Source: Posidonia oceanica
Taxonomy: Eukaryota > Streptophyta > Magnoliopsida > Alismatales > Posidoniaceae
Length of the DNA: 64,000 nucleotides
Direction of reading: 5' to 3'
Assembly: GCA_037176725.1 (NCBI GenBank)
Contig: JAZBRS010000074.1
Span: 61,694,001 to 61,758,000, forward strand
Below, in pieces: positions 1 to 64,000 of the stretch (position 1 is its first letter; each line of letters starts with the position of its first letter). The notes under the pieces were generated by a model. That model was not told where the DNA came from and made no database searches. It saw only the letters and a program-made list of their open reading frames with translations. A program made the translations under genes and the position numbers.

Positions 1-1245
1 GGGGTAATTCTTTTCATGGTCTTTAAACTGGTGGGATGCATATGCGACCACCGTACCATGCTGCATAAGAACACACCCCAATCCTGTCCCACAGGCATCG
101 CTGTACACTATGAAACCCCCACTCCCTTATGGCAAAGTCAAGACAGGAGATGTGACTAGCTGGGCCTTCAACTCATTAAAGTTTTCCTCACACTGCCAGT
201 CCCATACAAATGAAACTTCTTTCCGGGTCAGCCTGGTCAGAGGTTCTGTGATCTTGGAGAAGTCCTGGATAAACCTCCGATGGTATCCTGCTAAACCCAG
301 AAAACTCCTGATCTCTGTGATAGTCTTAGGTCTAGCCCAACTGTTCACTACTTCAACCTTTACTGGATCAACCTTGATTCTTGCTCCTGAGATGACATGG
401 CCAAGAAATGCAACCTCTTCCAGCCAAAACTCACATTTAGAGAACTTCGTGTAGAGCTGGTTCAGCCTCAACCTCTCCAACACTATTCTCAAATGCATCT
501 GGTGGGTCTCTATATTAGGAGAGTATACCAGCACGTCATCCACAAACACCACTACAAACTAATCCAGATAGGGCCTGAATACTCTGTTCATCAAGTCCAT
601 AAAAGCAGCTGGTGCATTCGTCAACCCGAATGGCATGACAAGGAACTCATATTGGTCATACCGAGTCCGAAAAGCTATCTTTTGTACATCGGACTCCTGA
701 ATCCGAAGCTTGTGGTATCCTGATCTCAAGTCTATCTTTGAGAAGACAGAAGCTCCTTATAGCTGGTCAAAAAGGTCATCTATCCTAGGCAATGGGTACT
801 TGTTCTTCATGGTAATCTGATTCAATATCTGATAGTCAATACACAGTCGAAGTGAACCATCCTTCTTCTTAACGAACAATACCGGCACTCCCTTGGGTGA
901 TACACTTAGCTGGATGAACCCTTTGTCCAGTAGTTCCTGAAATTGGTTACTGAGCTCCCACAGTTCAGCAGGCGCCATTCTATAAGGGGTCTTCCAGATG
1001 GAACTTGATCCTGGCACCAAATCAATCTGAAACTTGACTTCTTTGTGTGGTGGCATACCAGGTAGCTCCTCCAGGAAAACATCAGGATACTCTTGAACAA
1101 CTGGTATATCATGTATCCTTAGAACTAGTGAGGAGGATACTGTCACACTGGCTAGATAGCCCTCACTGCCCTTTGCTAGATGGCTGCAGGCCTTCCTTGC
1201 CGAGATTACCTTCTTTGATTCTCCTGGTCTGATTCCTTGCACCAT
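1..1245 (-). pseudogene. Ty3/gypsy pol remnant: reverse transcriptase and start of RNase H
   Basis: Read on the minus strand from 1245 down to 1, one frame encodes a gypsy-type reverse transcriptase followed by the start of RNase H. Recognisable parts, in order, are a linker with ELPGMPP, the RT entry segment with [14 protein letters not shown] and [14 protein letters not shown], the catalytic FVDD box at 535-546, [20 protein letters not shown], and the RNase H start [19 protein letters not shown]. The order and wording fit plant Tekay/Del chromoviruses. In-frame stops lie at 757-759, 559-561 and 127-129, but I see no frameshift, so this is a dead copy decayed by substitution. The rest of RNase H and the integrase would lie left of the window. 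RT copies element RNA into DNA, and RNase H removes the RNA strand. Confidence 0.93.
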
Positions 1246-1320
1246 ACACCATCCCTAGCCTGGGCATTCTGCCAACACTCACTTCTTGGCACAGTCTATT
1301 ACTATTGAATACTGTGCTAG

Positions 1321-1609
1321 CTAGTCCATTCCCAATATGACATTGTACTCTTGCATGTCCATGATTATCAGACCGGCCTTAAAGTCCATCTCTCCCAGCT
1401 TCACGTCGACTAACTGTAGATATTTCCACACTAGGCTATGCTCCCCCAAAGGGGTCACCACATCAAGATGGAAAGCTAGTCTTGCTGGCTTTTTCCCAAT
1501 TTCAGCCGCAAATGACTCAGAGATGAAAGAAAATGAACTTCCTAAGTCGAACAATACCCTAGCCATTCAGTCAGCCATAAGGAAAGAACCTAATATCAAC
1601 ACATCATAA
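1321..1609 (-). pseudogene. Retropepsin-like protease remnant of the same gag-pol
   Basis: Minus-strand frame upstream of, and in phase with, the RT remnant. It shows the retroviral-type aspartic protease layout: MARVLFDLGSSFSFIS, where family members normally have a D-S/T-G catalytic triad, and downstream YNVILGMD. The triad reads D-L-G here, so the enzyme would not be expected to work. A stop (TGA) sits just before the MARV methionine, and three more (TAG, TGA, TAG) lie between this domain and the RT linker in 1246-1323. All are in frame with the flanking coding sense. Its role in a live element would be to cleave the Gag-Pol polyprotein. It lies directly beside the insertion point of the LARD-like element at 1656. 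Confidence 0.88.
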
Positions 1610-1694
1610 CCACAAACCATAATTATTATTAGGAAACAATAATGGATACATTACATGTAACGACCCCCAAGTTGTTACCTCTCAACCTAGCTAC

Positions 1695-1697
<3 letters not shown>

Positions 1698-1728
<31 letters not shown>
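1698..1728. repeat. (TA)n microsatellite
   Basis: About 15 TA dinucleotides just inside the LTR edge. The sister LTR has TTTTATTTTTCTAATATATATTTAATGG at the same place (6978-7006), so the run expanded or contracted after insertion. Confidence 0.95.
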
Positions 1729-1730
<2 letters not shown>

Positions 1731-3664
1731 ATGGACTACAGAACTAAATTCTCACAATTACTATAAAGTAGAAATAAAATAAACATAAATAACTCACTTA
1801 CCCATAACCCTTGATGTGTGGCAGTAACTCCCTTCCTATATGCACTAGCAACTCTAGCTCCTATCCGGCACCTGCCAAAAACAGAAACAAAACACACGTG
1901 AGTGACCACTGAATAGGTCACACAGCACACATCCCACCTAGGCACACAACAGCTCGGCAAGCAACACTGAGGGAACAGGCGTAACCACGCCACAAGCAAA
2001 CAAACACAGGCATCTCTCCTAGATGCCACAGCAGGGCATACATCATTGTCCACAAAGCAAACCACTAAAAACATGCCTTTGAAATCATCTTTTCTCTTTT
2101 CATTTTAAAACCATATGCATGCTCTTCTCAAAACCATTATGCACACTTGAAATGGCCACTCTTGCCAAATCAAGCCCAAAACCACACAACACAGTCCCAC
2201 ACACTCTCTCTATGTGGACTAGATGACCAATCGTGCCTGAATGTCCTCAATCGCATCCAGAACACACACATAGCACAACAAATCACTAAAACCAAAGGCC
2301 AACACTGAGACACTGCTCAGCCAAACCAAAGCGCCTCACAAGCGCAGGACCTACACCCCACAGGCGCGGCCACAAGCAACAAACAACCACACACAAACAA
2401 ACTGTGTCATCACTTGGGCCCAAGTGACCGACACCTAGCCATAAGCAGTCCACCGAGGCGCGACCATGGTGACCCTGCACTGCCACGATCAACTACCATG
2501 TGGAGGAGTGAACCGTCCCGGCTAACAAGCCTCAAAAAGCCAACCACACACTAGAAGGTCTGTCCTATCTCTCAGCAGGACACCACTAGCAATGGGGCAC
2601 GTGTCCACCTGCCCTGGGCAAACACCACAGGGTCCGTCGCAATGCCCTAACTCAGTGCTCCAAACCTCTAGGGCTTCTCACCCCCAGGCTCAGTCTACAA
2701 CAAGTAGTCTTGGTACCCGTACTAACTAGGGTATCACGTCCAGCTACTCAGGGGTCTCATGCCCCCTGCTTCCACTGCCACAATACACTATGTATAGTCA
2801 ATACCCTGAGTCCTCGGCACCCGGAACAAGCGGAGTGTCATACCTCCAAGTCCAGTCGGTACCTTGACCCGCGGATCTCAGCCTTCGCCTCGTGAACAAC
2901 AATCAAGGAGTATCACACCTCCAAGATCCGACGCACACTTACCTCAGCCTCTTGGTCTCATGACCTCAACCTAGGCGACATGCCCGACCACCTAGGAATG
3001 TCGTCACATCCCCAGGTCTCGGTGACACGACCCTCTAGTATCTTGGTCTGCCACAAACAGAAAACACTGGAAAACTCTTTCCAAAATCTTTGCCAAACCC
3101 ATGCATTTTTTTTTCAAAACTCTTTTCGAAAATCATTTCAAAATCCTTAAATTGACAACACAAAATACCTCAAAACACGGTACCAAGTACAGCACAAAAC
3201 CACGAGCTGAAATCACAGCTCAAAACATAGCATCGACAGCTCCACCATCGAACCCAGAACCACATTCCCAAAACACGACAAATAGAGAAAACAGTGGCAC
3301 CTTCTAGGCATATCATTTACCCTGGAGACACCAACCAGAAACAAGCACTGATCCTGATGTCCCAAGGTACTTACAAGACCGAGCACCCACACAAAATTGC
3401 ACCCAGAACACTAAGTCCAGGTGCCAAGGTTCAATCCTAAATTATCATGTTCCCTAATGTCCATCTAAACCGATTAGGGAAAACCTTAACAATACTAGGT
3501 TATTTAGTCTTTTAAGTCCAACTCTAACACAAGGGGATCATGCTAATTCATTTTAGGCAATCCTTAACTCATCCCTAATGGTTTGCCTAATTATCATCTT
3601 ACCCTAATGTGTTTTACAAAATACCAATGTCTTAAAAGACAAAAATTCACTTTTATTCTACAAA

Positions 3665-3680
3665 ACTCTATATAAAGCTC
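3665..3680 (-). promoter_or_regulatory. Possible TATA box of the LARD LTR
   Basis: The minus strand reads GAGCTTTATATAGAG, about 1.1 kb into the LTR from its 5' side. The sister LTR keeps the same bases near 13195-13210. Position and conservation fit a U3 promoter, but the motif is short and AT-rich, and the plus strand also reads TATATAAAG. Weak evidence. Confidence 0.3.
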
Positions 3681-4765
3681 AAAATTAGACTCTAAGCCTC
3701 AACAGAAATAGGGCCAACTCCAACAGATCGGGCCTGGCCAATTAAAGGTGAAACCTAACAGAATGGGCACCTCCTGGGCGCCCAGAACCTACCAGAAAAG
3801 CCCTAAAAAAAAGCATAGGAATCCCGTGCAGAAAACCTGTGCACTAGTAAGAAAATTCAGATAAAAATATCTGACAGACCGCAACCCAAATATTGCCTGG
3901 TTTGGGAACTCAGACCGGTCTCACCACATGCAACCATAAATTTCACAAAAATACTCAAAATGAAAAAATTCAAGTCATCTATCATATGGGACAAAAATCA
4001 AAGCATTCCAATAACTGTAGCTCAAGTTATCAAAATCCAAAGGCAAAGAGGTCATTCAGCCAAAAATTAAAGAACAGTAACCACACTTGCATTAATGGCT
4101 GTAAAATCCACCAAAAATCTCCTAAAATCATGAAATCACTACCAAGCATCCACAACATGCTGAACTACACATTTGCATCAATTTCAAGCAAAATTGGAGA
4201 GAGACAGTGGGGTGTGCACCTCTCAAGCGCATACAGAGCTCTCCCCTCACTGCCGGCGACCCAACTTGAACTTTTGGCCACTCCAATGCACTGCAGCCCC
4301 TCTTGCACCCAACCGAGCATGCACGACCTCCTCGAGCTTGCACTGCTGTCAGACGTTGATCAGGGCACGCCTCCTCCTCATGGACAGACACAGGTGCTCT
4401 CCATCTCCTTCATCACACTCTTTGACTCTCTCTTACACTGATGGAAAATAGGAGGAGGAGAAGAAATAAAGGAAGAAGGAGAAGAAAGAAGAAGAAGATG
4501 ATGAGGAAGCTCTAGAGAGTGCTCTCCATCTCAAGCTTGCCGACAGCCACCCCGGTGTTGCGGGGGGGATGAAAATAGCGGCTGCATGGCTTGGATGCAT
4601 TCTCCCATTATTCTAATCAACTTTTTGCACGAAAATTGCGCAAAGCCCCTCCTTCTTTCAACAAATTGCAAACATCCCAAACACTCCCAAAAATCACGCC
4701 AGATAATCTCGCTAATTACCTGTGCTAAAATTACCCACTAGAAATAGAAAAACCCGGATATTACA

Positions 4766-4786
4766 TCCTAACCCCGTTAAGGAAAT
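4766..4786 (-). other. Polypurine tract region beside the 3' LTR
   Basis: On the minus strand the bases before the LTR read GGGCGAAATTTCC then TTAACGGGGTTAGGA, directly followed by TGTAATATCC. Plant Tekay/Del elements carry a closely similar string (GAGGGCGGAATTTCTTT then an AAGGGGGGAAGA-type tract) at this place. This supports both the direction and the chromovirus ancestry. The purine run is partly broken here. Confidence 0.65.
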
Positions 4787-5539
4787 TTCGCCCTCAAAAT
4801 TCTCAAAAGGAAAGACCAAAGGTACCAAATTAGGATGCCAAACTCACGGATCCAAGCAATCTGCATAACGATGCTGCCCAAAATTCGGGATTGGTAGGAG
4901 GAATCTATGCCTTACAGCTACCTCATCCTACCAAAATTCCAAGACGACACTGAGGACTCATCCATCTTCGAGTCTAGAAACTGCCAAAATCCTAAATGAA
5001 GGTCCTTTCCGGACACAAAATCTCCACTCACAAGCTCCAAAATAGTGTCTCCTAGAGTCCCTGAACCTCCTCAGCCTCTCTGGCAGACACGCAAAGCACA
5101 AGAATGACCAGATTCAACCAGCACCCACCGCACTACTCTGATGCACAACCTGGTCAACAACAACCCAAGGAGGCCAAAAGGAAGAAGATCTCCATAGATC
5201 GAACAACATCACACCATTCGATCCAACACCAACAAGAAAACCAACTGGGCATCCCCAACATGATACCCCAAAGAAAACACTGGAGAAAGAATCTCCACTG
5301 CTCGAATAGCCCTTAGCCATTTGAACCACCCACAAACAAAGCAACTGGGCATCCAAACAGGATACCCCAAACAGCACACAACAAACAACACACAATAAAC
5401 AACAAACAAAGCCATGATACTCCATGGCCAAACCCACAAACAAAATGCATGACTTGACTGTGCAGCACCAACACACGACTCACACACGCAACCCCTTCTA
5501 GATAACTCTATCCTTGAACCGAATGTCTGGAATAACCAC

Positions 5540-5910
5540 ACACATTCGAGGACCCATCAAAGCCACCCGGGACCAACAACACCCATCAAGGGACCCACCA
5601 AGCCTCCCAGAAAGAACACCAGACATCTGGGAACTCACCGAGTCACCCAGAAACAACACCCGACATCTGGGAACTCACTGAGTCGCCCAAAAACAACAAC
5701 ACACATCTGGGGACCCACACAGTCACCAAGAGACAACCAACAAACATCTGGGGACCCATACAGTCACCCAGAAATCAACAACACACTTGGGGACTCACCG
5801 AGTCACCTAGAGACAACAACGAACCTCTATGAAGCCTCTCGCTTCACCCAGAAACACAACAGACATCTGGGAAGCCTCACGCTTCACCCAGAAACAACAA
5901 CAACGAGAGG
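5540..5910. repeat. 40-bp degenerate tandem repeat
   Basis: The phrase ACATCTGGG recurs at 5623, 5663, 5703 and 5744, with a variant at about 5783, spaced 40-41 bp. Each is followed by a GACTC/CCCAC...AGTCACC(C/T)AGA stretch and an A/C-rich tail. Two diverged units with CACGCTTCACCCAGAAAC follow near 5825-5900. It is part of the LARD internal region and has no coding appearance. Confidence 0.8.
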
Positions 5911-6923
5911 AAGGAGCTGCAGACATCCTCCACACACACAATGACCAAAACGACCGACAAAACACCACAACCAACCAGCAGACAAAGAACAAACAGCAAC
6001 CTAAACAAACAACAGACAAGGGTAGACAACCACAATCGTGGAGAGCCGCACGAGGAGTAGACAACTATTGCACCCCTCCCCCACGACAACGCAACACCAC
6101 TCAACTGCAACCACACTCATTTGGAAAGTCTCACGCTTGCCCAAATGAGACAACAGGAGGATGAAACCTCAAACATCCTCTACACCAACAACAAAATAAA
6201 TAGCAGCAAACAACAACAAACTTGGAGGTCACACGAGAGGCAGTCACCTACTGCACCTCTCTCTCCACACAACACACAACTACTCAACAAGGGTTGGTGG
6301 CAAAATAGGCATGTCCTCTAGTCGGCTATCATAGGGTGCCTAACCCCCTTAAAGGAATCAAGGCACCACACCTCAAAATCCAGAAGCATTAAGAGATGTG
6401 CACACCTCCAGGCAACACGACTCATCTGGCCACACACACAATAGGGTCTCCTACCCTGCATGCCAGCACTGAATCTTGCCCAGAAAACAACTGCCACCAC
6501 ACCCACGGGCAACACAGTGCTTAATCCACACTATACCATTAGACCGCACCATACGCCACGCTTCACGAAGTTGAAGAGTTAAAGCGAACCACTCCACTTG
6601 AGCAAACGCTGCCTTGCGCTCCCAACAACTCCCACAAAACAACTCTAACCATAAGGCGATCTCAAGGTCCCACCACTAGATATCTTCCAAAGAGAAGTCA
6701 GTGTCTACTTCCACAAACGAGCAAACCATCACTCCCTAGTTCCATGTGGCATTTCATGAATTGTCTTTGCCGATGCTGGAGCTAGAGACGAAGGCACTCC
6801 TCAACACTGGAAGCAAGCAAACCAAGAAAATCAATAAAATCAAGGTGTAGGAATGCATGAAATGCAGATCTACGGAGTCACTTGACCAGACATCCCTAGG
6901 CTAGTGCTCCTAGGTAACCTAGT

Positions 6924-6935
6924 ACTCTGATACCA
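6924..6935 (-). other. Primer-binding site of the LARD-like element
   Basis: Minus strand TGGTATCAGAGT, matching 11 of 12 bases of the initiator tRNA-Met site. A 3-base spacer separates it from the LTR edge at 6939, the same spacing as in the surrounding gag-pol element. It identifies the right-hand LTR as the 5' LTR. Confidence 0.88.
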
Positions 6936-8280
6936 CTTTGTAACGACCCCCAAGTCGTTACCTTTCAACCTGGCTACCTTTTATTTTTCTAATATATATT
7001 TAATGGACTACAGAACTAAATTCTAACAATTACTATAAAGTAGAAATAAAATAAACATAAATAACTCACTTACCCAGAACCCTTGATGTGTGCTAGTGTG
7101 ACTCCTTTCCTATATGCACTAGCAACTCCAGCACTTATCCTACACTTACCAAAAATAGAAACAAAACACACGTGAGTGACCACTCAATAGGTCACCCAGC
7201 ACACACCCCACCTAGGCACACAACAACTCGGCAAGCAACACTGAGGGAACAGGCGTAACCATGCCACAAGCAAACGAACACAGGCATCTCTCTTGGATGC
7301 CACAGTAGGACATACATCATTGCCCACAAAGCAAATCACTAAAAACATGCCTTTCAAATCATATTTTCTCTTTTCATTTTAAAACCATATGCATGCTCTT
7401 TCCAAACCATTATGCACACTTGAAATGGCCACTCTTGCCAAATCAAGCCCAAAACCACACAATATAGTCCCACACACTCTCTCTGTGTGGACTAGACGAC
7501 CAACCGTGGCTAAATGCCCTCAATTGCATCCAGAACACACACACAGCACAACAAATCACTAAAACCAAAGGCCAACGTTGAGATACTGCTCAAACAAACC
7601 AAAGCACCTCTCAAGCGCAGGACCAACGCCCCACAGGTGTGGCCACAAGCAACAAACAACCACACACAAACAAACTGTGTCGTCACTCGGGCCCAAGCGA
7701 CCGACACCTAGCCACAAGCAGTCCATCGAGGCGCGACCACGGTGACCCTGCACTGCCATGATCAACTACCCTATGGAGGAGTGAACCGTCCCAGCCAACA
7801 AGCCAAAAAAAGCCAACCACACACTAGAAGGTCTGCCCTATCTCTCAGCAGGACACCACTAGCAACGGGGCACGTGTCCACCTGCCCTTGGCAAACACCA
7901 TAGGGTCCGTCGTAATGCCCTAACTCAGTGCTCCAAACCTCTGGGGCTTCTCATGCCCAGGCTCAGTCTACAACAAGCAGTCTTGGTACCCATACTAACT
8001 AGGGTTTCACGTCCAGCTACTCAGGGGTCTCATACCCCCTGCTTCCATTGCCACGATACACTATGTGTAACCGTGCGACCGAACGGCCCGAAAGAATGAA
8101 ATGAGCTGAATTGCCGTTCACAGCAAAAAGAAGTAAAAACGGCGAAGGCTGAAGGAAAGAAACAAAATTCGGAGTCGCCACCTAATCTATTTGCAAAGCC
8201 AGGAGACAAGGAAAATCGAAAAGATATGAAAAAAAAAAAAAACAAAGGATATGACACTAGGTCAATGCGGGCCAAAGATT

Positions 8281-8360
8281 GGGCAAGGATTCCTATTACG
8301 CACAGTGAAGGTGTTAGGCACCTCTATGCACCCGAAAGATTGGTCTTTCTGGGCTAATCC
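8281..8360 (+). promoter_or_regulatory. Conserved LTR block, copy in 8066-12316
   Basis: GGGCAAGGATTCCTATTACG, then CACAGTGAAGGTGTTAGGCACC and TTGGTCTTTCTGGGCTAATC. It recurs in all five LTRs of the family while the rest has diverged strongly. Contains GGTG-TTAGG-CACC, a 4-bp dyad. The function is not shown by the sequence: a promoter, packaging or transcript-leader role is possible. Confidence 0.5.
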
Positions 8361-10439
8361 GCTTATTTGTGGTTAACGTTGGCAACGTTGCAATTACTGT
8401 ACACCCGAGGGCGATATGATATGCCATGCTTGAACTCATACTTATGCCTTTGAAAACATGCCTCAAATGTATGCTTAAATGCCATGATGTATGTGGGAAA
8501 ATAAATATGTATCCTCTGTGTGTGCATAATGCAAGATATCCTATATGTAATGAGGATGACAATGCTGGAAATGGTGCAACGGAGCTAAATGCAAGGACAT
8601 GGAGATGTAATGTATGTAAGAACGTAAATGCAGGGATCTAAGTGCAATTCAGGGAAACTACAGGGGCCTAAGTGCAAAATGCCTTTATGTGCATGCAATG
8701 CATGGTCTCCTACATGTTATGGGGCTAATGGTCCTTAAAAGAATGCATGAATGCTAGGTGTGATGACTTAAGGGTGCTATGAATGCAAAATATGCAAATG
8801 TAGGGACCTAAGTACAATAAGGGAAAGCTATGGGGCTTATGAGCAAAATGAGACAAAGTATGAGGGCATGCATGGGCCTATGTGCAACTAAAATGGATGT
8901 AAGGGCTAAAATACAATTAGAATGAATGCAAGGGGCTTAAGTGCAATTATATTAAATGTAGGGGGGCTAAATGCAATTATGTTAAATGTAGGGATCTAAA
9001 TGTAAATTAACACAATGTAGGGACTAGAATGTAAAATGCCATATGTGTAAGACGAGAATGCAGGGGCTAAAATGTAATTAGAATGATTGCAAGGACTAAA
9101 ATGCAATTATATTAAGTGTAAGGACTAATATGTGATTAAAATAAATGCAAGGTGATTTGAATGTTTATTTAAATGATTAAATGCATGTAAATGGGCCTAA
9201 ATGTAATTATGCAAGTTTACAAGATGCAAAATGATGTAAATGCTTACTTAAATGATAAAGTGCATGAAAATGGACCTAAATGCAATTATGCAAAGTTATT
9301 GGACTTAACTACAAATGTTGTGAATGCAATGTGGTTGTGAAAACTATTTAAATGAAATGCAATGTATGAAGGACCTAAATGTAATAAAAAAAGAAGTGGT
9401 GGCTTAAATGCTAATGTAAAATGATTCTAAAAAGGATGAATTAAACAAATGTAATGCAAAATGGACTTAAATGTGATAAAACTATAATGCAGGATTAAAT
9501 GCTAATGCAATAATACGCTAAAATGTAAAAATAAAGGGAATGCAATGCAATGCAAAAATGGACTTAAATGCAAATAAACTAAAATATTGTATTAAATGCC
9601 AAATGCAAAATGGACCAAGTTGTAAATAAACTAATGTGTGGGGTTAAAATGAAAATTAAATGGAATGCATGGACCTAAATGCTAATGTAACAATATGCAG
9701 GATTAAGATGTAATGCACTAAAGTTTAGAAGGAAAGCTAAATGAAATAAAACATGCATTGGACTTATATGCAAATGTGCTAACATGCAATAATAGTTAAA
9801 AAGAATTAAAATGAGATGCATGGATGAATATGCAAATATGTTGGATGAATATGCAAATATATGCAAATATGTTAAAATGCATGATCTAAGATGTAATGCC
9901 ATTATATTTACAAAGGAATTAAAATGAGATGTATGGATATGCAAATATGATAAGAAGCATGATTTAAACATAATATAATAAAATTTGAAAACTATTTAAT
10001 GAAATGCAAACTAAAAAGGACTTGGATGCAGTAAAAATAAAAGAAGGATCTATTAGTAAAGAAAGAAAACATAACAAACACAACATATGGACCTACTTGC
10101 AATAAAAGTAAACTAACAAATTTAAAAAAACAATGTACTGAAACTCTAAAACGAATTAAACAAACTTAAACAGGATCTGATTGTAAATAAACTAAACAGA
10201 AAGGACTAAACTGTAAAAGTTAAAATGAAAATAAATAGAAAGCTAACCTGGACTGGACCTGCTTGCAATAAAAAAATAAACTTACAGATAAAAAGATAAA
10301 ATAACAAAGTTAAAATAAAATTAAAACATACCTAGGCTAGACCTGCATGTAAATAAACAGAACTACAGGACTAAAAGTTAATATAATAAAATTAAAAAAA
10401 GAAGATTAAATGATATCTGATACTGTACAGGACTCAACT

Positions 10440-10830
10440 GCAAATAAAGTATTTTTTTTTGGGTTTTTTAGCAATTAAATATGATTCAAACAGAGATTCA
10501 AATAAAACCTAACAACAGATTGGACTAATAAGTGAATAAAACATGTTTTTGGGGTTTTTTAACAATGCAATATGGTTTTAAAAGAAATTTAAATGAAATT
10601 TAATCGACTGATTGGACCTTTGTGAAATTACAGCATTTTTCTGGGTCTTATTTCAGTGCAATATAGTTTAAAAATGGATTTAAATGAAATTTAACTACTG
10701 ACTGGTCTTATATGTAATAAAAGTATGTTTTTGGGTTTTATCTCAATGCAATATGATTTTAAAACGAAATTGAATGAAATTTAACTACTAACTGGACTTA
10801 TGTGTAATAAAAGTCTACAAATGGATTAAA
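10440..10830. repeat. About 90-bp degenerate tandem repeat inside the LTR
   Basis: The words ATGATT/ATGGTT/ATAGTT preceded by CAATGCAAT recur at 10481, 10572, 10663 and 10753, a spacing of 90-91 bp. Each unit also has a GGACTTAT/GGTCTTAT phrase. The same period is found in the related LTRs at 17380-18060 and 26490-26960. Confidence 0.75.
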
Positions 10831-11849
10831 ACGTAATGTGCATGAATCAAATAAAGTTTCAGTATTTGAATTAAATGAAATAAGAATGAAAGAAAAATAA
10901 ATCCACAGCAACCTACCTAGGCTGCGAAGATCGCCGGCAAGGGGGTTACTAGCGAACTGGAGACGCGGTCAGGCCTCGACGGCAGCAGGGGAGGCGAGGG
11001 GCTGGTGCGGCGGAGGTGTGGCGGCAGGGAGGAAGCAGATTCTGGCACGGTGGAGGTGCTGGAAGCTCACCGGAGTCACGCCTGTCCACGCCGGAGTCGG
11101 AGAAGGAGATGGAACCAGAGGCTGAACCGGGGCTTCGAGCACAGGGGAAGGGTTTGGAAGCTTAAGGAGGGTGTCCTGAAGGTGACGGGAGGTTCACTCG
11201 GTCGTGATGCTACCTGAAAAGCTCTAACGATGTCGGAGGTTTGGGCAGTCCGACGCGATGAGCGGGGGCGGCACTGGAGAGGCTGGGGGACCTCAAGTGC
11301 GATCTGGGCAGGTCCGGGGAGTTGTGGCGGAGGTCAGGGAAGTAGTGAATTGGCCTCTCCTCCCCTCTGTGCTCGAATTGGAAAATGGGTGGTTTTTGGA
11401 TTTTTCTGGTTCCTCCGGTTGTCTGTGGCTCTCGTGGCGATCTGGGCTCGCAGGTGGGTTCGTGGTGGCTTGGTGAAGGATGACGGAGGTTCCTGGAAGC
11501 TATAGGGATGTGTGTTGGGTTCTGGGATTTCACTGTGTGGGAAGAAAAATGGGTCTCCGGGTCTGTGGGTGTTCTGTGTGAGTTGTTTGCTGGAGTTCAA
11601 TTGCTGGGGCAAAAGGGGAAGCCAAGAGTGATGCCAGAGAGAGGGAGTGGAGGTCGGGTCAGTGGCAATAATCCCTTCCTCCTGAGGAACTCAAAAGATG
11701 GCCGTTTTGCTTGGAGTGGAGGCCAAAGGTCTGCTGGTGTGGGGGGAGCTAAGGAGGCTGGTGTAACGGCAAGGTGGAGTTAGGAACTGGAGGGTCATGG
11801 GCTCAGGTGGTGGCTGAGGTGTGGGTGAGGAAGGTGGGGAGGTCGGGCT

Positions 11850-12140
11850 GTTGGTGAAGGAGGGAAGGAGAGAAAGAAGAAAGGAGGTCGGGCAGCTGGA
11901 ATGAAAAAAAAAGAAAAAAGGGAGGGAGGAGGAATGGGCTAGGCTCGTTGCAAAAGAAAAAAAGAAAAAAACAAAACAAATGAGAGGAGGAAGGGGAAGG
12001 GGAATAGGCCAGGCCCAAAAAGAAGGGAAATAAGAAAGAACATATGAACGAAATTGAAAAGAAGAAGAAGGAGAAAGAAAAGAAGAAAGGAGAAAAGGAA
12101 AAAAAAAGGAAGAAAAGAAAAAATAAATAAAATAAAAACC
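11850..12140 (+). repeat. Purine-rich (AG) tract in the LTR
   Basis: Long runs of GGAAGGAGAGAAAGAAGAAAGG type, with almost no pyrimidines from about 12040 to 12130. Similar tracts occur at equivalent places in two other LTRs of the family (28380-28700 and 39630-39850). Confidence 0.85.
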
Positions 12141-12180
12141 TAAAAACAAAGGAATGGGTTGGGCTTGGTGGGCTTGTGTA

Positions 12181-12200
12181 GGGTTTAGGGTTTAGGGTTT
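12181..12200 (+). repeat. Short plant-telomere-like repeat (TTTAGGG)n
   Basis: GGGTTTAGGGTTTAGGGTTT, about three units, near the 3' end of the solo LTR. Related LTRs have looser forms (CTAGGGTTT near 28750-28810, TTAGGGTTTTAGGG near 39980). Too short to be a telomere, so treated as LTR sequence. Confidence 0.7.
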
Positions 12201-14314
12201 GAGTTTTGGGATTAAATGAGATTTGAAATTGGATTAGGGTTTGGGAATTTGGATTTGAGGTTTGAGTCCACTAGAGAAGAGCCAATTAACTTGAAGCCAA
12301 AAATAGGGTGTCTACACTATGTACGGTCAGTACCCTGAATCCTCGGCACCCGTAACAAGTGAAGTATCATACCTCCAAGTCCAGTTGGTACCTCGACCCG
12401 CTGATCTCAGCCTCGGCCTCGTGAATGACAATCAAGGAGTATCATACCTCCAAGATCCGACGCACACTTACCTCATCCTCTTGGTCTCAGGATCTCAACC
12501 TAGGCGACATGCCCGACCACCCAGGAATGTCGTTACATCCTCTGGTCCTGGCAACACGACTCTCCAGTATCTTGGTTTGCCACACATAGAAAACACCAAA
12601 ACACTCTTTCCAAAAACTTTGCCAAACCCATGCATTTTCTTTTCAAAACTCTTTCCAAAAACCATTTCGTTATCCTTAAATTGACATCACAAAATATCTC
12701 AAAATACAGTACCAAGCACAGCACAAAACCACAAGTTGAAATCACAGCTCAAAACACAGCCTCGACAGCTCTACTGTCGAGCCCAGAACCACATTCCCAA
12801 AACACGACAAATAGAGAAAACAATGGCACCTTCTGGGCATATCATTTACCCAGGAGACACCAACCAGAAACAAGCACTGAACCTGATGTCCCAAGGTACT
12901 TACGAAACCGAGCATCCACACAAAATTGCTCCCAGAACACTAAGTCCTGGTGCCAAGGTCCAATCCTAAGTTATCAAGTTTCCTAATGTCCATCTAGACC
13001 GATTAAGGAAAACGTTAACATTACTAGGTTATTTAGTCTTTTAATTCCAACTCTAACACAAGGGGATCTTGCTAATTCATTTTAGGCAATCCTTAGCTCA
13101 TCCCTAATGGTTTGCCTAATTATCATCTTACCCATATTGTGTTTTACAAAATACCAATGTCTTAGAAGACAAAAATTCACTTTTATTCTACAAAACTCTA
13201 TATAAAGCTCAAAATTAGATTCTAAGCCTCAACAGAAATAGGGCCACCTCCAACAGATCGGGCCTGGCCAATTAAAGGCCAAACCCAATAGAATGGGCGC
13301 CTCTTGCGTGCCCAGCACGTGCCAGAAAAGCCCTAAAATAATGCACAGGAATCTCGCACACCAGTAAGAAAATTCAGATAAAAATATCTGACAGACCGCG
13401 ACCCAAAAATCACCCGATTTGGGAACTCAAACCAGTCTCACCACATGCAACCATAAATTCCAAACAAGTACTCAAAACGAAGTTTTCCAAGTCATCTACC
13501 ATATGGGATAGAAATCAAAGCATTCCGATAACCGTAGCTCAAGTTATCAAAATCCAAAGGCAAAGAGGTCATTCGGCTAAAAACTCAAGAACAATAACCA
13601 CACTTGCATTAATGGCTGTAAAATCCACCAAAAATCTCCTAAAATCATGAAATAACTACTAAGCATCCATAACATGCTAAACTACACATTTGCATCAATT
13701 TCAAGCAAAATTGGAGAGAGACAGTGGGGTGTGCACCTCTCAAGCGCATACAAAGCTCTCCCCTCACCGCCGGCGACCCAACTCGAACCTTTGGCCACTC
13801 CAATGCACTGCAACCTCTCTTGCACCCAATCGAGCATGCACGACCTCCTCGAGCTTGCATTGCTACCAGACGTCGATCGGGGCACGCCTCCTCCTCACGG
13901 GCAAACACAGGCACTCTCCGTCTCCTTCATCACCCTCTCTGACTCTCTCTTACACTGATGGAAAATAGGAGGAGGAGAAGAAATAGAGGAAGAAGGAGAA
14001 GAAAGAAGAAGAAGATGATGAGGAAGCTCTGGAGAGTTCTCTGCATCTCCAGCCTATCGACAGCCACCCTGGAGTTATGGGGGGAAATAAAATGGCAGCT
14101 ACAAGGCTCGAATTCACTCTCCCATTATTCTAATCAACTTTTTGCACGAAAATTGCGCAAAGCCCCTCCTTCCAACAAACTGCAAACATCCCAAACGCTT
14201 CGAAAAGTCATGCCAGTTAATCTTGCTAATTACCTGCGCTAAAATTACCCACTAGAAACAAAAAAACCCAGATATTACAATACAACATGAAAGACCCATA
14301 TTACATAATCACTC

Positions 14315-15406
14315 CTACACCTTACCCTCTACAATGTCCCCCAAGGGACCAGCATCAGGAGCAGCTATGGTAAACACCCGTCCATTGGTTGGTTGGTGAG
14401 GTGCATCTCCCGCCGTCTTTGAAGGTTCAAGGCAGGTCCGTTGATAATGCCCAATCTTCCCACAGTTGTAGCATCTCACATTGCCCATACCCTGCTGCCG
14501 TTTGGTACAATGCGCGGCTATATGCCCTGGCTGTCCACAGGTGTAACATGATCTCTCTGTTGGCCCACTGCTCGAGCCAGTCTGACTGTATCTAGTACTT
14601 CCTCTCCCTGAAACACTGCGTCCCTCCCTAGCAACTGAGTCCGAGCACTCCTTCCTCTTCTTTCTAGAGCTCCCAGAACTCCTAGAGCTCGGCACCCCAG
14701 AAGCATAAGGCCACGGAGTGAACATCTACCCGTTTCCCTTGGGACGTTCTTCCAGGAATAGCTTCCGTTCATCCTCATACTGAGCTGCCAAGTCCACCAC
14801 GTCCACCAAGGTTGGGCATCGATAGCTTAGGACCCTCAACCTGAGTGCCGGATTCAGTCCTTCCACAAATCTCTTGGCCCTACGCTTCTCAGTGTCAAAG
14901 GTCTGCACCAACTGCTCTAATCGAGTGAAGGCTGCCTCATACTACGCCACAGACATGTTTCCTTGCTTCAAGTTCCAGAAGTCCCTATCCAGACGATCCC
15001 ACTCATGTTCCGGGAAATACTTCTCATAGAACACGTCCTGGAAATCTTCCCAGGGTATCGCCAACAAATTTGTGTTAGGAAACTTCGTGCGGCGTGCAGA
15101 CTTCCACCACTAGTTAGCTTCGCCCTTGATCTGGAAGGTAGCTAACTGGATCCATTTCTCTACTAGGAAATCCATGCCTTCCAAGATCTTCTCCACCTCT
15201 GATAACCACGTCTCACCATCCTCTGGCTTGCCTTGACCATCGAAGGTTGGTGTGCCCAGCTTGCGGAACTGAGAGATCCATGGGTCTCCTTTGGCTTCGC
15301 ACAAGCTACCTTTCCTGAGGAACTAAACAATCCCCTGCACCATCTCCCCCAGCTCTCACTACATGCCTCTCCATCCACCTTCCTCCTCTAAGCCAGAGCT
15401 AGACAT
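14315..15406 (-). pseudogene. Gag remnant with two CCHC zinc knuckles
   Basis: The frame starts at ATG 15406 (MSSSGLEEEGGWRGM) and continues to a stop at 14315, about 364 codons. The first two thirds are a plant retrotransposon Gag capsid domain: FRKLGTPTFDGQGKPEDGETW, LATFQIKGEAN, WEDFQDVFYEKYFPEHE, LKQGNMSVA and RFVEGLNPALRLRV. A basic linker follows, then two C-x2-C-x4-H-x4-C knuckles at 14507-14548 (CYTCGQPGHIAAHC) and 14432-14473 (CYNCGKIGHYQRTC), which in live elements bind element RNA. Several in-frame stops interrupt it (a TAG-TGA pair and a TAG before the capsid motifs, then after GEAN, after SVA and after KGNG), with no frameshift. Its frame would once have continued into the protease now at 1321-1609, before a 12.6-kb insertion separated them. 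Confidence 0.92.
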
Positions 15407-15550
15407 GGAAGCTCTACCTCGGCCTCAGCCTATGGGCGGCATCTTGTTGCCACCACAAACACAAAGAGTCAGGTGCAAATACTATACTTGTACAGTCCTA
15501 TGGAGCCACTAAATCGGACACTACTAAGCTGGTGCACTTAGTGAACCTAA

Positions 15551-15562
15551 GCTATGATACCA
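15551..15562 (-). other. Primer-binding site of the gag-pol element
   Basis: On the minus strand this reads TGGTATCATAGC, one mismatch from the initiator tRNA-Met site (TGGTATCAGAGC) used by plant chromoviruses. Three bases (15563-15565) separate it from the LTR edge at 15566. It fixes the direction of the element (minus strand) and shows that the 5' LTR lies to its right, with gag starting about 145 bp downstream. Confidence 0.85.
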
Positions 15563-15565
15563 CTC

Positions 15566-16237
15566 TATAACGTCCCAACACGTTACATACCAACATCAGT
15601 ACTACCCAAATTCACAATAATCAGTTAAAAGAAAACTAAGCTATGATTAATGTGGAAAATAAAATTTTACAAACTACATTGCCCAGAAACCTTAGTGTGC
15701 GGCTATGTGGCTCTTATAAGGCACCAGGACTAGACTGCACTTGAAAACCAAACACAAAACACGTGACTGACATCAAAGTCACCCAATACGTGCCCACCAA
15801 AAACATGGAGAAAAACACATAAAAACTAAAGATTTACGATGGTAAAAACCAAAACTGAATAATCCACTACAAACCATGCCATATTAGAACATAATTAATT
15901 TTCTCGGCATTCACATGCTCATGTAAAACCTTTTATGCATTTAAATCCTCATCTGAAACCATCTCAGAAAAACCACACACAAAGCGGACAAAACCCATCG
16001 TGCCACTCTAGCCACAGGTGACCGACCTAGCCACAAGCAGTCGCTGGGAACTCGAACCCCGGTCCCTACTGCACTACCGTGGTGCACTACCCCATGTGGG
16101 AGATGACAACCACCCCGGCCAACAAGCCTCAATTAATCATATTTCTTAGTACACGGGGTTGCGTTCTCTGACGCCCCTTTGGTGCCCGAGCATCTGGGGA
16201 CTCTAACCCTAGCCCCAGCCATCACCGGCACAGTGGG
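15566..16237 (-). repeat. Inner part of the 5' LTR of the gag-pol element
   Basis: The LTR edge reads TATAACG on the plus strand, apparently a decayed TGTAACG. Much of the 672 bp aligns by eye with the LTR of the LARD-like element. Shared stretches include CTAGCCACAAGCAGTC near 16030, CAACAAGCCTCAA near 16120, and the ACGTGA(G/C)TGAC / GGTCACC region near 15765. The LTR is cut at 16238 by the start of another LTR family, and its outer part must lie beyond the window. No coding sequence. Confidence 0.75.
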
Positions 16238-16524
16238 TGTAGCAACCCTGGTCATCGGCACGTCTATGCATGCTGCCAAAGCTCACGTGCACCGACCAAC
16301 GAAAGGCCACTATTGGGGGGTGGATCCGAGGAAGGAAACTCGACTCGAAAATACTAGAAAAGCGCAGAAAAACAAAGATAAAGCAAAAGGGAGTTGCCAC
16401 CTAGTCTATTGTCGGAAGACGAGGGAAACCGAGGAAAAACAATGATACACATGCAATATGATGCTAAATGTATGACTCGTGCCATTGGAAGCAAACACAT
16501 TGGTCCTTGCGGGCCAAGAGAGAT

Positions 16525-16600
16525 GGTAAGGACTCCTGTTACGCACGAGGAAGGTGTTAGGCACCCCCGATACACCCAGAGAGTGGTCTTTCTAGGCTAA
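16525..16600 (+). promoter_or_regulatory. Conserved LTR block, copy in 16238-19513
   Basis: GGTAAGGACTCCTGTTACGC, then ACGAGGAAGGTGTTAGGCACC and GTGGTCTTTCTAGGCTAATC. Located about 290 bp into the LTR and about 130 bp after GAGTTGCCACC. Confidence 0.5.
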
Positions 16601-17379
16601 TCTAGATTGCATGTGCGGAATGAATGCTATGCTATGAATGCTTTAGTATGCTTAAATGTATGCTTAAGATATCATGATGCATGAGGGAAAACAAAACAAG
16701 CAATCTATGTGCTCAGCAGCGCTGTCAAGGTTCTGAACGGGGCAGGCCATGGTTCGTAAGAACTCCAAACAGTAATCATCATCGCCCTAAATGCAAACAC
16801 AGGCAGGAAACAAAGTGTCGAAGGAAAACCATTCAATGCAAGGATGCGGCATGCATGGGGAAAACAAAACACCGACGGAAAACCATACAATGCAAAGATG
16901 CAGCAAGCAAAGGGGGATCGACCGATAAAGCCTAATCTATATGCTCGAGAAGGCAGATTGGGAAAACAATGCATACAATGCAAGTTATGATGCAATGAAT
17001 AAGATGCAGTGGCTCACTGATGCAAGAGGGGCCAAGTGCAGGGTCTAAATGCAATACGACCAAAATGTAAGGGTCTGTATGCAATATGGAAGAATGTAGG
17101 CGGGCTACATGCAATATGGCCATGAAATGATAAGCATGCAATAGTTTAGGTTCTGGACCTAAGTGCAATAAAACTAAACTACTGGACCTAACTGCAATGT
17201 GGCTAAAGTGTCATACATGCAATGATTGGACCTATATGCAATGAAATTAACATGCAGGACCTAAATGCAATGTGGCATGAATGCTATGTATGCAACTAAG
17301 GACCTATATGCAGTAAAACTATAATGCAGGACTTAAATGCAATACAAGCATAAACACAATATAGGTTAAGTGTGATTTA

Positions 17380-18060
17380 AATGAATGAATTCATGCAACA
17401 GGACTTATATGCAAATATATAAATCTACAGGATTTAACAGCAATGTAATATGATTTAAATGTTCATTTAAATGAATGTATGCATGCAAATGGACTTATGT
17501 GCAAATATGCAAAACTGGAGGATTTAACAGCAATGCAATATGATTTAAATGCTCATTTAAATGAATGAATGCATGCAACAGGACTTACATGCAAATCTAG
17601 TAAAGCGCAGGATGTAATGGCAATGCAATATGATTTAAATGTTCATTTAAATGAATGTATGCATATGCACTGGACCTACATGCAAATATAATAAAGTTCA
17701 GGACTTTACAATAATGCAGTATGGTTTAAATGTTCATTTAAATGAAATGAATGTATGCAGCTGGACTAAAATGCAAATAAACTAAATCACAGGGCTTTTC
17801 TGTAATGTAATATAGTTTAAAAATGTATTTAAATGATTGATGAATGCACAGTGGACTTAAATGCAATTAAAATAAGTTACTGGACTTAAATGCAATGCAA
17901 TATAGTTTAAAAATGCATTTAAATGAATGAAAGAATGCACAATGGACTAAAATGCAATAAAAGTAAATCACAGGACTTGATGTTAATGCAATATGATTTT
18001 AAATATGATTTAAATGAAATCTAAATCAAATCAGGACTTGTATGCAAACAAAAGAACATG
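17380..18060. repeat. About 90-bp tandem repeat with an ATTTAAATG dyad
   Basis: The (T)GATTTAAAT/TAGTTTAA word recurs at 17451, 17541, 17631, 17722, 17813, 17903 and 17994, spacing 90-91 bp. Several units carry the inverted repeat ATTTAAATG-TT-CATTTAAAT (for example about 17453-17472). Each also has a GGACTTA(T/A)ATGCAA phrase. Substitutions are many but the spacing hardly changes. Confidence 0.85.
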
Positions 18061-20029
18061 CTGGACTTTATTTCAATGCACCTAAGTTAAAATAAAATCA
18101 AACAGTTAAACTTAGTTGCTATAGTGAAACGCGGGCTGCCGATGAAAGATTCGGTGATCCAGCGGGCTTCCGGCCGAGGGGAAGGCACGACGAGCTCAGG
18201 TTGAGCTCGGCGGAGCTACTGGAGGTGTCTGGAGGCGATCTAGAGGAGATGGGGCCATCTGGTGCGGTGGAGCTAGCTCGCGGGCGGCGATCGGCGCCAA
18301 GGAAGAAGGAGAAGGTCGGCGAGGTGGAAAATGCAGCACAGGGCACGAGATGCACTAGAAAGGGCTTAAAAGCTAGAGGGGGCGACGACGGAGCTCAGGG
18401 AGGCGTTCATTACCTGAGGGAGCGTGCAGAGTGGTCTGTCGACCTCGGATGGGTGCAGCGGTGGTGCTGTAGGCGGAGGGGGCATTGGAGGTGGCGGTGA
18501 GCTGCAGGCGTGACTTGAGTGAGTCGACAGAGGTGCCTGGAGGCTTAGGGAGGTTTCTGACCTTGCTTTCCTCGCTCAATTCCCAGATTTGGGAAAATGG
18601 GTGCTACTATGAGTTTTGGTTTCTTTTCCTCCTTGTGGCTCTCACCATGGGTTGGCTCTTGCAGGTGGGTTCGTGGGAGGTTGGTCAAGGTGGAGAGGGG
18701 ATGCTGTGGGTGGTGTGTTGCTGTATGAGGAGTTGGGTCACTGTCTGTGTGTGAGGGGTGGATTGGGTTTGCTGCTGCGTGTGAAGGGTTGCTACTGTGA
18801 AATGTGGATTGGACGGGTGCTTCTGGAGCTGTGAAGGATCTGGGATGGCTGTGAATTGGATTTAGTGGGCTCTATGAAGGTGTGCTATGTGTGGGTGAAG
18901 GAAATGGGTTCTGTGGGTGTTCATGAAGAAGATGGGGATTGCAGTGGGGCTGTTGGAGGTATGTTGGTGGTATGGGACGCCATGGAGCCACACAGGGAGC
19001 AAGGAGGTGCAGTGGTGAAGCCAGCCGGGCACAGGAAGGAGGAATGTTACTGTTTTATTAGGTGAGGAAGAAGTGGATGCCGTTGGTGTGGATCTGAGAT
19101 CCACAATCGATGGCCAAGGGGGAGGCAGTGGCAGGAGGCTGAGGTGGTTGTGTGCTGTTGGCTGGAGATGGCAGAGGAGGTGGGAATCTGTAGGAGGAGC
19201 AGTGGTCGTGGGTGGTTGCCAAAGGTGTGAAGGCTGTTGTGTGAGGAGATTGTGATTTTTGGTGTTGATGAAGGAAAAAAGAAATAAAGATGTTGGGCCC
19301 AGATCATGGGCTGAGCAGAAAATGAGAATAAGAAAGAGAGGGCTGGGCTACAGTGAGAAATGGTGTTGTGGAAATAAAGGAAAAAAAGGTTTGAGGGTTG
19401 TGGGCTTGTGTGGGCTTGAGGTGGAAAAAGGGGGAATTAGGGTTTAAAAAAGGAGATTTTAAATGGGGAATTGAATAGGGATTAGAGTTTTGGTTCAAAA
19501 TGGGGTGTCTACAGATGCCCATCCCTGAACGAGGTCAAGTGAAGCGAGACCATGGCTCAGGGTTGACAAGACACCCCACTTGATGCCGGTGAGAGCCAGA
19601 TGTTGCTGTTGGCGTGAGTCACTTACTCGGCGGGTGCATCGAAAGTCATGACTCGTTGCCGCAATGCAAATGCTGATGCAGTTGCAAATGCAAATGTTGA
19701 TGCGATTGCCTATGCTAATGCTCACCGCACTGAACTCCGCTGGCGGGGACGCGGGTGATGCATGCGTGTGTGATGTGGGTGATGTGGTGCTGTGCGCTAA
19801 GCCGTGTACGGCTCAAACGCGGGGAATGCCAATCGATGAGCAATGCTCTAAGCAAGGGCGAGGCAGATAGCATGCTTTGAGCAGTGTATGGCTCAAACGC
19901 GAGGGTGCCATTCGCTGAGCTCTGCTCCAAGCGAAGGCGATGCAGATGCTATGTATGAGATGCGATGTTATGCGATGTTGTTGCTGACTCTACTGGGGAT
20001 ACCTGGAAAGTGTGATGTAAATGCAGCTA

Positions 20030-20160
20030 TCTAGCATGTGATGCTAATGTCGTGCAATGTGATGTGATGCTATGTAATGCAATGAAATGCAATGTAATGT
20101 ATGCAATGTATTGCAATGTATGTAATGTAATGTGATGTAATGTGAAGCAATGTGATGGTA
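20030..20160. repeat. AATGT/AATGC simple repeat
   Basis: A run of ATGTAATGCAATG-type 5-mers and 6-mers with no clear higher period, inside the leader. The second internal region has a shorter relative near 29210-29300. Confidence 0.75.
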
Positions 20161-20530
20161 GCTGGCCGGATAGAAGGGATGTCAGCCCGATGCAGACAAT
20201 GCGAGTGCGGACCCCAGCGTAATCCTGGCAATTAAACCGATGCCCATGAAATGCTAATAGTCATGCGAATGCTTCATGAAATGCAATGAGATGCGATGCA
20301 GTGCAATGGTGAGTATGCAGACTTGTTGCTGGATGATTGCTGGTCATCAGCCCGAAAGAAGGGGTGCCAGAAAAGACTAGCATGCATGCTATCCGGGCAG
20401 TTAGGGCTGCCAGTCCAAAAGGAAAGGAATGGTACCTCAAGGCAATAGATGCGCTCCTAGCATCAAGAAAAGCCAGACATTGTAATGGGTGTTAGTTGAA
20501 CAGTTAGGGATGCCAGCCTGAAGGGAAAAA

Positions 20531-21695
20531 CTTGTCCTCGACCGAGGAAGGAAGAGGGCGGGACTCCGAAGAGGCACGCGAAAGGATTGTCCTCGACCAA
20601 GGAAGCTAGCAGGCGGGACTCCGAAGAGGCACACAAAAGGCTTGTCCTCGCCCGAGGAAGCAAGCAGGCGGACTCCGAAGAGGCACCCGAAAGGCTTGTC
20701 CTTGCCCAAGGAAGCAAGCAGGCAGACTCCGAAGAGGCACACGAAAGGCTTGTCCTCGCCCGAGGAAGCAAGCAAGCGGACTCCGAAGAGGCACGCGAAA
20801 GGCTTGTCCTCGACTAAGGAAGCAAGCAGGCGGACTCCGAAGAGGCAAGCGAAAGGCATGTCCTTGCTTGAGGAAGCAAGCGGGCGAGACTCCGAAGAGG
20901 CAATGCAAAGGCTTGTCCTTGCTTGAGGAAGCAAGTGGGCGAGACTTCGAAGAGGCAACGTGAAAGGCTTGTCCACGCTTGAGGAAGCAAGCGGGCGAGA
21001 CTCTGAAGAGGCAACGCAAAGGCTTGTCCTCACCTGAGGAAGCAAGTGGGCGAGACTCCGAAAAGGCAACGCGAGAGACTTGTCCTCGCCTAAGGAAGCA
21101 AGTGGGCGAGACTCCGAAGAGGCAACGCAAAAGGCTTGTCATCGCCTGAGGAAGCAAGTAGGCGAGACTCCAAAGAGGCAACGCGAAAGGCTTGTCCTTG
21201 ACTGAGGAAGCAAGTGGGCGAGATTTCAAAGAGGCAACGCGAAAGACTTGTCCTCACTTGAGGAAGCAAGCGGGCGAGACTCCGAAGAGGCAACACGAAA
21301 GGCTTGTCCTCGCCTGAGGAAGCAAGCGAGTGAGACTCCCAAGAGGCAACGCGAAAGGCTTGTCCACGACTGAGGAAGCAAGCGGGCGAGACTTCGTAGA
21401 GGCAATGCAAAAGGCTTGTCCTCGCCTGAGGAAGCAAGCGGGCGAGACTCTGAAGAGGCAACGCGAAAGGCTTGTCCTCGCCTGAGGAAGCAAGCGGGCG
21501 AGACTCCAAAAAGGCAACGCTAAAGGCTTGTCCTCGCCTGAGGAAGCAAGTGGGCAAGACTCCGAAAAGGCAACGCTAAAGGCTTGTCCTCACCTAAGGA
21601 AGCCAGTGGGCAAGACTCCGAAGAGACAACGCAAAAGGCTTGTCCTCGCTAGAGGAAGCAAGTGGGCAAGACTCTGAAGAGGCAACGCGAAAGGC
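20531..21695 (+). repeat. Array A: 54-56-bp tandem repeat, about 21 units
   Basis: A typical unit runs from CTTGTCCTCG through CCTGAGGAAGCAAGC and GGGCGAGACTCCGAAGAGG to CAACGCGAAAGG. Spacing of CTTGTC is 54 bp in the first units (20641 to 20695) and 56 bp later (21415, 21471, 21527). It is related to the B units of the second internal region: both keep CTTGTCCTCG, GAGGA-GCAAGC, GGCG-GAC and CGCGAA in the same order. This is the short version of the array that has expanded downstream. Confidence 0.93.
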
Positions 21696-22044
21696 TGAAA
21701 TGTGATAAGTTTTAGAATTATCGACCGCGAAGATAACGGGAATACCAATACTTGGAGGTTTGGTAGAGGTCCATAGACGGTCTTGTGATAGTTAGGGGTG
21801 TCAGCCTGGGGGAGGAGACGATACCAAGGGGCAGCAAGGATGCCCCTGGCATCGAGGGCAGCGACAAGCCAGCGAGTCTGTCAATCAAGAGGGGTGATGA
21901 CAAGTCGAACGACCTGTAACCATAGATGCAAAGGGAATACCATACCCGAAGGTGTGGCAAAGGTCCCTAGACACTCCCGTGACAGTTGGGGATGTCAACC
22001 CAGATGTAGACGGAGAAGTGATACCACAGGGCGGCAAAAAGATG

Positions 22045-22072
22045 CCCCTGGTATCGGCGGAGATACCAGGGG
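22045..22072. other. Perfect 11-bp inverted repeat
   Basis: CCCCTGGTATC (22045-22055), six bases GGCGGA, then GATACCAGGGG (22062-22072). A looser relative (GATACCAAGGGGC ... GCCCCTGGCATC) lies at about 21820-21860. It sits about 90 bp before the next LTR and could form a hairpin in RNA. Role unknown. Confidence 0.8.
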
Positions 22073-22455
22073 ACAGCCGAAGCGCCCTCGGCATCGAAAT
22101 GCAAGGTGAAGACAAAACTAACATGCATGCCAACCGAGTAGTTTAGGGATACCGGCCTGTAGTAACCCTGAAAATTGGCGCATCCATGCATGATGCCAAA
22201 GCTCACGTGCACCGACTGAAAGTAGGTCACTATTAGCAGTGGATCCGAGAAAAGAAACTCTACTCGAAAACACCAGAAAAAAGAGGAAAAAACGAAGATA
22301 AAGAAAAATCAGAGTCGCCACCTAGTCTATTAAATTGGGAGACAAGAAAAACCGGGGAAATGTATAGAAAAACATGCAAAAGGATGCAATGCTATGCAAT
22401 GATATGACTCGTGCCTAGGATAAGGGCATAATGGTCATTGAGGGCCAAGAGAAAG

Positions 22456-22530
22456 GGTAAGGACTCCTGTTACGCACGGGGAAGGTGTTAGGCACCCCTG
22501 ACACGCCTAAGGAATTGGTCTTGCTAGGCT
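22456..22530 (+). promoter_or_regulatory. Conserved LTR block, copy in the middle LTR
   Basis: GGTAAGGACTCCTGTTACGC, then ACGGGGAAGGTGTTAGGCACC and TTGGTCTTGCTAGGCT. About 300 bp into the LTR. Confidence 0.5.
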
Positions 22531-23399
22531 TCTCGCTCGCATATGTAGGAAGATGCATGCTTTGAATGCCTAAATGCCATGAATGCTTAATTACATGCTC
22601 AAATGTATGCTCTAAGTGCTAAGATGCGTGCAGGGGATTAAACATGCAATCTATGTGCTCAGTAGCGCTGCCAGTGTTCCGAACTGGGCGTGCCCTAGTT
22701 CGTAAGAACTCCAGACAGTAAGCATCACTACCTTAAATGCAATGCTGGCAAGAATCAAAATGTCGGGGAAAACCATGCAATGCACAGAACAATATGCAAA
22801 GGGGAAACGAAATAGGGGTGGAAAACAATGCAATGCAAGTGTACAACAAGCAAGAGGAATCAAAGCAAGGGCGATAAAGCCTAATCTACATGCACGAGAA
22901 AACAGATCGTGAAACGATGCATGCAGTGCAAATGGCAAGACAATGAGTGATATGTAGTGATTCAGGTGGGCATAACTTGAGGATCTGATATCTGATTTGA
23001 AATAACTTTGGTTAGAATGAAAGATCATTCAACTAGGAAGACCAGGATAGTTAGATCGTGAAGATCCAACAGTCCGATCAAAAGTTATTTAGGAATCAAG
23101 TTAGATGGCTCAAGGGCCAGAAAAGTTGGTCTAAATGGGGGTCAAAATGCAAAATGCCCCTATGTGTGTGCAATGCAGGGTGTCCTACATGCAATGAGGC
23201 TAATAGTGCTCAAAACAATGCAAAGGAGCTATATGAGATGGCATGAGGATGCTATGCTTGTAAGAAATGCAAATGCAAGGACTTAAGTGCAATTAAAATA
23301 ACTGCAGGGGCCTAAATACAATGTCATGGCAAAATACAATGCAACAAGGTAAAGGCATGATAAAAACTAATGCAACAATGTACAAGGCAAGCATGGGCA

Positions 23400-26161
23400 G
23401 AATGTGTAGACACCCCATTTTGACAGGGTTTTGTTGGAGAATTTCTGGAAGTTGGCTCAGAAGAAGGTGTGGCGAATCCATTTCAAAACGCTACCCAAAA
23501 CAACCCAATTCCATTTTCCAAACCTAATCCAACTCCCAACCCAAAATCAAACCCAAAATAAACCAAATCCCATTTCATAACCTCACCTAAGTCCTCAACC
23601 AAGCCCAAGCCCATTAGCATCCTAGCTACTGAGTGGCACGTCCAAGCGCCGCTTGCACAGGCGACTGAACCATGTCGCCAGCATTGGTGGCGACTGAGTT
23701 AGACGCCAAGTGTTGCGGCGACTGGACTGTAACTCAGTCCACTGCCCAGGCTTCCCTGCCATGGTCGCTGCCAGTCGTCGGCCTCCTGCCGGTCGTCCCC
23801 TCGCTACTTACTACCACACTACCTCCACGTGTTACATGCCAAGTGCCACCTACTCCCTGCCACCGGTCACCCTCTTTGTCGGCGGCCTTCCCGCCCTCAC
23901 AGCCTCTCACTGGCATGGCCGTCCACCTCCTCTGCCACTGACGACTTCGTCATCCCCTACCTGCAGCACACTTACTTCCTTGGCCTCCGGACCTCCTCAC
24001 AGCCCCTCACTGCGACCACCTCTATGCGTGTCAGCTCCTTCCATCCTCGGGCGTAGAGGAACCCAACGAATAAAACCCCCCTCTTGCCGCTAGAACCCAC
24101 TTCACCGTTCACAATTCACAAGCCATCCTCTCCATCTCCCTTGCTTCTAGAGCAGAGTCTAGAGAGCCTCCCCAGTCCACCCTTGTGTGATCCCTGCATT
24201 TCAAGAGCATTTCCAAGCCTCACCGCGCCACACCGCACCCTTCTTCCCCCACTTCGACGAGCACTCCAGCCATAGCCCGCCAACTCTGACCAAGCCACAA
24301 GAGGTAAGCCTCCAACTGCATTGTTAGTTTAAGGGTCCGGGAAGCTTCTCGGACCTCTGCTCTACATTCCTAGATAACTAGTTCATCTCCCGTGCCCTTG
24401 GCCGACCCAACGGCCTCGGACGTTTGCCAATGCTGGCAAGGTCCCAGTGGAGGTGGGACAGAGGCACGAGCCTCCCTCCTTGGCCTGGGGATGCTTCCTC
24501 GCATCCTCCTCCGCGCCCAAAAGCTTCACAACCCTCTCCTCGTGCGCTCGGCCGCCCTTGTGGCTGGAGCTCAATGGACGATGGCGGCGAAATGTGGCAG
24601 AGATGGGTGGGGCTCCTCGAGCCACCATTTTCCACACTAAAGGTGTGGTTGGGTTCGTGGGAACGTCGTCATGCTTCCCCAACCCTCGTCGGTATTTTAT
24701 GCTTCGCCACCGTGGCGAATTATGGCGTTGAAGTCCAGTGATCGGACTGCTAGGTCAGGCGCCGGCGTCACCGGTGACTAATCTGCAACACAACCTGCTT
24801 ACCGGCCCGACTTTGGGGTGCTGCTCCAACCACCTCAAGGTCCCATCTTGCTTGCTTAATATATGTTTGTGATCTCTGATGAATGGTCTATATGCCTATG
24901 TGAATGGTTCTCTATTTTGCTTGCTCATGAGTTCCAGATTTGGCTATGAAGTTGGCTGTCTGGGCAACTTTAGTTGCAGGCCTGCCGCCGGTCCAACTGG
25001 CGACTTGGCTGCAACTCGGGCCAGTTCTCCGGCCAACTTCCGGCCATTGTATCTTGTGACTCACACACCCATTTTGTTATCTGAATGCATGTTTTTGTTC
25101 TGTGTTGAGCCAACTTTAGCTCCACGAGATTTATTTCCAGTTCTACTGTGATTGTCTTGCTTGTTTTTGGCAAAGAAAGCCTCTGCTTGGGAGGTCTGTT
25201 AATGGTAGAGCCGCCTGATGTAGTGGCGACTGACCTTGGATGCCGCTCTCTGAGGTTGCTGGGTTGGTTGCTGCTGTCACCGGCGACCCACCTGCAGTCC
25301 AAGCAGTGGGCGAGTCGCTGGTTTTCCACCGTGTCGCTTTGCTTTTTGACTCCTTTTTATGCAGATCTTGTTGCTAAGCATGCAAGCTTTGATTCCCAAT
25401 TTTTGGCTTCCATTTCGTATCGTTTTTGCACCTTATTCGTGGTAGTAGCCACTGCTGTGTGGGGAGCTGGTTCTGCTGTCTGCCGCCTGCCTCACCGGTG
25501 ACTGGCACAGGCACCGGCCATACCGGCGACCATGCCCTGATCTAGATAGAGCACTGAGTTGCCGTTTTCATCGCCTTCCACTTGTTTCCTTTGACGCTTC
25601 TATTTTTAGTTTGCTCTCTTGTTGTTTATCACCACTTTGTAATGCCTCGATTTTGCTTAATTGTTTTTTAAACAAGGTTTTGCTAAGCTTCGCATGGTTT
25701 ATAAATTGCATCCTGCATACCGCTCTAGGGTGCATATAAACTGGCATTCATTTGCCAACATTTTGCCACACTGTAGTGGATCAGTTAGAAAGACCGATTC
25801 CTTGGGCGTGTCGAGGGCGCCTAACACCTTCTCTGCATGTAATAGGAGTCCTTACCCTTTCTCTAGACAGCATTGACTTTGTGTCATCCATTTGCATTGA
25901 TTTCCACATGCTTCTAAAATGCATACGTTTTCCTTACACGTTCTTTACATGGTTTTCCTAGTTTTCTCGTTTTAATAAATTAGGTGGCGACTCCCTTTCT
26001 TTTATTTTACTTTCCTTTTGCGTTCGTCTCTATTTTCTGGTGTTTTCGAGTCGAAAATCCCTCCTCGGATCCAACTGCTAATAGCAACCTAACTTCGGTT
26101 GGTGCACACGAGCTTTGGCATCGTGCATGGACATGCCGATTTTCAGGGTTACTACAGAATG
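23400..26161 (-). mobile_element. Nested solo LTR (23405-26156), antiparallel, target duplication GAATG
   Basis: On the plus strand it starts TGTAGACACCCCATTTTGACAGG and ends CAGGGTTACTACA, so on the minus strand it is a TGTAGTAACCCTG...GGGGTGTCTACA LTR of the same family, 2,752 bp. GAATG flanks it at 23400-23404 and 26157-26161. The conserved block (25783-25867, minus strand) and GAGTCGCCACC (25983-25993, minus strand) are present. The middle (23650-25530) is GC-rich and recurs with GGCGAC/ACCGGCGAC words. Open frames there, such as 23710-24093, look like compositional noise. Confidence 0.9.
25783..25867 (-). promoter_or_regulatory. Conserved LTR block, copy in the antiparallel solo LTR
   Basis: On the minus strand GGTAAGGACTCCTATTACAT, then GCAGAGAAGGTGTTAGGCGCC. 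It lies about 290 bp from the LTR start, as in the other copies. Confidence 0.5.
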
Positions 26162-26489
26162 CAACATTAATTAAACGACATGCATGCAGCAGAGCAAGAA
26201 AGGGACCTAAATGCAGTTTTGAAAACATATTGGACCTAAGTGCAATGCAGAGGAAACATGCGAACAAGCAACAGTTAGATTTTAGGACTAACATGCAATT
26301 AGACCTAACTATTGGGTTTTAATGCAATTGCAAAGTAGGATGTGAAAGCATGCAAGAATTAAACATTTGGACCTACATGCAATTTTGAAAACATGTAGGG
26401 TCTAGAATGCAAAGCTAAACTAGCATGCAAACAAGCAACAGTTTAAAATGTGGACTGATATGCAATTTTGAAAACTGTTGGACCTTAAA

Positions 26490-26960
26490 GCAATGCAATA
26501 TGATTAAAAAATGCAACTTAAATGATGTTTAAATGCATTATGAACTTAAATGCAAATAATACAAACCACAGGCGTTTACAGCAATGTAATATGGTTGAAA
26601 AAGTGATTTAAATGAGATGTTCAATGCAAACAGGACTAAAGTGCAAATAAACTTAATCACAGGACTAAAATGCAATGTAATATGGTTTAAAACATGCATT
26701 TAAATGACTGATGGATGCAGATTGGACTAAAATGCAATAAAACTAACTTGCAGGACTTTATTACAATGTAATAAGGTTTTAAAATTGCATTTAAATGACA
26801 GTTGAAAGCAAACTGGACCTAAATGTAATAATACAAACTTACAGGACTTTATTACAATGTAATAAGATTTCAGAATTGCATTTAAATGACAGTTGAAAGC
26901 AAACTGGATTTAAATGCAATAATTGAAACATGCAGAAGTTTTATGCAATGCAATATGATT
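26490..26960. repeat. About 90-bp tandem repeat inside the middle LTR
   Basis: TGATTAAA/TGGTTGAA/TGGTTTAA/AAGGTTTT/AAGATTT words recur at about 26501, 26592, 26683, 26774 and 26864, spacing 90-91 bp, preceded by (A)CAATG(T/C)AATA and followed by an ATTTAAATGA phrase. Equivalent to the repeat at 17380-18060. Confidence 0.75.
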
Positions 26961-28379
26961 CAAAACAACATTTAAATGATTTTCAATTGAAGTAGGACTG
27001 AAATGAAAATAAAACAAAATTAAGGAGTAAATTGCGATGCATGATTTAAAACAAAATTAAATGACTTAAATGAATGCATGAAGGACTTGTATGCAATAAA
27101 ATTTAAATGCTGGACTACAATGTAATGTAGTATGATTTTAAAACTCAATTAAATGATTTTCAATTGAAGCAGGACCTAAATGCAAAGAAAAGTAAATTTG
27201 CAGACTTAAATGCAATGCATGAAACGAACTTAAATCAAAACCATTTAAATCAAACAGCTATAGTGCTACAGTAGCCCTTGAGTTGCTGCAGACTGCGTCG
27301 GAGAAGACGATGCTGCCAGCGGCGATCCGGCAGGCTGGAGGCCAAGCGGCGGCATCCGGGAGCTGGAGGGAGTCTCCCCAGAGGTGTAGGTGACTTGAAC
27401 GGCACGTAGTGGTGGCGGAGTTGCCCTGTCGACGTTGGCGTACTGTTGCAGAGGAAGCTGCAGGTGGGCCGATCGCTGCAGGCTACGGCGGATTGCGGGC
27501 AACGTTGGACTCAGCTGTTGGAGCTCCAGCGGTGCTCTTGGAGTGGTCCAGAGGGTTGGAGCACAGCGGCGTGTAGCAGCAGCTGCTGGTCGGTGCTAGA
27601 GAAGACGACGACCGCGGTGGAGCACTAAAGCTATGCTACGGTCCTAAACTAGCAATTAAAGGGCTAGGAAGCTAAAGAGGCATGCAAGGAAGCTAGGGGT
27701 GATGTTCGTTACCTGTGCGAGGGCTAGGAGTGGTCTGTCAACCTCTATTGGGTGCGGTGGTAGAGTTGGAGGTTGCGGCGACGCTGCGGGCATCGGGAGG
27801 CACATGGCGCGATCGGAGCAGCTTGCAGGAGCTCTGAGGAAGGTCTAGAGCCAAATAGAAGCTCGATTGCTTGCACAGGATGCAAAATCGGAAATTGGGT
27901 CTCTCTAAGCTTTTTTCTTCTTTTCTGGGGGTGTAGCTCTCTCTGTGGGCTATGGCTCTCTCCATGGGTTGTAGAGGGTTGGTGGAGATGGAGGTGTGGT
28001 CTGGAGGTGATTGGGAGGCTGTGTTTGGATAATTTTTGGTTCTGGGCTATGTATGGAGGAAGGGGGAAAAAATGGGTTCTTTGGCTACTGTCTGTATGAG
28101 GATTGGTTCTGGGGGGAAAATGTGTTGCCTCTAGAATGTGTGTGCATGAGGAGATGGGTTTATTTGCTTGGGGTTGAAGGCCACAGAAGATAAGGGCAAG
28201 TGGTGTTGTGTTTTTTGGGCAGTGGATTGGCTATGGGTTGGCAGTGGATAGAGCTCTGTGTGAGTGGGAAATGAGGGGGGAAGTAAGTGTAGAGTGGATT
28301 GGTAGTAAGTGAGAAGAAGAAGGTGTGGAAGGTTGTGCATGGTGTGAAGGCCGTGAAGGTATTGTTTGCAGGTGGTTGA

Positions 28380-28700
28380 AGGTGGAGGAAAAGAAGAGGA
28401 GAAAGAAGAAAGGTTGGGCCTACAGATGAAAGGAAAAGAAAGAAAAAAAGAGAAAGGAGGAGAGGAGATGGGCTGGGCCTGGTGGAAGAGAAAGGAAAAA
28501 GAAGAAAAAGAAAGGAAGGAGTGAGTGGGCTTGGGCTGAAGTGGTTTTGGAGAAAAAAGAAAGAAAAGAAGGAGGAGGAGAAGAAGAAAAAGAAAGGAAA
28601 GAAGGAAAGAAAGAAAGAAAGAAAGAAGGGAAGATGAAAAAGGGAGAAAGAAGGTGGGCTAGGGCTTGGTTTTTTGTGAAGAAGAAAAAGGAGAAGAGAA
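28380..28700 (+). repeat. Purine-rich (AG) tract in the middle LTR
   Basis: Runs of GGAAAAGAAGAAAAAGAAAGG type, including a GAAA run near 28605-28625. It lies in the equivalent place to the tract at 11850-12140. Confidence 0.85.
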
Positions 28701-28913
28701 AGAAAAGAAAAGGATGGCTTGGGTTTGGTTTGTGCTTGTGTGGGTGTGACCTAGAGTTTCTAGGGTTTTATTAGGGCTTTAACCTAAGGTTTCTAGGGCT
28801 TTAACCTAGGGTTTAGATGTGGGTTTGGTTTAGAAAATGAGTGTGGTTTTGGGTTTGGTTTTAGTGTTTTGGAGAAAAGCACCAATTCAGCCTGTCAAAA
28901 TGGGGTGTCTACA

Positions 28914-29463
28914 GATGCCCCTCCCTAAGCGAGGTCAAGCGTAGCGAGACCGTGGCTCAGGGTTGACAAGACACCCCACCTAACACTGGTGAGAGCCAGA
29001 TGTTGCTGTTGGCGTGAGTCACTTATCTGGTGGATGCACCGAAAATCATGATTCGTTGCCGCATTGCGAATGCAAATGTAGATGCTAATGAAAAAACTGG
29101 TGTGCGATGCTAATGCTGATGTTGAACCAATATGTACAAGTGTTCGTTACACCAAGCCCCACAAAGGGAGGCACGGGCGACGCATGCATGTGCGGATGCT
29201 GTGTTGATGCATGTTAATGTGAAGTGATGCTAATGCAGCTATCTAACATGGGATGCTGGTGTAGTGCTATGTAATGCATGCTGGTGCGATGCGATGTAAG
29301 AGAGAGTAGAAAGTGTTATGATGTCACGTAACAAGTTGGCGGCTAGTCCAAACTTGCGCAAAAGTAGCTCCAAACAAGACTAACGTGCTTGCCATCTAGG
29401 CAGTGAGCGCTACCAGTCCAAGGGAGGCAAAAGGTCCTTGCGAGGTCGCGAGAAAGAGCAAAG
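28914..29463 (+). other. Leader of the second internal region
   Basis: GATGCCCCTCCCTAAGCGAGGTCAAG and the following 160 bp match the leader at 19514 (shared GTGGCTCAGGGTTGACAAGACACCCC and GAGAGCCAGATGTTGCTG). Near 29390-29430 it matches 20395-20430 (GGCAGTTAGGGCTGCCAGTCC versus GGCAGTGAGCGCTACCAGTCC), directly before the array. This shows that the giant array sits at the same place as array A does in the first internal region. Confidence 0.85.
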
Positions 29464-32400
29464 GCTTGTCCACAACCGAGGAAGCAAGCAGGCGAACTCT
29501 GACAGAGTCACGCAAAGGGCTTGTCCTCGACGAAGGAGCAAGCAGGTGGGACCTCGATAGGGTCATGTGAAGCGGCTCGTCCTCGACGAAGAAGCAAGCA
29601 GGCAGGACCCTGGCAAGGTCACGCGAAGTGGCTTGTCCTCGATGGGGGAGCAAGTAGGCGAGACCCAGGCAGGGTCGCACGAAGCAGCTTGTCCTCGACA
29701 GAGGAGCAAGCAGGAGGAACCTCAGTTGGGTTGTGCGAATTGGCTTGTCCTCGATGGAGGAGCAAGCAGGTGGGACCCTGACAGGGTCACGCGAAGCAGC
29801 TTCTCCTTGACGGAGGAGCAAGCGTCCGGACCCCGGCAGGGTCGCGCGAAGCGACTTGTCCACAACAGAGGAGCAAGCAGGCTGGACCCCGGCAAGGTCG
29901 TGCGAAGCAACTTGTCCTCGACAGAGGAGCAAGCAGGCGAGACCCCGGTAGGGTCAAGCGAAGTGGCTTGTCCTCGACGGAGGAGCAAGCAGGCAGGACC
30001 CCAGTAGGGTCGCGTGAAGTGGCTTGTCCTCGAGGAGGAGCAAGCAAGCGGGACCCCGGCAGGGTCGCACGAAGTGGCTTGTCTTCGACAGAGGAGCAAG
30101 TAGGCGGGACCCCGATAGGGTCACGTGAAGTAGCTTGTCCTCGATGGAGGAGCAAGTAGGCGGGACCCCGGCAGGGTCGCGCGAAGCAGCTTGTCCTCAA
30201 CGAAGGAGCAAGTAGGTGGGACCCCAGCAGGGTTGTGCGAAGCAACTTGTCCTCGATGGGGGAGCAAGCAGGCGGGACCCCGGCAGGGTCATGCGAAGCG
30301 GCTTGCCTCGACGGAGGAGCAAGCAGGTGAGACCCCGACAGGGTCACGCGAAGCAGCTCGTCCTCGATAGAGGAGCAAGTAGGCAGGACCCCGGGCAGGG
30401 TTGCGTGAAGCGGCTTGTCATTGAGGAGGAGCAAGCAGGCGGGACCCTGGCAGGGTCGCGTGAAGTGGCTTGTCCTCGACGGAGGAGCAAGTAGGTGGGA
30501 CCCCGGCAAGGTCGTGCGAAGGAACTTGTCCTTGATGGAGGAGCAAGCAGGTGGGGCCCGGCAAGGTCATGCGAAGCAGCTAGTCCTCAACGGAGGAGCA
30601 AGCAGGAGGGACCCCGGCAAGGTCACATGAAGCGGCATGTTCTCGACAGAGAAGCAAGCAGGTGTGACCCTACAGCAGGGTCGCGCGAAGCAGTTTGTCC
30701 TCGATGGAGGAGCAAGTAGGCAGGACCCCCCGGCAAGGTCACGCGAAGTGGCTTATCCTCGACGAAGGAGCAAGCAGGCAGGACCTTGGCAGGGTCGTGC
30801 GAAGCGGCTTGTCCTCGATGGAAGAGTAAGCAGGCGGGACCACAGTTGGGTCACGCGAAGCTGCTTGTCCTCAATGGAGGAGCAAACAGGCGGGACCCTG
30901 TCAAGGTCGTGCAAAGCGGCTTGTCCTCGATGGAGGAGCAAGCAGGTAGGACCCCCCGGAAGGGTCGCGCAAAGCGACTTGTCCTCGACGGACGAGCAAG
31001 CAGGCAGGACCCCGGTAGGGTCGTGAGGAGCGACTTGTCCTCGACGGAGGAGCAAGCAGGCAGGACCACGGTAGGGTCACGCGAAGCGGCTTGTCCTCGA
31101 TGGAGGAGCAAGCAGGCGGAACCCCGGCAGGGTCGCGCGAAGCAGCTTGTCCTTGACGGAGGAGCAAGCAGACGGGACCCCGGCAGGGTTGCGCGAAGCA
31201 GCTTGTTCTCGACGGAGGAGCAAGCAGGTAGGACCCTGGCAGGGTCGCATGAAGCAGTTCGTCCTCGAGGAGGAGCAAGCAGGCGAGACCCTGGTAGGGT
31301 CGCACGAAGTAGCTTGTCCTCGACGGACGAGCAAGTAGGCAGGACCCCGATAGGGTCGCACGAAGCAGCTTGTCCTCGACGGAGGAGCAAGTAGGTGGGA
31401 CCCCAATAGGGTCGCACGAAGCAGCTTGTCCTCGATGGAGGAGTATACAGGTGGGACCCCGGCAGGGTCGCGCGAAGCAGTTTGTCCTCAACGGAGGAGC
31501 AAGCAAGCGGGACCCCGGCAGGGTCGTGCGAAGCGACTTGTCCTCGATGGAGGAGCAAGCAGGCGGGACCTCAGCAGGGTCGTGCGAGGCATCTTGTCCT
31601 CGACGGAGGAGCAAGCAGGCAGGACCTCGGCAGGGTCTCGCGAGGTGGCTTGTCCTGGATGGAGGAGCAAGCAGGCAGGACCACGGCAGGGTTGCGCGAA
31701 GCGGCTTGTCCTCGAGGAGGAGAAAGCAGGCAGGACCCTGGCAGGGTCGGGCGATGTGGCTTGTCCTCGACGGAGGAGCAAGTAGGCGGGACCCCGGCAG
31801 GGTCAAGCAAAGCAACTTGTCCTTGATGGAGGAGCAAGTAGGTGGGGCCCCGGCAAGGTCGAACGAAGCAACTTGTCCTCAACGGAGGAGCAAGCAGGTG
31901 CGACACTGGCAAGGTCACACGAAGCAGCTTGTCCTCGACGGAGAAGAAAGCAGGCGTGACCCCACAGCAGGGTCGCGCGAAGCGGCTTGTCCTCGACGGA
32001 GCAAGCAGGCTGGACCCCCCGGCAAGGTTACGCGAAGCAGCTTGTCCTCGACGGAGGAGCAAGTAGGCAGGACCTTGGTAGGGTGGCGCGAAGTGGCTTG
32101 TCCTCGACGGAAGAGCAAGCAGGCAGGACCCCAGTTGGGTCGCGCGAAGTTGCTTGTCCTTGACGGAGGAGCAAGTAGGTGGGACCCCGGCAAGGTCATG
32201 TGAAGCAACTTGTCCTTGATGGAGGAGCAAGCAGATGGGGCCCCGGCAAGGTCATTCGAAGCAGCTTGTCCTCAACGGAGGAGCAAGCAGGAGGGACCCC
32301 GGCAAGGTCACATGAAGCGGCTTGTTCTCGACAGAGAAGCAAGCAGGTGTGACCCCACAGCAGGGTCGCGCGAAGCAGTTTGTCCTCGACGAAGGAGCAA

Positions 32401-35400
32401 GCAGGCAGGACCCCAGTAGGGTTGCGTGAAGCGGCTTGTCCTCGAGGAGGAGCAAGCAGGCGGGACCCCGGCAGGGTCGCACGAAGTGGCTTGTCTTCGA
32501 CGGAGGAGCAAGTAAGCGGGACCTCGATAGGGTCGCGCGAAGTAGCTTGTCCTCGATGGAGGAGCAAGTAGGCGGGACCCCGGCAGGGTCGCGCGAAGCA
32601 GCTTGTCCTCAACGAAGGAGCAAGTAGGTGGGACCCCAGCAGGGTTGTGCGAAGCAACTTGTCCTCGATGGAGGAGCAAGCAGGCGGGACCGCGGCAGGG
32701 TCATGCGAAGCGGCTTGCCTCGACGGAGGAGCAAGCAGGTGAGACCCCGACAGGGTCACGCGAAGCAGCTTGTCCTCGATAGAGGAGCAAGTAGGCAGGA
32801 CCCCGGGCAGGGTTGCGTGAAGCGGCTTGTCATTGAGGAGGAGCAAGCAGGCGGGACCCTAGCAGGGTCGCGTGAAGTGGCTTGTCCTCGACGGAGGAGC
32901 AAGTAGGTGGGACCCCGGCAAGGTCGTGTGAAGGAACTTGTCCTTGATGGAGGAGCAAGCAGGTGGGGCCCCGGCAAGGTCATGCGAAGCAGCTAGTCCT
33001 CAACGGAGGAGCAAGCAGGAGGGACCCCGGCAAGGTCACACGAAGCGACATGTTCTCGACAGAGAAGCAAGCAGGTGTGACCCCACAGCAGGGTCGCACG
33101 AAGCAGTTTGTCCTCGATGGAGGAGCAAGTAGGCAGGACCCCCCGGCAAGGTCACGCGAAGTGGCTTATCCTCGACGAAGGAGCAAGCAGGCAGGACCTT
33201 GGCAGGATCGTGCGAAGCGGCTTGTCCTCGATGGATGAGTAAGCAGGCGGGACCACAGTTGGGTCGCGCGAAGCTGCTTGTCCTCGATGGAGGAGCAAAC
33301 AGGCGGGACCCTGTCAAGGTCGTGCAAAGCGGCTTGTCCTCGATGGAGGAGCAAGCAGGCAGGACCCCCCGGAAGGGTCGCGCAAAGCGACTTGTCCTCG
33401 ACGGACGAGCAAGCAGGCAGGACCCCGGTAGGGTCGTGAGGAGCGACTTGTCCTCGACGGAGGAGCAAGCAGGCAGGACCACGGTAGGGTCACGCGAAGC
33501 GGCTTGTCCTCGATGGAGGAGCAAGCAGGCGGAACCCCGGCAGGGTCGCGCAAAGCAGCTTGTCCTTGACGGAGGAGCAAGCAGGCGGGACCCCGGCAGG
33601 GTTGCGCGAAGCAGCTTGTTCTCGACGGAGGAGCAAGCAGGTAGGACCCCGGCAGGGTCGCATGAAGCAGTTCGTCCTCGAGGAGGAGCAAGCAGGCGAG
33701 ACCCTGGTAGGGTCGCACGAAGTAGCTTGTCCTCGACGGAGGAGCAAGTAGGCAGGACCCCGATAGGGTCGCGCGAAGTAGCTTGTCCTCGACGGAGGAG
33801 CAAGTAGGTGGGACCCCAATAGGGTCGCACGAAGCAGCCTGTCCTCGATGGAGGAGTATGCAGGTGGGACCCCGGCAGGGTCACGCGAAGCAGTTTGTCC
33901 TCAATGGAGGAGCAAGCAAGCGGGACCCCGGCAGGGTCGTGCGAAGCGACTTGTCCTCGATAGAGGAGCAAGCAGGCGAGACCTCGGCAGGGTCGTGCGA
34001 GGCGTCTTGTCCTCGACGAAGGAGCAAGCAGGCGGGACCCCGACAGGGTCTCGCGAGGTTGCTTGTCCTCGATGGAGGAGCAAGCAGGCAGGACCCCGGC
34101 AGGGTTGCGCGAAGCGGCTTGTCCTCGAGGAGGAGAAAGCTGGCAGGACCTTGGCAGGGTCGGGCGATGTGGCTTGTCCTCGACGGAGGAGCAAGTAGGC
34201 GGGACCCGGCAAGGTCATGCAAAGCAACTTGTCCTTAATGGAGGAGCAAGTAGGTGGGGCCCCGGCAAGGTCGAACGAAGCAACTTGTCCTCAACGGAGG
34301 AGCAAGTAGGTGGGACACTGGCAGGGTCACACGAAGCAGCTTGTCCTCGACGGAGAAGAAAGCAGGCGTGACCCCACAGCAGGGTCACGCGAAGCAGCTT
34401 GTCCTCGACGGAGTAAGCAGGCAGGACCCCCCGGCAAGGTTACGCGAAGCAGCTTGTCCTCGACGGAGGAGCATGTAGGCAGGACCTTGGTAGGGTGGCG
34501 CGAAGTGGCTTGTCCTCGACGGAAGAGCAAGTAGGCAGGACCCTAGTTGGGTCGCGCGAAGTTGCTTGTCCTTGACGGAGGAGCAAGTAGGTGGGACCCC
34601 GGCAAGGTCATGCGAAGCAACTTGTCCTTGATGGAGGAGCAAGCAGATGGGGCCCCGGCAAGGTCATTCGAAGCAGCTTGTCCTCAACGGAGGAGCAAGC
34701 AGGAGGGACCCCAGCAAGGTCACATGAAGCGGCTTGTTCTCGACAGAGAAGCAAGCAGGTGTGACCCCACAGCAGGGTCGCGCGAAGCAGTTTGTCCTCG
34801 ACGGAGGAGCAAGTAGGCAGGACCCCCGGCAAGGTCACACGAAGTGGCTTATCCTCGACGAAGGAGCAAGCAGGCAGGACCTTGGCAGGGTCATGCGAAG
34901 CGGCTTGTCCTCGATGGAAGAGCAAGCTGGCGGGACCACAGTTGGGTCGCGCGAAGCTGCTTGTCCTCGACGGAGGAGCAAACAGGCGGGACCCTGTCAA
35001 GGTCGTGCAAAGCGGCTTGTCCTCGATGGAGGAGCAAGCAACCAGGACCCCCCGGAAGGGTCGTGCAAAGCGACTTGTCCTCGACGGACGAGCAAGCAGG
35101 CAGGACCCCAGTAGGGTCGCGCGGAGCGACTTGTCCTCGACAGAGGAGCAAGCAGGCAAGACCCCAGCAGAGTCACGCGAAGCGGCTTGTCCTCGATGGA
35201 GGAGCAAGCAGGCGGGACCCCGGCTGGGTCGCGCGAAGCGGCTTGTCCTTGACGGAGGAGCAAGCAGGCAGGACCCCGGTAGGGTCGCATGAAGCAGTTT
35301 GTCCTCGAGGAGGAGCAAGCAAGTGGGACCCCGGCAGGGTCGCACGAAGTGGCTTGTCCTCGACAGAGGAGCAAGTAGGCAGGACCTCAGTAGGGTCGTG

Positions 35401-35439
35401 CGAAGCAGCTTGTCCTGGACAGAGGAGCAAGTAGGTGGG
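29464..35439 (+). repeat. Array B, left part: 56-bp tandem repeat, about 107 units
   Basis: Typical unit: CTTGTCCTCGACGGAGGAGC, AAGCAGGCGGGACCCCGGCA, GGGTCGCGCGAAGCGG (56 bp). Units differ mainly at CpG positions (TCGACGG/TCGATGG/TCAACGG; GCGCG/GTGCG/ACGCG/GCACG) and in the short loop between GACC and GGTC. There is a higher-order period of about 2,412 bp. Minus- and plus-strand frames of 200-300 codons are open through it only because the unit lacks stops. I do not call them genes. Confidence 0.96.
29965..34789 (+). repeat. Two tandem copies of a 2,412-bp higher-order repeat in array B
   Basis: Unit variants recur in the same order about 2,412-2,413 bp apart. CTCAACGAAGGAGCAAGTAGG occurs at about 30195 and 32607, and GGCGGGACCACAGTTGGGTC at about 30833 and 33246. 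Copy 1 is about 29965-32376 and copy 2 about 32377-34789, each near 43 units. A truncated third copy follows (ACCACAGTTGGG again at about 34930, only 1,683 bp later), implying loss of about 13 units. Confidence 0.88.
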
Positions 35440-35742
35440 TGTAGCGATCCCGATCGGAATCAGGCTCGCTATTTAGCGGCGATTGGATCCGAGGAAGAGG
35501 CTCGACTCGAAAACACTTAAAATCGAGGAGAAAAGAGAAAGATAAGATAAATCAGAGTCGCCACCATGTCTATTAACGGGAGACAAGGAAAACCGGGGGA
35601 AATACGTGAATTAACACGCAAAACCAAGCAAGGAATGCAAAGCAAAGCAAAGCAATGCAAAGGAAACAAATGCAAATACATGCAAATGAGATGACTCTAG
35701 CCTAGGATAAGGGCAGTACGGTCATTGCGGGCCAAAAGACAG

Positions 35743-35820
35743 GGCAAGGACTCCTGTTACGTGCGGGGAAGGCGTTAGGCACCCCCGACATGCCCGAGAA
35801 TCTCTCTTTCTAGGCTTACG
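35743..35820 (+). promoter_or_regulatory. Conserved LTR block, copy in the 5.9-kb solo LTR
   Basis: GGCAAGGACTCCTGTTACGT, then GCGGGGAAGGCGTTAGGCACC and CTCTCTTTCTAGGCTTACG. About 300 bp into the LTR. Confidence 0.5.
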
Positions 35821-36097
35821 CTCGCATACGCAGGGAAATGCAGGATTGAATGCCTATGTGCCTATGAATGCCTAAATGAATGCTCAAGGTGTGCTCTAAG
35901 TGGAGAGATGCAAGGCAAGGAAGTAAGCGTGCTGTCTAAGTGCTCAGCTACGCTGTCTGTGTTCCGAACCGGGCGAAACCTGGCTCGTGAGAACTCCAAG
36001 CAGTAAGCATCACAGCCCTACATGCAAATGCAAGCGAAAAAACAAAAACAACGGCAAAACCATGCAATGCGGTCGACATGCAAGAGAAAACGGTGTA

Positions 36098-36305
36098 AAG
36101 CACGCAAAACGAGGCAAAAAGCGAGAAGGCACGCAAAACGGTGCAAAAAGACAAGGTCGATACGTAAAACGGGCGAGAAAGCAAGGCGGCACGCAAATCG
36201 GTGCAAAAAGACAAGGTCGGCACGCAAAACTGTGCCAAAAATAGGGCGAGCGCGTAAAACGACGCGAAGACAAAGCAGGCACGCAAAACGGTGCCAAAAA
36301 CTGCG
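36098..36305 (+). repeat. 30-bp minisatellite, about 7 units
   Basis: The phrase GGCACGCAAAACGGTGCAAAAAG recurs at 36128, 36188, 36219 and 36278, with degenerate units between, about 30-31 bp apart. Because 30 is a multiple of three it keeps a long lysine/arginine-rich frame open (36022-36621), which I treat as chance. Confidence 0.8.
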
Positions 36306-39300
36306 AGATAAAAACCTCGGAAAAAGCCGTACGAATGCAAATGCAAGGAAAAGATTAGAAGCGGTAAAAGGAGAAACAGAACAGCGCATGTGTGAGAACA
36401 GGCGCTGTTCGGGGCCACACAGAGTAGGTGTGAAGACCTACAAAGGGGAGGGTGAGCAAACGGGGGGATTACCACCTCTTTTGCGACCATTTCCCACTAA
36501 ACTGTTCCACGATGTGTCTTGCATGCTGCCCAAAGCTCGCGATGCGATCGGATCGTGGAAAAGGGGGAAGAAAGTCACATTAAGTGGTGAATCCAGGGAA
36601 AACCCAACACAAAACACATAGGGAAACGCGAAACGGAGATCTGAGTTGATAGACAAGAAGAGGAGGCCCTATTCTACATGCTCAAAGAGACAGAAATCGA
36701 AAACGAGGAAAACTATGCAAATGGCATGCAAATGAATGCAATGCAGGAGTTCAGGAGGACATACTTGGAAATCCGGGAGCCTGATCTGAGATCTGCTTGG
36801 TCCATGCTGAAGAGCGCTTCGCTGCGGTCGCCTGGGCAGCTTACTTGAGAAGATCCAACGGCCGGATCGGAAGATATCGCAGCTTCAAGGCAGGAGGGCC
36901 AGAACAGGGGAGAAGAACAGATCTAGGTGTTCAGGAGGTCTTAGGGGTGTGCAAAAGGTCCTCCCAAGTGAAGGGGAGCTAAAGGTGCTTAATGTGTGCA
37001 GAGGGATGCTAAAAATGCAAAGCTACATGAATGCAAATGCATGTAGAAAGCAAAAGGAACACAAGGGGGAATTTTCTGGAAAACAGGAGTTCAAATGCTA
37101 TTTTTAAAGAGGAGGTGGGCTTAAATGCAAAAGTTTTGAAAAGATTGGGGGCTCTCAGACAGGGATTTTGAAAAACAAGGGGTTTGCATGCAGTTTTGCA
37201 AAAGATTGGGGTTAAAATGTAATTTTTAAAAGTGGGTATGCATTGGAGGAAGTTTTGAAAGCAAATGACAAGCAAAAATGCAATTTTGAAAAAGTTTGGG
37301 GGCTAAAATGCAATTTTTCCAGAAAAACAGAGTTCTGGGGAGTCAGGGAGTGCAGGTGGGGGACCTACATGCAATTTTACAAACGTGGGAGGCTAAAATG
37401 CAATTTCAGGGGCAAAATAGGCATTTTACATGATTTTTATAATGATGCAAGGGACCTATGTATAATTTGAAATCATGCAAGGTCAAAGATGCAATTTAGT
37501 ATACAAAATATGCTCTGGAAACACTGATAAAGGACTGATATGCAATTTTTTAAAAATGCAGGGTTGAAAATGCAATGCAATAAGCCAAAATGCATGGAAA
37601 ACAGTTACTGCATATTTAAAATGGACCTACATGCAGAAATAAGAAAACAGAGGGAAGAAAATGCAATGCAACAAGCAAAATAAAAAATAAAACCTAAGTT
37701 ACTATAGTGCAAAGGATGAGAGTGCAAAAATGAGAAAAAACAGGGGTCTGGAATGCAATATAATAAGACAAAGTTCATGCATTTAAATTAAATAAACTAC
37801 TGCAGGACCTGGATGCAAAAATTAAAAGTAGAGGGGCTAAAACATAAAAAATTACAACTAGAATGCACAGTAAAAGGACTGATTAGAAAATACAGAAAAA
37901 CAGAAACACTTAGTGCAATTTAGCATGGTTTTAAATAAAAAAAAAGCAATTTAAATGATGTAAGGACTGAAACGCAAAAATAAGAAAACTTAGACTAAAT
38001 ATGCAATGTTCACCAGCAAACTATACAGATGTAAAAATAAATAAACAGTAACTATCGGCGGCGACGAGCACTGTAGCGGCTGGCTGCCAGCGCTCGCGAC
38101 CGCCGACACAGGGCTGCTAAGGAGGCGCTGGACGGCGGAGGAGGTGCTCCCGGAGATGGCGGAGGCAGGGCGGTGCTCGGCGGAGCTCGACGCGGCCTGG
38201 AGCGAGCTGGAACGGTCGTCGGAGTTCTGCAGTACTTCAGAAGTCTCGTCCTGTCGTTCGACGCAGTGACGCTGCGTTCTGAGGGCCGGAGAGTGCTCCT
38301 GAGGTTCACGCGGAGCTCAGACGATCGCTGGAGATCCATTTCACTAGCCGGAGCGACGCGAAGGCCGGAGGTCTGCGTCGGAGAAGACGACCGGAGCGGC
38401 GAACAGGAACGGAGCAGGAGGGCCGGAAACCTACTTCTAAGGGGTGGAGAAGCAGCAGGGGAAGAAAAGGGGGCTAGGGGAAGAAACTTTTACCTAGGTC
38501 CGCGTCTGAGATGCCCTCCCGACGTAGGTGGCTTCAGGGGTCGCCGGTGGGGTCCGTCCGGTCGCTGCGGGCGCTGTCCGCTGCTCACGAGGGCTGGAGT
38601 CACCTCAGAACGGTCCTCCGGAGCTTCCCAGATGATCAGACACGAGCTGTGCAGACCGAAGGGAGATTCGGCAGGTCGTGGGTTTAGAGTGGCAGCCGGA
38701 GGCTGGGGGGAGTGTCTGCTACTCCTCAGGCTGGATGGAGCCTTCCGGGAGATTGCTGGAGGTCCGGGGAACGGTTCTGGATTGTTGGATTGGGTTTCTG
38801 GAGAGTGTGGAGAAGATTTGAAGCTTGGTTGACCTTCTGGTCAGTGGAGAAGGCAGGTGTTTGTGGTGGAATTCTTAGTCTGTGGTGGATGGCCGGGTTT
38901 GATGTCAGGTGCTCTGGGAAGGTAATGGTCTGGTGAATCTTTGGGTGGAGTTTGGGAGGAGGCAGTGGACTGGAGAGAAGGGAATTCTGGAGTAGGTTGT
39001 GTTGGGTTTACAGTTGGAGTTTCAGGTGAATTCAGGTGGACTGGGGTGGTTCTGAGGGGTGGAATGGCCAGGAAATGATGGGAAGGGATTGCTGGGTTTC
39101 TGGGTGGACTTGGGGGATCAATTGGGAGAGAAATTGAGGCTTGGAAGGGGTTTGGGTTACTGGAGAAAGAGGAGAAGGATCTGCTGAAGATGGAGGAAGG
39201 AATTGGAGAAGGTCTGGGTGCGGGAATGCTGGGGAATTGGAGGGCTCCCTCCGGGATGCCAAGGAGGTCACTCAGGCGCTCCCTTACCGCTCTCTCTTTC

Positions 39301-39629
39301 TGGAAATTGGAGAAGGCAGAGAGGAGGGTTGAGGTCGTTTCAGGTGGAGAAAATCTCAATGGAATGGGTCTCTGGTTTGCTAACTGCTGGTTCTCTCTGA
39401 TTGCTCACTCTGATTGCCAACTCAAAATCACCAACTGAAGATGAACGGAAGCTTAAAAATGAGGAGGAACAGGCTGCTGGCGCGCTGCTGAATATGAAAT
39501 CAATCGGCGGCCACTGCAGCAGACAAGAGATGGGCGTCGGCGAGGCGACCGGCATTCAATGCCTCCCGGAAAAGGTGCTGAGATAGAGGAGAAGCGGCGA
39601 GCTCTATGGATGATTGGATGGAAGGTTGA

Positions 39630-39850
39630 ATTCAAAAAAAAGAAGGAGGGAGGACTGTTGCTGGCCGCGGGAGAAAACCGGTGGAAAAAAATGCAGAGAA
39701 GGTGGGGAAGAAGAAGGGTGAAGCGGGCCGGGCTGCGGGCCCGAAAAAAAAAGAAAAAGAAAAATAAAGAAGAAGGAGAGAAACGGGCTGATGGGCCCAG
39801 CAAGGAAAGGAAAGAAAGAAAAAGAGAAGTAAGGAAGAAGAGAGGGTAGA
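39630..39850 (+). repeat. Purine-rich (AG) tract in the 5.9-kb solo LTR
   Basis: AAAAAAAAGAAGGAGG and AAAAAAAAAGAAAAAG-type runs, in the same relative place as in the sister LTRs. A second purine-rich stretch follows at 40680-40950. Confidence 0.8.
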
Positions 39851-39899
39851 ATGGGAAAAATAAAATTAGTAAAAAGGAACTAAAAATAAATAAAAATAC

Positions 39900-40660
39900 T
39901 AGAAAGGTTGTGATGTGAATTAGGGCTTTAATTAAATTTTTTAATGGCCATTTTGAGTTGATTAATGTGTTTTGGGCTTGATTAGGGTTTTAGGGTTTTG
40001 GTTTTGCTTTTAATTAGTTTTCACTTGATTAAATGTTTGTTAAACCCTTTTTAAATTATTTTAAAAATTGTGTTTCCCTTGTTAGATACTTAGGACATTG
40101 ATTAGGATTTTTTAGGATTTATTTTCGTATTAATCAGGATTGGTTTTAGGTTTTTAAGTCTTAGTCTTCTTAGGGTTTTCTTTTCTTAAGTCTTTTTGAG
40201 TTATATTTGATTTTTATTTGTTGATTTTTCTTGAAATTTTTTAGTTAGATTTTTCTGGTTTGATAGGGTGTTTTTAAATCTTTTAAGTGTGTTTTTCTTT
40301 TCCCTTTTTTAATTAAGTTTTTATGTTGTTCTTCTTATGTTTATTAGGTTAAGTCTTTTGCTTCTTTAATTACTTGTTTTAGTGTTTGATTTTTAATTCT
40401 TTTTTTAGGGTTTGTTTTTTAATTCTTCTGATGGGACTTTTACTCTTGGCAGGTTCTGATTTCATTTTAGTTTTTTTCTTGATTTTTCAGTGTTTTCTTT
40501 TGATTTGTTTTGCATTTTTTAGCTCACATGCTTAGTTTTCCTTCTAGCTTGATTTAGTTAAGTTTAGGTTTTTAATTGCTTGTTTAATGTTTTTTAATTG
40601 TTTTTCTTAGGGTTCTGATTTGTTTCTTTTATGTTTTGGGGTTTTATAGATTTTTAGGTG
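39900..40660. other. T-rich stretch in the solo LTR
   Basis: About 760 bp dominated by TTTT, TTAGG and GGTTTT words with no repeat unit I can define and no gene. The other LTRs of the family lack a comparable block, which partly explains the greater length of this one. Confidence 0.7.
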
Positions 40661-41365
40661 TTTTTATGGATTTTTGCAAGAGAGGGAAAAGGAAAAGAGA
40701 AGGAGGAAAGAAATGGAAAAAAAGAGGGAGATAAAAGGAAAAGAGATAGGTTGAAGGAAAAGGATTTTTTGAAAATTAGGGAAAGTGTTAAAAATAAAGT
40801 AAAAATAGGAATAAGATAGAGGAAGGATAGAAGCACAAAGAGGGTCCACAGCCAGACCAGAGAGGGAGCAAGAAGGGGATGAAAAGAGAGATGATAATCA
40901 GGAGAGAGAGAGGAGAGAGAAAATGATAATCTCGGAGAGAGAAAAGGATAATTTGGGTGAATGGAGGTCTTAAAGGTCTTGGAATGGGATGAAAATTGGT
41001 GAGTGGGTAGCCTAAGGTTTCTAGTGTTGGTTCTGAGGTTTTGGTTTGATTCCAAGGAGGTTTTGGAAGGGTTTTAAGGTGTAGAAAAAGGGGAGTTTTG
41101 CCTAGGTTTCCTAGGGTTTTTGGGAATGGTCTAGGTTTGGAAATTTCTAAGCTCTTGGGTAGGCTTGCTAAGTGGATGTTGGTGGGTTTTCCTATGGATT
41201 TTGGCTTGGTTTTGAGCTTGGGAAGAGGGGTAAAGGCTTAGGTCAAGTTGGCTTAGTTTTGAAGGGTAAAGAAGGGGGTTAGGGTTTGGTTTGGTTTAGG
41301 TTTGAGTCTAGCAATCACCAGGAGGGTTCCAAGTGGTCCAAGCCTGCCAAGATGGGGTGTCAACA

Positions 41366-44300
41366 GTGGGACCCCGGCAGGGTCGCACGAAGCAGCTTGT
41401 CCTCGATGGAGGAGTAAGCTGGTGGGATCCTGGCAGGGTCGCGCGAAGCAGTTTGTTCTCAACGGAGGAGCAAGTAAGCGGGACCCCGGCCGGGTCACGC
41501 AAAGCAACTTGTCCTCGATGGAGGAGCAAGCTGGCGGGACCTCAGCAGGGTCGCGCGAGGCATCTTGTCCTCGATGGAGGAGCAATCAGGCGGGACCCCG
41601 GCAGGGTCTCACGAGGCGGCTTGTCCTCAACGGAAGAGCAAGCAGGAAGGACCCCAGCAGGGTCGCGCGAAGCGGCTTGTCCTCGAGGAGGAGAAAGCAG
41701 GTGGGACCCTGACAGGGTCGCACGATGTGGCTTGTCCTCGACGGAGGAGCAAGTAGGTGGGACCCCGGCAGGGTCATGCGAAGCAACTTGTCCATGATGG
41801 AGGAGCAAGCAGGTGGGGCCCCGGCAAGGTCGCGTGAAGCAGCTTGTCCTCAACGGAGGAGCAACCAAGGGGGACAGCGGTAGGGTTAGACGAAGTGGCT
41901 TGTCCTCGATGGAGAAGCAAGCTGGTGTGACCCCACAGCAGGGTCGCGTGAAACAGCTTGTCCTCGACGGAGGAGCAAGCAGGCAGGACCCCCCGGCAAG
42001 GTCACACGAAGCAGCTTGTCCTCGACCGAGGAGCAAGTAGGTGCGACCGTGGCTGGGTCATGCGAAGCAACTTGTCCTTGATGGAGGAGCTAGCAGGTGG
42101 GGCCCCGACAAGGTCATGCGAAGCAGCTTGTCCTCAACGGAGGAGCAAGCAGGAGGGACCCTGGCAAGGTCACGCGAAGCAGCTTGTTCTCGACAGAGAA
42201 GCAAGCAGGTGTGACCCCACAGCAGGGTCGCGTGAAGCAGCTTGTCCTCGATGGAGGAGCAAGCAGGCAGGACCCCCGGCAAGGTCGTGCGAAGTGGCTT
42301 ATCCTCGACGAATGAGCAAGCAGGCAAAACCTTGGCAGGGTCGCGCGAAGCGGCTTGTCCTCGATGGAAGAGCAAGCAGGCAAGACCACAGTTGGGTCGC
42401 ACGAAGCTGCTTGTCCTCGACGGAGGAGCAAACAGGCGAGACCCCGTCAAGGTCGCGCAAAGCGGCTTGTCCTCGATGGAGGAGCAAGCAGGCAGGACCC
42501 CCCAAAAGGGTCGCGCAAAGCGACTTGTCCTCGACGGAGGAGCAAGCAGGCAGGACCCCCCGGAAGGGTCACGCAAAGCGACTTGTCCTCGACGGAGGAG
42601 CAAGCAGGCAGGACCCCCCGGAAGGGTCGCGCAAAGCGACTTGTCCTCGACGGAGGAGCAAGCAGGTAGGACCCGAGCAGGGTCGCGTAGAGCGACTTGT
42701 CCTCGACGGAGGAGCAAGCAGGCAGGACCCCGTAGGGTCGCGCAGAGCGACTTGTCCTCGACGGAGGAGCAGGCAGGCAGGACCCCGGCAGGGTCACGTG
42801 AAGCGGCTTGTCCTCGACGGAGGAGCAAGCAAGCGGGACCCCGGCAGGGTTGCGCGAAGCGGCTTGTTCTCGACGGAGGAGCAAGCAGGTAGGACCTCGG
42901 CAGGGTCGCATGAAGCAGTTTGTCCCCGAGGAGGAGCAAGCAGGCGGGACCCCGGCAGGGTCGCATGAAGTGGCTTGTCCTCGACGGAGGAGCAAGTAGG
43001 CAGGACCCCAGTAGGGTCGCGCGAAGTAGCTTGTCCTCGACGGAGGAGCAAATAGGTGGGACCCCGACAGGGTCGCACAAAGCAGCTTGTCCTCGATGGA
43101 GGAGTAAGCTGGTGGGACCCTGGCAGGGTCACGCGAAGCAGTTTGTCCTCAACGGAGGAGTAAGCAAGCGGGACCTCGGCAGGGTCGTGCGAAGCGACTT
43201 GTCCTCGATGGAGGAGCAAGCAGGCAGGACCTCGGCAGGGTCGTGCAAGGCATCTTGTCCTTGATGGAGGAGCAAGCAGGCGGGACCCCGGCAGGGTCTC
43301 GCGAGGCGGCTTGTCCTCGACGGAGGAGCAAGCAGGCAGGACCCCGGTAGGGTCGCGCGAAGCGGCTTGTCCTCGAGGAGGAGAAAGCAGGCGGGACCCT
43401 GGCAGGGTCGGGCGATGTGGCTTGTCCTCGACGGAGGAGCAAGTAGGCGGGACCCCGGCAGGGTCATGCAAAGCAACTTGTCCTTGATGGAGGAGCAAGT
43501 AGGTGGGGCCCTGGCAAGGTCGCACGAAACAACTTGTCCTCAACGGAGGAGCAAGCAGGTGGGACACTGGCAGGGTCACACGAAGCGGCTTGTCCTCGAC
43601 GGAGAAGCAAGCAGGCGTGACCCCACAGCAAGGTCGCGCGAAGCAGCTTGTCCTCGACAGAGGAGCAAGCAGGCAGGACCCCCCGGCAAGGTTACGCGAA
43701 GCAGCTTGTCCTCGACAGAGGAGCAAGTAGGCAGGACCTTGGTAGGGTTGCGTGAAGTGGCTTGTCCTCGATGGAAGAGCAAGCAGGCGGGACCCCAGTT
43801 GGGTCGCGCGAAGCTACTTGTCCTCGACGGAGGAGCAAATAGGCGAGACCCCGGCAAGGTCGCGTAAAGCGGCTTGTGCTCGATGGAGGAGCAAGCAGGC
43901 AGGACCCCCCCCGGAATGGTCACACGAAGCAACATGTCCTCGACGGAGGAGCAAGCAGGTGGGACCCCTGCCAGGTCACACAAATCGGTTCGTCCTTGAA
44001 AGAGTAGCAAGCAGGCGGGAAACCCCGACAGGGCCGCACGAATCGGCTTTTCCTCACCGGAGGAGCAAGTAGGTGGGACCCTCCGGTAGGGTCGTGCAAA
44101 GCAGCTTCTCCTCGATGGAGGAGCTTGCAGTTTGGACCCCGGCAGGGTCGTGCGAGGTGGCTTGTCCTTGACAGAGGAGCAAGCAGGCGGGACCCTAGTA
44201 GGGTCGCGAGAAGCAGCTTGTCCTTGACGAAGGAGCAAGCAGGTGGGACCCTAGCAGGGTCGCGTGAAGTAGCTTGTCCTCAAAAGAGGAGCAAGCAGGT

Positions 44301-44502
44301 GGGACCCAGTTAGGGTCACGCGAAGTGGCTTGTCCTTGATGGAAGAGCAAGCAGGCAAGACCCCCCGGTAGGGTCGCATGAAGCTGCTTGTCCTCGACGG
44401 AGGAGCAAGCAGACACGACCCCCCGGTAGCGTTGCGCGATGTGGCTTGTACTCGACGGAGGAGCAAGCAGGCAGGACCCTGGCAGGTCACGCAGAGCAGA
44501 AG
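41366..44502 (+). repeat. Array B, right part: 56-bp repeat, about 55 units
   Basis: Continues the same unit and phase as 29464-35439 after the solo LTR. It contains a local run of near-identical GGACCCCCCGGAAGGGTC units at about 42490-42640. Towards the end (43880-44450) units become irregular, with CCCCCCGG insertions. The last unit already ends in the D-type GGCAGGTCACGC...AGAAGG. Confidence 0.95.
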
Positions 44503-44830
44503 GCTTGTCCTCGATTGAGGAAACAAGTGCATGGGACCTCAGCAGGTCACGCGAAGCAGAAGGCTTGTCCTCGACCATGGAAACAAGCGTGCGGGACCCC
44601 AACAAGTCACACGAAGCGGAAGCCTTGTCCTCGACCAAGGAAACAAGTGCGCGGGACCCCAGTAGGTCACGCGAAGCAGAAGGGTTGTCCTTGACCGAGG
44701 AAACAAGCGCATCGGACCCCAGCAAGTCACGCGAAGAAGAAAGCTTGTCCTTGACCAAGGAAACAAGCGTGCGGGACCCCAGCAGGTCACACGAAGTAGA
44801 AGGCTTGTCCTTGACCGAGGAAACAAGCGC
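44503..44830 (+). repeat. Array D: 60-bp repeat, about 5-6 units
   Basis: Typical unit: CTTGTCCTCGACCGAGGAAA, CAAGCGCGCGGGACCCCAGC, AGGTCACGCGAAGCAGAAGG. CTTGTCC occurs at 44503 and 44563 (60 bp). It is intermediate between B (GGACCCC...GGTC) and C (CGACCGAGGAA, GTCACGC). Confidence 0.9.
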
Positions 44831-44880
44831 GTAGGATGACAAAGGCAAAGGAGGAAAGGGATCGCCCTTGAACGAGGAAG
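44831..44880 (+). other. D-to-C junction sequence
   Basis: GATGACAAAGGCAAAGGAGG is followed by a shift to GCCCTTGAACGAGGAAGCAAGC. It fits neither the 60-bp nor the 104-bp unit. The same junction recurs at about 54048-54095 and 62226-62273, so it marks each D-C boundary. Confidence 0.8.
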
Positions 44881-47800
44881 CAAGCACATGGAAAGACAGG
44901 GGCTCGTCCTCGACCGAGGAAGAAACAAGCACGCGGGACTCCGGAGAGTCACGCAAGGAGAAAGGCTCGCCCTCGACCGAGGAAGCAAGCAGATGGGAAG
45001 ACAATGGCTCGTCCTCGATTGAGGAGGAACAAGCATGCAGGACTCTAGAGAGTCATGCAAGGAGAAAGGCTCGCCCTTGACCAAGGAAGCAAGCACGTGG
45101 GAAGACAAAGGCTAATCGTCGACCGAGGACGAACAAGCACGCGGGACTCTGGAGAGTCATGCACGGAGAAAGGCTCGCCCTCGATCGAGGAAGCAAGCAC
45201 GTGGGAATACAAAGGGTCATCCTCGACAAAGGAGGAACAAGCACGCGGGAGTCTTGAGAGTCACGCAAGGAGAAAGGCTCGCTCTCAATCGAGGAAGCAA
45301 GCACGCAGGAAGACAAAGGCTCGTCCTCGATCGAGGAGGAACATGCACGCAGGACTCCCTAGAGTCACGCAAGGAGAAATGCTCGCCCTCGACCGAGGAA
45401 GCAAGCACGGGGGAAGACAAAGGCTCATCCTCGACTGAGGAGGGACAAGCACGTGGGACTACGGAGAGTCATGCACGGAGAAAGGCTCGCTCTCGACCGA
45501 TGAAGCAAGCACATGGGTAGACAAAGGCTCGTCCTCGACCGAGGAGGAACAAGCATGCAGGACTCCGAAGAGTCACGCAATGAGAAAGGGTAGTCCAAGA
45601 TTGAGGAAGCAAGCACGCGGGAAGACAAAGGCTTGTCCTCGACCGAGGAGGAACATGCACGTTGGACTCCGGAGAGTCACGTAGGGAGAAAGGTTCACCC
45701 TCGACTGAGGAAGCAAGCATGCAGGAAGACAATGGCTCGTCCTCGACCGAGGAGGAACAAGCACGAGGGACTCTGGAGAGTCACGCAAGGAGAAAGGCTC
45801 GCCCTCGACCGAGGAAGCAAGCACGCGGGAAGACAAAGGCTCATCCACGACCGAGGAGGAACAAGCACGCGGGACTCTGGGGAGTCACGCAAGGAGAAAG
45901 GCTCGCACTCGAACGAGGAAGCAAGCACATAGGAAGACAATGGCTCTTCCTCGATCGAGGAGGAACAAGCACGCGGGACTTCAGAGAGTCACGTAGGGAA
46001 AAAGGCTTGCCCTCGACCGAGGAAGCAAGCATGCAAGAAGACAAAGGCTCGTCCTCAACCAAGGAGGAACAAGCACACGGGACTCTAGAGGGTTACGCTA
46101 GGAGATAGGCTCGCCCTCGACCGAGGAAGCAAGCACGCGGGAAGGCAAAGGCTCGTCCTCGACCAAGGAGGAACAAGCACACGGTATTCTGGGGAGTCAC
46201 GCAAGGAGAAAGGCTCATCCTCGACCGATGAGGCAAGCACGCGGGAAGACAAAGCGTTGTCCTCGACCGAGGAGGAACAAGCACACGGGACTTCGGAGAG
46301 TCACGCAAGGGGAAAGGCTCGCCCTCGACCGAGGAAGCAAGCACGCGGGAAGACAAAGGCTCGTCCTCGACCGAGGACGAACAAGCACGCAGGACTCCGG
46401 AAAGTCACGCAAGGAGAAAGGCTCACCCTCGACCAAGGAAGCAAGCACGTGGGAATACAAAGGGTCATCCTCGACAAAGGTGGAACAAGCACATGGGACT
46501 CTGGGGAGTCACACAAGGAGAAAGGCTCGCAGTCAATCGAGGAAGCAAGCACGCAGGAAGACAAAGGCTTGTCCTCGATCGAGGAGGAACATGCACGTGA
46601 GACTCCCTAGAGTCACGCTAGGAGAAATGCTCGCCCTCGACCGAGGAAGCAAGCACGCGGGAAGACAAAGGCTCGTCCTCGACTGAGGAGGGACAAGCAT
46701 GCGGGACTCCGTAGAGTCATGCAAGTAGAAAGGCTCGCCCTCGACCAAGGAAGCAAGCACGCAGAAAGACAAAGGCTCGTCCTTGACCGAGGAGGAACAA
46801 GCACTCGGGACACCGGAGAGTCCTGCACGGAGAAAGGCTCGCCCTTGACCGAGGAAGCAAGCACGCGGGAAGACAAATGCTCGTCCTCAACCGTGGAGGA
46901 TTAGGCACGCGGGACTCCGGAGAGTCACGCAAGGAGAAAGGCTCGCCCTCGATCGAGATACCAAGCACGTGGGAAGGTGAAGGCTCGTCCTTGACTGAGG
47001 AGGAACAAGCATGCGGGACTCTGGAGAGTCACGCAAGGAGAATGGCTTGCCCACGATCGAGGAAGCTTGCACGCGGGTTGACAAAGGCTCGTCCTCGACC
47101 GACGAGGACCAAGCACGTGGGACTCCGTAGAGTCACGAAAGGAGAAAGGCACGCCCTCGACTAAGGAAGCTAGCATGCAGGAGGACCATGGCTCGTTCTC
47201 GACTGAGGTAGAACTAGCACGCGGGACTCCTAAGAGTCACTCCAGGAGAAAGGCTCACCCTCGACTGAGGAAGCAAACATGCGGGAAGACAAAGGCTCGT
47301 CCTCGACCGAGGAGGAAGAAGCATGCGGGACTCCAGAGAGTCACGCATGGATAATGGCTCACTCTCGACCGAGGAAGCAAGCACGCGGGAAGACAAAGGC
47401 TCGTCCTCGACTGAGGAGGAACGAGCACACCAGACTCCAGAGAGTCACGCAAGGAGAAAGGCTCACCCTCGACCGAGGAAGCAAGCACACGGGAAGACAA
47501 AGGCTCATCTTTGATCGAGGAAGAACAAGCACGTGGAACTCCGCAGAGTCATGCATGAAGAAAGGCTTGCCCTCAACCGAGGAAGCAAGCACGCGTGAAG
47601 ACAAAGGCTCATCCTCTACTGAGGAGGAACAGGCACGCGGGACTCTGGTGAGTCCCGCAAGGAGAAAGGCTCACCCTCGACTAAGGAAGCAAGCACGTGG
47701 GAAGACAAAGGCTCGTCCTCGACCATGGAGGAACAAGCATGTAGGACTCCGGAGAGTCACGCAAGGAGAAAGGCTCGCCCTCGACCGAGGAAGGAAGCAC

Positions 47801-50800
47801 GTGGGAAGGCAAAGGCTCGACCTCGACCAAGGAGGAACAAGCACGCGGGATTCCGGGGAGTCACGAAAGGTGAAAGGATCACCCTCAACCGATGAAGCAA
47901 GCACGTGGGAAGACGAAGCGTCGTCCTCGACCGAGGAGGAACAAGCATACGGGACACTGGAGAGTCACGCATGGGGAAATGCTCGCCCTCAAACGAGGAT
48001 GCAAGCACGAGGGAAGACAAAGGCTCGTCCTTGACCGAGGACAAACAAGCACGCGGGACTCCGGAGAATCAGGCAAGGAGAAAGGCTCACCCTCGATCAA
48101 GGAAGCAAGCACGTGGGAATACAAAGGGTCATCCTCGACAAAGCAGGAACAAGCACACGGGACTCTGGGGAGTCACGCAAGGAGAAAGGCTCGCTCTCAA
48201 TCGAGGAAGCAAGCACACAGGAAGACAAAGGCTCATCCTCGATCGAGGAGGAACAAGCATGCGGGACTCCCAAGAGTAACGCTAGGAGAAATGCTCGCGC
48301 TTGACCGAGGAAGTAAGCACGCGGGAAGACAAAGGCTCGTCATCGACTGAGGAGGGACAAGCACGTGGGACTCCAGAGAGTCACGCACGGAGAACGGCTC
48401 GCTCTCGATCGATGAAGCAAGCACACGGTAGACAAAGGCTCGTTCTTGACCAAGGAGGAACAAGCATGCAAGACACTGGAGAGTCACACAATGAGAAAGG
48501 CTCATCCTTGACCGAGGAAGCAAGCACGCGGGAAGAAGAAGGCTCGTCCTCGACCGAGGAGGAACAAGCACGCGAGACACTGGAGAGTCACGCATGGAGA
48601 ACGGCTCGCCCTCGATCGAGGAAGCAAGCACGCTGGAAGACAAAGGCTCGTCCTCAAATGAGGTCGAACAAGCACGCGAGACTCCGGAGAGTCACGCAAG
48701 GAGAAAGGCTCGCCCTCAACCGAGGAAGCAAGCATGCGGGAAGACATAGGTTTGTCCTCGATCGAGGAGGAACAAGCACACGGGACACCGAATAGTTATG
48801 CAAGGAGAAAGATTTGCCCTCGACCGAGGAAGCAAGCACGCGGGAAGACAATGGCTCGTCCTCGACCGAGGACGAACATGCACTCGAGACTCCGGAGAGT
48901 CACGCAAGGAGAAAGGCTCGCCCTTGACCAAAGAAGAAAGCACGTGGGAAGACAGAGGCTCATCCTTGACTGAGGAGGAACAAGCACGTGGGACTCTATA
49001 GAGTCACGCAAGTAGAAAGGCTCACCCTCGACTAAGGAAGCAAGCAAGCAGGAAGACAAAGCCTCGTCCTCGACCGAGGAGGAACAAGCACTCAGGACTC
49101 TGGAGAGTCCTACACGGAGAAAGGCTCGCCCTCGACCAAGGAAGCAAGCACGCGGGAAGACAAAGGCTCATCCTCAACCGTGGAGGATCAGGCATGCAGG
49201 ACACTGGAGAGTCACGCAAGGAGAAAGGCTCGCCCTCGATCGAGGTAGCAAGCACACGGGAAGGCGAAGGCTCATCCTCGACTAAGGAGGAACAAGCATG
49301 CCAGACTCTGGAGAGTCACGCAAGGAGAATGGCTTGCCCTCGATCGAGGAAGCTTGCACGGGGGTTGACAAAGGCTCGTCCTCGACTGAGGAGGAACTAG
49401 CACGTGGGACTCCATAGAGTTACGAAAGGAGAAAGGCTCACCCTCAATCGAGGAAGCAAGCTTGCAAGAGGACAAAGGATCGTCCTCGACCAAGGTGGAA
49501 CTAGCACACGAGACTCCTAGGTGTCACTCAAGGAGAAAGGCTCACCCTCGACCGAGGAAGCAATCATGCGGGAAGACAAAGGCTTGTCCTCGACCACGGA
49601 GGAAGAAGCACGTGGGACTCCAAAGAGTCACGCATGGATAATGGCTCACTCTCGACCGAGGAAGCAAGCACGCGGGAAGACAAAGGCTCATCCTCGACAG
49701 AGGAGGAACAAGCACGCCGGACTCCAGAGAGTCATGCAAGGAGAAAGGCTCACCCTCGACCGAGGAAACAAGCACGTGGGAAGACAAAGGCTCATCCTGG
49801 ACCGAGGAGGAACAAGCACACGGAACTCCGCAGAGTCACGCATGGAGAAAGGCTTGCCCTCAACCGAGGAAGCAAGCACACGTGAAGACAAAGGCTCGTC
49901 CTCTACTGAGGAGGAACAGGCACGTGGGACTTTGATGAGTCCCTCAAGGACAAAGGCTCGCCCTCAACTGAGGAAGAAAGGCTCGCCCTCGACTGAGGAA
50001 GCAAGCACGCGGGAAGACAAAGGCTCGTCCTCGACCGTGGAGGAACAAGCACGTGGGACTCCGGAGAGTCACGCAAGGAGAAAGGCTCGCCCTCGACCGA
50101 GGAAGCAAGGATGCGGGAAGACAAAGGCTCATCCTCGGCTGAGGAGGAACAAGCTTGTGGAACTCCACCGTGTCACGCATGGAGAAAGGCTCACCCTCAA
50201 CCGTGGAAGCAAGCATGCGGGAAGACAAAGGCTCATCCTCTACCGAGGAGGAACAAGCACGTGGGACTCCGGAGAGTCCTACATGGAGAAATGCTCGCCC
50301 TCGACCGAGGATGCAAGCACTCGGGAAGACAAAGGCTCATCCTCGACCGTGGAGGAACAAGCACGTGGGACTCCGTAGAGTCACGCAAGGAGAAAGGCTC
50401 ACCCTCGACCGAAGAAGCAAGGACGCGGGAAGACAAAGGCTCGTCATCAACTGAGGAGGGACAAGCACGTGGGACTCCAGAGAGTCACGCACAGAGAAAG
50501 GCTCACTCTCGATCGATGAAGCAGGCACACGGTTGACATAGGCACGTTGTCGACCAGGGAGGAACAAGCATGCAGGACACTGAAGAGTCACGCAATGAGA
50601 AAGGCTCATCCTTGACCGAGGAAGCAAGCACGCGGGAAGACGAAGGCTCGTCCTCGACCAAGGAGGAACAAGCACGCGAGACTCTAGAGAGTCACGCATG
50701 GAGAACGGCTCGCCCTCGACCGAGGAAGCAAGCACGCTGGAAGACAAAGGCTCGTCCTCAAACGACGTGGAACAAGCATGCAAGACTCCGGAGAGTCATG

Positions 50801-52717
50801 CAAGGAGAAAGGCTCGCCCTCGACCGAGGAAGCAAGCATGTGGGAAGACATAGGTTTGTCCTCGATCGAGGAGGAACAAGCACACGGGACTCTGGATAGT
50901 CGTGCAAGGAGAAAGATTTGCCCTCGACCGAGGAAGCAAGCACGTGGGAAGACAATGGCTTGTCCTCGACGAACAAGCACTCGAGACTCCAAAGAGTCAC
51001 GCAAGGAGAAAGGCTCACCCTTGATCAAAGAAGAAAGCACGTGGGAAGACAGAGGCTCATCCTCGACTGAGGAGGAACAAGCACGCGGGACTCTGTAGAG
51101 TCACGCAAGTAGAAAGGCTCGCCCTCGACCAAGGAAGCAAGCATGCAGGAAGACAAAGCCTCGTCCTCGACCGAGGAGGAACAAGCACTCAGGACTCTGG
51201 AGAGTCCTACATGGAGAAAGGCTCGCCCTCGACCGAGGAAGCAAGCACGCAGGAAGACAAAGGCTCATCCTCAACCGTGGAGGATCAGGCACGTAGGACT
51301 CCGGAGAGTCACGCAAGGAGAAAGGCTCGCCTTCGATCGAGGTAGCAAGCACACGGGAAGACGAAGGCTCGTCCTCGACTGAGGAGGAACAAGCATGCCA
51401 GACTCTGGAGAGTCACGCAAGGAGAATGGCTTGCCCTCGATCAAGGAAGCTTGCACGGGGGTTGACAAAGGCTCGTCCTCGACCAAGGAGGAACTAGCAC
51501 GTAGGACTTCGTAGAGTCATGAAAGGAGAAAGGCTTGCCCTCAATCGAGGAAGCAAGCATGCAAGAGGACAAAGGCTCGTCCTCGACCGAGGTGGAACTA
51601 GCATGCGGGACTCCTGAGAGTCACTCAAGGAGAAAGGCTCACCCTTGACCGAGGAAGCAATCATGCGGGAAGACAAAGGCTGTCCTTGACCAAGGAGGAA
51701 GAAGTACGCGGGACTCCAAAGAGTCACGCATGGATAATGGCTCACTCTCGACCGAAGAAGCAAGCACGCGGGAAGACAAAGGCTCATCCTCGACTAAGGA
51801 GGAACAAGCATGCTGGACTCCAAAGAGTTACGTAAGGAGAAAGGCTCACCCTCGACCGAGGAAGCAAGCACGTGGGAAGACAAAGGCTCATCCTGGACCG
51901 AGGAGGAACAAGCACGCGGAACTCTGCAGAGTCACGCATGGAGAAAGGCTTGCCCTCAACCGAGGAAGCAAGCACACGTGAAGACAAAGGCTCATCCTCT
52001 ACTGAGGAGGAACAGGCACGCGGGACTCCGGTGAGTCCCGCAAGGAGAAAGGCTCGCTCTCGACTGGGGAAGAAAGGCTCGCCCTCGACTGAGGAAGCAA
52101 GCACGCGGGAAGACAAAGGCTCGTCCTCGACCGTGGAGGAACAAGCACGTGGGACTCCAGAGAGTCACGCAAGGAGAAAGGCTCGCCCTCGACCGAGGAA
52201 GCAAGGATGCGGGAAGACAAAGGCTCATCCTCGGCCGAGGAGGAACAAGCACGTGGAACTCAACCGAGTCATGCATGGAGAAAGGCTCGCCCTCAACCGT
52301 GGAAGCAAGCACGCGGGAAGACAAAGGCTCGTCCTCTACCGAGGAGGAACAAGCACGTGGGACTCCAGAGAGTCCTACATGGAGAAATGCTAACCCTCGA
52401 CCGAGGATGCAAGCACTCGGGAAGACAAAGGCTCATCCTCGACCGTGGAGGAACAAGCACGCGGGACTCCGTAGAGTCATGCAATGAGAAAGGCTCACCC
52501 TCGACCGAAGAAGCAAGGACGTGGGAAGACAAAGGCTCATCCTCGACCGAGGAGGAACTAGCACGCTGGACTCCAGAGAGTCACGCAAGGGGAATGGCTC
52601 GTGCTAAACTGAGGAAGCTAGCATGCAAGAAGACAAAGGCTCATCCTCGATCAAGGAGGAACAAGCACGCGGGACTCCGGAGAGTCACGTTAGGAGAAAG
52701 GCTCGCCCTCGACCGAG
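44881..52717 (+). repeat. Array C: 104-bp repeat (62+42), about 75 units
   Basis: Each unit has two halves. A 62-bp half begins GGCTCGTCCTCGACCGAGGA and includes GGAACAAGCACGCGGGACTC, CGGAGAGTCACGC and AAGGAGAAA. A 42-bp half begins GGCTCGCCCTCGACCGAGGA, then AGCAAGCACGCGGGAAGACAAA. GGCTCGTC lies 104 bp apart (for example 63649 and 63753 in the third block). Second-order periods of about 2,096 and 2,287 bp are visible: GAGTCACGCATGGATA occurs at 47338, 49625 and 51721. Confidence 0.95.
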
Positions 52718-53778
52718 CAGGCGGGACCCCACAGCAGGGTCGCACGAAGCGACTTGTCCTCGACGGAGGAGCAAGCATGTTGGACCTTGGCAGGGTCGTG
52801 CGAAGCGGCTTGTCCTTGACGAAGGAGTAAGCAAACAGGACCCCCCGATAGGGTCACACGTAGCGGCTTGTTCTCGATGGAGGAGCAAGTAGGCGGGACC
52901 CCGGTAGGGTCGCACGAAGCTGCTTGTCCTTGACGGAGGAGCTAGCAGGCAGGACCCCGGCTTGGTCACACGAAGCGGCTTGTCCTCGAGGGAGGAACCA
53001 GTAGGCAGACCCCTTAGAAGGGTCACGCGAAGTGGCATGTCCTCGACAGAGGAGCAAGCAGGCAGGACCTCGCTAGGGACGTGCGAAGCAGCTATTCCTC
53101 GAAAGAGGAGCGAGCAGGCAGGACACCCCGACAGGGTCGCGCTAAGTGGCTTTTCCTCGATGGAGGAGCTAGCAGGCAGGACCGTTCGGTAGGGTTGCGC
53201 GAAGCGACTTGTCCTCGACTGAGGAGCAAGCAGGCTGGACCTCGGCAGGGTAGCGCGAAGTGGCTTGTCCTTGACAGAGGAACAAGCAGGCGGGACACCC
53301 CGGTAGGGTTGCGCGAAGCAGCTTTTCCTCGATGGAGGAGCAAGCAGGCGGGACCCCCCAGTAGGGTTGCGCGAAGCAGCTGGTCCTCGACGGGGGAGCA
53401 ACCAGGCTAGACCTCGACAGGGTCGCGTGAAGCGGCTTGTCCTCGATAGAGGAGCAAGCAGGCAGGACCCCAGTAGGGTCGCAAGATGCAGCTTATCCTC
53501 GACGGAGGAGCAAGCTGGCGGGACCCCAGCATGGTCGCGAGTAGCAGCTTGTCCTCGATGGGGGAGCAAGCAGGCGGGACCCTGGCAGGGTCACGCGAAG
53601 CGGCATGTCCTTGACGAAAGAGCAAGCAGGCAGGACCCCCCGATAGGGTCGCACGAAGCTGCTTGTCCTCGACGGAGGAGCAAGCAGGTGAGACCCCCCG
53701 GCAAGGTCGCACGATGTGGCTTGTCCTCGACGGAGGAGCAAGCAGGCGGGACCCTGGCAGGTCATGCGAAGTAGAAAG
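52718..53778 (+). repeat. Second B block (56-bp units, about 19)
   Basis: Begins abruptly in the middle of a C unit: CCCTCGACCGAG is followed by CAGGCGGGACCCCACAGCAGGGTC. Units are more diverged and irregular than in the main B array (GGACACCCCGGTAGGG, GGACCGTTCGGTAGGG) and resemble the end of the main B array near 43900-44450. Confidence 0.9.
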
Positions 53779-54047
53779 CTTGTCCTCGACAGAGGAAACA
53801 AGCACGCGAGACCCTAGCAAGTCATGCGAAACAGAAGGCTTGTCCTCGACCGAGGAAACAAGCGCGCGGGACCCCAACAGGTCACGCGAAGTGGAAGGCT
53901 AGTCCTTGACTAAGGAAACAAGCGCGCGGGACCCCAGTTGGTCACGCGAAGCTGAAGGGTTGTCCTCGAACGAGGAAACAAGCGTGCGGGACCCCAGCAG
54001 GTCACGCGAAGCATAAGGCTTGTCCTTGACAGATGAAACAAGCGCAC
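53779..54047 (+). repeat. Second D block (60-bp units, about 4-5)
   Basis: CTTGTCC-spaced 60-bp units with GGACCCCAACAGGTCACGCG and related forms, followed by the D-to-C junction GATGGCAAAGGCAAAGGAGAAAAGG. Confidence 0.88.
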
Positions 54048-57000
54048 AGGATGGCAAAGGCAAAGGAGAAAAGGGCTCGCCCTCGAACGAGGAAGCAAGC
54101 ACACGGAAAGACAGGGGCTTGTCCTTGACCGAGGAAGAAACAAGCACACGGGACTTCGGAGAGTCAAGCAAGGAGAAAGGCTCGCCCGTGACCGAGGAAG
54201 CAAGCACACGGGAAGACAAAGGCTCGTCCTCGACTTAGGAGGAACAAGCACGTGGGACTCTAGATAGTCACGCAAGGAGAAAGGCTCGCCCTCGACCGAG
54301 GAAGCAAGCACGCGGTAAGACAAAGGCTCGTCGTCGACCGAGGACGAACAAGCATGCGGGACTCTGGAGAGTCACGCAAGGAGAAAGGCTCGCCCTCAAC
54401 CGTGGAAGCAAGCACGTGGGAATACAAAGGCTCTCATCCTCGACAATGGAGTAACAAGCATGCGGGACTCCGGAGAGTCATGCAAGGAGAAAGGCTCGCT
54501 CTCAACTGAGGAAGCAAGCTCGCGGGAAGACAAAGGCTCGTCCCCGACCGAGGAGGAACAAGCACATGGGACTCCCAAGAGACATGCAAGGAGAAAGGCT
54601 CGCCCTCGACCGAGGAAGCAAGTATGTGGGAAGACAAAGGCTCGTCCTCGACAGAGGAGGAACAAGCACGCGGGACTCCGGAGAGTAACGCAAGGAGAAA
54701 GGCTCGCTCTCGACTGAGGAAGCAAGCATACAAGTAGACAAATGCTCGTCCATGACCAGGGAGGAACAAGCACACGGGTCTCCGCAGAGTCACGCAAGGA
54801 GAAAGGCTCGCCCTCGACCGAGGAAGCCAGCACGTGGGAAGGCAAAGGCTCGTCCTCAACCAAGGAGGAACAAGCACGCGAGACTCTGGAGAGTCCCACA
54901 GGGGGAAAGGTTCGCCCTCGACCGAGGAAGCAAGCATGCAGCAAGACAAAGGCTCGTCCTCGACCGAGGAGGAACAAGCACGCGAGACTCCGGAGAGTCA
55001 CGTAAGGAAAAAGGCTCACTGTCGACCAAGGAAGCAAGCACACAGGAAGACAAAGGCTCCTCCTCGACCAAGGAGGAGCAAGCACACAGGACTCTAGAGA
55101 GTAACGCAAGGAGAATGGCTCGCCCTCGACCAAGGAAGCAATCACGTGGGAAGACAAAGGCTCGTCGTCGACCGAGGAGGAACAAGCACGCGAGACTCTG
55201 GAGAGTCACGTAAGGACAACGGCACGCCCTCAACCGAGGAAGCAAGCACGCTGGAAGACAAAGGCTCGTCCTCGACCGAGGAGGAACAAGCACGCGGGAC
55301 ACCAAAGAGTCACACAAGGAGAAAGGCTCGCCCTCGATCGACAAAGCAAGCATGCGGGAAGCCAGAGGCTCGTCGTCAACCGTAGAGGAACAAGTACGCG
55401 AGACCTCGAAGAGTCACGCAAGGAGAAAGGCTCGCCCTCGACTGAGGAAGCAAACATGCGGGAAGACAAAGGCTCGTCCTCGACCGAGGAGGAAGAAGCA
55501 TGCGGGACTCCAGAGAGTCACGCATGGATAATGGCTCACTCTCGACCGAGGAAGCAAGCACGCGGGAAGACAAAGGCTCGTCCTCGACTGAGGAGGAACG
55601 AGCACACCAGACTCCAGAGAGTCACGCAAGGAGAAAGGCTCACCCTCGACCGAGGAAGCAAGCACACGGGAAGACAAAGGCTCATCTTTGACCGAGGAAG
55701 AACAAGCACGTGGAACTCCGCAGAGTCATGCATGAAGAAAGGCTTGCCCTCAACCGAGGAAGCAAGCACGCGTGAAGACAAAGGCTCATCCTCTACTGAG
55801 GAGGAACAGGCACGCGGGACTCTGGTGAGTCCCGCAAGGAGAAAGGCTCACCCTCGACTAAGGAAGCAAGCACGTGGGAAGACAAAGGCTCGTCCTCGAC
55901 CATGGAGGAACAAGCATGTAGGACTCCGGAGAGTCACGCAAGGAGAAAGGCTCGCCCTCGACCGAGGAAGGAAGCACGTGGGAAGGCAAAGGCTCGACCT
56001 CGACCAAGGAGGAACAAGCACGCGGGATTCCGGGGAGTCACGAAAGGTGAAAGGATCACCCTCAACCGATGAAGCAAGCACGTGGGAAGATGAAGCGTCG
56101 TCCTCGACCGAGGAGGAACAAGCATACGGGACACTGGAGAGTCACGCATGGGGAAATGCTCGCCCTCAAACGAGGATGCAAGCATGAGGGAAGACAAAGG
56201 CTCGTCCTTGACCGAGGACAAACAAGCACGCGGGACTCCGGAGAATCAGGCAAGGAGAAAGGCTCACCCTCGATCAAGGAAGCAAGCACGTGGGAATACA
56301 AAGGGTCATCCTCGACAAAGCAGGAACAAGCACACGGGACTCTGGGGAGTCACGCAAGGAGAAAGGCTCGCTCTCAATCGAGGAAGCAAGCACACAGGAA
56401 GACAAAGGCTCATCCTCGATCGAGGAGGAACAAGCATGCGGGACTCCCAAGAGTAACGCTAGGAGAAATGCTCGCGCTTGACCGAGGAAGTAAGCACGCG
56501 GGAAGACAAAGGCTCGTCATCGACTGAGGAGGGACAAGCACGTGGGACTCCAGAGAGTCACGCACGGAGAACGGCTCGCTCTCGATCGATGAAGCAAGCA
56601 CACGGTAGACAAAGGCTCGTTCTTGACCAAGGAGGAACAAGCATGCAAGACACTGGAGAGTCACACAATGAGAAAGGCTCATCCTTGACCGAGGAAGCAA
56701 GCACGCGGGAAGAAGAAGGCTCGTCCTCGACCGAGGAGGAACAAGCACGCGAGACACTGGAGAGTCACGCATGGAGAACGGCTCGCCCTCGATCGAGGAA
56801 GCAAGCACGCTGGAAGACAAAGGCTCGTCCTCAAATGAGGTCGAACAAGCACGTGAGACTCCGGAGAGTCACGCAAGGAGAAAGGCTCGCCCTCAACCGA
56901 GGAAGCAAGCATGCGGGAAGACATAGGTTTGTCCTCGATCGAGGAGGAACAAGCACACGGGACACCGAATAGTTATGCAAGGAGAAAGATTTGCCCTCGA

Positions 57001-60000
57001 CCGAGGAAGCAAGCACGCGGGAAGACAATGGCTCGTCCTCGACCGAGGACGAACATGCACTCGAGACTCCGGAGAGTCACGCAAGGAGAAAGGCTCGCCC
57101 TTGACCAAAGAAGAAAGCACGTGGGAAGACAGAGGCTCATCCTTGACTGAGGAGGAACAAGCACGTGGGACTCTATAGAGTCACGCAAGTAGAAAGGCTC
57201 ACCCTCGACTAAGGAAGCAAGCAAGCAGGAAGACAAAGCCTCGTCCTCGACCGAGGAGGAACAAGCACTCAGGACTCTGGAGAGTCCTACACGGAGAAAG
57301 GCTCGCCCTCAACCAAGGAAGCAAGCACGCGGGAAGACAAAGGCTCATCCTCAACCGTGGAGGATCAGGCATGCAGGACACTGGAGAGTCACGCAAGGAG
57401 AAAGGCTCGCCCTCGATCGAGGTAGCAAGCACACGGGAAGGCGAAGGCTCATCCTCGACTAAGGAGGAACAAGCATGCCAGACTCTGGAGAGTCACGTAA
57501 GGAGAATGGCTTGCCCTCGATCGAGGAAGCTTGCACGGGGGTTGACAAAGGCTCGTCCTCGACTGAGGAGGAACTAGCACGTGGGACTCCGTAGAGTTAC
57601 GAAAGGAGAAAAGCTCGCCCTCAATCGAGGAAGCAAGCTTGCAAGAGGACAAAGGATCGTCCTCGACCAAGGTGGAACTAGCACACGAGACTCCTAGGTG
57701 TCACTCAAGGAGAAAGGCTCACCCTCGACCGAGGAAGCAATCATGCGGGAAGACAAAGGCTTGTCCTCGACCACGGAGGAAGAAGCACGTGGGACTCCAA
57801 AGAGTCACGCATGGATAATGGCTCACTCTCGACCGAGGAAGCAAGCACGCGGGAAGACAAAGGCTCATCCTCGACTGAGGAGGAACAAGCACGCCGGACT
57901 CCAGAGAGTCATGCAAGGAGAAAGGCTCACCCTCGACCGAGGAAACAAGCACGTGGGAAGACAAAGGCTCATCCTGGACCGAGGAGGAACAAGCACACGG
58001 AACTCCGCAGAGTCACGCATGGAGAAAGGCTTGCCCTCAACCGAGGAAGCAAGCACACGTGAAGACAAAGGCTCGTCCTCTACTGAGGAGGAACAGGCAC
58101 GTGGGACTTTGATGAGTCCCTCAAGGACAAAGGCTCGCCCTCAACTGAGGAAGAAAGGCTCGCCCTCGACTGAGGAAGCAAGCACGCGGGAAGACAAAGG
58201 CTCGTCCTCGACCGTGGAGGAACAAGCACGTGGGACTCCGGAGAGTCACGCAAGGAGAAAGGCTCGCCCTCGACCGAGGAAGCAAGGATGCGGGAAGACA
58301 AAGGCTCATCCTCGGCTGAGGAGGAACAAGCTTGTGGAACTCCACCGTGTCACGCATGGAGAAAGGCTCACCCTCAACCGTGGAAGCAAGCATGCGGGAA
58401 GACAAAGGCTCATCCTCTACCGAGGAGGAACAAGCACGTGGGACTCCAGAGAGTCCTACATGGAGAAATGCTCGCCCTCGACCGAGGATGCAAGCACTCG
58501 GGAAGACAAAGGCTCATCCTCGACCGTGGAGGAACAAGCACGTGGGACTCCGTAGAGTCACGCAAGGAGAAAGGCTCACCCTCGACCGAAGAAGCAAGGA
58601 CGCGGGAAGACAAAGGCTCGTCATCAACTGAGGAGGGACAAGCACGTGGGACTCCAGAGAGTCACGCACAGAGAAAGGCTCACTCTCGATCGATGAAGCA
58701 GGCACACGGTTGACATAGGCACGTTGTCGACCAGGGAGGAACAAGCATGCAGGACACTGAAGAGTCACGCAATGAGAAAGGCTCATCCTTGACCGAGGAA
58801 GCAAGCACGCGGGAAGACGAAGGCTCGTCCTCGACCAAGGAGGAACAAGCACGCGAGACTCTAGAGAGTCACGCATGGAGAACGGCTCGCCCTCGACCGA
58901 GGAAGCAAGCACGCTGGAAGACAAAGGCTCGTCCTCAAACGACGTGGAACAAGCACGCAAGACTCCGGAGAGTCATGCAAGGAGAAAGGCTCGCCCTCGA
59001 CCGAGGAAGCAAGCATGTGGGAAGACATAGGTTTGTCCTCGATCGAGGAGGAACAAGCACACGGGACTCTGGATAGTCATGCAAGGAGAAAGATTTGCCC
59101 TCGACCGAGGAAGCAAGCACGTGGGAAGACAATGGCTTGTCCTCGACGAACAAGCACTCGAGACTCCAAAGAGTCACGCAAGGAGAAAGGCTCACCCTTG
59201 ATCAAAGAAGAAAGCACGTGGGAAGACAGAGGCTCATCCTCGACTGAGGAGGAACAAGCACGCGGGACTCTGTAGAGTCACGCAAGTAGAAAGGCTCGCC
59301 CTCGACCAAGGAAGCAAGCATGCAGGAAGACAAAGCCTCGTCCTCGACCGAGGAGGAACAAGCACTCAGGACTCTGGAGAGTCCTACATGGAGAAAGGCT
59401 CGCCCTCGACCGAGGAAGCAAGCACGCAGGAAGACAAAGGCTCATCCTCAACCGTGGAGGATCAGGCACGTAGGACTCCGGAGAGTCACGCAAGGAGAAA
59501 GGCTCGCCTTCGATCGAGGTAGCAAGCACACGGGAAGACGAAGGCTCGTCCTCGACTGAGGAGGAACAAGCATGCCAGACTCTGGAGAGTCACGCAAGGA
59601 GAATGGCTTGCCCTCGATCAAGGAAGCTTGCACGGGGGTTGACAAAGGCTCGTCCTCGACCAAGGAGGAACTAGCACGTAGGACTTCGTAGAGTCATGAA
59701 AGGAGAAAGGCTTGCCCTCAATCGAGGAAGCAAGCATGCAAGAGGACAAAGGCTCGTCCTCGACCGAGGTGGAACTAGCATGCGGGACTCCTGAGAGTCA
59801 CTCAAGGAGAAAGGCTCACCCTTGACCGAGGAAGCAATCATGCGGGAAGACAAAGGCTTGTCCTTGACCAAGGAGGAAGAAGTACGCGGGACTCCAAAGA
59901 GTCACGCATGGATAATGGCTCACTCTCGACCGAAGAAGCAAGCACGCGGGAAGACAAAGGCTCATCCTCGACTAAGGAGGAACAAGCATGCTGGACTCCA

Positions 60001-60895
60001 AAGAGTTACGTAAGGAGAAAGGCTCACCCTCGACCGAGGAAGCAAGCACATGGGAAGACAAAGGCTCATCCTGGACCGAGGAGGAACAAGCACGTGGAAC
60101 TCTGCAGAGTCACGCATGGAGAAAGGCTTGCCCTCAACCGAGGAAGCAAGCACACGTGAAGACAAAGGCTCATCCTCTACTGAGGAGGAACAGGCACACG
60201 GGACTCCGGTGAGTCCCGCAAGGAGAAAGGCTCGCTCTCGACTGAGGAAGAAAGGCTCGCCCTCGACTGAGGAAGCAAGCACGCGGGAAGACAAAGGCTC
60301 GTCCTCGACCGTGGAGGAACAAGCACGTGGGACTCCAGAGAGTCACGCAAGGAGAAAGGCTCGCCCTCGACCAAGGAAGCAAGGATGCGGGAAGACAAAG
60401 GCTCATCCTCGGCCGAGGAGGAACAAGCACGTGGAACTCAACCGAGTCATGCATGGAGAAAGGCTCGCCCTCAACCGTGGAAGCAAGCACGTGGGAAGAC
60501 AAAGGCTCGTCCTCTACCGAGGAGGAACAAGCACGTGGGACTCCAGAGAGTCCTACATGGAGAAATGCTAACCCTCGACCGAGGATGCAAGCACTCGGGA
60601 AGACAAAGGCTCATCCTCGACCGTGGAGGAACAAGCACGCGGGACTCCGTAGAGTCATGCAATGAGAAAGGCTCACCCTCGACCGAAGAAGCAAGGACGT
60701 GGGAAGACAAAGGCTCATCCTCGACCGAGGAGGAACTAGCACGCTGGACTCCAGAGAGTCACGCAAGGGGAATGGCTCGTGCTAAACTGAGGAAGCTAGC
60801 ATGCAAGAAGACAAAGGCTCATCCTCGATCAAGGAGGAACAAGCACGCGGGACTCCGGAGAGTCACGTTAGGAGAAAGGCTCGCCCTCGACCGAG
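54048..60895 (+). repeat. Second C block (104-bp units, about 65)
   Basis: Same 62+42 unit as the first C block. From 55440 onward it is the duplicated copy of 47262-52717, so only 54048-55439 adds new unit variants. Confidence 0.93.
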
Positions 60896-61956
60896 CAGGC
60901 GGGACCCCACAGCAGGGTCGCACGAAGCGACTTGTCCTCGACGGAGGAGCAAGCATGTTGGACCTTGGCAGGGTCGTGCGAAGCGGCTTGTCCTTGACGA
61001 AGGAGTAAGCAAACAGGACCCCCCGATAGGGTCACACGTAGCGGCTTGTTCTCGATGGAGGAGCAAGTAGGCGGGACCCCGGTAGGGTCGCACGAAGCTG
61101 CTTGTCCTTGACGGAGGAGCTAGCAGGCAGGACCCCGGCTTGGTCACACGAAGCGGCTTGTCCTCGAGGGAGGAACCAGTAGGCAGACCCCTTAGAAGGG
61201 TCACGCGAAGTGGCATGTCCTCGACAGAGGAGCAAGCAGGCAGGACCTCGCTAGGGACGTGCGAAGCAGCTATTCCTCGAAAGAGGAGCGAGTAGGCAGG
61301 ACACCCCGACAGGGTCGCGCTAAGTGGCTTTTCCTCGATGGAGGAGCTAGCAGGCAGGACCCTTCGGTAGGGTTGCGCGAAGCGACTTGTCCTCGACTGA
61401 GGAGCAAGCAGGCTGGACCTCGGCAGGGTAGCGCGAAGTGGCTTGTCCTTGACAGAGGAACAAGCAGGCGGGATACCCCGGTAGGGTTGCGCGAAGCAGC
61501 TTTTCCTCGATGGAGGAGCAAGCAGCCGAGACCCCCCAGTAGGGTTGCGCGAAGCAGCTGGTCCTCGACGGGGGAGCAACCAGGCTAGACCTCGACAGGG
61601 TCGCGTGAAGCGGCTTGTCCTCGATAGAGGAGCAAGCAGGCAGGACCCCAGTAGGGTCGCAAGATGCAGCTTATCCTCGACGGAGGAGCAAGCTGGCGGG
61701 ACCCCAGCATGGTCGCGAGTAGCAGCTTGTCCTCGATGGGGGAGCAAGCAGGCGGGACCCTGGCAGGGTCACGCGAAGCGGCATGTCCTTGACGGAAGAG
61801 CAAGCAGGCAGGACCCCCCGATAGGGTCGCACGAAGCTGCTTGTCCTCGACGGAGGAGCAAGCAGGTGAGACCCCCCGGCAAGGTCGCACGATGTGGCTT
61901 GTCCTCGACGGAGGAGCAAGCAGGCGGGACCCTGGCAGGTCATGCGAAGTAGAAAG
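60896..61956 (+). repeat. Third B block (copy of 52718-53778)
   Basis: Belongs to copy 2 of the 8.18-kb duplication and keeps the same irregular units and the same abrupt C-to-B junction. Confidence 0.92.
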
Positions 61957-62225
61957 CTTGTCCTCGACAGAGGAAACAAGCACGCGAGACCCTAGCAAGT
62001 CATGCGAAACAGAAGGCTTGTCCTCGACCGAGGAAACAAGCGCGCGGGACCCCAACAGGTCACGCGAAGTGGAAGGCTAGTCCTTGACTAAGGAAACAAG
62101 CGCGCGGGACCCCAGTTGGTCACGCGAAGCTGAAGGGTTGTCCTCGAACGAGGAAACAAGCGTGCGGGACCCCAGCAGGTCACGCGAAGCATAAGGCTTG
62201 TCCTTGACAGATGAAACAAGCGCGC
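61957..62225 (+). repeat. Third D block (copy of 53779-54047)
   Basis: 60-bp units in the same order as in the second D block, ending at the shared D-to-C junction. Confidence 0.9.
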
Positions 62226-64000
62226 AGGATGGCAAAGGCAAAGGAGAAAAGGGCTCGCCCTCGAACGAGGAAGCAAGCACATGGAAAGACAGGGGCTTGT
62301 CCTTGACCGAGGAAGAAACAAGCACACAGGACTTCGGAGAGTCAAGCAAGGAGAAAGGCTCGCCCGTGACCGAGGAAGCAAGCACACGGGAAGACAAAGG
62401 CTCGTCCTCGACTTAGGAGGAACAAGCACGTGGGACTCTAGATAGTCACGCAAGGAGAAAGGCTCGCCCTCGACCGAGGAAGCAAGCACGCGGTAAGACA
62501 AAGGCTCGTCGTCGACCGAGGACGAACAAGCATGCGGGACTCTGGAGAGTCACGCAAGGAGAAAGGCTCGCCCTCAACCGTGGAAGCAAGCACGTGGGAA
62601 TACAAAGGCTCTCATCCTCGACAATGGAGTAACAAGCATGCGGGACTCCGGAGAGTCATGCAAGGAGAAAGGCTCGCTCTCAACTGAGGAAGCAAGCTCG
62701 CGGGAAGACAAAGGCTCGTCCCCGACCGAGGAGGAACAAGCACATGGGACTCCCAAGAGACATGCAAGGAGAAAGGCTCGCCCTCGACCGAGGAAGCAAG
62801 TATGTGGGAAGACAAAGGCTCGTCCTCGACAGAGGAGGAACAAGCACGCGGGACTCCGGAGAGTAACGCAAGGAGAAAGGCTCGCTCTCGACTGAGGAAG
62901 CAAGCATACAAGTAGACAAATGCTCGTCCATGACCAGGGAGGAACAAGCACACGGGTCTCCGCAGAGTCACGCAAGGAGAAAGGCTCGCCCTCGACCGAG
63001 GAAGCCAGCACGTGGGAAGGCAAAGGCTCGTCCTCAACCAAGGAGGAACAAGCACGCGAGACTCTGGAGAGTCCCACAGGGGGAAAGGTTCGCCCTCGAC
63101 CGAGGAAGCAAGCATGCAGCAAGACAAAGGCTCGTCCTCGACCGAGGAGGAACAAGCACGCGAGACTCCGGAGAGTCACGTAAGGAAAAAGGCTCACTGT
63201 CGACCAAGGAAGCAAGCACACAGGAAGACAAAGGCTCCTCCTCGACCAAGGAGGAGCAAGCACACAGGACTCTAGAGAGTAACGCAAGGAGAATGGCTCG
63301 CCCTCGACCAAGGAAGCAATCACGTGGGAAGACAAAGGCTCGTCGTCGACCGAGGAGGAACAAGCACGCGAGACTCTGGAGAGTCACGTAAGGACAACGG
63401 CACGCCCTCAACCGAGGAAGCAAGCACGCTGGAAGACAAAGGCTCGTCCTCGACCGAGGAGGAACAAGCACGCGGGACACCAAAGAGTCACACAAGGAGA
63501 AAGGCTCGCCCTCGATCGACAAAGCAAGCATGCGGGAAGCCAGAGGCTCGTCGTCAACCGTAGAGGAACAAGTACGCGAGACCTCGAAGAGTCACGCAAG
63601 GAGAAAGGCTCGCCCTCGACCGAAGAAGCAAGCATGCAGGAAGACAAAGGCTCGTCCTCAATTGCGAAGGAACAAGCACGCGAGACTCCGGAGAGTCACG
63701 CAAGGAGAAAGGCTCACCCTCGACCGAGGAAGCAAGCACGCGGGAAGACAGAGGCTCGTCCTCGATCGAGGAGGAACAAGCACTCGGGACTCCAGAGAGT
63801 CCCGCACGGAGAAAGACTCGCCCTCGACCGAGGAAGCAAGCACGCGGGAAGAAAAAGGCTCGTCCTCGACCGTGGAGGATCAAGCACGCAGGACTCCGGA
63901 GAGTCACGCAAGGAGAAAGGCTCGCCCTCGACCGAGGTAGCAAGCACGCGGGATGGCGAAGGCTCGTCCTCGACCGAGTAGGAACATGCATGCGGGACTC
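62226..64000 (+). repeat. Third C block, running off the window
   Basis: 104-bp units. Up to 63617 they copy 54048-55439. From 63618 on the units differ from those at 47262 and 55440, so a different continuation begins. The end of the array and any closing LTR are not in the window. Confidence 0.92.

Follow-up and report, generated by a model that had tools for sequence, protein, structure and literature searches.

Satellites are said to have been traced by Macas in 2009 to tandem arrays in the 3′ untranslated regions (3′ UTRs) of Tat/Ogre retrotransposons. The route from such an array to a satellite is already known, with that work cited for it in PMC7004042 and PMC6317226, and the locus described here is one case of it that can be read end to end. 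In the parts of the Lathyrus sativus Ogre study drawn on here (Vondrak et al., Plant J., PMC7004042), satellites derive from Tat/Ogre 3′-UTR arrays. As at our locus, short 3′-UTR arrays lie downstream of gag-pol, a few have expanded to great length, and further elements are inserted into the expanded arrays; unlike that account, ours concerns a single assembled copy in which both ends of the element are present, the array is a composite of up to three unit types, and events can be dated relative to each other. The soybean Gmr9/GmOgre elements, in the portions of PMC3305785 used, likewise interleave several unit types between the coding end and the LTR, and the longest unbroken array given is 4,760 bp, compared with ~30 kb here. 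Excerpts on Retand (PMC11963269) describe a similarly long region between pol and the 3′ LTR, tandem arrays in about half of Retand and some non-autonomous members; Retand LTRs are 315-1,194 bp, whereas those here are about 3.3-5.8 kb, and Retand has an antisense TRP28 ORF where our element E3 has a sense ORF for a plant mobile domain.

The window is a 64,000-nucleotide stretch of Posidonia oceanica DNA, and very probably it records nested members of the Tat clade in which a composite array is copied with E2-type elements and has grown at this place, after insertion, to ~30 kb. The window and its right flank would hold members of one plant Ty3/gypsy family with the minus strand as sense strand, and their tandem arrays, placed between the pol region and the 3′ LTR, would differ by subfamily. 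The following features were located.

16238-19513, minus strand, E1 3′ LTR (partner 117321-120592 outside the window, 93.3% identity; flanks GTGGG and GAGGG, 4 of 5 bases alike)
19514-20530, minus strand, end of the E1 3′ UTR, the first leader of the earlier note (polypurine-like tract at the LTR edge)
20531-21696, minus strand, array A in the E1 3′ UTR (56 bp, 21 copies)
21697-22157, minus strand, E1 3′ UTR up to the E2 insertion point (CGGCC at 22153-22157)
22158-23404, minus strand, E2 3′ LTR, first part (partner 108869-112648, 90.9% identity)
23405-26156, plus strand, solo LTR in the E2 3′ LTR (GAATG at both sides)
26157-28913, minus strand, E2 3′ LTR, remainder (92.4-92.5% identity)
28914-29462, minus strand, end of the E2 3′ UTR, the second leader of the earlier note (aligned to the first)
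29463-35439, minus strand, array B, first part (56 bp)
35440-41365, minus strand, solo LTR of E3 type within array B (GTGGG at both sides)
41366-44442, minus strand, array B, second part (56 bp)
44443-44831, minus strand, array D (60 bp)
44848-52715, minus strand, array C (104 bp, 62 + 42)
47267-55429, unstranded, first copy of an 8177/8178-bp tandem duplication (second copy about 55444-63607)
52716-54045, minus strand, B-D block within C (tandem repeat search)
54046-60893, minus strand, array C (tandem repeat search)
60894-62229, minus strand, B-D block within C (tandem repeat search)
62241-64000, minus strand, array C, continuing to 65537 beyond the window

The coding strand of the window elements is the minus strand. 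Just right of the window is a complete 27.4-kb element, E3, inserted where the E2 array ends (65537), with a CACGT target-site duplication and LTRs that differ at 88 of 5738 sites. Its minus strand encodes gag, protease, RT, two RNase H domains, integrase and a plant-mobile-domain ORF, spread over several ORFs that are separated by stops; the 396 bp between the protease and RT ORFs share their frame and are themselves open from stop to stop. One ORF (L010:4135-5517, minus) contains RT_RNaseH and then RVT_3, the following ORF contains the integrase core, and the plant mobile domain (PF10536, E 2e-20) is downstream of integrase in L010:400-1665, minus. The top-scoring named relative of the RNase H is from Magnolia sinica (55%). 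In Ogre and Retand a second RNase H (aRH) lies between RH and INT, and 57% of Ogre have a plant mobile domain ORF, the position and orientation of which are also used as criteria (PMC6317226). E3 has an aRH besides RH, which E1 and E2 lack, and it has the plant mobile domain ORF, an Ogre feature scored here by presence; based on the predicted domain content of E3, we assign the family to the Tat clade of Ty3/gypsy.

A PBS-like sequence, GTGGCGACTCCGCTGGGGA, directly follows the LTR at 108868 and 154711, and GGGAGGGGCATC precedes the other LTR end, all read on the minus strand; 5-bp duplications also accompany the window elements. Since E3 is coded on the minus strand, what the earlier note took for a 5′ leader is where the 3′ UTR ends, together with a polypurine-like tract, and the arrays lie in the 3′ UTR, as they do in Tat/Ogre elements. 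The order of coding region and then array, between pol and the 3′ LTR, holds in E3, E4 and E5. Both internal regions do follow LTRs ending in TGTCTACA, and the two leaders are homologous as proposed (84% over 229 positions, 19495-19720 against 28895-29121). The LTR at 22158 had been read as the closing LTR of E1; it belongs to E2, which spans 22158-112648 within E1 between perfect CGGCC duplications, and its three pieces match 108869-112648 at 90.9, 92.5 and 92.4% identity. The E2 LTR pair differs at 252 of 3766 sites (~7%), unequally in its two parts (0.096 and 0.059). The description of these elements as non-coding was right: neither E1 nor E2 has an E3-type gag, RT or integrase, and both are non-autonomous.

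The description of array A as about 21 copies of a 54-56-bp unit agrees with our measurement, and the 56-, 60- and 104-bp types that were proposed are the B, D and C arrays from 29463 on. That these arrays fill the rest of the window is correct, and they end beyond it, at 65537, beside unique 3′-UTR sequence. After subtraction of the solo LTR at 35440-41365, correctly recognized and flanked on each side by GTGGG, the E2 array is 30,144 bp in full; within the window it is ~28.6 kb by coordinates, not the "over 29 kb" given before. The A, B, D and C units are homologous, and A and B are identical at 44 of 54 aligned positions. Chance is not a serious explanation, as the tandem repeat (TRF) scores of arrays A, B and C all run to thousands. 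The 104-bp C unit may derive from a dimer of D-like units that lost a segment. The earlier idea that an LTR-retrotransposon minisatellite was enlarged into the satellite-like array is supported.

The composite order recurs elsewhere in the genome. B is followed by C at all nine other C-array loci read, with D at five and the tail adjoining the array at six; we did not see the tail at C3, C25 and C20 within the stretch fetched, and C20 has other 3′-UTR pieces. The array adjoins the tail in E1, E2 and six other copies, and the tail-B junction is common to E2, C29, C43 and C46. Of 2411 candidate matches to the right-hand junction of the array, 40 were scored, and at 36 other loci the match extended through the non-array end; the array-end junction of E2, with the flanks of E3 joined, is common to E2 and C48. 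Of the 26 other loci listed as matches to a 901-base B-D-C query, 22 cover 850 or more of its bases. The order of tail, B, often D, C and unique 3′ UTR would be copied along with E2-type elements, and the composite appears to have spread by retrotransposition rather than segmental duplication. Its presence in many copies makes it older than this locus; it did not diversify here.

The E2 array is expanded beyond the usual element-borne length: C units cover 20.7 kb in E2, compared with a C span of about 1-3.3 kb in six other copies (both by coordinates). We predict that most of this growth followed the insertion of E2 and proceeded by duplication of unit blocks, probably through unequal exchange or slippage. 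One block was duplicated recently. The two 8.18-kb copies have 28 differences in 8118 bases (0.34%, counted over stretches chosen as at least 96% alike), compared with ~7% between the E2 LTRs, and the second copy could be a false duplication of the assembly. Among B units of E2, the fraction with a nearest relative inside E2 is 0.89, where unit numbers would predict 0.47. For C units of C48, the fraction with a nearest relative in their own locus is 0.77 (0.11 expected), which indicates that local turnover is not special to E2. B unit identity is about equal within loci (0.805-0.839) and between loci (0.804-0.820), so units do not date the growth; for collinear unit homology between copies, we found only best matches anchored at shared array edges (C29, C43, C46).

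An independent satellite may have existed first, with elements capturing pieces of a long array, which we consider unlikely. Long arrays do exist, by coordinates only (C matches of ~12.8 kb at C18:94613867-94626635 and 8.1 kb at C56:83946480-83954578; B matches covering ~7 kb at C25), and the array of E2 may therefore have long counterparts; C3 and C25 lack element sequence to the left of the array within the stretch examined. However, the right-hand junction recurs at the 36 other loci and the tail-B junction is common to four, which points to descent from a single arrangement that lay within an element, and the autonomous relatives hold other arrays in the same slot. The earlier note had set against its own reading a satellite free of element sequence; the tail at six of nine C-array loci and the junction at 36 others place it with elements. 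It is just as improbable that the 30-kb array was already full length in the RNA of E2, which would then have transposed as a ~43-kb element. E2 is indeed bounded by LTRs and a perfect CGGCC duplication, but C is far shorter in the six other copies measured, and one block doubled far later than the insertion. We give almost no credence to the stepwise change of A into B, D and C at this place, starting from a 5′ leader, that was proposed before: the units are homologous, but the strand and the LTR pairing were wrong, and the B-(D)-C composite occurs at many loci. There is no local record of A becoming B and then C, as A belongs to E1-type and B-D-C to E2-type elements.

It is also doubtful that arrays of unrelated units are kept in the 3′-UTR slot for serial stem-loops in the sense RNA, with satellite birth as a by-product; on that reading the stem-loops would serve the element in packaging, in dimerisation or in the pairing of autonomous with non-autonomous RNAs. 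A drawing with two stem-loops is possible for each of the units B, D and C, and inverted repeats also occur in other 3′-UTR arrays (T and those of E3-E5). The test results are mixed and mostly negative. Scored against dinucleotide shuffles on the sense strand, fold energy gave mean z values of -2.4 for B, -3.1 for T, -3.0 for the E4 56-bp array, -1.9 for C in C48, -1.7 for the E5 41/135-bp array, -1.3 for C in E2, -1.2 for the E3 83-bp array, -0.9 for D and +0.2 for A; four arrays of E3-E5 were between -0.6 and 0, and one control array reached -3.0. An exploratory rank test of 14 3′-UTR arrays against 10 controls gave a one-sided p = 0.015, after the 71-bp array at 256885 was moved from the controls to the 3′-UTR group and its other strand used, because its element runs on plus. 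In favour of structure, change is less frequent at paired than at unpaired sites (0.101 vs 0.163 in B of E2; 0.051 vs 0.115 in A), and G.U exceeds A.C in both long stems of the E2 C unit (41 vs 20 and 42 vs 21). Against it, A.C exceeds G.U in the short stem of C (45 vs 29), where we found no gap between paired and unpaired rates (0.107 vs 0.103), and in B of E2 A.C is at least as common as G.U (215 vs 176). B of E2 has no excess of Watson-Crick double changes (38, with 42 expected); in two small sets the counts are 4 (B_C29, 2.0 expected) and 3 (B_C3, 1.8 expected). The main texts of PMC7004042 and PMC3305785 contain no occurrences of "hairpin", "palindrom" or "secondary structure".

On the reading that we favour, of a composite copied with its elements and enlarged after insertion, E2, an old copy, preserves in assembled form an intermediate stage on the way from element-borne minisatellite to satellite. 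It offers both element ends, an empty-site junction and relative dates for the insertion, the nested insertion and the block duplication. With many E2-type copies carrying the same composite, one can ask which local features permit growth in one copy but not in others.

The satellite-like DNA is a composite 3'-UTR array of E2, one of three nested LTR retrotransposons (E1, E2 and E3) whose sense strand is minus. We located the arrays with TRF; coordinates are the position on contig C73 minus 61694000 (the window is C73:61694001-61758000), and those past 64000 run into the 200 kb of right flank examined.

Features of the window and its right flank
20531-21696: array A, 56 bp, 21 copies (E1)
29463-35439 and 41368-44486: array B, 56 bp (E2)
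44443-44831: array D, 60 bp (E2)
44848 onward: array C, 104 bp (E2)
52716-54045 and 60894-62229: further B-D blocks (E2)
23405-26156, plus: solo LTR interrupting the E2 3' LTR, GAATG on both sides
35440-41365: solo LTR within array B, GTGGG on both sides, similar to the E3 LTR (84-92%)
106337-106941 and 114566-115435, minus: pieces of the ORF lying between gag and protease
about 126.8-153.5 kb and 168.2-182.5 kb: coding relatives E4 and E5
L010:400-1665 (minus), 141950-143203, 170873-172099 and 255174-256380: plant-mobile-domain ORFs

The earlier note had array A right. Alignment gives 44 of 54 positions in common for units A and B, 48 of 55 for B and D, and 52 of 58 for D and the 62-bp part of C. 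This 62-bp unit and a similar one cut down to 42 bp make up the 104-bp C unit.

E3 (65561-93005) is a complete element adjoining the array on the right, with LTRs of 97.7% identity and CACGT on both flanks. Its coding ORFs lie on the minus strand and encode gag, protease with a G-patch domain (L010:7933-8949, minus; PF01585, E 1.1e-7), RT, a pair of RNase H domains one after the other, and integrase; one more carries the plant mobile domain. Because stops split these ORFs, E3 may now be inactive. Plant relatives were found for proteins of the elements. The plant-mobile-domain ORF lies 3' of the integrase region, in sense with pol, in four elements of the family. According to PMC6317226, only Tat elements have two RNase H domains, and plant-mobile-domain ORFs are present in 57% of Ogre.

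Read on the minus strand, the LTR 3' terminus is TACTACA; directly beyond it, at 108868 (E2) and 154711, stands GTGGCGACTCCGCTGGGGA, which is likely a primer binding site. GGGAGGGGCATC, likely the polypurine tract, precedes the other LTR end, at the spot where the leader described earlier begins. The two leaders are homologous as claimed (84%, 19495-19720 against 28895-29121). They had been taken as the start of the internal region; the minus coding strand and the positions of the two likely signals therefore place them at the end of the 3' UTR (the tail). The family LTRs hold 90-91-bp arrays of their own, rich in AATGCAAT-like words (17375-18018, 26480-26979 and 110436-110974).

The LTRs of E1 are 16238-19513 and 117321-120592 (93.3%), flanked by GTGGG and GAGGG; without E2 it measures 13.9 kb. 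The LTR at 22158, previously read as closing E1, belongs to E2: 22158-23404 and 26155-28913 pair with 108869-112648 (90.9-92.5% in three pieces), and CGGCC stands at both ends. From these pairings and flanking duplications, therefore, it is not the closing LTR of E1, and E2 sits inserted within the E1 3' UTR. Left of E1, two direct-repeat pairs of 90-91% (1656-2796 with 6939-8069; 2784-4765 with 12313-14279) suggest other nested elements, and there is a minus-strand RT/RNase H remnant at 4-1170.

When the E3 ORFs were compared with the entire 264 kb, the only minus-strand matches in E1 and E2 were the pieces, listed above, of the ORF that lies between gag and protease. Matches to RT, RNase H and integrase at 98794-101160 are on the plus strand (23-34% identity). 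The surrounding 93425-104644 (about 11.2 kb of the E2 internal part) contains this plus-strand remnant of a distant element and is probably a further insert, because the copy on contig C48 is without it. E2 is about 43 kb without inserts, 30.1 kb of it array, or 54.4 kb with this stretch included. The 3' UTRs of E3-E5 have other arrays in the same slot, with units of 26-29, 35, 41, 56, 83 and 135 bp.

All counts of other copies in the 2.96-Gb genome are lower bounds, since the leader query alone gave 12,396 first-look candidates, of which 40 were scored. The C-array query (40 of 1632 candidates scored) matches other loci at 80-88% among the matches listed. We examined nine C-array loci (L029-L038), partly or nearly whole. 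B is followed by C in all nine, and D is found in five (contigs C3, C5, C29, C43 and C25). The tail adjoins the array in six (C48, C5, C29, C69, C46 and C43), with an LTR beside it in five of these; in C20 no tail was seen and other 3'-UTR pieces are present, and C3 and C25 were placed in neither group. The C48 copy is covered from one LTR into the other. Array T, a further 3'-UTR array (50 bp, with the inverted repeat CCGA...TCGG; L029:6554-7897, L032:7342-7527, L002 and L008), stands before B in C48 and C5. Among seven leader-query loci (L002-L008), the slot holds an A-type array in two and a T-type array in two; in three no array was seen within the 1.5 kb examined.

E2, C29, C43 and C46 share the tail-B junction; E2 (E3 flanks joined) and C48 share the array-end junction. 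A 261-base query across the latter (40 of 2411 candidates scored) finds matches reaching query position 257 or beyond at a minimum of 36 other loci. A B-D-C query (44100-45000; 29 of 3916 candidates scored) finds at least 26 other loci among the matches listed, 22 of them with at least 850 of 901 bases covered at 77-82%; some of the loci may hold just a B or a D array. The order and junctions recur at other loci, and the B-(D)-C composite therefore predates this locus.

Measured by coordinates, the C stretch is about 1.0-3.3 kb long in C48, C29, C5, C43, C20 and C69, of which C48 alone was read throughout. In E2 it spans 44848-65537, with two B-D blocks within. By coordinates, C matches lie 12.8 kb apart in C18 (94613867-94626635), 8.1 kb in C56 and about 7 kb in C6, and B matches extend over about 7 kb in C25 (145958046-145965465); these may be further long or expanded copies. 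Within the E2 array an 8177/8178-bp block occurs twice in tandem. Its copies disagree at 28 of 8118 bases (0.34%); this count covers the two stretches chosen for an identity of at least 96% and omits single-base length differences. Between the two LTRs of an element, 252 of 3766 sites differ in E2 (111/1246 and 141/2520 in two parts) and 88 of 5738 in E3. Unless the assembly doubled the block, the duplication is later than both insertions.

The nearest relative of a B unit of E2 lies within E2 in 0.89 of cases, against 0.47 by numbers; in the other six loci the own-locus value is 0.04-0.39. For C units it is 0.93 in E2 (0.82 by numbers), 0.77 in C48 (0.11) and 0.00-0.11 in C3, C29 and C5 (3-8 units each). 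Mean B-unit identity is about equal within and between loci, so most B-unit diversity is older than the copies.

Vondrak et al. (PMC7004042) describe nine L. sativus satellites as expanded 3'-UTR arrays of Ogre elements, report elements inserted into expanded arrays, and cite Macas et al. 2009 for the idea that satellites come from such arrays. The E2 case belongs to this known kind, a satellite from a 3'-UTR array; new in it is that a composite array and relative dates can be read in one assembled copy.
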